A stretch of 64,000 bases of DNA. It comes from Tetrapyrgos nigripes (lineage: Eukaryota; Basidiomycota; Agaricomycetes; Agaricales; Campanellaceae). Numbering within the stretch: position 1 is the first letter of the stretch; each line of letters starts with the position of its first letter. The stretch lies in contig JAACJM010000169.1 of NCBI GenBank assembly GCA_013368315.1, forward strand, positions 62,001 through 126,000. The letters are read 5' to 3'. A program made the position numbers and the translations under genes. The notes under the pieces were generated by a model. That model did no database searches and had not been told where the DNA came from. It saw only the letters and a program-made list of their open reading frames with translations. Positions 1-64,000 of the stretch are shown here, piece by piece.

Positions 1-2
1 TC

Positions 3-1913
3 GCGCATGGAGTATACGAGAGATCGCAAAGTTCGTACCGGTCCCGATGGTTTTGCGTCCTGAAGAAGAATGGTACACTTCGCATTGTACATAGTCTCCA
101 GCCACTCAACAAAATAACTATCAAAGATGCGGGCGTTCCTCCTATTCTCGACAAATTCGTATCACCATTTGGAGCCTGTTCTATATACACCGTCTTTGAT
201 CTTTTCTGGGGCTTCGACGCTCGGAAAGTCCACCCTGAATCTCGAGATCTGACCGGTTTCATGACTCCTTTGGGTCCCTTACAAATCACTTCCTTACCAA
301 TGGGATACACCAATTCCCCTACCGAATTCCAACAATGCATGATTTTTATCCTCCAGGACGAAATTCCCCACACTGCCAACATATTCATCAATGATCTTCC
401 AATAAAAGGTCCACCAACCCGTTATCTCGACGAATTTGGTAACCCCGAAGTATTACGTGAGAATCCTGGGATCCGTCGGTTCGTATGGGAACATGCGCAA
501 GACGTTCATCGTATTATGCATCGTGTCCAGCATGCGGGAGGAACATTTGCCTTCAAAAAGATGCAGGTGGCTCGCCCAGAAGTGATAATCGTTGGACAAC
601 GTTGTACCTTTGAAGGACGATTACCAGATCCCTCAAGATCGGACAAAATCCTTACCTGGCCAACTCTTATGGATCCAAAGGCTGTTCGTCGATTCCTTGG
701 ACTAACCGGCACTGTCAGAATCTGGATTCCCAATTATTCCCAACTTGTTCGACCCCTTACGCATCTATACCGCAAAGACAAACCTTTCATCTGGAATGAT
801 GCGTGCCAAACTGCTTTCGACCGAATCAAATCATTAGTATCATCAGCACCAGCGCTGCGCGAAATCGACTATACCTCTCATCTCCCCGTGTTCCTGGCTG
901 TAGATTCAAGTCAACTGGGAGTAGGATTTATTCTTTCCCAACTTGATGAACAGAATCGCCGCTGTCCTGCCCGATATGGGTCCCTTCCATTCAATGACCG
1001 CGAAAGCCGCTACTCTCAGCCGAAACTTGAACTTTACGGATTGTTCTGAGCGCTGAGGCATTGGAGAATATACCTTATCAGTGTAAAGGACCTGCGTATC
1101 GAATTGGACGCCAAGTACATCACAGGCATGCTTAACGAACCTGACATGCAGCCTAACGCAGCAGTAAACCGTTGGATCCAAGGAATCCTCTTATTCGATT
1201 TTACCATTGTACATGTGCCAGCTGCCAAACACTTAGGTCCTGACGCACTATCCCGATTGGAACATGACGATATCCCCACCGATGACTACGACGATTCTTG
1301 GCTGGACGACATTGCTTTGCACATCCCTTCCATTCCCCCATCCCAACTTACGCCCATCACTACCTTCCTTCGGACCTATGTATTCAACTTTTCAGAAACC
1401 CATACCTTCGATCCACCTTCCCTATCCCTTGCAGATCAAAACCTCCTCGACATCTTCCACTTCCTGAAGGATTTATCCTTCCCAAATTCCATCACATCGA
1501 TTTCCGACCACAAACGACGTACAGACGCACACAGACGTTTTCTTCAGAAAAGCAAGCGCTTCTATATTCTCAACGATCGACTCTACCGGCGTACAGGTCA
1601 CAAAACTCCTCAGCTGGTCGTGCTCAATCCTGAGGCACGTCTCCGAATCCTTACCCAGGCACATGAACTCTTAGGCCATCGAGGAGTCTCTGCAACGTTC
1701 GAATTATTGAACCTACGTTTTCATTGGCCGCATCTACGCCGAGACGTCCACTTCCATATCAAATCATGTCATGAGTGCCAGATACGTAGTCGGCAAGCCT
1801 TGCGAATTCCCTACACGGTCTCTACCCCAGTCTCCCCATTTCAGAAAGTGTATATCGATGTGATGTACATGTCCGGCAGACGAAGGGAGGGAGTTATGTT
1901 ATTCGAGAATTGA
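3..1913 (+). pseudogene. Ty3/gypsy retrotransposon pol remnant: reverse transcriptase, RNase H, integrase N-terminus
   Basis: One reading frame runs from the left edge to 1913, broken only by TGA at 1047-1049. The order is RT fingers (VLKKNGTLRIVHSLQPLNK around 55-110), RT palm (TPLGPL, SLPMGYTNSPTEFQ around 261-330), RNase H (LAVDSSQLGVGF around 890-930, then the YSQPKLELYGLF block), the tether, the integrase zinc-binding HHCC region (HELLGHRG and CHEC, about 1660-1790) and the first Asp of the integrase core (KVYIDVMYM, about 1848-1870). The RT active-site box reads FIND at about 384-395 instead of the family's Y/F-x-D-D, so the first catalytic Asp is lost. The stop lies where homologous elements read Arg-Ala-Leu, as expected of CGA to TGA. 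The element enters from the left, so gag and protease are not seen here. It cannot transpose by itself. Confidence 0.93.
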
Positions 1914-2110
1914 ATGGATCAATATCACTCCAAGGGGTAGCTGCCTCTCGCCTTCTCCCCTACGTCTCGCATTCAGACCCAAAGTTACAACAACTCGCAT
2001 CAGGATTACCACCGGTAGATGATCAACTCAAAGATGTGTCAGATTGGCGTGAACCCCCTTCTATTGAATCCGACCCAGAAGACAACGTGGACGACTCCGA
2101 CTACGACTAG
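1889..2110 (+). pseudogene. C-terminal tail of the gypsy integrase, out of frame
   Basis: Frame 2 resumes polyprotein-like sequence (GGSYVIRELNG, then ASRLLPYV, then an acidic DPEDNVDDSDYD tail ending in TAG at 2108-2110). In related agaricomycete gypsy elements this GSYVICELDG-type block is the integrase C-terminus. Here it follows directly after the first catalytic Asp region. Most of the integrase core, including the second Asp and the Glu, is therefore deleted, and the junction near 1875-1895 is frameshifted. Family identity is inferred from remembered sequence pattern. Confidence 0.75.
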
Positions 2111-2139
2111 CTCGCAACTGGGGACAGTTGCATTTTCTG

Positions 2140-2810
2140 TGTTGGGTGGATGTAATACGAGTTTTTGGTATTTTGTTAAGTTCTTTGTTATGTCAGCATC
2201 CCCTATTCACGTTCTATCTCACGAATCATCGATTCTCAAGTTTATACCATATTTTGCTTATTCTTTGCTAATCTCATCATCCCTACATACCCAGGTCAAT
2301 ACGGATGAGTTCCGACGATCCGTATTTTCCATCTTGCCTTTATCATGTCACTTTCTCACTGATTATCATTTCTTACGCATTTTTAACTGACTTAATTAAG
2401 TTTTATCTATACTTACATGTTGCACGACGTTTCCATACAAGTTTCGAGTTTCTTTTGCATGTTTCAGTCACGATTTTTGCCTTACGATCTTCTTAGTTAT
2501 TTCATTTTAGTACTCTTTGCTTGTAGTATAAGTAGTATATACTTATTCCCGAGAATCCAAGTTATTTCCCCACGAACTTCAGATCTCAAAGATCCAACCC
2601 ATCCCAGCCTAAGCCTAGCCAATCCAGCTCTTTCCTTGAAAAGTCCTACTCATCCTCATCAGCTCAATCTCTCACTGTTTCGAATATTCGACACCGTTCT
2701 GCTGTCATTCGATAGATCAGTAACCACAACCCTTAGCAGAGTCATTTCTCGGACTTACCTTAGTTCGGGAGTATTTTCCTTTGGGTTAATTTCCCTCGTG
2801 TCAATAAGTC
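2140..2810 (+). repeat. Putative 3' LTR or 3' untranslated region of the gypsy element
   Basis: After the polyprotein stop comes TGTTGGGTGGATGTAATACG, a GGATGTAATAC-type start that recurs in reverse orientation near 36400. AT-rich sequence follows, with a TATA-like stretch (TATAAGTAGTATATAC, about 2528-2543), as an LTR promoter would have. I cannot define its right border or a matching 5' LTR, so the LTR call is an inference from position and composition. Confidence 0.4.
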
Positions 2811-3023
2811 TTGCATTGAGCTACTGAGAGGGTCGGCATTCATTGATTGAATACAAAAGTCGTAGAAAGGAGTGAGAGCGACTGAGCTGTGGATGAAGGC
2901 AGTGGGTGAGAGCGTTGAAAAGAGCCCTAAGAGGTCGTGCGACGCACACGTCAACAAAATGCACGTGATTCAGAGCAAACGGACTGGCGCGAACTGACCG
3001 ACGCTCCAGCTTGGCTCCCACTA

Positions 3024-3817
3024 TGGCGGTTCGTTTTGTACAAAAATTATTTCACACGACGTCAGGGGACTAGGATCCATTTGATCGGAGTTCGGGATGA
3101 CGAAGTCCGACACCTTCACTTCCGAACACAACTGAGGAAACGTCATAGGCAGATGGTTGACCGACACGCCAAAGACCAATTTACGAAAATGGGACATATT
3201 TGGAAGCTAGATACAAGTCCAAAAAGGTGATGTATCTATATATGGATACCTTTTAGTATATTTGATTGGTGTGTGAACATATTCTGTATCAAAGCTATCG
3301 AAAGAAGTACAAAAGGACCTTAAATCGGGGCTCCGGACATGGTTACGGATACGCGTCCAAAAACAGCATGTATCCGGATGTCGTGATACTTCATTTCTAT
3401 CAAATCTGTTGAAAAAACTACAAAAAGACCTCGAATCGGGGCTCCGGACATGGTTACGGATATGCGTCCAGAAAGACAATAAGTCCGGCATCCTGATATG
3501 GGTGCCAATAATTCATTTGTCCGTTGAACGGATATATCAGAACCCATTCAGTTGTGATATATCAGTACTACAGAGGCAATGTGTCTGCTCACCCATCAAA
3601 TGTACTGAAAGGCATCCGAATATATCAAGTTTCTGTTCAAATATCTAACTTACTGACACATAATCTATTTGGACTTCTATCTAGACTACGGATGTATCTC
3701 CTTTTCGTATACCTATCCGGTCACCTATCCGTCAAGCAGATATTTTGGTATTTTTGGCGTGCGAGTCTCCTCAATGACTCCGAAAACATATTTTTGTACA
3801 AACGAACCGCCATACCC
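3024..3817. repeat. Unclassified element bounded by short inverted repeats
   Basis: The block TATGGCGGTTCGTTTTGTAC at about 3022-3041 reappears inverted at about 3795-3815, with one or two differences. The interior is AT-rich with no recognisable gene. It could be a decayed MITE-like element or a chance foldback; no target duplication was found. Confidence 0.35.
3283..3480. repeat. Direct tandem duplication, period about 115 bp
   Basis: Two copies of a unit containing TCGGGGCTCCGGACATGG and GTTACGGATA(C/T)GCGTCCA lie at about 3283-3366 and 3396-3480. Each is preceded by an A-rich (A)AGAAGTACAAAAGGACCT-like stretch. No coding content is recognised. Confidence 0.7.
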
Positions 3818-4029
3818 ACAACGACAGAAATAACTTCGTCATGGGATATCTTGGACGAGTGACCCAGAAGCCCCACTCATTCGCTTCTTCCAGTTCCACT
3901 CACTGCTCAGCTCCACTTATGGCAAGTCCTTCCACTAGTCACTGAGGTGTGCTCGTAGATTTGAGTACTTGCACATCTAGGAATCGAAACTTCTCAGAAA
4001 GCTCTTTTTTGGCAATTGCCTTTGTCTAT

Positions 4030-5037
4030 ACATAGGTTAGCTCCCACAATGGACATCAGTGCTTTTTTCAAAGGTCCGCACACTGCTCGTCCCCTGCTCA
4101 TCCGTTCGTCCTAAAAACTGCAGATTCGGATTCCCAGACCTCGAAAGCTGTGCGCGCTCCGGGCTCAGGTCCGGGGGAGCACTTTTTGGGGTACCTGGTC
4201 TGCAGGCCATTATGTCATCTTTTTCAGCGTCGTTTCGCGATTATCTCAACAACCGCTGCTCCGTTTGCCTTAAAACTTGAAGATTCGGACTCCTGGGGGT
4301 TGATACCATATCACTAAGTCCCCAACCCTAACCCCAATCCATGCTCCTCCTGAGAAATCCTTGAAACTTGCTTTCACCCACACCCCAAAATCTATGACCA
4401 CCTATGGGTACCAAGACGACAAGCGCCCCGCTGGAGCGGGGCGCCAAAATGTCCACTATGACCCCCCCTAACATATAAGCCAGCCCACAGGTCCATACAA
4501 TGCGGAATTCTCAAACAACGTCTGTGCCTTCAAGTCGTTGCTGATTTTGCCCCCCCAACCGTCAACCTGGTTTTGTGTCCCATTCCCAGTGGTGCCCACT
4601 CCTGGCGGGGCGTCAGTACATTCCATTTGACAGCAGAAACTTGATGCTGCGCCCCATTACAGCACAGACCCTTCCTTTCACCCATACTCGACCAGTTCGC
4701 TCTTTTCTGTGTCAAAAATGTATCCCTCACGGACTATACCTAGACGACTTATGCGCAGTCTGCATGGGGTGCCAGTATCTTCCATTTGATCTACAAAAAC
4801 AGGAAAACCATCCTGTAGGGCCATGCCTACAAGCCACTTTGACCTGGGCCTTAAAACTCCTCCCAACGCGTATTTTCCCACATGCAACGAAAGTGGACTT
4901 AATGTTGTTTCTGCTACAGCCACTCAACCACCCACTAAACATCCTGAATTGACCACCATCTATCCCCCTACAAAGAGTGGAACAACACAAACTAGAGTTT
5001 AGTCATCGGTGGAGTAGGGTTTCGGGGGGCATATATA
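4030..5037 (+). repeat. Rep-A dispersed element, copy 1 (right end missing)
   Basis: Rep-A occurs four times: here, at 6684-8121 (+), 14850-15446 (-) and 38048-39620 (-). All copies begin with TAGGTTAGCTCCCACAATGG or a close variant and run through a strong GC palindrome (4423-4444). A TATAAGCCAGCCC box and about 430 bp with open frames on both strands follow. The open frames differ between copies mostly by amino-acid-changing substitutions, and copy 1 has a stop in one of them, so I do not call a gene. This copy ends at GTAGGGTTTCGG and is joined to other repeat sequence. It has no transposase; class unknown. Confidence 0.8.
4423..4444. repeat. Perfect GC palindrome within Rep-A
   Basis: Arms GCGCCCCGCT and AGCGGGGCGC flank a 2-nt loop, GG here. 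The same palindrome is at 7016-7037 and in the reverse-oriented copies near 15033-15054 and 39127-39148. Conservation in all four copies suggests a structural role in the element or simply recent amplification. Confidence 0.9.
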
Positions 5038-5167
5038 TATTCTAATCATGAGAGGCATTCTTTAGCAGCCCCGACTTCATCAGCATATGATGCATGCATC
5101 ATACAGAATGCAACGCTGACAGCGGAGCATCCTGTATAATGCGGTGAACGCTCAAGTCGTCTTTGAC

Positions 5168-6683
5168 CGACTTCAGCGTTCACGAAAATATCATAAATAT
5201 AATCTTAATCTTCAGCCACCGAGAGAAAACAATTCATATCTACATGAATTCTCCATCGTTTTCCTTGAATAGTACACCATTTTAAGGCTATGGACTAGCG
5301 TTATAGACTGACCTATATACGTCGATAATATATATTAACTTTGGAATACACAGCCATCAATATTGCTTTTGACTGTTTTTGCTTAATTAAAAATACTTCC
5401 AGTCCTCTAATGCACTGGTCCTATAAATAGGAAATGTAGGCATTACTTCAGGGCACTTTTCTGTGCAAACAAAACAACCTGTTTATGCGTAAAATTCTTT
5501 GTTTTCTTCAAATTTGTCAAAGAAATACATGAAAGGAACATTCACTTAGGACGCTCAAGTCGAGCATCCATACCTCCGCTGTCAGTGGAGCATGCATGCA
5601 TGCATGCACAGAATGCAACGCTGATAGCGGAGCATCCTACAGTCACATAAATCTTACGGACGTTCTGAGCGTCCATAACTTTCACGGACACTAGCTTGCA
5701 TATATATAGCTCCGCTCACAGCGTGAACGCTGAAATCGGTCAAAGACGACTTGAGTGTTCACCGCATTACACAGGATGCTCCGCTGTCAGCGTTGCATTC
5801 TGTATGATGCATGCATGATACAGAGTGCTCCGCTCACAGCGTAGCTAGCATTCTGTGTATGCATGATACAGAATGCTCCGCCATCAGCGTTGCATTCTGT
5901 GTCTGCATGGATGAGAATGAACACGAATGGTATTAAATACATTCAGCTATTCATACATATATAGAATAATGTGGACGCTGTGAGCGTAGTGAACGCTCAC
6001 AGCGTCCCAAACACTCTATCCATAGACATAGTGGCTCATAGATGCTGACAGTCAATCCCTAACCCGATCTTTAGTCAACAATTTTCAAACTCAGCTTGAC
6101 ATGTCTTTCATCCTTTCTCCCATCATCTGTCCGCTCAACATCACCTCAAAGTTGAATTAAACCTGCCTCAAACCCTTCAACCCTTTATGTCCAGTCATTT
6201 TTATCATATTAAAATCCTTTTATATTTTGTCTATATACTTTTTTTATTTTTGGCTGGCGTTGGGTGCAGGAGGCAGCCTTGATCGTAGGGGGGGTGTACC
6301 GGGACATATACGTGATCGTGCGTTGTCCCCATGGACCGATTGCCACACTGCTTCCTTTCCCAAGTTTTCCTACATATTTCTTTCTATTAAAAATCTCCGC
6401 CCCATTATCTTCTAACATTCGTCGCTTTAGCCGTTCAGTCTAGGCATCATCTTTGTGGTTGATTGGCTGTTCAAAAGATTTGGGGAATTTCTTGCAAGTG
6501 TCTTGGACACTCAGATGTGTGAACGTCTTGGACGCTCGGATGTACCAATGGCTGTTAAAAAGATTTGGGGAATTTCTTGCAAGTGTCTTGGACACTTTGA
6601 CACTCGGATGCGTGGACGTCTTGGACGTGTTGATGTGCCGATGTCTTGTACACTCGGATCCATGGATGTCTTAGACGTGCAGA
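5168..6683 (+). repeat. Rep-B, left arm of the large inverted repeat
   Basis: This 1.5-kb segment matches 13301-14848 on the opposite strand almost base for base, including the mononucleotide-rich central part at 6209-6418. It contains palindromic words such as GTGAACGCT with AGCGTTCAC, runs of GCATGCATGCATGC, and, at its inner end (6490-6680), GTGTC-TTG-GACAC type hairpins. Short ORFs inside are found in both arms but look like non-coding sequence. See the findings for the foldback interpretation. Confidence 0.85.
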
Positions 6684-8121
6684 TCCTATGTATAGGTTGG
6701 CTCCCACAATGGACATCAGTGCTTTTTTCAAAGGTCCGCACACTGCTTGTCCCCTGCTCATCCGTTCGTCCTAAAAACTGCAGATACCTGGTCTGCAGGC
6801 CATTATGTCATCTTTTTCAGCGTTGTTTCACGATTATCTCAACAACCGCTGCTCCGTTTCCCTTAAAACTTGAAGATTTGGACTCCTGGGGGTTGATACC
6901 ATATCACTAAGTCCCCAACCCTAACCCCAATCCATGCTCCTCCTGAGAAATCCTTGAAACTTGCTTTCACCGACACCCCGAAATCTATGACCACCTATGG
7001 GTACCAAGACAACAAGCGCCCCGCTGGAGCGGGGCGCCAAAATGTCCACTATGACTCCCCCTAACATATAAGCCAGCCCACAGGTCCATACAATGCGGAA
7101 TTCTCAAACAACGTCTGTGCCTTCAAGTCGTTGCTGATTTTTGCCCCCCCAACCGTCAACCTGGTTTTGTGTCCCATTCCCAGCGGTGCCCACTCCTGGC
7201 GGGGCGTCAGTACATTCTATTTGACAGCAGAAACTTGATGCTGCGCCCCATTACAGCACAGACCCTTTCTTTCACCCATACTCGACCAGTTCGCTCTTTT
7301 CTGTGTCAAAAATGTATCCCTCACGGACTATACCTAGACGACTTACGCGCAGTCTGCATGGGGTGCCAGTATCTTCCATTTCATCTACAGAAACAGGAAA
7401 ACCATCCTGTAGGGCCATGCCTACGAGCCACTTTGACCTGGGCCTTAAAACTCCTCCCAATGCGTATTTTCCCACATGCAGTGAAAGTGGACTTAATGTT
7501 GTTTCTGCTACAGCCAGTCAACCACCCACTAAACATCCTGAATTGACCACCATCTATCCCCCTGCAAAGAGTGGAACAACACAAACTAGAGTTTAGTCAT
7601 TGGTGGAGTAGGGTTTCGGAGGGGAGGCAGCAGTGGCGCAGTCACGTGACCACGCGCCAAGGTATTGGTTTGGCTGCGACAGGTTTATAACATTACATAA
7701 GTGGTCTTGACCCCACACTAGGGTTGAGGCAGCTGACGAGCAAAAAAGTTTAGCTTGCTACATGCAAAAATTCTCAACCAAGTCCATAATTAAATACGTA
7801 TGGCTACAAGATATTGTCTACAACGTAAATGACCACATCAAGTCAAGAACAAACGCACCGAAAACGGGAACAGTATGATGCAATAGGTACTAAAGGAAGA
7901 ACGAGAGGCGGCCACCAGGGAAGATGTTGAAAACAAGTATGTAGAGTAGAGATACAGGAACAGCGAGCATGATTCATTGTATGTATCAGATCCTGGAGAG
8001 ATGTCAGAACCACTAAACCACATAAAAAATCTGAAGACATTACACCTGAAGGACGTTAAAGCCCCTCTGCAAATGTCGTGGTCAGAGTGTGATGGAGCCT
8101 GAGGAAGCAGTAAGACACCTA
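6684..8121 (+). repeat. Rep-A dispersed element, copy 2 (longest with copy 4)
   Basis: It has the same start as copy 1 and continues past the GTAGGGTTTCGG point through GGCAGCAGTGGCGCAGTCAC to GTAAGACACC near 8121, where it diverges from copy 4. It therefore shows Rep-A to be about 1.45-1.6 kb. Relative to copy 1 it lacks about 70 bp between two CTGCAG words near 6780, a deletion probably mediated by that short repeat. No protein function is recognised. Confidence 0.8.
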
Positions 8122-8440
8122 AGGGTTATTGCCTGCCTCACAATGGCCATAGTGGGACTTGTTATAATTGTAGCTGCTACACCTGTACATTGAAGCCAAT
8201 TCAATGTACATCACATGTAACACCTAGTTACATGTGGTGGGAGGTGCAGGAGGAAGAGGGATGTTGTAGGTAGTCTTGGTGGTGGTGGTAGAAGAACAAG
8301 GTACATAACAAATAAGTCATGTATGTACATACATGATGCAACACTTTAGCCGTCACATTCAGAATGCGACGCTTAAAGCGTCCAAATATTTTTGTAATTA
8401 CCAATAAATGTACAACTTGAAAGACATTTAGGCAAAAAAG
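8122..8440. other. No gene seen; simple AT/TG-rich sequence
   Basis: Contains short words such as GGTGGTGGTGG and ATGTACATACATG. The first hairpin-type words (GCGACGCTTAAAGCGTC near 8368) appear here, leading into the following array. Confidence 0.5.
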
Positions 8441-9225
8441 AAAATGTAACTCCTGACGCTCAAGTCGGAGACTGACGACTTGAGCGTCAGAACCAGATTG
8501 TTGGGTCTGACACTCAAGTCAGAGACTGACGCTTTGAGCGTCAGAACCAGATGCGAGAGTCTGACGCTCAAAGTGTCCGCGTCAGGACCAGATGCGAGAG
8601 TCTGACGCTCAAAGTGTCCGCGTCAGGACCAGATGCGAGAGTCTGACGCTCAAAGTGTCCGCGTCAGGACCAGATTCTCGGGTCTGACACTCGAGTCAGA
8701 GACTGACGCTTTGAGCGTCAGAACCAGATGCGAGAGTCTGACGCTCAAAGCGTCCGCATCAGGACTAGATTCTCGGGTCTGATACTTGAGTCAGAGACTG
8801 ACGCTCAAAGCGTCCGCGTCAGGACCAGATTCTCGGGTCTGACACCCAAGTCAGAGACTGACGCTTTGAGCGTCAGAACCAGATGCGAGAGTCTGACGCT
8901 CAAAGCGTCCGCGTCAGGACTAGATTCTCGGGTCTGATACTCGAGTCAGAGACTGATGCTTTGAGCGTCAGAACCAGATGTGAGAGTCTGACACTCAAAG
9001 CGTCAGGTCCAGATTCTCGGGTCTGACACTCGAGTCAGAGACTGACGCTTTGAGCGTCAGAACCAGATGCGAGAGTCTGACGCTCAAAGCGTCCGCGTCA
9101 GGACCAGATTCTCGGGTCTGACACCCAAGTCAGAGACTGATGCTTTGAGCGTCAGAACCAGATGCGAGAGTCTGACGCTCAAAGCGTCAGAACTAGATTC
9201 TCGGGTCTGACACCCAACTTCAAGT
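8440..9225. repeat. Minisatellite array with GACGCT-CAA/TTG-AGCGTC hairpins
   Basis: Units of about 95 bp, plus a 41-bp subunit repeated three times at about 8549-8672, form a tandem array. Each unit carries one or two odd-length palindromes: GACGCTTTGAGCGTC at 8528-8542 (loop TTG), and GACGCT, CAA, AGCGTC at 8895-8909. The words between the palindromes (AACCAGATGCGAGAGTCT, AGATTCTCGGGTCTGACA) are unlike those of the neighbouring arrays. The apparent ORF at 8728-8937 is repeat translation. Confidence 0.9.
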
Positions 9226-9700
9226 CAGAGAAGTGATATTGAACATGCAGTATATGCATCTTGCCTTACTAAATGCACCTTGCTTGACTTTTAGAACCAT
9301 TTGTATATATTCAGAAACCCCTTTACTGGCGCTTCATAACGCACTACTAACCATTGAAAACGAATTAGAGTTGAAGAAGATATTGACAAAACAATGTACT
9401 CATCTGAAATTTCAAGGAAACTTCATAGTAGTCGAACGCGCTGAATCCCATGAAGAAAACAACAAACAATATATAAAATACCCCAGAGTACTATACCGAG
9501 TGTGCTCACTACAGTAGTAATATTTCGACTTGGAAGTATTAATAATACTATTAAGACCATTCACGCGCCTACTCATGTGACCGCTTGAAGTTGTCATTAA
9601 CTCTTCAACTTACGCGTCCAAGTCTCCAAACGCGATCACCCTCCTGAGGCCACTTCTCTAGCTCTAGGCGATCTCTCCGTCCCTGGAGGTGTCCTAGCAA
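9226..9700. other. No gene recognised
   Basis: An AT-rich stretch with a 94-codon ORF at 9233-9517 that resembles no family known to me and has no splice or promoter context. Likely spacer between repeat arrays. Confidence 0.4.
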
Positions 9701-9744
9701 ATTTCAGTGTGCTTCAGGAGGTTTTTATTCGCATTTTTGGGGCT

Positions 9745-10135
9745 TTTTTGCCTACTTTCACATCCTACTATGTTCTCCATCTATTTCTATGCTTCCGGAG
9801 TCGTTTCTGGGGTTATTCAACCCTCCGAATACGATTACAACACTCCCTGGGCCTGTGCCGCCTGCCACATCGTCATTATCCCTTTTGCACAACTTCCACC
9901 ACGGGTACGCATTTTCTCCTCATTTTCTTTCTTTTCTCTGCTTATTCTAACGTTTTTAGACCCTCCAACTCCATCCCCACCCTCGTTAATACCCTCCGGC
10001 TTCGCGTTCTCGCGATATCACCATCCTCTCCTCCTCCTCCCCACTAACTTCACAACTCCTCGCCCCCTGGTCCACCATACGTCACCAAGGATTCGATTCC
10101 AGGGTTATTTAACCCTTCGAACACGATGGGATGGG
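9745..10135 (-). repeat. Inverted fragments of the Rep-C family
   Basis: GGGGTTATTCAACCCTCCGA near 9812 and GGGTTATTTAACCCTTCGAA near 10103 are reverse complements of the AGGGTTGAATAACCCT word repeated at 34700-36250. They mark Rep-C pieces on the minus strand. The pyrimidine-rich ORFs in between are not considered genes. Confidence 0.55.
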
Positions 10136-10159
10136 TTTTTAGACCGTCGGACTGCATCC

Positions 10160-10880
10160 AGCGTGAACGACTTCGTCGTCGTTCACACTATATCTGCTAT
10201 AAATTACTATTGATGTAAGTAAGTACAATAAATTTATAACTTGAAGCCTTCATTCCAGCACAACGCGCAAGTTGTTGCTGGCTGTATCTACGGAATACCG
10301 TCATTCGTCAAGTCTGTGTCTGTTCACATTGATAATTATGACGCTCAGGTCATCGCTGTATTTAGACACACAACCTGAATATCCCCATTTCTTTTTTCAC
10401 TCTCTTTCACTCTCTGTCTATTTCTAAACTTACAGTCTGTATTCCAGCACGACGTCCAAGTCGTTGCTGGTTGTAGCTAGTAGTCGGCAAGTACTTTTCT
10501 TGAAGCTCAAAGCGTCGAGTAAAGTACTTGATCTTACTAGCATGCATCTAGCATCCAGCGTGAATGACTTAGTTGTTCATGCTGTATCTAGGGTTCTAAA
10601 ACAAATTGTATCTACATATAATTTGTGATGACTTAGTCGTCAGCCCGGTTGTGAATATATTCTCCAATGTGCTCCTACATACAACGCGTACCAACCAAGT
10701 CGGCACGAATTGTATGTGGAGGCTGCCTGGAGTACGGTCGACCTGTAAATATACCTATGCCACAATATCACGTTGTGTGTGTAAGAGCATGCACCATCTC
10801 ACATTAGTACATGGAACTCGTACCGACGACCAAGTCGGCACAGTCTCAGAGTGGAGTTCTGACGCTCAAAGCGTCATGAA
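10160..10880. repeat. Scattered hairpin words, non-tandem
   Basis: Includes GTGAACGAC, TTC, GTCGTTCAC (perfect 9-bp stem, 10163-10183). A related wobble form near 10561 has arms GAATGAC and GTTGTTC around TTA. Two related hairpins near 10257 and 10443 have arms CCAGCACAAC/GTTGTTGCTGG and CCAGCACGAC/GTCGTTGCTGG. Each is set in unrelated sequence. No gene recognised. Confidence 0.65.
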
Positions 10881-10980
10881 CTTGACACTCCCCTCAAAGT
10901 ATCTATAAATTTGTGTATACATGTATTACTACTATGTCTTGTAAATACAACTAATTCTACTTTGTAAAATAAGGCACTGA

Positions 10981-11850
10981 TATCCGAACGCTCAAAGTGT
11001 CCGAATGTGCACAGACCACCCAAACGCTCAAAGTGTCCGAATGTGCACAGACCACCCAAACGCTTTTGGGCATCCAGATGTGCACGGACCACATGAACGC
11101 TTTGGGTGTCTTACTTGGTCCGTGTACTGCAGCACCTGGACGCCCAAAGCATTCACGGACACTTTGAGCGTCCAGATGTGCGGACCAAGCAAACGGTCTG
11201 TGCACAGGACATCTGAACGCCCAAAGCGTTCACTAACGCTTTGGGCATACAGATGTGCAAGGACCAACCAAACGCTTTGGCGTTCTGAGTTGGTCCGTGC
11301 ACAGGAAACATCCACACCACATTTGTATGCCCAAAGCGTTCATGGACGTTTTGGGCGTACAGATGTGCATGGACCAAGCAAACACTTTGGGCGTTCTGAC
11401 TTGGTCCATGCACAGGACCACAGGACATCTGAACGCCCAAAGCGTCAGTGAACGCTTTGAGCGTACAGATGTGCATGGACCAACTAAACGCTTTGGGCGT
11501 TCTGGGTTGGTCTGTGCACAGGAAACACCCACACCGCATTTGTACGCCCAAAGCGTTCATGGACGCTTTGGGCGTACAAATGTGCACAGACTAAGCAAAC
11601 GCTTTGGGCGTTCTGACTTGGTCCGTGCACAGGAAACCACAGGACATCTGAACGCCCAAAGCGTCAGTGAACGCTTTGAGCGTACAGATGTGCACGGACC
11701 AACCAAACGCTTTGGGCGTTCTGGTTGGTCCATGCACAGGAAACACCCACACCGCATCTGTACGCCCAAAGCGTTCATGGATGCTTTGGGCGTACAGATG
11801 TGCATGGACCAAGCAAACGCTCTAGGCGTTCTGACTTGGTCTGTGCACCA
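10981..11850. repeat. Tandem array with GAACGC-CCAAA-GCGTTC and CGCTTTGGGCG words
   Basis: Units of roughly 115 bp alternate GAACGCCCAAAGCGTTC (for example 11215-11231) with ATGTGCA(C/T)GGACCAA and ACGCTTTGGGCGTTCTG. The long ORFs on both strands (for example 11255-11923) are only repeat translations. Both strands stay open because the unit is nearly palindromic. Confidence 0.9.
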
Positions 11851-11884
11851 GACATCTTATGTGCTCTTTCACCCAATGAGCATA

Positions 11885-12370
11885 AAAAGCGTGAACGATT
11901 GGTCGTTCATGCAGAATAAATGAGAGTAAAATCGCGTGAACGACCAAGTCGTTCACGCAGATTCATAAGAGAAAAAAGGTGTGAACGACTCAGTCATCCA
12001 CGCAGATAAATGAGGAACAAGGCGTGAACAACCAAGTTGTTCACGCAGAATTAATGAGAAGAAAAAGGCGTGAACAACCGGGTCATTCACACAGAATAAA
12101 TGAGGGTAAAATTGCGTGAACGACCAAGTCGTTCACGCAGATTCATAAGAGAAAAAAGGCGTGAATGAGTTAGTCGTCCATGCAGATGAATGAGGAACAA
12201 GGCGTGAACGACCAAGTCGTTCATGCAGAATTAATGAGAAGAAAAAGGCGTGAACAACCAGGCCGTTCACACAGAATAAATGAGAGTAAAATTGCGTGAA
12301 CGACCAAGTTGTTCACGCAGATTCATGTGAGTAAAAAGGCGTGAACGACCAAGTCGTTCATGCAGATGTA
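11885..12370. repeat. Tandem array of long perfect hairpins, loop CAA
   Basis: About ten units of 45-60 bp. The clearest is GCGTGAACGAC, CAA, GTCGTTCACGC at 11934-11958 (11-bp perfect stem, 3-nt loop). At 12022-12046 the stem is GCGTGAACAAC with GTTGTTCACGC, so both arms changed together. The spacers AGATTCATAAGAGAAAAAAG and AGAATTAATGAGAAGAAAAA are A-rich. Confidence 0.9.
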
Positions 12371-12645
12371 AGTACTCTGCACGCAGCATGGACGACTTGA
12401 GCGTCCAGCTGCGTGTCACTCAAAATCTCAATCCTATCAATATAAGTACTCTGCACGCAGCATGAATGACTTGAGCGTCCAGCTGCGTGTCACTCAAAAT
12501 CTCAATCCTATCAATATAAGTACTCTGCATGCAGCATGAACGACTTGAGTGTCCAGCTGCGTGTCACTCAAAATCTCAATCCTATCAATATAAGTACTCT
12601 GCATGCAGCATGAACGACTTGAGCGTCCAGCTGCGTGTTGGACTC
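12370..12645. repeat. Tandem repeat, period about 75 bp, 3.5 copies
   Basis: The unit starts TAAGTACTCTGCACGCAGCA and contains a nested hairpin. Outer arms CACGCAGC and GCTGCGTG enclose GGACGACTTGAGCGTCC with TTG at its centre. The spacer ACTCAAAATCTCAATCCTAT is conserved between copies. Confidence 0.85.
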
Positions 12646-12719
12646 CAATCTCACAAAAAAAAATACTATCAATGTAAGTCAATGTCAGAAAAAAGTCTGC
12701 AGTAAAAATACAATCAAGG

Positions 12720-13260
12720 TAAGTGCAGACACATCTCTCTCCTGTCTCTCCTCTCCCTCTCCCCTACCCCTCCTCTGCCCAAATCCTCCCCTTCCTCTAC
12801 CCAAACCCTGCCCCTCCCCTGCCCCTCCCCTACCCAAATCCTGCCCCTCTCCTAGGGAAAAACCCTACTCAGACCCTAGAAGTCCCTAGTAACCCTAAGC
12901 GGAGTGGAGGTGGGATGGGGGGATGGCGGGCAACGGAATATCAAGGAATTTGGGGAAGTCTGGGGTGCTATATGGTCGGTTTAATGAGACAAATACGACT
13001 ATAAAAAAATCAGAGCGAACGGACCTCGCGTTCAAAATTTACACCCAATCTAAAGACCCAAAAACCACAAAATGCGCCATATTGAATCCGGACGGGGTTG
13101 GGCAGCTTCAAAAGCATTACCATCGGATTCTGGGAGCTGAATAACGCCAGAAACGAGTCTTGAATAAAGGATTTAGGCGGGAGGGTGAGTCGGAGTGGAG
13201 GTGGTATGGGGGAAAGAGGGGGGATGGCGGATAACAGAATATCAATAGATTTCGGCAAGT
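12720..13260. repeat. C-rich stretch followed by a Rep-C copy
   Basis: 12723-12890 is CCCTCCCC/CCAAACCCTG low-complexity sequence. 12890-13260 shares with 34640-36250 the order GGTGGGATGGGG, then GGGGTGCTATATGGTCG, GCGTTCAAAATTTACA, CATATTGAATCCGGACG, CATTACCATCGGATTC. Rep-C has no recognisable protein; class unknown. Confidence 0.65.
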
Positions 13261-13300
13261 CGTGGGTGTGGACTCACATCTGAGCATCTAAGACATTTAT

Positions 13301-14848
13301 GGATCTGCACGTCTAAGACATCCATGGATCCGAGTGTACAAGACATCGGCACATCAACACGTCCAAGACGTCCACGCATCCGAGTGTCCAAGTGTCCAAG
13401 ACACTTGCAAGAAATTCCCCAAATCTTTTTAACAGCCATTGGTACATCCGAGCGTCCAAGACGTTCACACATCTGAGTGTCCAAGACACTTGCAAGAAAT
13501 TCCCCAAATCTTTTGAACAGCCAATCAACCACAAAGATGATGCCTAGACCGAACGGCTAAAGCGACGAATGTTAGAAGATAATGGGGCGGAGATTTTTAA
13601 TAGAAAGAAATATGTAGGAAAACTTGGGAAAGGAAGCAGTGTGGCAATCGGTCCATGGGGACAACGCACGATCACGTATATGTCCCGGTACACCCCCCCT
13701 ACGATCAAGGCTGCCTCCTGCACCCAACGCCAGCCAAAAATAAAAAAGTATATAGAGGAACAAAATATAAAAGGATTTTAATATGATAAAAATGACTGGA
13801 CATAAAGGGTTGAAGGGTTTGAGGCAGGTTTAATTCAACTTTGAGGTGATGTTGAGCGGACAGATGATGGGAGAAAGGATGAAAGACATGTCAAGCTGAG
13901 TTTGAAAATTGTTGACTAAAGATCGGGTTAGGGATTGACTGTCAGGAGAAAAAGTCACATGTCAGAGAAAAATTTCCCCCTCATGTGACTTTTTGCCAGG
14001 TAGAAGCAAATCACGTCTATGTCGGCATCTATGAGCCACTATGTCTATGGATAGAGTGTTTGGGACGCTGTGAGCGTTCACTCCGCTCACAGCGTCCACA
14101 TTATTCTATATATGTATGAATAGCTGAATGTATTTAATACCATTCGTGTTTATTCTCATCCATGCAGACACAGAATGCAACACTGATGGCGGAGCATTCT
14201 GTATCATGCATACACAGAATGCTAGCTACGCTGTGATCGGAGCATCCTGTGTAATGCGGTGAACACTCAAGTCGTCTTTGACCGACTTCAGCGTTCACGC
14301 TGTGAGCGGAGCTATATATATGCAAGCTAGTGTCCGTGAAAATTATGGACGCTCAGAGCGTCCGTAAGATTTATTTGACTGTAGGATGCTCCGCTATCAG
14401 CGTTGCATTCTGTGCATGCATGCATGCATGCTCCACTGACAGCGGAGGTATGGATGCTCGACTTGAGCGTCCTAAGTGAATGTTCCTCTCATGTATTTTT
14501 TTGACAAATTTGAAGAAAACAAAGAATTTTACGCATAAACAGGTTGTTTTGTTTGCACAGAAAGGTGCCCTGAAGCCATGCCTACATTTCATATTTATAG
14601 GACCAGTGCATTAGAGGACTGGAAGTATTTTTAATTAAGCAAAAACAGTCAAAAGCAATATTGATGACTGTGTATTCAAAGTTAATATATATTATCGACG
14701 TATATAGGTCAGTCTATAACGCTAGTCCATAGCCTTAAAATGGTGTACTATTCAAGGAAAACGATGGAGAATTCATGTAGATATGAATTGTTTTCTCTCG
14801 GTGGCCGAAGATTAAGATTATATTTATGATATTTTCGTGAACGCTGAA
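13301..14848 (-). repeat. Rep-B, right arm of the large inverted repeat
   Basis: Reverse complement of 5168-6683. It carries an extra segment at about 13945-14025 that the left arm lacks. The outer end joins a truncated Rep-A at GAACGCTGAAGTCG/AGAATGTACTGACG near 14850. Relative to the left arm, about 550 bp (4618-5168) is missing at that join. Confidence 0.85.
13949..13994. repeat. Micro-foldback insertion in the Rep-B right arm
   Basis: AAAAAGTCACATG at 13949-13961 is perfectly inverted as CATGTGACTTTTT at 13982-13994, with a 20-nt loop. It lies within an 80-bp segment absent from the otherwise matching left arm, so it is an insertion into this copy. Confidence 0.75.
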
Positions 14849-14849
14849 G

Positions 14850-15446
14850 TCGAGAATGTACTGACGCCCCGCCAGGAGTGGGCGCCGCTGGGAATGGGAC
14901 ACAAAACCAGGTTGACGGTTGGGGGGGCAAAATCAGCAACGACTTGAAGGCACAGACGTTGTTTGAGAATTCCGCATTGTATGGACCTGTGGGCTGGCTT
15001 ATATGTTAGGGGGGGTCATAGTGGACATTTTGGCGCCCCGCTCCAGCGGGGCGCTTGTCGTCTTGGTACCCATAGGTGGTCATAGATTTCGGGGTGTCGG
15101 TGAAAGCAAGTTTCAAGGATTTCTCAGGAGGAGCACGGATTGGGGTTAGGGTTGGGGACTTAGTGATATGGTATCAACCCCCAGGAGTCCGAATCTTCAA
15201 GTTTTAAGGCAAACGGGGCAGCGGTTGTTGAGATAATCGCGAAACGACGCTGAAAAGGATGACATAATGGCCTGCAGACCAGGTACCCCAAAAAGTGCTC
15301 CCCCGGACCTGAGCCCGGAGCGCGCACAGCTTTCGAGGTCTGGGAATCCGAATCTGCAGTTTTTAGGACGAACGGATGAGCAGGGGACGAGCAGTGTGCG
15401 GACCTTTGAAAAAAGCACCGATGTCCATTGTGGGAGCCAACCTATA
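14850..15446 (-). repeat. Rep-A dispersed element, copy 3 (internal truncation)
   Basis: In reverse orientation it runs from the element start near 15446 (GGGAGCCAACCTATACATAG) through the GC palindrome to GGGGCGTCAGTACATTC. It then stops abruptly at the Rep-B junction. It retains the CTGCAG segment that copy 2 lost. Confidence 0.8.
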
Positions 15447-15485
15447 CATAGTTTGTATCCATTCGTCTTATTAACCGTTCTATAG

Positions 15486-17554
15486 TCATTCCTCCAGTGG
15501 AACTGCGGAGAAATCCAGTTCAACCAAACCAAACCGCAACCACGGGAAACCTCCAATGGAGCCGACTCAAGAACTTCAAGAACGCCCCAGGTAGTTTCCA
15601 GTCTACTATCCATGCATCCTCATAACCTTTCTAGAGTCATTCCGCCGGTGGAAGTGATGTGGAGAAGCCCAGTCCTCTCAATGCGCTGCCAAGCCCAAAT
15701 GACCAGACACCGCAAAGACGACTCCCCAAGGGGTCCCGATTATCATCTGAGACGAAAAGCAGAGTTGATGAAAGGGTCTACGGTGATTCCCAGCGAGAGG
15801 CGGAGGAAAAGGCCGCAGCAGATAGAATCAATACCCTAAACAATCTGCGACAACTTGCAGGTCAAGGCCCGGTGTGCGTTGTAACGCGTATCCGCAAAAA
15901 ACATGGAGGACCTATTCAGTACTCGCATGTACGGGCAAGAGCGACAACTTCTGATAGGGTGAGTTGCTACTGCTGAACAGTGCCGGCACGGTGCTCATCT
16001 TACACCACAGCTGTCGCGGTTGGAATGGGCATGGGGCATGGGATACAAAAAACTCAACCTTGACACACGCTTCAATCTTCAGACCCGTGAGTATTAATGC
16101 TTCTGCTGATAAGCGTCAATAACCATGTTTATAGTTATTCTGGACTTGCACTGGAGATTTGACGATGATCAATGGTTCTGGCTACCTGAACCTTCAGTGG
16201 TTGAAGCAGCATGGACTCCCTACAGCGACGGGAAGGACCGTTACGACTTGTATGATGTGCGTTAATTGACTTCATTTTGCTGGCATCAGAGCTGATATTT
16301 CTTGATAGTATTACCCACAGACGTACAAATCCACATATCGCCTTATTTTTTTTAAACCCGACTCGGACTGTCCAGTTCCATACTCATTCTACCGTTATAC
16401 AGGTGATACAGATCAGCCCTACTCCAACATTACCTATCCCTTTGAAAGCTGTCCGCCGGTGACACTCCACGTCCGTCCTCTATTCATTATCTACAACACC
16501 GGAATGAAACTCGACAAAAAATTTTCCGGTAAACGCGTTTTGAGAAAAAATGATTTCGACTTTCAGCTCGACAAAGACGATGACCAGCTCGACAAAAACA
16601 GTGAAAAACTCGACGAAGACAGTGAAGAGCTCGACGAAGACAATGAAGAGCTCGACGAAGACGGTGAACAGCTCAAGGGTAAACGCAAGGGTCAACGCAA
16701 GGGTAAAGAGCTCAAGGCCCTTATCCGAATGCGTTCTTTGTACCGCCGTTGGAAATCAGCCGAGCCACAGTGGAACAACTCCCGTAAAGCAGGTTCCCGC
16801 CAGCCCTCTAAAGCTGGTTCTGCTACTCATTCTTCCAGTCACCAAACCCGCAGCCGGGGTAGTGCTACCCGCACATCAGGAAATGGCCCGATTTCATTGA
16901 GGGGTTACCGTGGGTTTTTTGGTTGCCGACAGGACTCCTCGACTTTTGGCACCTCTGTATCTTTCGTTCCTTGGCACTTTTAGGGTAGATTTGTACGTTA
17001 GGATAATGAAATACAAAGATATTGTTGAACTAGAGCGAATACATACAAAATTTTGTCGAAAGGACTTCTATAATGTTCCTCAAAATATTAGGTTGTGGGA
17101 ATGTTGTAGGGCTGTGAAGTTTCGGGGTTGTATCGGTTGTACAACCGCCTACAACCATGCGCAACCTTTTTGGACAGTTTCCTGATGCACCGAGACGAAC
17201 GCTTCCACCCAAAGCGACCAGTCTCTTCCTGACACTCCCGAGACGGGACCGGCTGTTGATGAAGCATATGACTCCTTCTCAGGCAATTATAAGTTCGTGG
17301 AGCGAATCGAGAAATGGGCAGACAAGGTATCGAAGTGCTGCGTAGTGCAGAGTTGTGAAGGAGGCTCGGACAAAGGCTTGGACAAAGGCACGGATGAAGG
17401 CTCGGATGAAGGCTCAGACGAAGGCTCGGACGATTCAGGCCGAGGCTCAGATGAGGCGATGGTGGATGAGACTTGTACCACAACTGCCGTCAAGGCAGTT
17501 GAGTCAGTTATGGATTACGACGTAGTTATGGGCGACGTTGTACAGATTTGCTAG
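15486..17554 (+). CDS. Fungal HNH-nuclease-type protein, multi-exon, ends uncertain
   Basis: Confident exons are about 15635-15958, 16011-16086, 16135-16256 and 16309 onward, with introns of 52, 48 and 52 nt that obey GT-AG. They encode, in order: CVVTR with IQYSHVRARATT (first part of an HNH-like domain, Cys and His visible), LSRLEWAWGMGYKKLNLDTR, WRFDDDQWFWLP, and VRPLFIIYNTGMKL. I recognise this series from a family of agaricomycete HNH proteins of unknown biological role. The exon after 16500 carries 21-bp repeats giving LDEDSEE-type acidic heptads. A further exon (about 17190-17554) gives FVERIEKWADKV and GSDEG repeats; its splice to the main frame is not resolved, and the reading at 16983 otherwise ends in TAG. 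The first exons (from 15486) are Ser-rich and uncertain. Rep-A lies immediately upstream and may have replaced the promoter. Confidence 0.6.
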
Positions 17555-18951
17555 GATACTACATACATACATATATAGGCTCACGATTTCCTGGACCAGA
17601 TTTTGATTTCTTTATTGATTCTCGAACGGAGGAGGGTTGCTACGACGTTTCCTTCCCACTGATTCTGAAAATCAGCGATGCGTTTTGTACCAATTACTTA
17701 TGCATACAGTCAAACTTTACTATAATCCGGAAAACCATAAACTATTAGTTAAAACGCCTTCAAACCATAACTTCGAAACCACTCGCGTTGCGCCTTCCTT
17801 GTAAGCTTTCACATGCGTACTCGACAATCAAATTCGAATTTGGCCAGTTTACTCGGTTTTAAAAGTCTATGATTTTACAATAGTCTCATTATCGCAGTAC
17901 GTCTTCTTTGGAGTCTTTTCTACCTTGTCACTTCTCCATATACCAGTTTTTCGTTGTCCGTACATTCCTACACCGTTCTTACGTCACTCCAAGAGTCAGT
18001 ACCGATATTTGGATTTGGACTAGGATATTGTATTGAAGGCGCGTAGTTCTGAGTCACTGGAAATCTCACTCTTCAATCAAATGTTCTCCTATCGGAGGAA
18101 GCAAAAGACTATAGTTGGTTGCAGCGCTATAGTTATGCCAACCATCACAATCGCCGTCGTAACAGGGATTCTATCCATAGGGAAGATGGTCGAGCTAAGG
18201 TTTGCGGTGATGGTTTAGTCTGAGCTGGCCATTATATCTAAGACTCGACGTCATCAACATGATCCCTTCTTACATCGGCACATTCAGTTGCTGCTCAAGT
18301 TCATACGCCAAAAGGCCAATTTCTGGTCAGTTCCATGATAAAACTCATGCCATCACGCATTACGTCGCACAGAAACAGAGATGTCAAGGCAGACTCAGGG
18401 AGCGGAAAACCCGTGAGGATTAAGAACACGGATAGAGAATCTTGACGCAGAGGGATCATCGGTGTGTCTTTTGTGACTTTGTTGCTCTTCTCTGATAAAT
18501 TCACATCCTTTTCAGCCTTCCCAAAATTTTTTTTTTTTTCAGTTCCTTTCCATCACTTCAACTCCTCGGAGCCTCTACTCAGCCAGTTTCTCGGACCTGC
18601 CTCGAGTCTCTTCAGGATGCCACAACACTACCGTTCACAACCCACGACATTGAATGAGTGATTCCGTAGGTTAGGTGGGAAGAGACATGGAGAGTGATAT
18701 TATGACAGGGATCCGACAATGAATTATATGGACTGGACAACCCAGGAACAAATGTTATAATCCCTCAGCATTATGTGTTGGGCCATGAAACTAGATGGCG
18801 GGGGTAATTTGCGGGCTATATGGCCCATGGAAAGGTAGCTTTAGTGATGATGTCCTAGAAGAGGCTCGCTTGTAGAGTCACTGAGAATCCTAAAATCAAG
18901 TTCAATTCCAAGTAAGCGCGATAATAGTACTAGTAGTACATAAACGACAAC
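17555..18951. other. Intergenic, no gene recognised
   Basis: Only short ORFs without family resemblance. A T-rich tract lies at about 18526-18540. It holds the 3' sides of two convergent genes and probably their polyadenylation signals. Confidence 0.5.
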
Positions 18952-20261
18952 CTAATCTAACATGACGGTCTGTGGATCAAGAGTACCAAATGAACAAAGA
19001 GGTTGCAGATGCGTCTTGTACATCTCATCCAGTACAGCATCAGATTCCTTGGTTCCAACCTCGTAGTAATTCTTTGGCCACCTTGCGTAGTATTCTTTGA
19101 GAAACTTGGGGTCCTTCCACTTCTTGTTCGTCCAATCATACCACTCTGCTTTGACGTGGTGTTTTTTCAACACCACATATTGCCAATATACACCAGTCGC
19201 CGCAAACGCTACAATCTCCTCTAGGTATGGATATTTTGCAAAGCACCATACCACATATTCCGCAAGGTCAACATGCGCATACTGGAGATTCCTAATATTG
19301 GAACACAAGAGATTGGTTTTTATGATTAGCTACCAGGATGACAGAACAATCAAGAAACCAACTTGACTCACCGAAGAAGCATAGTCTCATGTTCCACCTT
19401 GGAAGATTCGTCCATTTGTAAGTCAAGCTGCCTTGGGGGGCCAGCTTTCAGTTCGCACAAGAATGGAACACAATCATGGATAATTTGAATCCCGCGACGA
19501 TGACGCCACCGCACTCCGTGCTTGTGATTTCGGCTGAAATCAGCAGCGGTTTTCGGGTTTTCGACTCTGGGGCTGAACGGTTTGTGAATCAAGCGCAGAT
19601 GAAGAAGCGCAAGGTCCGGGAAGCGATCACCGGAAGTACCTGACTCCGTGTGGGCGCTGGAGAATGAAGCGTTGGCAGCCTCATTGAAATCCTCATCTTC
19701 TTCCTCGTAACCCAAATTCATCTCATCCTCGTTCGACTTCTCACTGGACCTGTCATCGCATCGAACGTCTTCCTGCTTGTGACCATAACCCATAGCGTAC
19801 AAAGCTTCAGGCAATGGAAGCTTTTCATCATGATCCTTGAGCCACAAGTTGTATTGCACGCAGGGCAGCAGTGTATGGTCTTTGGCTGTTAATTCGGTGA
19901 ACATGATCCCATAAAGAATGTGAAGAGGATTTTCCGTATTCCTGCGATTATAAAAGTATGAGTAGGCAGCAGTTTTAGCGACCTGGACCTTCATAGATGT
20001 GCTGTAATAACCATTGCGCTGTAGATGTGCAGGTGCACCGGCTGGCAAATGGGCGGGAGGTTGGGTGGGCGCAGTATGAACGGGCTGACTGTCAGAGCTC
20101 GAGCTCTGGGTCTGGCGACGACTGGAACCAAGAGCATCATCCCGAGCAGTGTTGGAGGAAGTCCACAGAGGCTGATTGCCTGAGCTCTGCTTTTGATTAC
20201 GAGTGGAAGCTGTATCCCGATCTGCGGGGAAGGAAGGAGGATCAGTCTGTCTACGAGACAT
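18952..20261 (-). CDS. Uncharacterised 409-aa fungal protein, two exons
   Basis: Exon 1 is 20261-19372 and exon 2 is 19291-18952, separated by an 80-nt GT-AG intron (donor GTGAGT; acceptor AATATTAG). The two exon lengths sum to 1230 nt, exactly 410 codons with the TAG stop. The N-terminal 90 residues are Ser/Gln/Pro-rich and probably disordered. Residues about 90-180 look folded (KTAAYSYFYNRR, ILYGIMFTELTAKDHTLLPC). An acidic stretch (NLGYEEEDEDFNEAA) precedes a basic segment (WRHRRGIQIIHDCVPFLCELK). The C-terminal exon is rich in Trp and Tyr (VVWCFAKYPYLEEIVAFAA, YWQYVV). There is no signal peptide. Function not recognised; the intact frame across the splice argues for a live gene. It is divergent from the gene at 20867. 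Confidence 0.75.
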
Positions 20262-20866
20262 GATTGTGTTGATGTTATGGTAATTCGAGGTGCAGTTTAT
20301 AACGTTTTATACATGACTGGAGCTGAATTGACCTCAAAGAGCCATAAAAGAACTGACAAAGGATGGAACAAATTCAGCACATCATGTTGAAGAACTGATG
20401 AGAACCCAAGAGCCTGATTATGGATACACCTAGCCGACTACGTGGAGCTCGGTCCTTGAGAAGGAGTCACCTGGAATCTGACTATACCGTATTCAGCGCA
20501 AAGGCTTGAAGCGTGGAAGAACGAAGGAGCCTCATAAAAAGGAGAGTCCAAAAGAAGCACAAGGGGAAATTGGATGTATACTGATGTGGCACAACTCATA
20601 ACCCAAAGAAAAAGGCCCAGCGGTTTACGTTACAAAGGAGTCCGAAGCCTTGAAGAGTATAAAGAACAAGGCAAACTGAATGAAGAGACCCCCTGAATTC
20701 AGTCGCGCTTCACTTCCCGCACGTGACTTTGGTTGGATTCGCTTAATAATAATAACCCGTCTTGATACTTCCTTCTGGCTAGCCGTCACTATCATTCTCA
20801 CATACACTGTCTGGTAAGTGTTCCATAGTCTCTTCTACCCACCTAACTTCAGTTTCTGCACAGAAT
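20262..20866. promoter_or_regulatory. Divergent promoter region with a 5' UTR intron
   Basis: The two genes read outwards from this 600-bp gap. A probable 5' UTR intron lies at 20814-20863 (CTG|GTAAGTG, branch-like CCTAAC, acceptor TTCTGCACAG), three bases before the ATG of the plus-strand gene. No clear TATA box was identified. Confidence 0.5.
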
Positions 20867-21220
20867 ATGCCTAGTGACATCCCTCCACCACTCGCACGTT
20901 CTCCACATGAACAACTGATTGTGTATGCCATCCGCATTACAGACCAAGACATCGAATCCAACCCCGAGTTTGAGGGTTTGCCTGACATCGGGGCCACACT
21001 TTGCTTGGCTTACAGTATCTCCAGCTTTTGGCCGACGGCAAGACATGGTATCGTTACCATCCGAGGCAAAGGGGATTATCGCATTGATGAATGCGCGGTC
21101 GTGCTCGCTGACAATTCTACTCGCGAAGCCATGAATGTTCCGAATCCAGAGCAACTAGCACGGATTCAGGAGACGTTGAGAACTGACCGGAAACCCAGGT
21201 GGTATCGGCTTACATGTTAG
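20867..21220 (+). CDS. Uncharacterised 117-aa protein
   Basis: Single-exon frame from ATG at 20867 to TAG. It directly follows a good 5' UTR intron acceptor, which supports the start. The sequence is balanced in composition (EQLIVYAIRITDQDIESNP, GIVTIRGKGDYRIDECAVVL) and looks like a small alpha/beta domain. It has no signal peptide or membrane segment. No family recognised. It may be co-regulated with the divergent gene at 20261. Confidence 0.6.
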   Translation: MPSDIPPPLARSPHEQLIVYAIRITDQDIESNPEFEGLPDIGATLCLAYSISSFWPTARHGIVTIRGKGDYRIDECAVVLADNSTREAMNVPNPEQLARIQETLRTDRKPRWYRLTC

Positions 21221-23480
21221 GTGCGTCGTTCATGGACTCGCTTATAATTGCCCTCTGAAGCCCTCATACAGAGTTCAGTCCCACATAACCAAATACATAC
21301 ATTATTTTGTCGAATTGCTATCATTGGAATATCATGTTATCCTTATTCCTCGCTTTGTCATCATGCCGCTGAAAGTACATGCACGTCGATGCTCACCTCA
21401 ACCACCTTTCTCTGTTACCTCCTTCTGTTCGCCCAACTCATTCTACCATCTTTCTACAGCAATATATACATCTAATAGTCCATTTCCAACCCTTTCCTGC
21501 CGTTGAGACCCCATCTAAGTTCGTTATGTATCTGCATCTTTGTAAACAAACACAAAGTCATCTTTCCTCTTAACTCTCCTCTTCAACTTGAATTCCGTGC
21601 CAACGTCTTCACTCTTGTTATTCGAATTTGCTGCGTTTGGGCTCAGGAATCGCGCTTTGGGCGTCTCTCAAGGCTCAACGTCCAATGTTATTACGTCCAA
21701 CCCTCCGTCATCTGGCTGTGGACCTAGGAGTCAAGACACGTCGTTACTTTTGGCTGCACTCGAAGTTTTGATTTGGTTGTAAGGGGATTGATTGGGCTTG
21801 GCGCTGGGATTGAACGGGAGTTCAAGGTATCCTTTCTTTTTAACTTTCATCCAGAACCTTCAATCGTACTTACTACTACATATTAATTCACAGGTGCAGT
21901 GCAGTATACTACATCTCATCACTCAGAGACCCGGCACCGAACACCTTCGCAGATTCTCTGTCAAGCTTTCGTCGAGCGACCGCCGACCAGTGATCTACTG
22001 AGACGATTTGGCCCCAAAATTGACCATGTATTTCCATTCAATTTGTGCGGAGAGCTTGTGATCGTGCCTTGGTGATCACAAGTTAATTATCTGAATGTTT
22101 GCCTAGCTTTCTTGCCACCTGTCCTTTCAGCCATAGGCCCATAGCTCATGTTCTTTCCCTGTATTTAGTGAAAATGTAGTGCTTACACTTACTTAGTTGA
22201 AGTTAAGTTTTTCTGTCGTCAAAAATTTCATCTGGGTGGCTTTAAGTATGACTCCGAGTCAAGCAAGTCAATGATGTACAGTAATCTCCACTCATTAAAC
22301 TTGCTCTTCGTCCAAGCGAAGTGAAGCTGGAACTTCAACGTCGGACCGCCAACTTCTCGCGAACGGAGTATTTGCTCAGAAGGAAAAGGCATCCGCAAAA
22401 AAAAACTATCTGGACCTCTGGAGTTTTGTCGATACTAATTACTTCTTGAGTCATGATCATAATGGTATATTAGTCGAAGACTTGGAGTACGGAGACCCCA
22501 GCAGTATCTAGATATGGGTACACCAAAGGGTGCAACGATCGATTCGAATGAGCGGCGGTATCTAGAAGTGCTAGAGTAGCCTTGTTCTCGAATTGGAAGG
22601 TAAACGTAAATACTGAAAAAGAAGGCAAACACTGTCGCTTTCACTGCTGTCATAATGGTACGCACGGCTATCGTTACATGAAGATGCATTCAAAAGTGTC
22701 CATATCCCAACCCGTCGTCGTAAATGCAAAAAAAAAAACAAAAAAAAAAAAAAAAACAATTTGACTCCTCAATCCGTCCTCTTCTTATCTTCCGCCGAAG
22801 ACATATACTTCTTAATCCCATTCTCCACCTTAAACACCGTCAAATTGAAATTGGCAAAATTCAATCCCATTCGGGAACGAATGGAAGATTCCCAGCCTTC
22901 AGGAAGTCCTTCCTCTTCGAGTACGATTTTCAAATCTGGGACGATACCACCAAAGATGGTGAGGAGAGTTGATGAACTGGTTATGGTACATAGATGGATG
23001 ATATGTTTTTGAAATGATTGGAGGGTAAGAAGGTAGCGTTATATGTTAGCGTAAGTTATACGGCCGATGGGTGGGTAGAGTACGAAGTTACTTACTTTGA
23101 GCTACCAAACACCTTATGTATAGTCGCCAACGAAAATTCTGGGTTACTGGCTTGTGCATCGGTTCTGCGTTTGGCGAGAACTTTGACAAATTTTCAGGTG
23201 TCAGAATTGGTCGTCCTTGAGCGTCTTTCCCGGTAGCACTGTCGAGTAGTTCTTATACCTGGACTTCAGCTGTATCTGACTATACTGCTCCTGCCCCCTC
23301 CCCAACCACATAGCTCCCCCGAACGGCCTCCAATCGCAAATTGGTAAAATAGCACTTGGAGCTGCCCATCTTCCCGTCCTCTCCTCACCCCCAACCGACC
23401 CTCCCGGCCCGGTCTCCCGGTTCTGGCTGGGGTGGACTTTTCCACTCTCCCGACCCCGACCTCGCCCCACAGAAACGCGA
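21221..23480. other. Long intergenic stretch, no gene recognised
   Basis: Short ORFs only. A poly(A)-like tract with single C interruptions lies at about 22728-22757, and its following sequence (CAATTTGACTCCTC) is unremarkable. It could be a retroposed tail or simple slippage. Nothing else stands out. Confidence 0.45.
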
Positions 23481-24900
23481 GTTCTTCACCAGACGTCAGG
23501 GTGCCTATACCAGGAGTTAGGGCTCTTATTGTGCTTCAAATTTACGCCCCAAACGTTCCGGTCCGTGCCCGCGTTCCAAAGCTACAGGGTGATCACCACT
23601 TTCTGTCCCAACGCTAACCAGCTAGTAGTGATGTGCGGGCCCGGCTCGGCTCAAAAGCCCCAGCTCAGGCTCGGCTTTGTAGGGCTCGGGCCTGCTAGAA
23701 ATCTAAGCCGAGCTTTTGAGCCCTAAGTAGGGCCGGCTTGGGCCGGCCGGGGCTCAGCACTCAGTTGAACAAAATGAAGATACGAACCAGAAGTAATAGT
23801 CATCCCCACTATCTTTGCCATTCTTCCAGTTCTCTGTTTCATTTTCTTGAGTTCCATCATCATCCAACCCAACATCTTCATCCTCCAATGGGGTCTCACA
23901 GAGCATTAAGTCACATCGGAGGGTGCACTGGAGGAATTGCAGTGGTTAAACAATATCCTTTGCAAGTCAGTTGCGCCGTTTGCCCATTGTTATCATTCCG
24001 GCTGATTGTAAGGGTACGTTGTGTGGCACAGTTTGAATTGTGCATTGTACGATGATTGGAGCTGCAGTAGTAAAGACCATATGGCTAATGAGACTAAAAA
24101 GTAGAAATTGATTGAGACAGACCTTATGCAACAAAATCTGGAAGTTGGCAACGGCATCCTGGAGTGATGTCACTGTCTTTGTTAAGTGCCAGCAACTTCC
24201 CAAAAGCCGGGGCCTGAGCTCGGGCCCAAGGGCTTTGAGAAATCCAAGCCGGGCCCTCAGGCCCTCAAGCCCCCCTTAAAAGCTGGGCTCGGCTTGGGCT
24301 TTTGGGGCTCGGCTCGGCCCGGCCTAGGGCTTGGAGCCCGAGCTCGCACATCACTATAACCAGCCCAACTTGAAAAGGTGAAGTAAAGTGCATCTGGGCA
24401 TTCCCCAAGAAAGTAACTATACCAGCTTGTAGGGTATATGGAAGGGTTCAAATCGACGGCCCAACCTTGTTGGTCTGTGCCCGCGTTGTAGAGATACAGG
24501 GTGGGACGCGATCCACACGTAAAACCAAACACGCCGCTTTCAAGCACAGCAAGGAAGCTGCAACCGTCCACATCCTGGCAAGGTGAGTACTTCAGGATCT
24601 CTAGGTTCTCCAGGGCTTCAAATCAACGCCCCAAACGCCGTGGTCTGTGCCCGCGTTGTGAAGTTATAGGCCGAACACCGTTTTTCCGCCTAACGCCACT
24701 CCCACGCCACGCCACTCAACTTGAAAAGCCCAAGGAAACCGCATCTGTGCGTCTCCCACAAAAGTAACTATACCAGGTTGTAGGGAATGTAAATAGCTCC
24801 AAATTGCCGCCCCAAAGTCTATGGTCCATGTCTCATCCCCGAAGTTCCAGGGTGCAAGTATGATTCACGCGTAACCCAAATCCTCATCCAGATAAATAAC
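23480..24900. repeat. Tandem repeat, period about 170-180 bp, four degenerate copies
   Basis: GGTC(T/C)GTGCCCGCGTT recurs at about 23558, 24471 and 24641, with a weaker copy at about 24820. Each copy is accompanied by CAACTTGAAAA(G), CGCATCTG(T/G)GC and AAAGTAACTATACCAG. After subtracting the inserted element at 23623-24356 and its target duplication, the first spacing becomes about 169 bp, matching the others. No coding function is seen. Confidence 0.75.
23623..24356. mobile_element. Non-autonomous hAT-like element, 734 bp, 8-bp target duplication
   Basis: The direct repeat TAACCAGC flanks the element at 23615-23622 and 24357-24364. The ends are inverted (TAGTGATGTGCGGGC on the left, GCTCGCACATCACTA on the right) and extend into long GC-rich complementary runs of GGCTCGG/CCGAGCC words. 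An 8-bp duplication with TAGTGATGTGC-type ends is the signature of the hAT superfamily. There is no transposase inside, so it depends on one supplied in trans. The left end carries three extra bases (TAG). Confidence 0.85.
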
Positions 24901-26085
24901 TCCAAAAAAATCACTTCTGTTTTGAATGTTGTGATGTATAATAGAGATAGAACAGGGGACCCATATGGATTTCAATACAGCTCCCAAAACTTGAACTAGT
25001 AGTAATTATGTCCATCATTGAAGCGGATTTTGGATATGATCCATACCTTCTAGCCGATTGGCAACTTCACGCAGTACTAGTAGTACAATAGTAGCTCTCA
25101 GTACGGGTGACAGTTCTGGTGTGGATAGTATAACCAACTATCGTTCGTTCTCTTTTTTTTTTTGGTCTTCATCCAAGACTTTACTGCTCTGTTCTGCTAA
25201 GAGACAGTAGTATGCACTATCTCTGCCACCCCAGATTTCTGGGGAAATTGATCCACATGAACACATCGAACTCTCTCCTGCTCTACTAAGATAGATAGCT
25301 AGTAAGTGACACCACACTCTTTCCTTGTCAGCCCAAAATCTGTGGCTCTAATTCGTTTCTTACCATCTTCTCTCTTCGTCCTTTCTTTCTTCATATCCTC
25401 CGCAGTCATTCTCTTGGTGTTAATGTCATTCTTAATGTCTTACTAGTTTCCTGTTTCTCCGTTTCTGCGTTGTTGGTTGGGAACAATCCATTCTAATTAT
25501 TTGGCGCATATACATACACTACTTTTTGGTGCGCTAATATACTACTTCCTCGTGCACAGAACCTGTGTCAAAAAATCAATGCCAAAATCAGTGGATATTT
25601 CTCCATCAGGAACAACGGCAAGGAATTCACGTCAGAGAGGTCAGGAGAGTGAGGATTCAGTACTTCACAATCCCTGTGAATCAATCTTCAGTGATGGAAG
25701 CATCAGTAAAAATACAAGTCATCTTTTTTGAACTTTTTCCCCCTTTTTTCGACTTTTTGCGACTGCCCTGATGACTTTCAAAAGGCAAGTCCAATCGCTT
25801 ATGGAAGTGAAATAAAAGTCAAACCGGCTTCCGGAAAGTCCATTAAAGTCTCGAAAAAGCGATGTAATAGTAATGGAAAAGTAATGTAAAAGTGTCTTCT
25901 AGAGCTACGATGGATGTCGGAAAAGTGGGTGCCCTTCGCATACCAGGGGCTGCGGCTGAAAGCGGCCTGTGTAATGAGCTTGACAACACTGCTCAGAGCA
26001 TTTCGGCCATTCTGGGAGTTAAGAATCAGTAAACTGAGTACTGTATAGTATCTCAGAAGCTACGCACCGTTTAAACACGACAGGC
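24900..26085. other. Intergenic, no gene recognised
   Basis: Contains a T9-type tract (about 25150) and short ORFs. A stretch at 25720-25890 is rich in AAAAGT and ACTTTT words, with a weak subterminal-repeat look. No complete gene is supported. Confidence 0.4.
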
Positions 26086-26400
26086 TCAGAACTCGGAAGT
26101 GACAGCCTTCAGCTGCATACTTCCCTCATCTTGCTCCTCTTCGTCTTCCTCTTCGTCTCCCTCTTCCTCGCCCTCACCACTAATATTACCAAGACCCTCG
26201 CCATCCGCTGAATTCATGACGACGTCGTCAATGATGTCATTCCTAGCGCTTGTGCCTGTAGACGTAGTGACCTCTCCCTGTGAGGTACCGTCTATACTCC
26301 CTTCCACGGTTGCCCCAGTGCCAGCGATGTCAGCGGCGTCGATTTCGGGCTTTCCAGATGCCTTGGATTGAGCGAGCTGGGCTAAAAATTCCTCCGGGTT
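26086..26400 (-). CDS. C-terminal part of an acidic protein, 5' end lost in minisatellite
   Basis: The minus-strand frame ends at TGA 26086-26088 and reads upstream through GEGEEEGDEEEDEEEQDEG, DIIDDVVMNSADGEG and EEFLAQLAQSKASGKPE to about 26400. It stays open beyond that into the CCCAACCCTG-type repeat without an ATG. Codon composition outside the acidic run looks genuine. It is either the last exon of a broken gene or a gene whose 5' part expanded into the repeat. Function unknown. Confidence 0.5.
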   Translation of the reverse strand, partial: NPEEFLAQLAQSKASGKPEIDAADIAGTGATVEGSIDGTSQGEVTTSTGTSARNDIIDDVVMNSADGEGLGNISGEGEEEGDEEEDEEEQDEGSMQLKAVTSEF

Positions 26401-27720
26401 ACTAGGGGGTCCCAGGGTTGGGTAGGGTTTTAGCCTAGGGTTGGCAGCCAGGGTTGGGGCAGGGTTGAGGGAGGGCAGGGTTGAGAGCAGGTTTGAGGCA
26501 GGGTTGGGAGCAGGTTTGAGTCAGGGTTGAGGGTAGGGTTGAGAGCAGGTTTGAGGCAGGGTTGAGAGCAGGATTGAGAACAGGGCTGAGGCAGGGTTGA
26601 GGCAGGGTTGAGAGCAGGGTTCAGTGCAGGCTTTGGAGCAGGGTTGAGGCAGAGTTGAGGCAGGACAAGGCGATTGAGGCAGGGTTGAGAGCAGAGTTGT
26701 GAGCAGAGTTGAGAGAAGAGTTGAGGCAGAGTTGAGGCAGAGTAGAGACAGGGTTGGTTGAGGCAGGGTTGAGGCAGAGTTGAGGTTGTGCTCCAGGGTT
26801 GAGAGCAGTTGGGAAGATGGAGGCAGGGGTTAGGAAGATAGAGGGTTTGTTGAAGGGTGTGTGCCTATGGTCTTTGGAATCTTCAGTGAATGCATGGATA
26901 TTGAATGGTGTGTCACAAAAATGTCTATGACCTGGTCAAAGAATGCGCTCGCCAGATGGTTAGAACACAGGGTGTCACACAGTCAAATTCCTGAGAATAC
27001 TTATGTAGCCTATAAAACTGTACTCTTCAGCCCATATAGCTATACTGGTCTACAACCTGGTCGAATGCATTCAGGCTGCCCAGCATGGAAGATGGAGCAG
27101 AGGTAGAGGTGATAGAGGTGACATGCAGGTTGAATGATCATATGGCATGTCTCTCAAAGGTCTGAGACCTGGTCGAAGAAGAGTGTGAACCTGGCCCCTA
27201 TAGCAATACCAATTGCAACATATATAGATCTCTACGATCCAGTTGAATGCATGGGTTGTCAGTAGATTGGGATTGACTTAGGGTTATAGGGAGGTTCGTA
27301 GGGTTCGATTAGGGTTCGAGCCTAGGGTCGGCTTACAGGGTTGGGCAGGGTTGGGCCTAGGGTCAGCTTACAGGGTTGGGCAGGGTTGGGCCTAGGGTCA
27401 GCTTACAGGGTTGGGTAGGGTTGGGCCTAGGGTCGGCTTACAGGGTTGGGTAGGGTTGGGCAGGGTTGAGCCTAGGGTCGGCTTACAGGGTTGGGCAGGG
27501 TTGGGCCTAGGGTCGGCTTACAGGGTTGGGTAGGGTCAGGCAGGGTTGAGCAGAGTTGGGCAGAGTTGGGTAGGGTTGGGCAGGGTTGAGTGGGCAGGGT
27601 TGGGCAGGGTTGGGCAGGGTGAGGCTTGTAGGGTTGGGCAGGGTTGGGTGGGCAGGGTTGGGTGGGCAGGGTTGGGTGGGCAGGGTTGGGTTTCCTTGGG
27701 TTGGGATTGGTTGGACTTGG
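26400..27720. repeat. G-rich telomere-like minisatellite
   Basis: Degenerate repeats of GGGTTGAGGCA and AGAGCAGGGTTGAG make up 26440-26860. After a non-repetitive gap, units of CAGGGTTGGGCAGGGTTGGG and CCTAGGGTCGGCTTA follow at 27280-27720. The G-run spacing (GGGTTNGGG) resembles interstitial decayed telomere repeat or a G-quadruplex-prone tract. ORFs reading as PNPAQP on the minus strand are repeat translation. Confidence 0.85.
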
Positions 27721-27721
27721 G

Positions 27722-28110
27722 TTGGATGTGTCTGTGAATGTCCGAGACATTCACGTCCAAGACGTTCATATACACAGATGCATTGAAATACACATCTGTG
27801 CATGTGAGCGTCCGAGACGTTCACATATACAGGTGCGAAATCTACATCTATGTATGTGAGTGTCCAAGACGTTCATATACACAGATAGATCGACATCTAT
27901 ATGTGAACGTCTTGGACACTCACATACACAGATGGATTGAGATTTACATCTGAGTATGTGAACGTCTTGGACGCTCACATACATGGATGTGTTGATATCT
28001 ATATGTGGGAACCTCAGAGTACATGTGAGCGTCCGAGACGTTCACATACGACATACACAGATGCATCCAGATGTTCTTGACTCGCATCCAAAACGTTTGT
28101 CCAAGACGTT
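27722..28110. repeat. Hairpin array with GTGAACGTC-TTG-GACGCTCAC type units
   Basis: About seven units, 50-70 bp apart, alternate orientation of the same word. Examples: GTGAACGTC, TTG, GACGCTCAC at 27958-27978 (8 of 9 pairs), and GTGAGCGTC, CGA, GACGTTCAC near 28025. The spacers are ATACACAGATG(C/G)ATTGA and variants. Confidence 0.85.
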
Positions 28111-28480
28111 CACACACCAAGTGTTCGTCTCAGTAGATATATGTATAAGTATTTGGATCCCAAGAAATCCCCCAAATCTTTTTAACAAGTAATCAACCAA
28201 ACTCGTTGAAGTCAGAATTCATGGATGACATTAACTATATACCTGCTAAGTATATGTATGGGTTGCCTATCGACTTACACAACTGACAAGCGTCTAGGAC
28301 GATGCCTTCTTGAAGGCCAAGAATCTCAGCTAATAAGTATGCCAAGTCAACTGCTTTTTTTAAGCCTGGGTAATGTTCGCCTCTGAGCAGCCTATCAAGC
28401 ACTGGGGAAAGGGTAAGGACAAAAGTATATTAGGCTAAGTAGCGAAATTACAATGTACATAAATTTCTACTAGTAGTGAT
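28111..28480. other. Spacer between two arrays, no gene
   Basis: Starts with AAATCCCCCAAATCTTTTTAAC, a word shared with the inner end of Rep-B (near 13413). It is otherwise AT-rich unique sequence. Confidence 0.4.
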
Positions 28481-30990
28481 ATAGACTATTGAGAAACAAC
28501 TTTCATTCTTGATTACACGAAGTTGTAGGTACTCTCTGAGTACAGAGAATTCCCTCCAGAGAGTACCTACAGCTGGAGTTGCTCCATGAATTTGTGGAGC
28601 AATCCTTCCAGGAAATTGGTTGTGGGATGTAGTAGCATCTTGGACGCTGGTGCGACGACAAAGTCGATTTTCGATTAATGGAAGGTGTAGACTCTCTCCA
28701 GAAGCAAAGAGAACCTTTAGCTGGAGTTGCTCCACGAATTCGTGGAGCAATCCTTCCGCGAAATTGGTTGTGGTGTGTAGTAGTGTCTTGGACGCTGGTG
28801 CGATGACAAAGTCGATTTTCGATTAATGGAAGGTGTAGACTCTCTCTGGAAGCAAAGAGAACCTTTAGAGCCTGTTCAGCAGCAGTCGGACAGCCGCTCA
28901 GACGTCTGGACAACTCTTGTCCGAACGAGTAACATACCATATATAGTAGCCCAGTAAATAAATAATTTCCGAGCGTGACAGATGCATTTTATCACGATGA
29001 CACTGACTGCAAATGTCAGAGTACGACAACTACGACTATGACTATGAGGAACTACTGGCTTTTCACCGTCAAACCATCTGCTGCAGCATTTGTCGCCCTG
29101 CGACTGTGATCGCAACCATAACCACAACCGGTCATGGTAAAAATAGAGAAGAGACAAGCCACTTGTACTTAGCTGTAAAAAGTTACCAAAAACCCGTCTC
29201 TCACAATGGTGCAAAATAGACTTCACATTCTCAATGGTATGCTACTCAGGTATATACTGAGGAGGTTTTGGAATGAGCAATTGAAGCCCCCTTCTTGTGT
29301 ACTACTGACAATGCTCGTCGCACGATGCGCAGTCACGAAGTGTCACAAAAACCGGTAGTTACCGGACTTGCTTTTATTAGTAAGTAACTCGTCCGGACAA
29401 GAGTTGTCCAGACGTCTGAGCGGCTGTCCGACTGCTGCCGAACAGGCTCTTAGCTGGAGTTGCTCCAGGAATTCGTGGAGCAATCCTTCCGGGAAATTGG
29501 TTGTGGGGTGTAGTAGCATCTTGGACGCTGGTGCGACGACAAAATCGATTTTTGATTAATGGAAGGTGTAGACTCTCTCTGGAAGCAAAGAGAACCTTTA
29601 GCTGGAGCTGCTCCACGAATTTGTGGAGCAATCTTTCCGCGAAGTTGGTTGTGGGGTGTAGTAGCGTCTGGGACGCTGGTGCGACGACAAAGTCGATTTT
29701 GGATTAATTGAATGAGTAGATACTCTCTGGACTCAGAGAGCAGCCCTAAAGCGATTGCTCCTCGCATTCGGAGGGCAATCGTTGAATGATTTTCAGTCGT
29801 GCGTGTGTAGAGCGTCTTGGACGCTGGCGAGATGCAGGAGGCCCATACTTGATTAGATTGAAGGTGTAGGTACTCTTTCAACTGCAGAGTACAGAGAGCA
29901 ACCTCGAAAATGATTGCTCCTCGGATTCGGAGAGCAACCGTTGAACGATTTTTAGTCGTTCGTGTGTAGAGCGTCTCTGACGCTGGCGAGAAGAACGAAG
30001 TACATTCTGGATTAAAAGAAGGCGTAGGTACTCTCTGAGTCCAGAGAGAACCTTCAGCTGGAGCTGCTCCTCGAATTCGTAGAGCAGTCTTTCTGCGAAA
30101 TTGGTTGTGGGGGTGTGTATAGCATCTTGGACGCTGGTGCGACGACAAAGTCGATTTTTGATTAATAGAAGGTGTAGACTCTCCCTGGATGCAGAGAGAA
30201 CCTTTAGCTGGAGCTGCTCCACGAATTCGTGGAGCAATCGTTGAACGATTTTTAGTCGTGCAGGTGTAGAGCGTCTTGGACGCTGGCGAGACGAAGGAGG
30301 CCCATACTTCATTAGATTGAAAGAGTAGGTACTGTCTCAGCTGAAGTTGCTCTCTGGATCCAGAGAGCAGCCTCGAAAGCGATTGCTCCTTGGATTCGGA
30401 GAGCAATCGTTGACCAATTTTTAGTCGCGGGGGTGTGCAGCGTCTTGGACGCTGGTGAGACGAAGGAAGTACATTCTGGATAAAAGAAGATGTATGTACT
30501 CTCTGGAGTAACAGAGAACACTCGAAAAGGAATGCTCCCCGGATTCGGAGAGTATTCGTTACTGGATCTTTAGTCGTGCGGGTGTGGAGCGTCTTGGATG
30601 CTGACACGACGAAGGAAGCCCATTCCTGCTTGAATAAAGTTGTAGTCAGCTGGAGTTGCTCCTCGAATTCGTGGAGCACTCTTTCTGCGATTTTGGTTGG
30701 GGGGTTGTTTAGAAGCGTCTTAGACGCTGGCGTGGCGACAAAGTCAATTTTGGATTAATTAAACGACTAGATACTCTATAGACTCAGAGAGGAGCCTCGA
30801 AAGCGATTGCTCCTCGGATTCGGAGAGCAATCGTTGTGTGTAGAGCGTCTTGGATGCTGGCGAGAAGAAGGAAGTACATTCTGGATTAAAAGAAGGTGTA
30901 GGTACTCTCTGAGTCCAGAGAGAACCTTCAGCTGGAGCTGCTCCACGAATTCGTAGAGCAGTCTTTCCACGAAATTGGTTGTCTAAACAA
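28480..30990. repeat. Large tandem array, unit about 150 bp, with AGCGTC-TTG-GACGCT hairpins
   Basis: About 13 units. Each has an (A)GCGTCTTGGACGCTGG core (perfect at 30270-30284), then GACAAAGTCGATTTT, then GGTGTAG(A/G)TACTCTC. The last part is GAGCTGCTCCACGAATTCGTGGAGC-like, itself a near-perfect palindrome centred on GAATTC. The loop varies (TTG, TCT, TGG, TTA) while the stem stays. The 409-codon minus-strand ORF and others here are repeat translation. Confidence 0.9.
28868..29449. mobile_element. PIF/Harbinger-like MITE, 582 bp, TTA target duplication
   Basis: It interrupts one unit of the tandem array at AACCTTTA/GCTGG. TTA is present on both sides (28865-28867 and 29450-29452). The ends are GAGCCTGTTC and GAACAGGCTC. 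The inverted repeat extends about 56 bp, including GGACAGCCGCTCAGACGTCTGG, written here only in part. A 3-bp TTA duplication is typical of PIF/Harbinger. The interior has no transposase. Confidence 0.85.
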
Positions 30991-31604
30991 AGTACAAGTT
31001 AGCGTAATTCAAGGCATGTTATAGAAGAGGAGGAAGAAGTGGATAATTTCCGACAAATATGCAAAGTGTCGAGGCTACTTTTCCGCTGCTCCAGGGTCGT
31101 CGCTGCATACTCCTTTCCCCTCGACACTGCCGCATATATGAATGGTTGAAGAAACACAGAAGTAATGGTGTGGAGGATAGTAGGGGAACGTACCGTCAAA
31201 GGACATCTGGTGAAGGTAAAATGAAAGAAGCCTACTCAGCAAACGGGCCTATGGGAAACAAGGACCTATAAAGATCAATAGTTGCTCAATACACCGGCCA
31301 AAAGACTAAAAGAGACTTGCCTTGGGTATCCCAAATGGAGCTGGGGGCATTTGAGGCAGGGGAGAGGCGGAAGCACCGTTGGGTGCGGAGATGATGGTGG
31401 TTGCGGAAGAAGAGAGGTAGTGACGTGACCGTCACATTTGAAGGGAGTTTATGGCGGAAAAAAATGAACTTGTCAACGAGATGTTGACGGAATTGGGCAA
31501 GTAGGGAGCTGTATATGATCGGTTTTTCAAGGGGAATACAACGGTGGCAAAATCAAACAACTTCAACCGAAAAGATTGAAGGAAGAAAGGGAAAGGAAAA
31601 GGCA
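30991..31604. other. Leader region upstream of gag, with Rep-C-like sequence
   Basis: 31450-31540 (ATGTTGACGGAATTGGGCAAG, GCTGTATATGATCGG) matches the Rep-C words near 35570 and 36035. The gag ORF's upstream Met therefore lies in repeat sequence. The rest is unrecognised. Confidence 0.4.
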
Positions 31605-33650
31605 ATGGATTCCGATCCCGCAGACCCTGTATCTAGACCGGGGTCCGCTCACTCTCAGCGTTCTCAATCGTCCGAGAACCGTATCAAGGAACAAGCAAAT
31701 AGCCTTTGCTTGAGATACTTCTTACAAATGTTAAGAAATGAAGATCTCACCAATTTTAGTCATTCGAACATACCGGATCAACGGATCCTCGAAACCACAA
31801 GTGGACGGATATACTATGTTAATCAACCGGATTTCCGTATACCCGCACCTCCACCCGACGCAGACCAGATTGCTACATTGAGAGCACTGTATCCGGCCCC
31901 ATTCTCTGAGGAAGATACAGTAAGACAGAACAGCAAATCCAAGAAAAAACAGCGCGCCAGATCCAAGCCATCATGGAACAGATTAGGACGTGGAGCTGCG
32001 ATTAGAGGCCATATGCAGCGGGATAGATACCCTCACATGCATAGGCCACTACGGTCTGATCCTGAATCGTCGGATAATTTTTCCGATAACAACGATTTTA
32101 GTAGAGCGCCCAGATTCGGAAAGGGTAGAAATTTGCCCCACAACCGGAACGGTGGCTCACCGCCATATGGGTCGGATCCATCGGGAAGTGATGGAAATAA
32201 TAGTCTACCTCCATCGTCTCAGGATGACGAGATATTGCTAAATAATAACGATGACTATCCCAAACCCCCAAAACCAGCAGTTTTTGGTAGAACCCGCTAC
32301 TCATCAGTAGACAGAACCTTCAACGAAAGAGAAACATTCTCATATGACCCTACTCCTCGTACTGAAGAGGAAGTAATGAGGGCCTGCTTCAGATCAATTG
32401 AAGAGTTGATCATAAAACAGCTCCACGGGCCGCCGATTGGAGGAAATACCAATGTGCAAAAGATTATTCTACAGTCGATCCCCAAGCCCGGTAAATATAC
32501 TGGTGAAGGCATTGATTTTGTTGCCTTTGATACATGGGTAAGAGATCTCGTACGATGGTTTAACATCGCTGATCTCTGTGGTCCTGAAGTACGCTATAGT
32601 TACAGTCGAAAACAATATGTTCTCACACCTCTAGACATTCAAAGAACAAATGCTACTGGTTCGTTCCTTAAAGGCCCTGCTCATCAGTGGTTCCTTGACG
32701 ATGTGGAACATATCCCAATGGGTAATAGCCCTATGTCTGAGAGAATGACCTTTATGCAGGTCATTTCTGGCTTATACCGACGCTTTCTCCATGAAGCGTC
32801 GCTCTCCAAGATTGGAGAACGTTTTGAAGCGGTGAACTACTCTTCAAATAAGGGTATTAAAGGTGCATTCAGTGCATTAATACGTTATGCTGAACGAATG
32901 CCATCTCCGCCTGACATGTATTCGTTCAAGAAGTGATTACTATTTATTCTACCAGATAATATGCTCTCAGATATGACTAGGATTCATCATATCCGGGCTG
33001 AATCGTCCTCAGTAGATGACATCATGCAAGCTGCACTTGAATGTGAGCGTAGCTGAGAAGCTGATAAATATTATCAGCGTGCCAAAGAAAATATCAAGCG
33101 AGCTAAAAAGCGTCGCTCGCGTTCACGTTCAAAGGAACGTAAATCTAACGCTAAGGACCAACATCGAAACAGATCTCGTTCGGCATCGCCTAGACGTCTC
33201 CAGGTTGTGGATAGACGACGATATAGTGTCAGACCATACTCTAGTATGAATCAAAACGGCAACAATTGGCGTAAGAAATCAGATTCGAGTCCTAACAATG
33301 CCAATCTCCCTACCGGACCAAGAAACTCACGCAACGAGACTCAATCCCCACAACAGCGTCCTGATAAAAAGAATGAATTCAAACCAAATAATCGCTTTTA
33401 TCTGATGGATACTAAGGGGAAAGTATCCCCTCGCATGTATCGTATCGAGGAGATACAAGAACAACTGCCAGCAGAGAATCAGTCTAACCGGGATGAAGAG
33501 AATGCTTCATCTGATAAAGGCGCTTCACATGAACCTGATCCTTGGGGAGGCTCACAGTGGTCAAGTGATGCAGCTGACGAGGACTATATTAACGAAAATA
33601 GTCAAGAGTCGGATGCCTCTGAACGCATAGTATTCATGCGTGAAAAATGA
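31605..33650 (+). pseudogene. Ty3/gypsy gag and nucleocapsid-like region, two internal stops
   Basis: I place the start at ATG 31605 (MDSDPADPVSRPGSAHSQRS). The longer reading from 31515 begins in Rep-C-like repeat. The capsid-like region shows PKPGKYTGEGIDFVAFDTWV, LKGPAHQWFLDD and SGLYRRFLHEA, the usual gag pattern. TGA at 32934-32936 and near 33055 break a frame that continues in phase to a basic RS/KR-rich segment (AKKRRSRSRSKERK) acting as nucleocapsid, then an acidic linker. No CCHC knuckle is seen. Both stops fit CGA to TGA. The frame ends at TGA 33648-33650, with the protease in the +1 frame. Confidence 0.85.
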
Positions 33651-34128
33651 CTCACATTCGGATACGCAAAGTTCCAAATATAATGACAACATACCAACGT
33701 TTGCAGGTATGCGCGAAGTAACTCCGCATGCTTCGGATGATGAAATCGAAATACCTGACCTAGAGTCAGTCGCATCCTCCACGGATTATGAGTCTGATTG
33801 TTCAGACAATGAACAAAATAATCCTGAGGACATAGAGATCCTCGATTTCGGAGAATACCTTCGTTCAATGAGTACATTGGATAATCAAGGTTTCCAAGCT
33901 CACCTGAAACCCAAATTCTCGAAAGACCCCCGTACAGGGGTGCGTCCTCATCGTACTAATGAGGAAAACCGATGCTTGTCTGCATTTGTTGAGTTCAACG
34001 GCCTTCAAGCATTCACACTATTCCATAGCGGCAGTACTGCCGATGCGATCAGCCCAGACTTTGCACGAAATGCAAAATTGAAAATTTATCAACTCGAAAA
34101 CCCTATAACTCTAATGCCCAAGGGAGGG
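33640..34128 (+). pseudogene. Gypsy aspartic protease domain, catalytic Asp lost, 3' truncated
   Basis: After an acidic linker comes LSAFVEFNGLQAFTLFHSGS followed by TADAISPDFARNAKLKIYQL, the retropepsin N-terminal half. The family has D-S-G at the active site; here the codon at about 34023 gives His. The domain ends at MPKGGG near 34128, where a hairpin island begins. The second half of the protease and all of RT are absent. It is joined to gag only through a +1 shift at the UGA. Confidence 0.85.
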
Positions 34129-34600
34129 GGCCACAATGGCCATTGTGCCACTCGTATCACATCGTAGCGTCCACGACGCTACACAAGTGATCCAAGTGCA
34201 TATACATGTCTTCATGGTACACAAACCACTCGCACAGCGTCCGCGACGCTGTGCGAGTGATCCAAGTGACATGTATGAACCAGCTGTGCAGCATTGTGGA
34301 CGCTACGTACCTCTAGTAACCCTAAGAAATACGTGCCTAATGAGAGCTCTGGTAGTGCTAGCGTCCTGGACGCTGCGCAAACACAGTACATGTGTGCAAT
34401 CTCTGCCCCTATGGTTCAACGTGTATATGAGATCATACACAGAAAATAATGTACTAAGACCATATACATAGCGTCCTGGACGCTGTGCAAACTCAGTATG
34501 TGTGTATGATCGATGATCTCTGTCCCTACAGTTCAATATGTATATAAGATTGTACACATAAAAGAATGTACTAATACCATATACCTAGCATCCTGTACAA
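34129..34600. repeat. Hairpin island truncating the gypsy element
   Basis: Begins with GGCCACAATGGCCATTGTG (near-palindrome). Next come TAGCGTC-CAC-GACGCTA and a 15-bp perfect stem around CGC at 34227-34259. Then two AGCGTC-CTG-GACGCT words (near 34360 and 34470) sit in a roughly 110-bp degenerate repeat (CATATACATAGCGTCCTGG, AAAATAATGTACTAA). Confidence 0.85.
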
Positions 34601-34619
34601 CCTAGTCGGAATACACTGT

Positions 34620-36260
34620 ATGTAGATAATTATACAAAACCGAAAAAACGCGAAAAAACGATCATATCGACAGCGGACAACGTGCGAAGGCTTCGAAAAC
34701 ATCACCAACGTGTTCGTAGGGTCGAATAACCCTAGAAAAAAATCTGGGATGATGAAAATCGGGGCAGGGGGTGAGCAGAGGTGGAGGTGGTAGGGGGGAG
34801 GAGGACTGGGTAGCCACATTCACGAAACGGGGTGTTGCACAGCATTACAGTTGGGACCAATGGACTCTTGGGATTGGATAATGTAGGTTCGGGGTAATAG
34901 AACGATATAGGTGGAGAAATGATCGTGGGGGAGGTTTGATTAAAGTAGGAGGAGAGGGCGGTTGGCGGTTGACGGAATGTTGACGGAATGAGATAAGTGA
35001 GGGGTGCTATGGAATCGATTTTGTGAGGAAAACATGAATATATAAAAACAAAAGCGAACGCACTTGGCGTTCAAAAGTTATAGCCTATACAACACCCAAA
35101 AACGCGAAAATCGGCCATATCGGCAGCGGACAACATGCAAAGGCTTCGAAAACATCACCAACGTGTTCGGAGGGTTGAATAACCCTGTAAACGAGTCTGG
35201 GATGAAGAGATTTGGAGCAGGGGATGAGGAGGAGTTGAGTTGACAAGGGGAGGAGGAGCGTGTATCCATATCGACAGCGGACGACGTGCAAAAGCTTCGA
35301 AAACATGACAAACGTGTTCGCAGGGTTGAATACCCCTAGAAAGAGTCCGTGATGAGGAAAATCGAGCCAGGGGATGAGGAGGAGTGGAGGTGGTAAGGGG
35401 AGGAGGACCGGGTAGCCATATTCACAAAACGGGGTGTTGCACAGCGTTACTGTTGGGACCATTAGACTCCCGGGATTGGATAACGTAGGTTTGGGGCAAG
35501 AGAACTTAGTAGGTGGAGAAATGATCGTGGGGGAGGGTTTATTAAAGTAGGAGGAGAGGCGGTTGGCGGTTGACAGAATGTTGACGGAATGAGACAAGTG
35601 AGGGGTGCTATTGGATCGATTTGATGAGTAGAAGACGACTATAATAAAATCAAAGCCCACGCACCTGGCGGTCCAAAGTTATGACCCATCCAAAAATCCC
35701 AAAACCACCAAACAGACCATATCCAATCCGGACGACTTTTGACGGCTTCAAAGACATCACCATCGAATTCAGAGGGTTAAATAACCCTAGAACCGAGTCA
35801 GGAATGAAGAAATATGAGCGGGAGATTGCGGAGGAGTGGAGGTGGTAAGGGGTAGGAGGAGAAGGTATACATAGTTAACAGATATGGCATCGGAGGTCTT
35901 CAGAGTAGACTCCACTGAATTCTAGGTGTCCTAGGAGGGAAATATGGGCGCATGGAGGGACATAGGCGGAGAAATGGGGGTGGTAGAGGGAGTATTAGAC
36001 GGGGAGGAGAGGCGGATGGCAGTTAGTGAAATGTCAAGGGAATTGGCTAAGTCTTGGGTGCTATGGGATCGATTTGATGAGCTGAATGCGAATATTAAAA
36101 GATCCAAGCGAAAATACCTCGCGTTCCAAAGTTACAGCTAATTCAACAATCTCAAAACACGAAAATAGGCCATATCGAATCCGGACAACTTCCGGAGGCT
36201 TCGAAAACATTACCATCGTATTCTTAGGGTCAAATAACCCTAGAATCAAGTCCTAGAGGA
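34620..36260. repeat. Rep-C family, at least three adjacent copies
   Basis: Shared order of words: GCGAAAATCGGCCATATCG, GACAACGTGCAAAGGCTTCG, AAAACATCACCAACGTGTTC, GGGTTGAATAACCCT, GAGTCTGGGATGAAGA, GAGGAGTGGAGGTGGTAAGG. These recur at about 34650, 35100, 35270 and 36150, with a more diverged copy at 35690. A related copy lies at 12890. ORFs on the minus strand (for example 35085-35660) are repeat translation. No target duplication or protein domain is seen. Confidence 0.75.
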
Positions 36261-36389
36261 CAATATTTCAGCGGGAGGATGAGGAGGAGTTCATTTGGAT
36301 TTTGGTATGAGGAGGAGTAGGGCGGGTGGGTCCACAGGGACAACGGGTGTGATTGAGGATTTGAGAGTGGTTTAACCAAATTATAAAGA

Positions 36390-36740
36390 CCCTAAAATGA
36401 AGTATTACATCCAGGCAGAGGGAACAGTGGAGAGGAAAGACTCACAAATGAAGGCGTTGTGGTGGTTAAGTAGAAAGAAAGGTCAATGATGTCATCAACG
36501 CCGTGAGCATTAACGACAGTGAACAAGTTGTACTGCATGAATGACTTGGTCGGGACATGGATGCATCTACATTGTACTACTAAGGCGGAATGTAGATGGA
36601 TGCACGTTGAGACCGAGTCTATGTATAGCATCCTGAGCGCATAGTCGATTGTCACTCGGTGTCCGTAGCGTCCTGGACGCTTGCTGGACGCTATGCGAAT
36701 GCTTGGTGCACTAGGTGTAAGTCGGAGGCTAAATGATCCC
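36390..36740 (-). repeat. LTR-like fragment plus hairpin words
   Basis: On the minus strand the sequence at 36420-36390 reads CTGGATGTAATACTTCATTT, like the start of the putative LTR at 2140. Around 36660 the word AGCGTC, CTG, GACGCT occurs once more, followed by a partial second copy. No gene. Confidence 0.45.
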
Positions 36741-36742
36741 AT

Positions 36743-38047
36743 TGGGGCTCAAACTTATATTTAGTACTTGACCAGACAGACAAAAACTCCATTAACTATC
36801 TAGAAATACATTAGGTAGATACATCGACACTCAATCCATTAAGGCAATGTGTGAAAAAAAACACCAGACAGAATGTCCCCGTTGCCTCCAGGGACGGTAG
36901 CTCGGGTTCTCATTCGTTCACCTGGGTTATTTCACTGGAACAAAAAGGAAGAGTTTCGGATTGCAGATACTAAGTATGCTTACTATAGTATCTGTTGAAG
37001 CGGTTGATAAAGCATATAGAGCATGCTTGCTACCATATGCTGATGAAGTCGGGGCTGCTAAAGAATGCCTCTCATGATTAGAATATATATATGAAAGAAT
37101 GAAAGCGATCTAGTTCCTACAGCATGCGTAAACTCCTCACATGAAGCCGCTCGTCATGATCGTGCGTGCCCTCGGAATGGTTCTCGAACTTAGCTTTGTG
37201 TTTATTATCTGTGTTTGCTCCCGAGTTCTCGACCAAACTGCAGGTAGACCTCAGTCGTTAAGAGCTTTGATAATTGACAGACGAGAGGAGAACGAGGATG
37301 AGAAGATCAATAGGGAAGAGGACGACATGAGTGGTTACGTATACATCCCAACGGCTGTATTCAGTCGGTTGGCTCGCATGCTATAAAATTGGGTGGTGCG
37401 TCACATGTCAACGTTGGATATTGAACTCGGACTTCTTTCACCTTCTACCCATCATTGTGACCGCTGGTCTCTTTTCTTTCTTTACCCTACGTCAACCCGC
37501 AGGATCTGGATACAGGATTCTGTGCATGGGACTTGATCACCCCATATGCAGAATCCTGTATTCAGATGCGTTCGTGGGTTGGCCCTTGCGGCTCCTCGGA
37601 GCTAAGTAATGGGGCGGGAGCTATCATATCGTCGCCAGCTGGCTTAACGCATCGTAGCTCCTAAATCCCATTCAACATAGAGTTTTGAAAAGTTCATCAG
37701 AAGGTTTCGAGGTGAGCTTTTGCTTTCCTTTGACCAGCTTCATCTGACGTTCTGCAGGGATGGTGTTCTTACACAGTATACTTGCGTATGAAAAGCGAGT
37801 GGCCAAGGTTCGAGTTTAAAGAAAAGGTGTGTAGTCCTTTTGTCTTGTTTGGTACCAAACCACTCATCACATGTCCTCAGTCGTCTTTTTTGCTATGTTA
37901 CTCTCCCTTTAAGAACATCGCTACCGTGAACTACGCTAGACATTACATTTTTCTTTGTCCATTTATTATAGGACCTTTTAGGTTGTGTTTGGTCCCACCT
38001 CCGCTGTCAAAGTGAGTCCGCTGGTTCTTTGCTACCTGATATTGGTG
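36743..38047. other. No gene recognised; one 63-bp piece shared with 5030-5092
   Basis: 37027-37090 is the reverse complement of 5030-5092 (GATGAAGTCGGGGCTGCT, AAAGAATGCCTCTCATG). The ORFs at 37141-37386 and 37331-37609 resemble nothing I know. Probably decayed repeat. Confidence 0.45.
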
Positions 38048-39620
38048 TCTTACTGCTTCCTCAGGCTCCATCACACTCTGACCACGACATTTGCAGAGGG
38101 GCTTTAACGTCCTTCAGGTGTAATGTCTTCAGATTTTTTATGTGGTTTAGTGGTTCTGACATCTCTCCAGGATCTGATACATACAATGAATCATGCTCGC
38201 TGTTCCTGTATCTCTACTCTACATACTTGTTTTCAACATCTTCCCTGGCGGCCGCCTCTCATTCTTTCTTTAGTACCTATTGCATCATACTGTTCCCGTT
38301 TTCTGTGCGTTTGTTCTTGACTTGATGTGGTCATTTACGTTGTAGACAATATCTTGTAGCCATACATATTTAATTATGGACTTGGTTGAGAATTTTTGCA
38401 TGTAGCAAGCTAAACTTTTTTGCTCGTCAGCTGCCTCAACCCTAGTGTGGGGTCAAGACCACTTATGGAATGTTATAAACCTGTCGCAGCCAAACCAATA
38501 CCTTGGCGCGTGGTCACGTGACTGCGCCACTGCTGCCTCCCCTCCGAAACCCTACTCCACCGATGACTAAACTCTAGTTTGTGTTGTTCCACTCTTTGCA
38601 GGGGGATAGATGGTGGTCAATTCAGGATGTTTAGTGGGTGGTTGAGTGGCTGTAGCAGAAACAACATTAAGTCCACTTTCACTGCATGTGGGAAGATACG
38701 CGTTGGGAGGAGTTTTAAGGCCCAGGTCAAAGTGGCTCGTAGGCATGGCCCTACAGGATGGTTTTCCTGTTTCTGTAGATGAAATGGAAGATACTGGCAC
38801 CCCATGCAGACTGCGCGTAAGTCGTCTAGGTATAGTCCGTGAGGGATACATTTTTGACACAGAAAAGAGCGAACTGGTCGAGTATGGGTGAAAGGAAGGG
38901 TCTGTGCTGTAATGGGGTGCAGCATCAAGTTTCTGCTGTCAAGTGGAATGTACTGACACCCCGCCAGGAGTGGGCGCGGCTGGGAATGGGACACAAAACC
39001 AGGTTGACGGTTGGGGGGGGCAAAAATCAGCAACGACTTGAAGGCACAGACGTTGTTTGAGAATTCCGCATTGTATGGACCTGTGGGCTGGCTTATATGT
39101 TAGGGGGGGTCATAGTGGACATTTTGGCGCCCCGCTGGAGCGGGGCGCTTGTCGTCTTGGTACCCATAGGTGGTCATAGATTTCGGGGTGTGGGTGAAAG
39201 CAAGTTTCAAGGATTTCTCAGGAGGAGCATGGATTGGGGTTATGGTTGGGGACTGAGTGATATGGCATCAACCCCAGGAGTCCGAATCTTCAAGTTAGTT
39301 TAAGGCAAACGGAAAAAAAAAAAAAAAAAAAAAAAAAAAAGTGCCCCCCCCCCCCCGCTTCAAGTGTCAATCGCGTTGACGATGAGCACAGGTTCGCTTG
39401 AACGATGTATTTATATCGGGAAACGACGCTGAAAAAGATGACATAATGGCCTGCAGACCAGGTACCCCAAAAAGTGCTCCCCCGGACCTGAGCCCGGAGC
39501 GCCCACAGCTTTCGAGGTCTGGGAATCCGAATCTGCAGTTTTTAGGACGAATGGATGAGCAGGGGACGAGCAGTGTGCGGACCTTTGAAAAAAGCACCGA
39601 TGTCCATTGTGGGAGCTAAC
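38048..39620 (-). repeat. Rep-A dispersed element, copy 4 (full length, with internal insertion)
   Basis: It runs in reverse from the element start near 39620 (GGGAGCTAACCTATATATAG) to GGTGTCTTAC near 38048, matching 6684-8121. It carries a homopolymer-rich replacement at about 39313-39415. Three frames are open through 38567-39033, but copy-to-copy changes do not show coding constraint. Confidence 0.8.
39313..39356. repeat. A28-GTG-C13 homopolymer tract
   Basis: 28 consecutive A at 39313-39340, then GTG, then 13 C at 39344-39356, inside Rep-A copy 4. It is followed by about 60 bp not found in the other copies. Confidence 0.9.
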
Positions 39621-40058
39621 CTATATATAGAGGCTTGCTTAGTCAACTAAATCCGTCCACAGCCAAACTTCCGCAACTGGGCCAACATAGTTCATGGGTC
39701 AAAGCGCAAACAGTGCCACAGTGCGGTGCTAGAGTCAAACCTGACCGTGGTCTCACCCACATAATCAAGCAAAGCATCCCGCACCCGAGCCTGGTCCTCA
39801 AGCACTCTCTTTTATTTTCCGACACCTAATCTCCGCACACCTTCACCACCTCTGGTCGCTCAGTCCCCTCCATCACCTGTTTTCTCGTCTCGCCGATCAC
39901 CACGACGACGGCAGAATGGATTCCCATTCGTCTCCCATGGTCAGCTGCTCCATTAGACTTACAAAAATATGGGACACGGGTAGAGACACATCCTATTCTT
40001 GATGGTGTGTGCTAGTTTTTTTGTCTCTTTATGTGCTCTGATATCCATATTCATATAG
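39621..40058. other. Upstream region of the Plavaka remnant
   Basis: No clear gene. Possible first exon and intron of the transposase (acceptor TTCATATAG at 40050-40058). The terminal inverted repeat of the transposon could not be identified. Confidence 0.35.
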
Positions 40059-43055
40059 GTACTCCTTGTGATCCTGATGGCTACGACTTACCATCAGACA
40101 CAGTTCCAGCACCTTCCCCTCCTGACGAGCAGGAAAACGACTACAGTCCCTTCCAGAATGCGACCGAGTTCAAGCTGGCCGAATTTTTATACAACAAGGT
40201 GCAAATGTCTGCGGGTGACATCGACACACTTGCAACACTCATTTCCGAGCTCGTTGGCCCAGATAACTCCGAGAGCGTTCCTTTCAACAATCACAAGGAG
40301 TTGTATGGTCTTATTGATGCTATACGACAAGGTGATATCGCATGGGAGAGTTTTACAGTCAAGTTTAATGGTGACCTTCCAGACGACATGGGCTCGGTAC
40401 CGGCATGGAAACAGCAGGAATTTCAAGTCTGGTTTCGGGATCCACTAGCCATTATGGAACAAATGCTCGCCAATCCAACCTTTGCGAACCAATTTGATTC
40501 CTCACCCAAACGTCTATTTAAAAATGGGAAGCGACTCTATCATGATCTAATGACTGGCAATTGGGCTTGGTTTCAATGTGTGAGTTGTGGTTAACATGTT
40601 CTACTTACCATTTCATTGACCTCTTTGTTGTAGGACAAAATAGCGGAAGACGAGAACACTCATGGTGCAATGTTTTGCCCAGTCGTTCTTGGGAGCGATA
40701 AGACTACTGTTTCAGTCGCAACAGGACAGAACGACTACTATCCTCTTTATATCTCCCTCGGAAACGTTCACTCATCTGTGAGACGTGCTCATCGTAATGC
40801 TGTTGCCCTCTTGGGGTTCTTGGCCGTTCCCAAAAGTGAGTGTTGGTGATTCCTAATTCAAACATTGCTGATTAGTCTTTGTCTTTGGTTTTTCTTTTTC
40901 CAGCTTCACAAGACCATGCCAGTAGTGCAGAGTTTCGCAAATTCCGGCGCCAGTTGTTCCACACGTCTCTTGAGCATGTCCTTTCCCATTTGAGACCCTA
41001 TATGACAAGCCCGAGAATCACCAAGTGTCCCGATGGATACTATCGAAGAGTTATATATGGCTTGGGACCTTATATCGCGGATTATCCTGAGCAGGCCTTA
41101 CTTGCTTGTATAGTGCAGAACTGGTGTCCTCGGTGCGTGTAATTGTACTTCTAGGAGCTGTGCAAGAGACTGACACTATTTCTGACAGGTGTACATCGCC
41201 TCCAGATAATCTTGACTCAGATGAAGGGCGACGGAGTCATGAACATACAGCTTCGTTGTTGGAGGGTGATGGCTGTACTTTGAAAGAACTATGGGATGAT
41301 TATGGCATTGTTGGTGACCTTAGGGTATGTCAACACATTTTTTTTTGTATCCGTTGTGCAGATGCTGATATGTGGTGCAGCCGTTTACTGCATCATTCCC
41401 AAGAGCAGATATTCATGAGCTACTTGCGCCGGATTTGCTTCATCAAATCATCAAGGGAACATTCAAAGACCATCTCGTAGACTGGGTATTTGAGTACATC
41501 GATATGACATACTCAAAGCAGGAGGCAAACAAAAGGAAGGCTGACATTGACCGCTGGTAGGATTTGTCCCTATGTTAGCTCTTCATTGTAGCTGACCTGA
41601 ATTTTCAGCATCAGTATCACTACACCATACGCTGGTTTTACGCCAATTTCACGAGGGTCGTGGGTTCAAGCAATGGACAGGAGATGACTCAAAGGGCTTA
41701 ATGAAGGTGAGGATGCCTGCTGTGCTACGTGTTTTTTAATGCTAATCATTGACTATCTAGATTTTTCTTCCGGCCATCGTGGGTCATGTACCACACCAAA
41801 TGGTACGCGCTATTGCCGACTTCATGGAGTTCTGCTACCTGGTTCGGCGTAGTGTCATTGATGAGAACGCTCTTGATGTTCTGGACGAAACTGTCGCACG
41901 TTTCCATCGAAATCGAGAAGTCTTTCGTTCCAGTGGTGTACGTCCAGAGGGCTTCTCTCTACCACGTCAGCACTCCATGGTTCATTACCGCCATCTCATC
42001 CAACAGTTCGGAGCACCCAATGGGTTATGCTCCTCTATTACGGAGTCCAAACACATTAAGGCTGTGAAAGCGCCCATGGCGTCGCTCAAGTCGGAATCAA
42101 CCACTAGGGCAGATGCTACTTCACCAACCAACGCCTTGACAAACTGGCTGCGTATCGTGTGGATAACGAGTCTCAGGGCAAGCTTCAGCCGCTCAAAGGC
42201 TATCTCAAGACATTGCAAGATTCCTTACCACCTCCACCACAGCCAGCTCCTGATGACGATGAAGATGAGGGTGCCGTCGATGAGCCATTTTCTCAGGGGG
42301 ACGTGAAACTGTCCAAACGAGGAGGTATGTTCTTTATATAATGACCTCGTACATCTGTTGCTGATTAGAGTGTTTAGCCAGAGGTGTGCCTCGTGAGCTA
42401 AGAGCTCTCGCTGTATATGTCGGTCAATCGTCGCTACCAACCTTAATCCGACATTTCTTGTACAATCAAAGTCACCGGGATGCCCCAGGGGGACAACGCG
42501 GCTGCGATGTACCTCTGGATAGGTGTCCCGAGATTGCAGACGATCACCCGGTCTATCTGCACAATTCCGCGCGTGCAAACTTTCTTTGCGCCTAGTGATA
42601 TGTCTGGTCTGGGTGGAATGAGGCATGAAAGAATAAGGACCGTCCAATCTTGGTTTGGGGGTGCGGCTCGCTATGACTGTGTGTTTATGGAAGGTGATAC
42701 TGAGGAGGATGGCTTCTCTGGATTGTTGGTGGGACGAGTGTTCATGTTTTTCCACTTCTCGTACCGAGGTCGCTTGTATCCGTGTGCCTTGATCCATTGG
42801 TTCTCGACCATTGGGAACCAGCCCTGTGATCAGACCGGTTTGTGGATGGTGCAGCCTGATTATGGTAGAGATGGGAGTCCAAATCTCGAGGTGGTCCATC
42901 TGGATTGCTTGTATCGGGGGGCACATTTGATTGGGATTTCCGGGGATACACGTTTACCTGCTACAGGACTAGCGGCAAGTGACTCCCTGGACGCATTTGA
43001 AGCTTTCTACGTTAATAAGTACATAGACTACCATGCTCATGAGATAGCTTTCTAG
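40059..43055 (+). pseudogene. Plavaka-type (CACTA-like) transposase, frameshifted
   Basis: Exons at about 40059-40579, 40634-40833, 40904-41131, 41190-41324, 41382-41559, 41609-41706, 41761-42325 and 42378-43055 spell the typical agaricomycete Plavaka protein. Landmarks are SFTVKFNGDLP with VWFRDPLAIM, HGAMFCPVVLGSDKTTVSVA, FRRQLFHTSLEHVL, YGLGPYIADYPEQALLACI, FEYIDMTYSKQEANKRKADI, GFKQWTGDDSKGLM, CSSITESKHIKAVK and, at the end, FVNKY-type AFYVNKYIDYHAHEIAF. Introns of 50-70 nt remain spliceable. The frame is broken near 41635 (extra T in GGTTTTACG), twice at about 42076-42125, and near 42585. The protein should catalyse cut-and-paste transposition, but this copy cannot. Confidence 0.88.
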
Positions 43056-43208
43056 CGTTTACTACCTTCTTTTTTGTATATACATTTCTAGTGTGGTTGC
43101 GGGTCAATGTCCATTTTTGGAAATTCTGACGTTCCCAGGCTGAGTCAGACTGATCCTAAAATTTTTTTGTCCGCTCGCTTTTCTCTTCATCTTTGATTTC
43201 AGCTCACA

Positions 43209-44145
43209 ATGACACTGGGGAAGAGAGCCAACGAATCTGAACCACCGCGGACTCCCAAGCGCCAGGCCACTGTGTAAGCCCTTCTTCTGGATCCCACGCT
43301 ATCGTTCCTAATCTCCGCTTTCAACTCAACAGGGTTATTGCGTCTTCACAGTCTCCGGAGATCCTGGTGGCTCGTACACCCTGTAAATCTGAGCCTCATG
43401 ATCCAAATCTCATGCTCTTCAGCGTGAAGCAAGAAGAAATGTCAGTCTCTCGTACTTTTACTTTGTGATGTGTCTCAAAGTCCACTGTTACCAGCGAGGA
43501 AAGCGAAAATAACGGTGCGGACACAACAACGGTGTCTATCGAGCAGTGAGTACCTTAACTTCTTCTTGCTGTAATATGAGCTGAACTGTTTTCTCATTAT
43601 TTTAAGGAATCTCGAAGAGTCAGAGACTGAAGACGAAACTCAAGATACAGACAAGACTGAAGACGCCGTTAAAGCCTCGAAAATCAAAAAGTTTCGTGAG
43701 GAGTATAGTAAGGGAGTCGGGAAGAACTGCTGGGGCTCGCCTTATTTGATTAACAGTGGAGTAAGCAGTGAGTTTTTTTTGTGATATCATTCTTGGAACC
43801 TTCGAGTTGTCTAATTGCAGTGGTGCAGAACCTCGCAGGTTCCTCATTCACAGAGCCGGCACTCCTCCTCCTCTTTCTCCGGTTTCACAATGTAAAAACC
43901 GGATCTCTCAGCTATCAGACGACTTATACGACACCAAGCTGCGTTGTCAAGCACTCGAATTAAACTTGGAGGCAGCCTCATATGCTGTGCAACTGGCAGG
44001 TCGGGATCGGGATCGAGCAGTTGAACGGTCGAATGAGTTGACAAAGGAGGTTGTAGCACTCAGACGCGAGCTGAGGCGTCTTCAAGACGGCGTGAAGTCC
44101 ACTGGCTGGGACTTGCTTCGTCTAGCGGACCGTGTGGACATGTAA
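43209..44145 (+). CDS. Small coiled-coil protein, five exons, 233 aa
   Basis: Exons 43209-43273, 43333-43440, 43495-43545, 43607-43767 and 43829-44145 join to exactly 234 codons, all with GT-AG introns. For the last intron the second of two AG acceptors (43828) is needed to keep the frame. The N-terminus is short and basic (KRANESEPPRTPKRQA, nuclear-signal-like). The middle is acidic (EESETEDETQDTDKTED). Then KKFREEYSKGVGKNCWGSPY looks like a conserved core. The C-terminal 90 residues have heptad-like Leu spacing (ELTKEVVALRRELRRLQDG), so a coiled coil is likely. It starts 154 bp after the transposase stop in the same orientation. Either an accessory gene of the transposon or a host gene; I cannot tell which. 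Confidence 0.65.
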
Positions 44146-44384
44146 AGAGAGATGTAGATCAAGTCTATAATCAAATCTATAAGCACTGTACATTTACTAG
44201 TTCTTGGTTGTAATATCTTGTACAAAGCTGGTAAAAAGTCCACAAAAAATCACTTGACTGCGAAAAAAAAGTGTCTGTTGATAAAAGACTGTAAAAGGCT
44301 GAGAAAAGGTGGCCGAAAAAAGGCGGAAAAAAGTTATGATCGCGTAAAGGATCAAAAAGTATGCGGAAGGCCGGAAAAGTGGAG

Positions 44385-44829
44385 TGGCTATTTTACTGAT
44401 GCTGTCATCTCCGCCATCAAGGCCGCTGCTAATGTTACCTACACCCAAGCTCTTGCCGACAACCGCTCTGTCAACGCCGTCCTAGTAGGCGTTGAACCAT
44501 TCCACGGGATGTTCCAGCACTCTGTTCCTTCGGCTCACCCTCACTCCCCTGATCGTGAAGTCACCCCTTGCAATCCGTTCCTCACCTTCGATGATACCAG
44601 TGACTTCCGGTATTTCCAGGGAGCGTTGAGGAATCTCTCTCAGGCCATTCAGACGAGGGTGATCGAGGAAGGCGAGAGTAAGGAGGATGATTTGCATTAT
44701 CCCAATTATTCGTTGGAAGGGACGCCTCTGGAGCTGATGTACGGAAAGAGTTTGCCGAGGTTGAGGGAGATTAGGGCAGCTGTTGACCGGAAGAATGTTA
44801 TGGGTCTTACTGGCGGATGGAAGCTGTGA
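44385..44829 (+). pseudogene. C-terminal fragment of a berberine-bridge-type FAD-linked oxidoreductase
   Basis: The last about 145 codons end in DDLHYPNYSLEGTPLELMYG, LPRLREIRAAVD and VMGLTGGWKL. This is the usual end of the BBE domain of VAO-family flavoenzymes (Tyr-Pro-Asn-Tyr, then Leu-Tyr-Gly-type, then Gly-Gly-Trp/Phe-Lys-Leu). Upstream, the frame from 44218 is Lys-rich, low-complexity transposon-edge sequence. The FAD-binding domain and its His/Cys flavin anchors are therefore missing. Such enzymes oxidise sugars or secondary metabolites, usually after secretion. The truncation is next to the Plavaka remnant, so insertion or imprecise excision may have removed the 5' part. Confidence 0.8.
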
Positions 44830-45443
44830 GGCCAGCGAAATTGATTGGTTCAACCCGTCGTTCGTTCCCTTCTTTCACGCCTATTTCTAGTTAACTCTGT
44901 TTATCCATATATATTCTTATGGTATTATTGCTAGTATCACAATGTTATTATCACCGTTTCTCTTCTCTTCTCTGCTTTCCATCCCCAGACCACAAAGGGC
45001 GGATATGGTAAATACAGAGAATACATTGGTGAACGCCAATATTCAACACTAGACGTCAGAACGGAGTGATTCGTGCAGAAAGAAGTCCCTCTGTACAATA
45101 TCCGTCCAGTCATACAGGACGAGCTGAGCATGCAATGTCACCGCATCTGGCTATCACTCTCTACAGACTACGACAGATTTTTCTGTTCTTGGCCTTACAC
45201 ATGTCAGCGGCATGGTGCCTTCAGCTCTTCAGAGTCGGTGAATGACCTTAATTTCAACGCTAATGACGAATGAACCAAAGAAATCCAGAATACCAAATAG
45301 TGTACAGATAGATCTACATGTGCATATGAAGTACATGAGCTACGTCTAGCGCAGAAAATTGTCAAACAAACATAAATCCTGAGGCATAGAGAACATGGAA
45401 AAAGAGGAAGAAGATACTCGTACATGCATGCATTCATACAAAC
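44830..45443. other. Intergenic between converging genes
   Basis: No recognised gene. Should contain the 3' ends of the flavoenzyme fragment (plus strand) and of the disordered-protein gene (minus strand). Confidence 0.5.
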
Positions 45444-48400
45444 CTAGCTTGCTTCCGCATCACCCGCAGTGGACATTACCAGCGTCGTGCTGCTCTGTCC
45501 CACCGAGTTCCCATCACTCAACGACGGACTCTGCTTCGTATCACCCAACACCTGGGTCAACAAAAACGCAACTCGCTCCCTCTCATCCCTTACTTTCCTC
45601 ATTTCCTCACTCCATCTAGCCTCTCTTTCCTCATACAAGTTCCCGAGGAATCCCAAACTTCCCAGTGCAGCATCCAAAGCTCGCTTTAAATCCTCTTCTC
45701 TTCTCGTCGACGACATATCCGAGCTTCCGTCAGATCCATCTCCACTGCCACCAGATCCGATACTATGACCAGTCATTGAAAGGAATCTGTCGGCCAGAGA
45801 AGTCCTCATAGTCCGGGCACGTCGTCGTTGACTGGCCATCTGTTTGAAGCCGGCACGGATAGTATTGATAGAAGACGAGTGGGGAATGTCGGAGCGTCGA
45901 CGAATCGATCGAGATGTGACCATATGAAGCTTGCTGGAGTGGGAAGGAGCGGCGAGAAGGACCATGGTGGCATCAGTTTGGCGATCCAGAGCCTGGAACT
46001 ATAGGAAAGATACATTAGTGATCGGTGGAAATTGTGAGGACAATAGTAGGCAACCATAAAGCATCGAGTAGCAGCAGAGGGTAAGAAGAGAGAGAAAAAG
46101 GAAGGAAGCCATAGACGGGGTCAAGATTGCCAAAAATGTAACACATAGGACGGGGGCTATTGCACAATAGCTTGCAAGACACTAATATGGCAATCTTCAT
46201 GTCTTACAGCCGAGCCAGAAGCGAAGGAATAATAGAAAGATACGGCAGATAGCAGGAATAGTCACAATAACAACGCGAATCTGAATAGATAGAAAAACAC
46301 GGAAAACTTACAGCCTGATGCAAAGACTCCCACTTATTCTCCCACCTTCTTCTTCTCTTCTCTACGTTGCTGACGAAGGAAGGATGATACTCCAACTCTA
46401 GCAAATCGTCTTCATCCGAGTCGTCGTCGTCGTCAACCCAATCATTAGACAAACCACCCTCATCCGGCGTATCCACCCCACTACCAGCACTAGAATCGTC
46501 CACAATGGGAATCACCACAGCTGCAGGTCGAGGTTGAGGTCCAATAGGTATAGACATAGGAGCAGGTACTGCTGCAAGTCCCAAAGGCGACAAAGCCCCA
46601 CTAGCACTCGCCATGGAGGGAGCATTACCATTAACCCAGCTACCTTCTTCCACGGACACAAATTGCCCTTCACCAGCCGTCTCTTCACCGGAATCCGACG
46701 AGCTCCCCAAAGGCTCTGGACTAGTATCCCGAGGTTGAGTGGACTCTACTCGAGGTGGTGGCTTTCTTCCCTGCCTTAGTGGATGAGGCTGTGCAGGTTT
46801 CGTACCCTTTCCCCTCGTACCCATACCCATGCCCATACCAGCACCCATACCCATACCGGCACCAGACAGTCCCAACCCCTTCTCTCCATACCCATTTCGT
46901 CCTCCCAAACTTCCACTCCCGTACCCATACCCCGAGAGACTCTCCAACCCCTGTGCCTGCGCGCCCAAATCCAACGACCTTCCCTTCCTTCTCCCACCCA
47001 CCATCGGCGGCAAGGGCACAGGTTCATGACTAGGACTGGACCTAGCCGTTATACTCCCACTAGCACCACCACCAGGTTGTCGTCCTAATAACCTCTGAGT
47101 ATGCCAATACGCCCAGGGGTTAAATGGTACACGGCCATTAACCCCCATACCACCACCACCAGAACGACCAAGAGGTGGCAATAAAGAGGCCGTCGCAGAC
47201 GGAGGAGAAAAGGTCGAATCGGTAATATCGCCACCACCGTTCTCCGCGTCGAGCTGGGCTTGAAGGTTCTGAGCGTATATTTGCCATTGTCGAGCAAACT
47301 GTTCCTGAATAATAGCAGGATTATTGATATGGTCGGCATTAGGACCAACGCTAGATGTCGTATTGGTAGTAGCAGCTGCGTTGCCATTGTTCCCATTGGC
47401 TCTCCCATTCTCACCAGCACCAACCCCATTGTTCGCCGAACCCTGCGGTTTACTCTGAGCGAGAGGATGCGGCTGATTCGCATAACTCCTAGCCCTCCTC
47501 ACATGAGAGAAAGGGTACGGATACGGCGAACCAGCAGGCACAATCGGGCTAAACGGCGGTATGTAACCACCGCCCTCCTTCTCCGACTCGATACCCATGC
47601 CATCGAAACCCTCCAACTCGCCTCTCAAATAAATCCCATCCATCATCACCTGAGACATGCTGCTCATATCGTCTAGCGCGTACGGACCCGAGAGCAACGG
47701 ACTCGGACTAGGAGGATTGGTTTGAGAATGAGGAGTAGGGGGTATAGGTGCGTCTGGTCGTTCATCTCTGGGTCTTGAACCTCTAGAATAATTGTCGAAG
47801 CTACGAGCGGATTCGTAGGCGGCGTAAGATGGGTAAGAGGACCCAAGGTAGGCTTGGATATACGCAGAGGTGGGATGGTCAAAATCGGCGGAATTGATCG
47901 AATGGGAGTATAGAGAGAGATTGTCTGGGGCTCCAGGTATCATACCCGGATGAGGCTGCATATAGAATGGTTGCTGCTGGGCATGGCTACGAGGGACGTT
48001 GGAAGGTAAGGTCGATTTTTGAGTCTGTTGTTGGTACTGCTCGTACTTGGTAGGAGGTGGAGCTTGGTCTAACGAACGAGGACGTTCTCGAGGAACTGAT
48101 GCGGCGGCGACTGGCGATTGTGATTGTGAAGGAGGTTGACTACTACGAGGTGCAGCCTTTTGAGGCTGCATAGGCTCTGGAAGACCGACTTGCGCCGACC
48201 TGGGCGTAAAAGAATACAAATCCTCCGAATCCTCGACGTCCTGATCCTGCCCACGGACATCTCTATCTCTATCACTCTTCGGCCCTCAAACAACGTCTCA
48301 TCTTCGTCATCATCCTCCGGAAGCTTTGGGTAAGCGACTGCCTTGGGGTGGCTGTCCAGAGAACGACGTTGGAGGGCACGACGTGGAAGACCATCAGGGT

Positions 48401-49660
48401 TGAGGTCAGATGAGGGCGTTGGTGATCCTCCGAGACGCTGATGACCAGCTTCCTCCTCCAACTCCTCCTGCACTGGTAGGCTTTTGTCTTGGATGCGCCC
48501 ACTATTTGTCATGGGGATCTCGGGCGTACGCTCGGCTCTGTTGGCGGTCGTGTTCATAGTTTGAAGAGGTGGAGTATGTGTCGCTTGATTAGAGATGGAG
48601 ATATGGGGTCTATAGGCTTGTCCATGAGCGCCGTGGATTTCAGGCGTCTGCGAGCGTGGATACTAAAGGTATGATAAAGATAAGTAAGGATCCCGATAAA
48701 ACAAACGTTGAAAAGACGTACCATCGACTTTGGGCTACTACGAGCCACGTCCCTATCCCCTCTTTCACGGTCTCGTACCGAGTTTTGGCGTCTTGGAAGC
48801 TGGCCAACGCTGGCATCCATAACACCGCCACCAGAACCACTACCACTGTTATCCTTCGGACTGCCTCTACCCATAGTCCTAACTCGCTCGACGGCTGGGT
48901 CTCTAGCTGGACTTTCACGGTCTCGAGGGTACGAAAGCGATTGTACGTGACCGTGTTGCGTCTGAGACAAATGTGGAGGTGGTTGTTGATGCGTTTTCGC
49001 CTGCATGTCTTGATCCGCCCGCTCTATCTCAGCCATTAACTCGTCGGTCATCTGCCACTTTCCCTCCATATCGTGTAGGTGGAACTTGGTCAGGAACTGG
49101 GGTGGAGGTCCACGAGGGATAGGTCGTGGGTGTATGGGATTGAGAACGTTGGGATTGGCGTTGTTCGGGCCGGGTGACATGGACCCATGGCGGTCGGGAG
49201 AATGATCGTCGTCGTTCATGGGAGGGGGATTTGGCTGAGGCGGGGTCGGTAACAAGCGCTGGACATGAGGCTGGGAAGGATGAGAGGGGATCGACGAGAA
49301 GTCGTAGGGTTGCTGGCATTGATATTGGGTGACGTTGGTTGTTGCTGTTGTTGGGCTGAGTAAATCTGCGCCCCTGACGGAACCATGGGCATCGATTGGG
49401 TTTTGATCGTCCTTGGTCTATCTCGGAAAGAGGATGGGGATGGGGAGTTTTCCCTCTGGAAGGAGAGCATGGAACCTGTCGAGATCGTCAGCCAGAAAGC
49501 ACTATGCGAGCAGAGCAGACCGTTTATGTAGGTCGCGGCGTAGAAAGGACGTAAAGAAGACCATATATAATCGTATCCGAGCGATTCATATCAGAAAACA
49601 AACAAGTAGAGACTCACCTGGGGTGATGGGTTTTCGACTGCGCGGTGGGGGTACAGACAT
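45444..49660 (-). CDS. Long intrinsically disordered basidiomycete protein, conserved C-terminus
   Basis: Exon 1 is 49660-49618 (MSVPPPRSRKPITP). Then come an intron to 49476, exon 2 49475-48722, an intron 48721-48663, exon 3 48662-46312, a 313-nt intron, and exon 4 45998-45444. All junctions are GT-AG. The long middle is Pro/Ser/Gly/Asn-rich, with GMGMGAGMGMGMGTRG repeats and an acidic DDDDDSDEDDLLELEYHP patch. The conserved-looking part spans the last splice: RRRRWENKWESLHQA joins FQALDRQTDATMVLLAAPS, then SIRRRSDIPHSSS, and ends in a coiled-coil-like LYEEREARWSEEMRKVRDER. I have seen this C-terminus in agaricomycete hypothetical proteins; role unknown. Frame changes near 49300 and 48285 lack a good intron. 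Weak 71- and 62-nt introns could repair them; otherwise they are mutations or sequence errors. Confidence 0.65.
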
Positions 49661-50739
49661 CCTCCGTTAGCTTGAGTGTATCTGGGACAAGTGATAGTCA
49701 GAAATGGAGGAGAAGGAGAGTGTAGGGAGACGCACCAAGCGCACGGCTTCAACGTGTCGAGTGTCCAGCTATCGACAACGAGGTTGTCAATAGAAGGATG
49801 CTTGGAAGCCTCGAGGCAGACATATCCATCAATCCCGGTCCGACATAGTCCTTCATTTCGGCCACCATCCTACACCGACATTGACGCTGGGAAAACACTG
49901 AAAGAGAAAGACTGGGAAACTCGTTCGGAAAAGGGGGACGCTGGAAGAGTCGACGGAGGTAAGCTGTTGACGGTGAAGAGAGAGAGAAAAGTGAAAAGAC
50001 AGACGCCAACATTACTCACGCTCGCTTATGTCGGTGCGGTCTAGATCGCAAATCTTCAGATCTCAAAATCTGGAGAGTATCTACTTCGATAAAGTATTCA
50101 GTGCCGTAGACGTCGACGAGGCTGGGGAGGAGTCAGTCAGTTACTTTGCGTCGATAACCTGGAAAAGATTTCTTGGATGATTGTGAACTATTTTGTACAG
50201 TGAGTAGTATTATCAAAAACCAACTCGGACCTCGTAATTTGCCGTGCGAAGCAGTGGCACCTTTCCGCAACGTTAACTCTTGCCATCAACTCTCACCGGA
50301 AGCGGGTCAACCAGGTGAGTTCCCTTGGGACTGAGACGCCTCAATTGAAAGGCTGAGTTCTTCGAAGGAACTCAAGACACTGAGTTCGCCTTCGGTGTCA
50401 ATATCGATCTGCGTCATAACAGCTGATCATACCCAGGCTTCCTTCTATTGAAGTGAAGGACAGCGGCCTCCCATCATAAATCCGTCTGAACGTCGAACCG
50501 GAAGCAGCGGGGCGGTCATATTCTGGTCATAGTCCTTTCGTATTTTGATTCCTTCAAAGCAATTCTTCACATGTGATCCTCATATCACAGCCGTACCCTA
50601 CAAGTCTATACGCCCAGCTCATTCTATTTTCTCTCCTCTACTCCAAAACAATCATCTCGATGTACCATATGATGCCAGTCTTTATATACCAGGTCCTTAA
50701 ATACGAGCTGCACTGCCGTTGCAACCTCAGGATACAGCC
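49661..50739. promoter_or_regulatory. Divergent promoter region, beta-xylosidase side
   Basis: A TATA-like TTTATATACC lies at 50681-50690, 50 bp before the GH3 start codon. GCGGGG at 50507-50512 and CTGGGG near 50122 fit the SYGGRG consensus of the Cre1/CreA carbon-catabolite repressor, which is expected for a xylosidase but unproven here. A Rep-D fragment (ACCTCGTAATTTGCCGTGCG) sits at about 50232-50275. On the minus-strand side, possible 5' UTR introns precede 49660. Confidence 0.45.
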
Positions 50740-53291
50740 ATGTTATCCCCCCACTATTTCATGACTAGCTTACCTCGCCTTCTTCTCCTCATCACTTCCG
50801 CAACCGTCATCATACCATGTCAAGCCGGCACCTTCCCCGACTGCACCAACGGCCCCTTATCCACCAACATCGTCTGTGATCCTACAGCCGAGGTCATGGA
50901 CCGAGCTCGAGCTTTGGTAGCCAATCTCACAGTAGAAGAGGTAATTGCCAACATGGTAAATCAAGCTCCAGGGGTCCCGAGACTGGGATTGCCTACGTAT
51001 AATTGGTGGAATGAAGCTTTGGTGTGTCACTTATAAAGTCTTCCTCGGGGATAATGGACTGATTCTCTGTTTCATTTGTAGCATGGTGTTGCTACCGGTC
51101 CAGGTGTCACCTTTAACACCCGAGGCCAAAATTTCAGCTTCGCTACCTCCTTCCCTTCACCAATTACTCTCGGTGCTGCTTTCGATGACTCGCTCATTCA
51201 TGACGTCGCCTCCATCATCAGTACTGAAGCACGCGCATTCGGTAACGCTGACCACTCGGGATTAGACTTCTTCACTCCCAATATCAACCCATTTAAAGAT
51301 CCTCGCTGGGGTCGCGGCCAAGAAACACCCGGAGAAGATCCTTTCCACATCTCTAAATATGTATTTCAGTTGATAACTGGGTTACAAGGCGATACACAGC
51401 CTTATTTGAAGGTTATAGCAGATTGCAAACACTGGGCTGCGTATGATATGGAGAACTGGGAGGGAAATTCACGAATGGCGTTCGACGCGATTGTGTCTCA
51501 GCAGGATTTAGCTGAATACTACTCTCCTTCATTCCAATCCTGCGTACGGGATGCGAAAGTCGCTTCTATCATGTGCAGTTACAATTCGGTAAACGGTGTT
51601 CCGAGTTGTGCCAACTCCTTCTTGTTAAAGGACATTGCTAGGGATCACTGGGGATTTGGGGAAGACGAGTCGAGGTGGATCACGGCGGATTGTGATGCGG
51701 TTGGAAATGTGTTCAATCCACATAACTTTACGACGACACTGGCGAATGCGTCTGCAGTGTCTCTTTTGGCAGGAACGGATGTGGATTGTGGGACGACGTA
51801 CGCGGATAGTTTGGGTGATGCGCTCGAGCAGAATCTGGTCACGGAAGAGGACATTCGAAAATCTCTGGTGAGACTTTATGCGTCCCTAGTCAAGTAAGTC
51901 TTCACGCCTACTACCAGTTTCGCGCACTCAACCTAACCCCTCTTTGTCCTCGCTTGCAGATTAGGCTACTTCGACCCTCCAGAGATCCAACCCTACCGCC
52001 AAATAACCTTCGACGATGTTAACACCCCCGAAGCTCAACAACTCGCTTACACAGCTGCAATCGAAGGTATGGTCCTCCTCAAAAACGACGGTTTACTCCC
52101 CCTCGATCTTTCCCAACATCAAAACTCCTCCGTCAAGGGCCGAACCACCATTGCACTCATAGGTCCCTACGCAAACGCCGCTACTCAATTACAAGGGAAC
52201 TACAACGGTATCGCTCCTTTTATTATCACCCCATACCAAGGTTTCCAACAGGCTAACCTTGGATTCAATGTCAAGTACTCCACCGGAACCTCACTCAACT
52301 CCAACGACTCGAGTGCATTCGCCGCTGCGTTAATGTACGCTGGGAGGGCGGACGTAGTGTTATATGCAGGTGGAATCGATCAGTCAACAGAGGCAGAGGG
52401 TCATGACAGGACAGAGATTACCTGGCCAGGGAATCAACTCGAGTTGATTGGGCAGCTCGCAGGATTGGGAAAGCCATTGATTGTGGTCCAATTTGGGGGT
52501 GGACAGGTGGATGGACAAGTGTTGAAAGAGAATCCGGCCGTACGTTCGTTCTTTTCGTTGGAGAATTCCCGGTTTAAATGTGGTACTAGGTCAACGCCCT
52601 CATTTGGGCAGGCTATCCAGGTCAAAGTGGAGGCACAGCCCTTGCTGATATTATCACTGGCGTACAAGCTCCTGCAGGTAGACTCCCCATCACGCAATAC
52701 CCCGCCGACTATGTCAACCAAATTCCTATGACTGATATGTCTTTACGACCCAATGAAACTACCGGTTCTCCTGGACGTACGTATAAATGGTACACCGGCA
52801 CCCCGGTTTTCGAATTTGGATTTGGGTTGCATTATACGAATTTTAGCTTCGAGTGGGCTGACAGTAATCCTCGCACCACGTCGTTCAATATCCAAGACCT
52901 CGTATCAGCAGCTAATTCTTCTGGAGTCGAGCATACAGACCTAGCGTCCTTCGCCGAGTTCAGCATCTCGATAAAAAACATTGGTTCAGTGCCCTCGGAT
53001 TATGTCGCGTTACTCTTCTACAATACCACTACGGACGTTGGACCACAACCTGCTCCTTCCAAAGAACTCATCGCCTATACAAGGATCAAATCAATAGCTC
53101 CTGGGTCCTCGAAAATAGCTCCTTTGAATGTGACACTAGGCTCGATTGCGAGGCATGATGAGGACGGGAATTTGGTGTTGTATCCTGGGAAGTATAATGT
53201 TTGGCTTGACACGACAAAAGAGATTATGACGACGTTTGAGTTGGTGGGGGACGAGGAGATGATTCTGGAGTGGCCTAAGCCTACTAGTTGA
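50740..53291 (+). CDS. Secreted GH3 beta-xylosidase, complete, 791 aa
   Basis: Four exons, 50740-51021, 51082-51893, 51960-52539 and 52590-53291, give exactly 792 codons. The three introns of 60, 66 and 50 nt are GT-AG. The in-frame TTG upstream is not used; ATG 50740 begins a signal peptide (hydrophobic LPRLLLLITSATVIIPCQA) with likely cleavage before GTFPDC. The N-terminal GH3 barrel shows YNWWNEALHGVA across the first splice, NINPFKDPRWGRGQETPGED, KHWAAYD and the nucleophile motif ITADCDAV (Asp297 proposed). The alpha/beta sandwich has GMVLLKNDGLLPL, ALIGPYA and AGGIDQSTEAEGHDR. After NALIWAGYPGQSGGTALADI comes FEFGFGLHYTNF and a C-terminal fibronectin-III-like domain. The length is normal for fungal xylan 1,4-beta-xylosidases, which release xylose from xylo-oligosaccharides outside the cell. 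Many N-glycosylation sequons. It appears intact. Confidence 0.95.
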
Positions 53292-54464
53292 GTCCGAGGG
53301 AGGCGAAGTGCGGTCGGTTGAATCAAAAAGAAATGTAATTTTAGCTTTTTTGAATTTTGTGTGGAAATATACATATAAGACACTACTTTCTTTTTACTTC
53401 TATGAAAGCACTGATTACGACGCCGAAGAACGAGGCTGAGTTCTTTACACTGCCTTTCTGCAGATGGTGGTGCAAAAAACGTCCCCTTAGCTGGTGTTGC
53501 ACATTATCATCTGCTATATAACGGCAAGTGTAACGCTGTCAGGAGCGGGGACATTCCTAGGATTATTGTCTATGCAGTGGAAGCTTATGGTGTCTTTAAG
53601 GTGCGTTTTCGTACTACTTACTAATACTTACATCTGGGTCGTCGTGTTGATGTTGCGTTATTCTGTAGATTGGTGAAATCATTGGAGGGAGAAGTCTCAT
53701 GGGGTACAATGTCAACTAGGCATCTTTTCTTCCCATATAGATGGTGTTTTCAATGTGTTCGCATTCCCCAAAATTGCAAATAATATGTTTCGATGTGGCT
53801 TGTGCCCTGCTTACTCTGAAAAAATCGTGGTTGACGGAGTATGGTTGAACTGGTCAGTGAGGGCTATGTTAAACTTCTTAAATAGCAGTGGTAGGCTCTC
53901 TTCATCCTTTACTTCGTTAGATAAACCTCCCTTCAAGGTACTACTAGGAAGTCAATGTTGAATACTACGTCCCTCCGCGAGTCGAGCATGATGATTTTAT
54001 GAGGATTCTGTTCAGAATCTCAGATAATACTACTTGTCACTGACAAGTGCGTAATATGCATATATTGATTTTCCTTATTTCTAACTGACATGTATTTTAT
54101 GCAGCTCCTCCCAGTGCTCTTGTCATTGCGATCAAGTCTTCTCCTGCAAAGCCATCACACTTCCTGGACACTTCGCTCATACACTTTCTGATGTATGTTT
54201 TCCCATTATAGAAGACGAAGCTTGCCTCATACCGTTTCAAAAGTGTTTCAAAAGTGTTTCAAAGCGGTGAATGTTGACGATGATCAAGGTACGCATCTCT
54301 CTGTAATTGCCCGACTGTCTGTGCATACTAATCTCAAAGTATTCCGTAGCGCCTATTATCTAGTCCATATATGTTCCACTTTGTGTTCTGTATTTCTGTG
54401 TCTTCATTTACAAAAGTTACTTCCAAATATCTGTACCATTTTCATACCATTTTGATAAGTATGG
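53292..54464. other. Intergenic, no gene recognised
   Basis: A 3' UTR-like T/A-rich stretch follows the xylosidase stop. Short ORFs at 53755-53961 and 54195-54455 have no family resemblance. A local direct repeat AAAAGTGTTTC occurs twice near 54239-54260. Confidence 0.45.
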
Positions 54465-54520
54465 GGCCTCGTAACTTACCATGCGAAGCGATGGCCTTTT
54501 ACCCCAGTTAACTTAGGTTG
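54465..54520 (-). repeat. Rep-D fragment
   Basis: GGCCTCGTAACTTACCATGC then GAAGCGATGGCCTTTTACCC then AGTTAACTTAGG. Read on the other strand, this is the same end sequence as at 59050-59095 and 61272-61312. Confidence 0.7.
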
Positions 54521-54539
54521 AGACCCCGTGACTTTTTAA

Positions 54540-54995
54540 TTGAGTTGCAAAATTTACCACGGCTTCAAACTCTCACCACTTTTCGTGGCTGATATTGAGG
54601 ACGCTGAAGAACTTCTTCGACCTAAGCCTAGATCTCGAAGCAGTGCATATCATACCGATCTAGAGAGACGCTATGTACTCCAAACTCTACATGATTTCGA
54701 TTTATTGAACTATAGCACTACGCTAATTCCTAACCAAGATGTCTATACGACTGAGGATGGTAATCTGATATACTCAGGCCTCAGCCGCAAGTCAGACAAC
54801 CAGTACGGCCTATCGGAGACGCTGAACTTGAGATTGTTAGGAGACAATTCCCCAAGCCGTTCGGACTGGATGACGTTTCTCGGCAACAATCTAAATCCAA
54901 TTCAGCGCCACCCCGCCGAACTTATATCCCTCCGTATTATCGAGGTCATGGAGGCCCTGCCTTTCGACGATTCCCAAGAGCCCCTAACCCTATGA
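54540..54995 (+). CDS. Open frame of 150 codons without an early ATG, unrecognised
   Basis: Reads from a TTG and contains its first Met only late (SDWMTFLGNN). The composition is protein-like (EDAEELLRPKPRSRSSAYHT, DLERRYVLQTLHDFDLLNY, FDDSQEPLTL), so it may be an exon or an old gene fragment whose start was displaced by the adjacent Rep-D piece. No family recognised. Confidence 0.3.
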   Translation: MSCKIYHGFKLSPLFVADIEDAEELLRPKPRSRSSAYHTDLERRYVLQTLHDFDLLNYSTTLIPNQDVYTTEDGNLIYSGLSRKSDNQYGLSETLNLRLLGDNSPSRSDWMTFLGNNLNPIQRHPAELISLRIIEVMEALPFDDSQEPLTL

Positions 54996-56498
54996 CATGA
55001 CCCCATGTCAGATCCCTTATAGGGGTAGGACCTACTCAGGTGCATATATCCTTCTTGTAGTATTCATTTGCTTCGCTGAATGAGGTCTGCATCCACAGCT
55101 TGGGGTTTGCTGTCAATTTGGTATGTATGATAGTAGCTCTCATCATACTCCGCCCACAGATACCGCTCAGTCATAGATGTTATATATTCCTCAATGTTGC
55201 AGTATTTGCTTGCATCCATGTGAACTGCATTCTCATGCTGAAAGGCACATATTACCAATATCAATATCCTGGCATCAATTTCAACAATCATAGCGTCGAG
55301 CTGATGGCTGACCAATCTCACCAATGTATGTTGCTGAGGTACGTATACTGAACACGCTCTTTTTTGCCTCATCTTCTAACCTTACATTCACCTCAGGCCA
55401 CTTTCAATGATCATAATCATTGCTCGCTACGCATATATGCCAGTCTTCGCTCTCTCTCGGTTATTTTTAGTTCGACTCTGTGCTTCTAGCTTGCAGTGAG
55501 CCTTTCTTTAGCTTTGCCCAGCGGTCATGTCTTTGACACATAGTTGTCCGCACAGTCATTCTGGACTGTTGATGAGTTCTGTATTGATTTTTTCATTAGT
55601 TACAGAGTGTACATATATCCGTGTATCGATGGTATGCGTGGGCGTTTGAAATAGGACATTTTGGGTGTGTCACCTCCTGGTACTTCTTTTGTAGTCATAG
55701 TATACTATATACTACATATAGGCTGTGCTTATACTCCTTTTTTGAAGATTTTTATACTTCATGTACAGCAGATACACAACTTGGAAAGCATCTGGAAGCT
55801 TAAATATATATATGGCATGGTACATACAGTCTTATACAGTAATTTACAACGTTATCCGAAGGGTGTCTGCACGAGGTGTCTGCAGATTTACCTATACCGC
55901 AAAAGCTCAGGGTGTTCAAATTGTTAAAATAAATCAGTTCCGACTTTCAAATGCGGACACGTCTCATCAAACTCGGGATTTATTTTTTTAACACTTTGAG
56001 CACCGTAGAGTCATGGCATCATTGCATCAACGGCGATATGCTTTTGCGGGATCATGACGACCGTCGGGTCTCATACACGTCTATGGCGGTGCTCGGCTTT
56101 CCGAGTCGATGCGCGCACATCATTGAATAATCTGTTTTTCTTCAAGCAAAGCACATTATTGATCATAGCATCAGCTCGATTTTCTACGCCGGTGATTATG
56201 AGTGCTGGAACTCAAAGCCTGACTGAGCTTGTTGTGGATTTTTCGTTTTCCCGACAACCAGTACACTTGGTTAGTAGTATAGTACTGGTAGATAAATAGA
56301 CAGATAATCTTCAGGGATGTCCCAACCTGGTGTTCATCTTCTCCTCTACACATTGCATCGAGCTGGACTCGAAGTTCGTGCTGGTAAGCCAGCGCCTGCT
56401 ATTATCTCTCTGACGGTTGTAAACTAAGGACTGACTTTATTTCGACTCAGGTCACAACAAAAGCTGCTTAATTATTCCAATACCTCGTCCGAATCATA
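54996..56498. other. Intergenic, no gene recognised; possible 5' UTR intron
   Basis: Short ORFs only. GCTG|GTAAGCC near 56380 with GACTCAG near 56450 could be a 5' UTR intron of the following gene. An alternative small upstream reading frame starts at ATG 56315. Confidence 0.4.
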
Positions 56499-57792
56499 AT
56501 GTTCAAACTACTACAAGTCCTGGTTGGGCTCGTTTCGCTGGCATTACTCGACGTGGCTGTGCAAGCGCTAGCATTACCAGTCGTGGTTTGTGCTATCACC
56601 ACGAACGAATTTTGTACTTATCATGACTCCCCATTCACAGAACGTAATGGACACCGTTAGCAACTCTTCAATCTTTGCACGAGACGTCCCCCTCCCCTTT
56701 GACCGCCACCCTTCTGCCGCAAACAAGATCATCTATCTATTCCACGGTACACAATCTCTCGAAGCAGCTCAAGGAATCTACGGCACTAACCTCCGTCTAT
56801 CTACTGTCCCTGGCGAGTTCAACACCGGAGTTGATAACCAAATTGTTCATGGAAGAGGCGGAGCGGCTTATTTGACGGATAGTTTAGTCAATGCAGCTCA
56901 ATTTGCTTGTTATGGTAAGAGAGGGTTGAGGGTGGCGAACGTGCATGTTATTCGTGAGTGCTTGACTTTTTTTCACTGGAGGATTGAGAAGTGTTAATCA
57001 TGATCAATCGTATGCAATGTCAGTGTTTGCTTTAGATAACACAGGGTCAGTGTCCATTATTCAGTGTTTAAATTGGGGAATCACGCTCATGAGACGTTGG
57101 ACTCGATGCTCCAACTTTTGATTTTTATAGCGGTCACGTTCTCCGGTTCGATGAACACTACGGAAATGCCCAGGGGAATTGGAGGTTCTATTGGGAAAAG
57201 GTACGTGAATCTGTGTTGTGTGACTGACAGTTTCTCTTAATTCATAAGCACTGTAACACCTGGCACATATACAGTTCATGACCAATAATTTGAAACGCAA
57301 CTGGGCAAAAGTTTGGACCCAGGACAAACATTATTATGAATCAGTGCAACACATATATGCTAACTTCCCCATTATTGAAGGGTATGTTGTTTTGCCAACT
57401 CGTACTTTAAGTTTGGATTCACTGACACTGATTAAAATCGATGGACGAAATCTACAAAGCCCGATGCTGGTTGCACCAGGTAAATAGTTGATAATTTTTC
57501 TTCAAATTTGAAGCAAGCTCACGTATACCGTACGGTACTTTCACTTCCGATTCCTCTCCTCTCAACAGAACGACTATGGCAATACCCAATCCTTGACCAG
57601 ACCGTCATAAATACGCGGCTGATCCCGATGCAATTGTTTCAGAATGTTCCTTGCGACTCCAGAAACATACCTTATTATAAGAATTTGGGAAATGGTGCCT
57701 ACTTGGAGGGGCAGTATACCAACCCGGGTTTTTCGTCGCTGATCCAAGTTGCTAGGTTGAGGAATACAAGGAATGACAAAGTGAGATATTGA
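56499..57792 (+). CDS. Secreted 280-aa protein, seven exons including two micro-exons; possible ADP-ribosyltransferase-like fold
   Basis: Exons 56499-56585, 56641-56953, 57024-57045, 57131-57200, 57275-57381, 57460-57479 and 57569-57792 sum to 843 nt, exactly 281 codons. Donors include GTGAGT, GTACGT and GTATGT, all with AG acceptors. Exons 3 and 6 are only 22 and 20 nt. The start is a clear signal peptide (MFKLLQVLVGLVSLALL, cleavage near VQA/LALP). The mature N-terminal part has IIYLFHGTQSLEAA, then VPGEFNTGVD and GGAAYLTDSLVNAAQFACYG. A His-Gly-Thr box, an F-N-x-G loop and a G-x-A-Y-L-T-D strand recall small DUF3990/ART-like domains, but this is pattern memory only and catalytic identity is unproven. 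Later segments (HVLRFDEHYGN, RLWQYPILDQTVINTRL, LFQNVPCDS) are conserved-looking. Subcellular role: probably extracellular. Confidence 0.7.
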
Positions 57793-57827
57793 TAGCAATA
57801 CAAAGATCAAAGCGTTGGTAAAGTAGC

Positions 57828-58393
57828 AGGGCTCCTATCGGATCAGATGATCCGGCGCCATCCGAGCGATTGCTGCTTTGGATGCGGATGCGGATGGCAT
57901 CTGACCAATCCAAAGATGATCTGCAGATGTGTTAGGGGTATGGGAAGGCATTGTTGTCACCCTATCTGGTTCAGTCTTGAGCTTTTCCTAGGTACTGTAC
58001 AGTTCTAAGCATATCCTTTTCATCAATTAAAGCAATAGTAGGCAGCCTGGGTTCCATACAATAGGATTTCAACACCAAAGGTAGTCTAGTTGCTCAGTGT
58101 GAAAACTTAGAAGCTTTCTGGCTGAAGTGCCGGAAGTGACTGTACTCAGGGAATTTCTCAAATACTGTAAGTACTTTATTTCAAAGTAAAGTAATAAACA
58201 AAAATACACTAAAAAACTGAAAGGAAAGTTCAGAATAAGGGTCTAGGGCACTGTACTGTGCAGGTGGCTGCCATCTGTGGATAATCCGTCGGATTGTCGG
58301 ATGCCATCTGTCAGGTGCGGATTGAGATTTTTTATCTACCAATCCGCTCGGATGGCATCCGAATCTGACCCAATCCGATCTGATAGGAGCCCT
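57828..58393. mobile_element. MITE-like element, 566 bp
   Basis: Terminal inverted repeat AGGGCTCCTATCGGATC at 57828-57844 and its complement ending at 58393 (GATCTGATAGGAGCCCT), matching about 19 of 21 positions. A subterminal GCCATCCGAGCG is also inverted. GGATGCGGATGCGGATGGC repeats lie inside. No target duplication could be established. It starts 36 bp after the stop codon of the secreted-protein gene and may supply its 3' end. Confidence 0.7.
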
Positions 58394-59044
58394 AACGCAA
58401 ATATCCTCATCTCAACGATTGGCTTCGCTGTTGGTGTCGCGAACCTTCAATCCGAAATCCATCTTCATGATAGTCTAGTTTTCTTTTGTTAGGCGGGGCC
58501 GCACCAGGTGTTGTTACATAAGCTAACGGTGCTCCCACAGTTCTGCTCGCTCATTAGGCCACTGAATTGCAGCTTGGAAAATGCTCTAGAGCTGAGTGAT
58601 GAAACTGTAAATAAGATATCTTAAGCATACACAGAAAACTGGAGCAAATTTCGCTGCACAAACACTCATTTTTGTTGACCGGTTACCGCTTAGAGGAATT
58701 GCCAGATTAATGCCAGATAGTGCCGCCTAGAACTTGGAGCATCCAAAGCTCGACTTTTCAGCCACAAACCTCCTCCAACATTTGTACAGTACTAGATATA
58801 AGTCTTTTATCATTGTAATTTTAGTTTAAAGTACTACTAGTAGTGTAATAATATTCGGATTTGAGGAAAGAGACCATGATAAATATCTAGCTTACCTCAT
58901 CAAAATCCTGGCGCAGCCCCGCCCTGTGAGAAAAAACCAGACTCAAGGGGGTGCACTCCAGGAAGTTATTGACAGGGGGTCAGAAAAAATTTTAAGGGCC
59001 TAATGCCATGGACCTACCTACCTACACATGACAAATATGATGTC
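58394..59044. other. Intergenic, repeat-like, no gene
   Basis: The segment GGGGGTCAGAAAAAATTTT followed by CCTACCTACCTAC near 58975-59027 is shared with about 60334-60390 (GGGGGTCCAAAAAAAATTT, CCTACCTACCTA), indicating another dispersed repeat. Confidence 0.4.
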
Positions 59045-59713
59045 ATATACCTAACTGGGGAAAGATGCCACTGCTTCACATGGCAAATTACGAGGCCCAA
59101 GATAATATGACCAAAAAAAGGTCATCGCTACTAAGGAATAGGCAACATACTGAATCCGTCCCTCTAAACTCAGCTTCCGGTATACCGTAGTGATCTTCGC
59201 ATACCTTCCGATCTCTCCCAAATCCATAGACGCGTCACTAAATGGAGATAGAAAGGATGATTGGCATATGAAGGAATAAATGAATAGGGAGGAGGGACAA
59301 TCCATGTCCAGCGAAGCTGGCAAACCCGATTACTATTTTTTCTATCTCATTCTAATTTATCATGCACACTAATCGTCCTTTTCCTAACTCTATCACAGGC
59401 CATATCTCTAACCAGATAACCAGAGCCCGACCAAACCATGAAATCCATCCAAAACTCCAATTACAATGAAAATTGATGAAAAAGGGAAGACGAGGAGAAC
59501 TATGCCCACTTCGTTTCTGAGAGAGAGCGTTAATGGCATCAGCTGCAGCATGACGTCGTGGTCGTCAATGTCAACAGTCCTTGGACCTGGTCCAGACCGA
59601 GTCTAGACTTTTTGGTTGTCGGGAAGGGTAGAGACTGGCCTAGGGGTGGGAGACTGAACCCGTGGAAAATTTTTCGAGGTCGACCTAAGTTAACTCAGCC
59701 TAAAGGCCTCGTA
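59045..59713. repeat. Rep-D element, longest copy
   Basis: Left end AACTGGGGAAAGATGCCACT, CATGGCAAATTACGAGGCC; right end TAAGTTAACTCAGCCTAAAG, GCCTCGTAA. The word TTACGAGGCC is therefore inverted between about 59087 and 59713. The interior CCTTGG(A)CCTGGTCCAGACCG is shared with the copy at 61270-61580. No protein. Confidence 0.65.
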
Positions 59714-60640
59714 ATATGGTAATCACTACTGCCAGCTCATTGCGTCTTCGACTTCTTCACTCTCTTGCAGTCATTGCAGACCCAATTATCCCTCCCGAAG
59801 TCCTCTCCATGATCCAAGCAAAGAATATGATACTATAAATGATGGTTAGCTTGAGCATAGGTATGTGAACAACAAGCAATCTCTCGCACCCATATTGTCT
59901 CACATCCTTTTCTTGTACATCTAATGACTCTCGTTTTATCATTCATACGAAACACATACTGGAAGTGGTGGTGTATTACTGTCTTGGAGAGCCATTGCGT
60001 TGGGCTCGCTTCAAGCTGAGGATGAAGTCGGAACTCAAAGGTCTCTCAAATTTCCAATACTTGTGCAGAAGTTCCCATCTCTTACGCATGTAGAGATTTA
60101 GTCCTAGACTTCTAGTGAGGGAATCTCTTTGAAACTGTCCTAGAGCAGCTCATATATACCCATTTTCTTGTAAAAATATTATAGTGAAGTACCCAAGATG
60201 TTTGGTAGAGCCAACTTCTTTCCTTGCTTGACATGTGGTCGTGCTAGATTATCTCAAGGTAATTGTGACTCTGGTGCCTCAGTAACATGTTCTATTTTGT
60301 ACACAATATTGATTTTTAAGGTCACTTTCTTAGGGGGTCCAAAAAAAATTTAAGGCTCTTGCAGGTTGAGCCTACCTACCTATCCCATGTCCAGAATTCT
60401 CTGGTCTGGACCCCCTTGACGAGACTACATACACACAACTATCCATGTATTGTCAGTCTGGATCCTCGAGACTATCTTCATAAGGAATTTCTCTTGGTGA
60501 CCAGCCTGCTATACCATTCCAGTTCCAACTCCTCGAGCAACAATATAATAGTTGAGTGCACATGGGAATGGCTGTTTTGAATGGCCAATGAAAAGACTAG
60601 CTCAGGTTTTCATGTGAAGGACCAGTAAATGGTGTTAACC
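59714..60640. other. No gene recognised
   Basis: AT-rich, with short ORFs. The shared CCTACCTACCTA segment lies at about 60330-60400. Possibly decayed upstream part of the transposon that follows. Confidence 0.35.
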
Positions 60641-62585
60641 AACAGAATACAAAAGCAGGCTGATGCAACAAGGGATCATCTCCTGGAGAAAAACGATGAA
60701 CATCATCCAGGCCAACAGGTCAGCAGGAAGGCAAGGAACAAACATGAACTGAATGAAAAATTGCAGGCTTTGTGAGCCCAAGCCAAGGCAAATGGTTCAG
60801 ATGCAGATGATTCAGATAATGAGGAGGATATGTCAGAGATGAATGAGAATTCTGCAGGGAGGGTCAGAAGAGGAATGCAGTGTGTACTTTTCACTCACCT
60901 TCAAAAATGAACATCTCTTCTCATACTCCTCATCTCTTTCCCAGAGCAGAGTATGTCAATGATAACATATATGACAGCTCTCTCTGCCACATGGCTTAAT
61001 CTGTGTGGTTGTGCCAGTCATAGCACTACTGGAGTTGCTCTTGACAGTATTGCTCTCATTCTAACAACAGTATTCCACATTATTTCCATTACAGTGCTGC
61101 AACGTCTTGGTTATGAGATCGATATCTAGGTGCCACACACTCCTCGAGATGTTTTTTCTACTTACAACTCTCTGCAAATCAAACCAACCATCATCCGCAC
61201 TGTCTCCTGTCCCAAATGCTTTGCACTCTATCCCCTCACACCTAACCTCCCTGGTCATTGTCTCTGGAAACTGGGGCAAAGGGCCATCACTTTGCGTGGC
61301 AAATTATGAGGCCTTTCACATAGTCTTACTTAGGTTATGCAGAAGGGAGGGAGAATCAGGGCATTAGATAAGCAGACCAATTTGACATGCTAGCATGATG
61401 TTGTGGTTATTGACGTCAACAGTCCTTGGATCTGGTCCAGACCGAGTCTGGACATTCCGGTTGTCAGGAAGGGCAAAGGCCAGCTGTGGCAACGAAAAGG
61501 GGTGGGAGTTTGAGATTGTGGTAAATTTTTCGAGCTTGACATAAGTTAACTCGGCCTTTAAGAGGCCTCATAAAAGGAGTATATGTAAAGAAAGAATGTG
61601 GAACACCGTTGAAAATCAAAAGGAGAACTGGCAGGAGAGAAATCACTATTCCTAGGCGGTGTATAGTACACAATGTTTCAGGTCATGGCTTGAGTTCATT
61701 CTGATTGAGGAGATAATCAACAAGTCCTATAATCCACTGTCCTCTCCTGATGGCAATGTGTGGAATACCTGGCAAAGCAGAGCTTGGCGTACATGGCCTG
61801 GGTTTCCTCTAAGACCAGGCAATCTCACATTCTCTCTGTATGTCGATTAGTTCAACCCGTTTACCAATAAAGTTGCTGGTAAAATTGTATCCTGCAGTGC
61901 TATCCTCCTCTGTTGCATGAGCCTTCCCCCTGAACTCTGTCATCTTCCTGAAAACACCTTCATTGTTGCGATCACCCCCAGCCCTAAAACTCCAGATGTC
62001 ACCACCATATCTCATATCTTGTGTCCTCTCGTCGAGTTGCTTAACACTCACTGGCATGGTGTCATGATGTAGACACATCTTCATCCTACAGGAACCTTTA
62101 TCTGTGTTATGGTGACTCCACTCATTGCTGATCTGGCAGCTATGCAAAAGATAACAGGCTTTCTGTCACATCAAGCTAAGCTTTACTGCTTGTTGTGCTT
62201 GGGTCTCCATACAGACATGGAATGCCTGGATCTGAATAAATACCCATTGCAGGATCAAGCAAGGATAAGGGAGCAGGTGAACAAGTGGTTGGTGGAGCTG
62301 AGGTTAGGACATAAGGAAACCATTGCAACAAACAACAGTGTTTGCTGGACATCACTCCATGACCTTGAATACTTCAATCCTGTCAAGCACGTTGTACTTG
62401 GGTTCATGCACAATATGCTTGAAGGCATTCTGCAAGATCATTTGCAGGAGCGATGGGGTATTGGGAAGAAGGATCAAAAGAGGAAGGGTAAAGGCAAGTA
62501 TCCGAAGCAAACTTTAGGTGGTTTTTGGATATATGGGGAAAGGCAAGAGTGGTATCAGTTGGAGGGCATGAATATGCGACGCTAG
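60640..62585 (+). pseudogene. Tnp2-type (CACTA-like) transposase remnant
   Basis: In order: an acidic N-terminal part (about 60655-60880, broken by TGA), ATWLNLCGCASHSTTGVALD near 61000, and the zinc-finger-like TPRDVFSTYNSLQIKPTIIR then CPKCFALYPLTPNLPGHCLW near 61137-61270. After an inserted Rep-D copy come SWLEFILIEEIINKSYNPLS, GNLTFSLYVD, NPFTNKVAGKIVSC, LPENTFIVAITPSPKTPDVT, THWHGVMM and LIADLAAMQKITGFLSHQAK, then a Cys-x2-Cys and HNMLEGILQDHLQERWGIG. Frame 3 is open from 61659 to 62585 except for TAG at 61848-61850 (expected Trp) and 62070-62072. The gene would encode a DDE transposase; this copy is dead. Confidence 0.85.
61270..61580. repeat. Rep-D copy inserted in the Tnp2 gene
   Basis: ACTGGGGCAAAGGGCCATCA to CATAAGTTAACTCGGCCTTT, GAGGCCTCATAA. 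It separates the zinc-finger part of the transposase from its catalytic part, and its interior matches 59550-59700. It is shorter than the copy at 59045, so an internal deletion is likely. Confidence 0.7.
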
Positions 62586-62960
62586 AGAAAGATCAAGGGA
62601 CTGGATACAAATGGGCAGATTATTTGAAAGATAGGACAGCAGAGGGTTTGGTGGAATTACTGGAGAAAAGGAGGGTACATGCAGAAACTCAGACGAGCAA
62701 AAAGCTGAAGCACACACGAACTGACAATGCTCGCAGATTCAGATCACAAATATCTGCTGACTGGTGCAGTAAACATGGTATCATTCATGAATTCACCACA
62801 GCATAGGACTCAGCAGCAAACAGGTTGGCAGAACATACCATTAGAGTTATTTCTCATACTCCAGATTACCACCCGAGTGGTGGGCACATGCTATGGAGAC
62901 TTCAATCTATGTTGAGAACTTCTTTCTGTCTGTCAGAACTCCAAATATTGTCCCAATCGA
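62525..62960 (+). pseudogene. Ty1/copia integrase fragment
   Basis: Frame 2 reads DIWGKARVVSVGGHEYA, DQGTGYKWADYLKDRTAEG, KKLKHTRTDNARRFRSQ, ADWCSKHGIIHEFTTA and, after a TAG (expected Tyr), DSAANRLAEHTIRVI. This is the copia integrase core (D, then R-T/V-D-N, then the E of LAE). It ends near 62960. It begins exactly where the Tnp2 frame ends, so the two elements are fused. Confidence 0.82.
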
Positions 62961-62989
62961 GAAGTGGACTGGGCATATGGTTTTTCAAG

Positions 62990-63080
62990 CAACAGGTCAA
63001 GCAACAGTTGCTTGACTGTTGCTTGACGTTGCTTGACTGTTGCTTGATGTTGCTTGACTGTTGCTTGACTGTTGCTTGGC
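62990..63080. repeat. Short TTGCTTGAC(TG) minisatellite
   Basis: About eight units of GTTGCTTGACT with variants, the same motif as the larger array at 63525. Confidence 0.85.
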
Positions 63081-63520
63081 CCTGCTGGAAGATTACTTGG
63101 AAGTTGCTTGAGTACAATCCACTTGAGAGTAGTCTGAGGATGGCTTGACTTTCTACTTTGGATGTGGCTGTGCTTATCCTAGTGTAGTGAAGTTCACTAC
63201 ACTTCATTTTACAGCAAGTTACTCACATTGAAAGGCTCATTCATTGAGGAGATATCATTTATACATACCCCATTCTCCATTTCAAATTGCTTTAACCTTC
63301 ACTCAGTCAAGTACATAATTTTAAAATTGAAGAGATAGAAAATAAAGTTTGAGAAAATAAATTTATTGTCACATTCATCCAGCTAATTTCACAACTATGT
63401 GGATGCTAAGTATGTCTGAGCATTATGTGCCTCTTTATAAGTAATAGCTAACTTGGAGTAGTAGGCTGGTAGCTTGAATTGCTGGTGGCCCATATTTTAT
63501 TCATACTGTTGCTTAACTTA
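63081..63520. other. Spacer between two minisatellite blocks, no gene
   Basis: AT-rich. Only tiny ORFs. Confidence 0.4.
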
Positions 63521-63524
63521 CCCT

Positions 63525-63965
63525 TAAGTGTTGCTTGACTGTTGCTTGACCTATGAGAAGTGTTGTTGGATGTTGCTTGACTGTTGCTTGATGCTGCTTG
63601 AGTGTTGCTTGAGTGTTGCTTGAGTGTTGCTTGATGTTGCTTGAGTGTTGCTTGACGTTGCTTGACTGTTGCTTGACTGTTGCTTTACTGTTGCTTGATG
63701 TTGCTTGAGTGTTGCTTGAGTGTTGCTTGAGTGTTGCTTGAGTGTTGCTTGAGTGTTGCTTGATGTTGCTTGAGTGTTGCTTGAGTGTTGCTTGATGTTG
63801 CTTGATGTTGCTTGAGTGTTGCTTGAGTGTTGCTTGATGTTGCTTGAGTGTTGCTTGAGTGTTGCTTGATGTTGCTTGATCTGTTGCTTGACCGTTGCTT
63901 GAGTGTTGCTTGAGTGTTGCTTGATGTTGCTTGACCCAGTGCTTGACCATTGCTTGACCTCAAGC
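63525..63965. repeat. TGTTGCTTGAG minisatellite
   Basis: About 38 units of 10 or 11 bp (TGTTGCTTGA and TGTTGCTTGAG, with TGACTGTTGC variants). The mix of 10- and 11-bp units means all three frames of the minus strand stay open and read as Gln/Asn/Ser/Thr-rich repeats. No start context supports a real gene. Confidence 0.92.
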
Positions 63966-64000
63966 CACATTCAGGCCACCTCCAACTACTCTTGAGCCAT

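Follow-up and report, generated by a model that had tools for sequence, protein, structure and literature searches.

Many families of tandem repeats in the fungus Tetrapyrgos nigripes that are otherwise unlike each other have one short, near-palindromic DNA box in common. The description that fits the unifying element best is a box of 11 bp with partial dyad symmetry, CG-N-Y-CAA-R-N-CG, or, in its extended form, a double-stranded box of 11–15 bp with the consensus (G)A-CG-N-Y-CAA-R-N-CG-T. It may serve as a landing site for a protein, as a repeat-seeding hairpin, or as both. Two CpG half-sites stand 7 bp apart, and between them lies a fixed CAA centre, which is off-symmetric. The box was found in a stretch of 64,000 nucleotides, here called the window, and was then followed through the genome.

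Definition and statistics of the box

Of 112 independent CG-N7-CG contexts in subtelomere-type DNA, 23 have CAA at the centre, compared with 2 of 165 in the ordinary DNA of this genome (Fisher p = 2.7e-8). The ordinary set consists of the window from 40 to 63 kb and of the DNA flanking ten matches to the pattern that arose by chance, the middle ~115 bases being omitted. Subtelomeric loci besides the window were chosen because they match arm words in which the centre was left free, or because they lie near such matches, and from this it follows that the arms are biased by selection of the loci while the centres are not. A gap of 7 bp between the CGs is itself the top gap in subtelomere-type DNA (112 contexts versus 64–103 for other gaps), but since it is also the commonest in the background (165 versus 76–164), the gap alone is weak evidence.

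CG, CAA and their spacing stay constant across contexts, while the inner NN positions vary. The halves CGCT, CGCC, CGTC and CGAC combine with each other, and 105 of 192 instances are symmetric. Both inner pairs are kept in 12 of the 23 contexts, when 6.1 are expected (p = 0.002); one pair is lost in five and both in six. Past the base that adjoins the box the dyad is weak (p = 0.011 at offset 7; p = 0.10–0.60 at offsets 8–12), and more than 3 bp away from the box no position of the consensus carries over 0.27 bit, in agreement with the proposal of a first-pass annotation of this DNA that the families share only a short motif.

In the window, ACGNNCAANNCGT occurs 34 times versus 0.32 expected, a number that none of 100 shuffles reaches. 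Genome-wide, GACGCTNNNAGCGTC is found 267 times versus 4 for its reversed control, AGCGTCNNNGACGCT 428 versus 3 and GAACGACNNNGTCGTTC 69 versus 0 for their controls, so that counts far exceed composition controls, whereas the short form ACGACNNNGTCGT scarcely does so (218 versus 176). The loop preference for CAA/TTG suggested earlier depends on the arms. It holds for 67 of 69 GAACGAC sites and, among the matches listed, for 41 of 50 GACGCT sites (267 in total; 24 of those 50 come from one array), but for only 16 of 50 AGCGTC sites (428 in total) among the matches listed, where CAG/CTG accounts for 14; the latter two counts were made by hand on the 50 matches listed for each. Boxes are spaced by 19, 28, 35–36, 45–47, 54–56, 74–75, 92–93 and 148–149 bp, among other distances.

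Arrays along the window

Eight of the nine palindromes from which the hairpin design was originally proposed read as given, i.e., those at 6497, 8528, 8895, 11934, 13389, 27958 and 30270 and AGCGTC-CTG-GACGCT, whose exact starts are 34360, 34470 and 36667. The ninth, at 10163–10183, had been misread as having a 3-nt spacer: the sequence there reads GTGAACGACTTCGTCGTCGTT, and the palindrome actually present in this region is GTGAACGAC-TTCGTC-GTCGTTCAC, with a spacer of 6 nt.

A single box with asymmetric halves, ACGCTCAAGTCGT (5148–5160, forward strand), is followed by a large palindrome with 15-bp arms and without the CAA centre, GGACGCTGTGAGCGT-AGTGA-ACGCTCACAGCGTCC (5973–6007), and by a box cluster that is CpG-decayed in part (AGTGTC-TTG-GACACT, ACGTCTTGGACGT; 6490–6680). 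An inverted duplicate of this cluster lies at 13301–13490, the palindromes at 6497 and 13389 being parts of one inverted duplication (6045–6686 versus 13301–13945, 98.9%). Array c (8453–9217) has GACGCT-CAA-AGCGTC in both orientations with box spacings of 35, 41, 54 and 60 bp, and the palindromes at 8528 and 8895 are units of this one array. Families do differ outside the box, but the blocks are less independent than they were made out to be, since these two pairs are not independent.

A non-tandem segment part follows (9217–9700, forward strand), and then block d (10140–10900), where boxes and box-like palindromes are dispersed and non-tandem; one of these palindromes, at about 10859–10883, is missing at the corresponding place of contig C195 (L026). 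Array e (10987–11848; periods 36 and 110 bp) contains mainly ACGCCCAAAGCGT boxes spaced by 19, 36 and 51–58 bp, with CGCC/CGCT halves and one inner pair gone. Array f (11875–12368, forward strand; period ~46 bp) has GCGTGAACGAC-CAA-GTCGTTCACGC and decayed copies of it, and array g (12369–12638; period 74 bp) the asymmetric box AACGAC-TTG-AGCGTC. Further on come block i (27754–28110), with ~52-bp repeats and boxes of the type GTGAACGTC-TTG-GACGCTCAC, and array j, the first part of which (28560–28868) is built of 148-bp units that contain TTGCTCCACGAATTCGTGGAGCAA palindromes and palindromes of the AGCGTC-TTG-GACGCT type and the second part of which lies at 29450–30982. Block k (34160–34600) has AGCGTC-(CAC, CGC, CTG)-GACGCT palindromes, i.e., the box arms around a centre that is not CAA, and a single AGCGTC-CTG-GACGCT stands at 36667–36681 (forward strand). 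The CpG observed/expected ratio is 0.96 at 8.4–12.7 kb, compared with 0.79 at 4–37 kb and 0.76 at 40–63 kb.

Subtelomere-type setting and duplication between contigs

The box-bearing DNA is of subtelomere type. The tie runs through homology to the TTAGGG-capped end of another contig, C5, and not through the end of the window's own contig: positions 33024–36201 (forward strand) match, at 98% identity, the terminal 3.1 kb of C5, which abuts (TTAGGG)n. Near this telomere-type end, block k keeps the arms of the box but not the CAA centre. On C5, the initial 1.08 Mb contains 3 ACGNNTTGNNCGT sites, versus at least 51 at 1082–1136 kb among the matches listed. All 67 sites of the 17-mer GAACGACCAAGTCGTTC are confined to 27 of 587 contigs, and the 17-mer is present on all three contigs examined that end in telomere repeat (C5, C89 and C195), at 69 kb from the telomeric end on C89 and at 19–26 kb on C195; the last 3 kb at the C195 and C89 ends are without the box. 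Of the 13 contigs that have any (TTAGGG)4, 7 carry the 17-mer; in some of the 13 (C6, C383, C402) the repeat is internal. A two-part motif is in this way concentrated in subtelomeric arrays, with the carrier contigs tied to telomeres in part.

Counting the window's own contig, 14 contigs have the segment part at 9217–9700, 11 of them nearly whole (95–100% identical) and three partially (C195, C140, C259). The window gives 19 alignments with other loci at 92–99%, so that duplication between contigs is of high identity, and the arrays differ between contigs by indels of whole units. This setting, subtelomere-type DNA duplicated between contigs, had been overlooked in the first-pass annotation; it explains why so many arrays are clustered here.

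Possible origins of the box: protein site, hairpin and others

The reading that we prefer, tentatively and with rather less than even confidence, is that a chromosome-end protein binds the box as a dyad site and that the repeats spread by unequal exchange and duplication between ends. The putative reader would be a DNA-binding protein, dimeric or bipartite, marking the subtelomeric chromatin of T. nigripes, and the arrays would give it redundant platforms on which to land, in the service of silencing, end clustering or tethering. Short box-containing repeats would be amplified again and again by unequal exchange or slippage, whole segments would be copied between chromosome ends, and binding may be what causes the box to be retained. 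Recognition of the duplex would account for the CAA centre, for which a free hairpin loop offers no reason; the hairpin potential would then be a by-product of the dyad. One protein site leaves unexplained that stem matching goes beyond the half-site pool and that palindromes with other spacers are enriched. The terminal 3 kb of C195 and C89, which are without the box, and block k near the C5 telomere, whose centre is not CAA, also speak against this reading.

The rate of change also argues against a protein site. In duplicated copies, non-CpG changes number 18/699 in the box versus 828/45459 in the rest, and CpG changes 27/406 versus 230/3966 (CpGs change by 5.8% and other sites by 1.8%). As change in the box keeps pace with that in the remaining sequence, no purifying selection on it is visible between duplicated copies. 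Variation within arrays (means of six copy sets) is 0.105 for arms versus 0.219 for spacers, and 0.198 for box CpGs versus 0.284 for spacer CpGs. These figures lean towards constraint, but since several copy sets are out of register, the comparison of duplicated copies was given precedence.

Ranked close behind is the possibility that the amplification is selfish and driven by hairpins, i.e., that palindromes stall replication, promote template switching or slippage and so found arrays without any host function, the box being the most successful founder word. The absence of purifying selection on the box fits this well, and so does the folding. DNA folding of the 23 contexts gives a mean of -3.44 kcal/mol versus -2.13 with the right halves permuted, which 0 of 400 permutations match, and 10 of 23 box contexts versus 4 of 165 background contexts fold at -4 or below; stem matching thus exceeds half-site chance. 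The form in array e folds at -5.4 in spite of its lost inner pair. Perfect palindromes (arms of at least 8, spacers 0–12) form 56 families in 62.5 kb of subtelomere-type DNA versus 12 in 52 kb of background, and whole palindromes can be exactly present or absent at microhomology: one of 25 bp (at w10846) is in the window and at locus L051 and missing from L026, and 18 bp are gone from one L050 unit. The 3-nt-centre design is accordingly enriched as had been claimed, but other spacers are too, spacer 3 accounting for only 10 of the 56 families.

As to the hairpin proper, its folding potential is above expectation, but the stem is not conserved, 11 of 23 contexts having lost one or both inner pairs. 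The six contexts without both inner pairs fold at only 0.0 to -3.2 and still keep CAA and the CG–CG distance, which speaks against hairpins as the driving element. Compensatory maintenance was rejected: 19 complementary double CpG losses versus 4 in the raw count shrink to 5 versus 4 when counted by event, because 15 instances are one L053 unit type, which in this small sample is not beyond chance. The hairpin itself as a conserved feature is therefore not supported.

It is unlikely that the box is a relic of one ancestral subtelomeric repeat whose spacers have diverged. Beside the box, blocks d, f, g and i have a few bases alike (GTGAAC/GTTCAC, by eye) and segments are duplicated between contigs, as common descent would have it, but the low consensus information outside the box and periods such as 28, 46, 74, 110 and 148 with different unit sequences do not fit, and neutral decay should have hit the CpGs of the box first. 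Still less probable is a double role for one protein, perhaps a domesticated transposase, which would nucleate heterochromatin at the subtelomere and also provoke tandem duplication nearby. If this were true, any sequence acquiring a box by a chromosome end would turn into an array, i.e., the subtelomere would be self-seeding, and repeats would be founded repeatedly by a protein-binding word rather than inherited.

We find it improbable that a DNA transposon (Plavaka/CACTA, KDZ or Helentron type) supplied the boxes, either as its subterminal transposase-binding repeats or as satellite cores. An element family, T, is frequent here, its sharp CTATRYATAGGTTRGCTCCCAC terminus adjoining many different flanks; 4025–15451 encloses arrays c–g, is bordered on either outer side by a T terminus with TTTGT beyond it, and a Plavaka remnant lies at 40016–40591. 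However, array c is without T flanks on C22 and C51 (L051 and L052; 5 kb each), as are d to g on L051, and the point at which T meets the array segment differs (L009, L026), so that T junctions vary and the arrays are not bounded by terminal inverted repeats at every locus. Transcripts of the arrays giving hairpin small RNAs that direct silencing are the least probable source, and very much so: the hairpin potential and the long inverted duplications would suit them, but the window is without Rfam matches at gathering cut-offs, at least one inner pair is lost in 11 of 23 contexts, and wobble-type losses are balanced by A–C-type losses (65 versus 67), a weak test as a transcript could come from either strand.

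Between the preferred protein site and the palindromes, the question becomes one of selection for binding versus mutational seeding, and about two dozen independent repeat contexts together with a precise consensus make it testable in this fungus. To our knowledge, CENP-B and SPE2 are the cases of a short box shared by unrelated tandem repeats for which the reader has been identified.

Known systems with a similar signature

The first-pass annotation knew of no described system with such a signature, but similar ones exist, namely SPE2/PfSIP2 and CENP-B-box-like satellites. The human CENP-B box (essential bases NTTCGNNNNANNCGGGN) has two CpGs, a 7-bp gap and an A at an inner position that matches the Tetrapyrgos box. 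Identity with it was rejected: five of nine essential bases fit (C, G, A, C, G), while the outer TT and GG do not, and the window has no enrichment of CENP-B boxes (5 versus 8.8 expected at up to one mismatch). The Tetrapyrgos box differs further in being of subtelomere type and partly palindromic. As regards a CENP-B/pogo-like HTH protein that might bind it, the genome has 41 matches to HTH_Tnp_Tc5 (PF03221). The pairing-centre motifs of C. elegans, which are bound by the ZIM/HIM-8 zinc fingers and function in meiotic pairing, are likewise short and clustered near chromosome ends.

No published description of the box was found in the titles and abstract openings searched; the literature covered includes two Marasmius oreades papers (PMC8290104, PMC9674265). 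Agaricus bisporus is likewise an agaric with polymorphic chromosome ends; the subtelomeres of its var. burnettii have RecQ-like helicase genes, and no common short box was found in the parts seen of their description (PMC7473861). In Meloidogyne, a CENP-B-box-like motif is kept in 11 divergent satDNAs with 36–74% overall identity, again one short motif common to divergent repeats, and is proposed to promote array rearrangement (PMC3694981, PMC9673304). A place of the box at segment breakpoints, which has been proposed for nematodes, is not borne out at the two breakpoints read by eye here, near 8176 and 10152 (window versus L051/L052), neither of which lies at a box.

In Plasmodium falciparum, 94% of the 777 predicted SPE2 sites are in subtelomeric domains, the two-part motif being clustered, as here, in arrays of non-coding telomere-associated repeats (PMC2829057). 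There the reader is a known tandem ApiAP2 protein that binds together with HP1, and sequence and phylum are different, whereas the Tetrapyrgos box has partial dyad symmetry, CpG half-sites and a putative reader. By analogy, the box may work in the mode of SPE2 and PfSIP2 in Plasmodium, or of the CENP-B-box-like motif of the nematode satellites.

A CpG-bounded box with an asymmetric centre

The box considered here is the 11-bp motif CG-N-Y-CAA-R-N-CG. The window contains 34 copies of ACGNNCAANNCGT, against an expectation of 0.32, and relaxed boxes, in which at least one CG is retained, number 93 between 4 and 37 kb and 4 between 40 and 63 kb. When CG-N7-CG sites are grouped by flank identity into contexts, so that each array is counted about once, 7 bp is the commonest CG-CG gap in the subtelomere-type set, with 112 contexts against 64-103 for the other gaps from 2 to 19 bp. 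Since this gap is also the commonest in the background (165 contexts, others 76-164), it says little by itself. The centre is CAA or TTG in 23 of the 112 subtelomere-type contexts and in 2 of the 165 background contexts (Fisher p 2.7e-8), which bears out the first-pass annotation in its view that these triplets are favoured, except with AGCGTC arms.

In all 23 of these contexts the base before CAA is Y and the base after it is R, while position -1 of the box is A in 18, the base following the last CG is T in 16, and the information is at most 0.27 bit at every position more than 3 bp outside the box. The left halves are CGCT, CGTC, CGCC, CGAC and CGGC; the right halves, reversed, are CGCT, CGAC, CGTC and, in one context, CGAT. 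The inner pairs, i.e., the two dyad pairs flanking the centre, are both matched in 12 contexts, where 6.1 are expected (p 0.002); one is lost in 5 contexts and both in 6. Taken together, the centre, the consensus and these partial-symmetry counts describe a box bounded by CpGs, whose asymmetric centre is fixed and whose dyad is partial, rather than a stem with an arbitrary loop.

Distribution in the genome and in the arrays

The GH3 protein encoded in the window matches Tetrapyrgos nigripes at 100% and, outside this species, Dendrothele bispora most closely (74%), a protein comparison that points to an agaric mushroom as the source. In the genome searched (98.46 Mb in 587 contigs, with the window at C165:62001-126000), palindromic words exceed their reversed-word controls: GACGCTNNNAGCGTC occurs 267 times against 4, AGCGTCNNNGACGCT 428 against 3, and GAACGACNNNGTCGTTC 69 against 0, with a CAA or TTG centre in 67 of the 69. 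The counts for ACGNNTTGNNCGT are 1683 on both strands against 704, and for ACGACNNNGTCGT 218 against 176. Eight of the nine palindromes listed in the first-pass annotation read as given, while the one at 10163-10183 differs; the repeat blocks of that annotation are not all independent, two pairs of them being related.

The 17-mer GAACGACCAAGTCGTTC has 67 sites, confined to 27 contigs, and the genome-wide search finds none on C1-C4 or C6-C21. It is present on C5, C89 and C195, all three contigs whose fetched sequence runs into a terminal telomere repeat, and on 7 of the 13 contigs bearing any (TTAGGG)4, a repeat that is internal in some of the 13. On C5, box or arm-word sites span 1082 kb to 1273 kb and the telomere begins at 1274.6 kb; window positions 33024-36201 are 98% identical to its final 3.1 kb before TTAGGG. 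Against a subtelomeric placement count the absence of the box from the final 3 kb of C195 and of C89, and the centres CAC, CGC and CTG of the telomere-near palindromes of C5. The subtelomeric position is thus shown for a few carrier contigs, and we infer it for the rest, since most carriers have no telomere in view. At C402:41001-44300 one and the same telomere-associated repeat lies on both sides of a TTAGGG tract, which could be an interstitial telomere or could result from a join made during assembly.

Between 8.4 and 12.7 kb the window consists mostly of tandem arrays in series. The segment with arrays c to g is found again on C22. C51 carries array c together with the sequence that adjoins it on the right, and unit numbers differ in both cases. 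The same box occurs in other array sequences, namely a 28-bp array of about 57 copies on C89 and arrays with 28-, 47- and 75-bp units on C51. A 25-bp palindrome at 10846 is present in the window and on C22 and missing on C195, an exact gain or loss, and in the fetched stretch L050 one unit lacks 18 bp that span the box. Distances between boxes are often near 19, 28, 36, 46, 55, 74, 93 and 148 bp (window, L050-L054), possibly a periodicity. Other arrays were also seen: 13-bp tandem units of a different palindromic word, TTGGTCGACCAA, in L026 (C195) and L028; a GC-rich 149-bp array on C383, whose unit contains ACGTCTTGCTCGGG, a CG-N7-CG with TTG centre and no dyad; and, at 63523-63934, about 38 copies of an 11-bp unit with consensus CTTGAGTGTTG.

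The T family, a multicopy element (92 match rows), occupies 4025-5029, 6686-8119, 14854-15451 (minus strand) and 38044-39631 (minus strand), and has a sharp CTATRYATAGGTTRGCTCCCACAATGG terminus that abuts many different flanks. T termini stand at both outer ends of 4025-15451, with TTTGT outside each; in L009, near 1340, a box palindrome arm directly abuts a T terminus (GACGCTTTGAGCGT joined to CTATG). A Plavaka transposase remnant is found at 40016-40591 (PF18759, E 2.8e-28). Gag/protease-like ORFs at 31515-34167, with an RVP_2 match below cut-off for 33640-34164, end just ahead of palindrome block k (34160-34600), an arrangement repeated 2-3 kb from the C5 telomere.

Proposed readings: bound duplex or folded hairpin

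A tentative reading, which we place first, is that a putative dimeric or bipartite protein would bind the box as duplex DNA and, when bound, would mark chromosome ends. It rests chiefly on contexts that keep CG, CAA and their spacing although the stem there is weakened or gone. The inner-mismatch box GACGCTCAAGTCGTC folds at -1.4 kcal/mol and the six contexts without both inner pairs at 0.0 to -3.2, while compensatory CpG loss shows no clear excess (5 versus 4 events) and wobble-type and A-C-type losses are balanced, 65 to 67. All this speaks against palindrome-driven selfish amplification through a hairpin, ranked close behind as somewhat less likely. In favour of the hairpin, the 23 CAA contexts have a mean DNA fold of -3.44 kcal/mol; when their right halves are permuted the mean is -2.13, and none of 400 permutations reaches the real value. 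A fold of -4 or below is reached by 10 of the 23, compared with 4 of 165 background contexts and 15 of 89 other contexts in the same DNA. Folding energies are -5.0 to -5.2 for symmetric boxes, -5.4 for GAACGCCCAAAGCGTTC of array e although one pair is lost, and -3.5 for the CpG-decayed AGTGTCTTGGACACT; the enrichment extends, moreover, to palindromes with other spacers. Of the shared 3-nt-loop hairpin first proposed, the stem matching beyond permuted halves stands, but 11 of the 23 contexts lack one or both inner pairs.

The binding-protein reading is weakened by this significant stem matching and by the duplicated copies, in which the box shows no constraint. Between such copies CpG sites have changed about 3.2-fold more often than other sites (230/3966 versus 828/45459), as would be expected if CpG is methylated. 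The box shows no extra conservation over its surroundings between the copies, neither at non-CpG sites (18/699 versus 828/45459) nor at CpG sites (27/406 versus 230/3966); weak selection could be masked by array redundancy, or there could be no selection.

Comparison with known systems

The genome has 41 PF03221 HTH domains, the type present in CENP-B. Among described systems the box comes nearest to SPE2/PfSIP2 (PMC2829057) and to the motif resembling the CENP-B box in satellites of Meloidogyne (PMC3694981, PMC9673304); on present evidence the box is a member of neither, and it would resemble both in the way it works.
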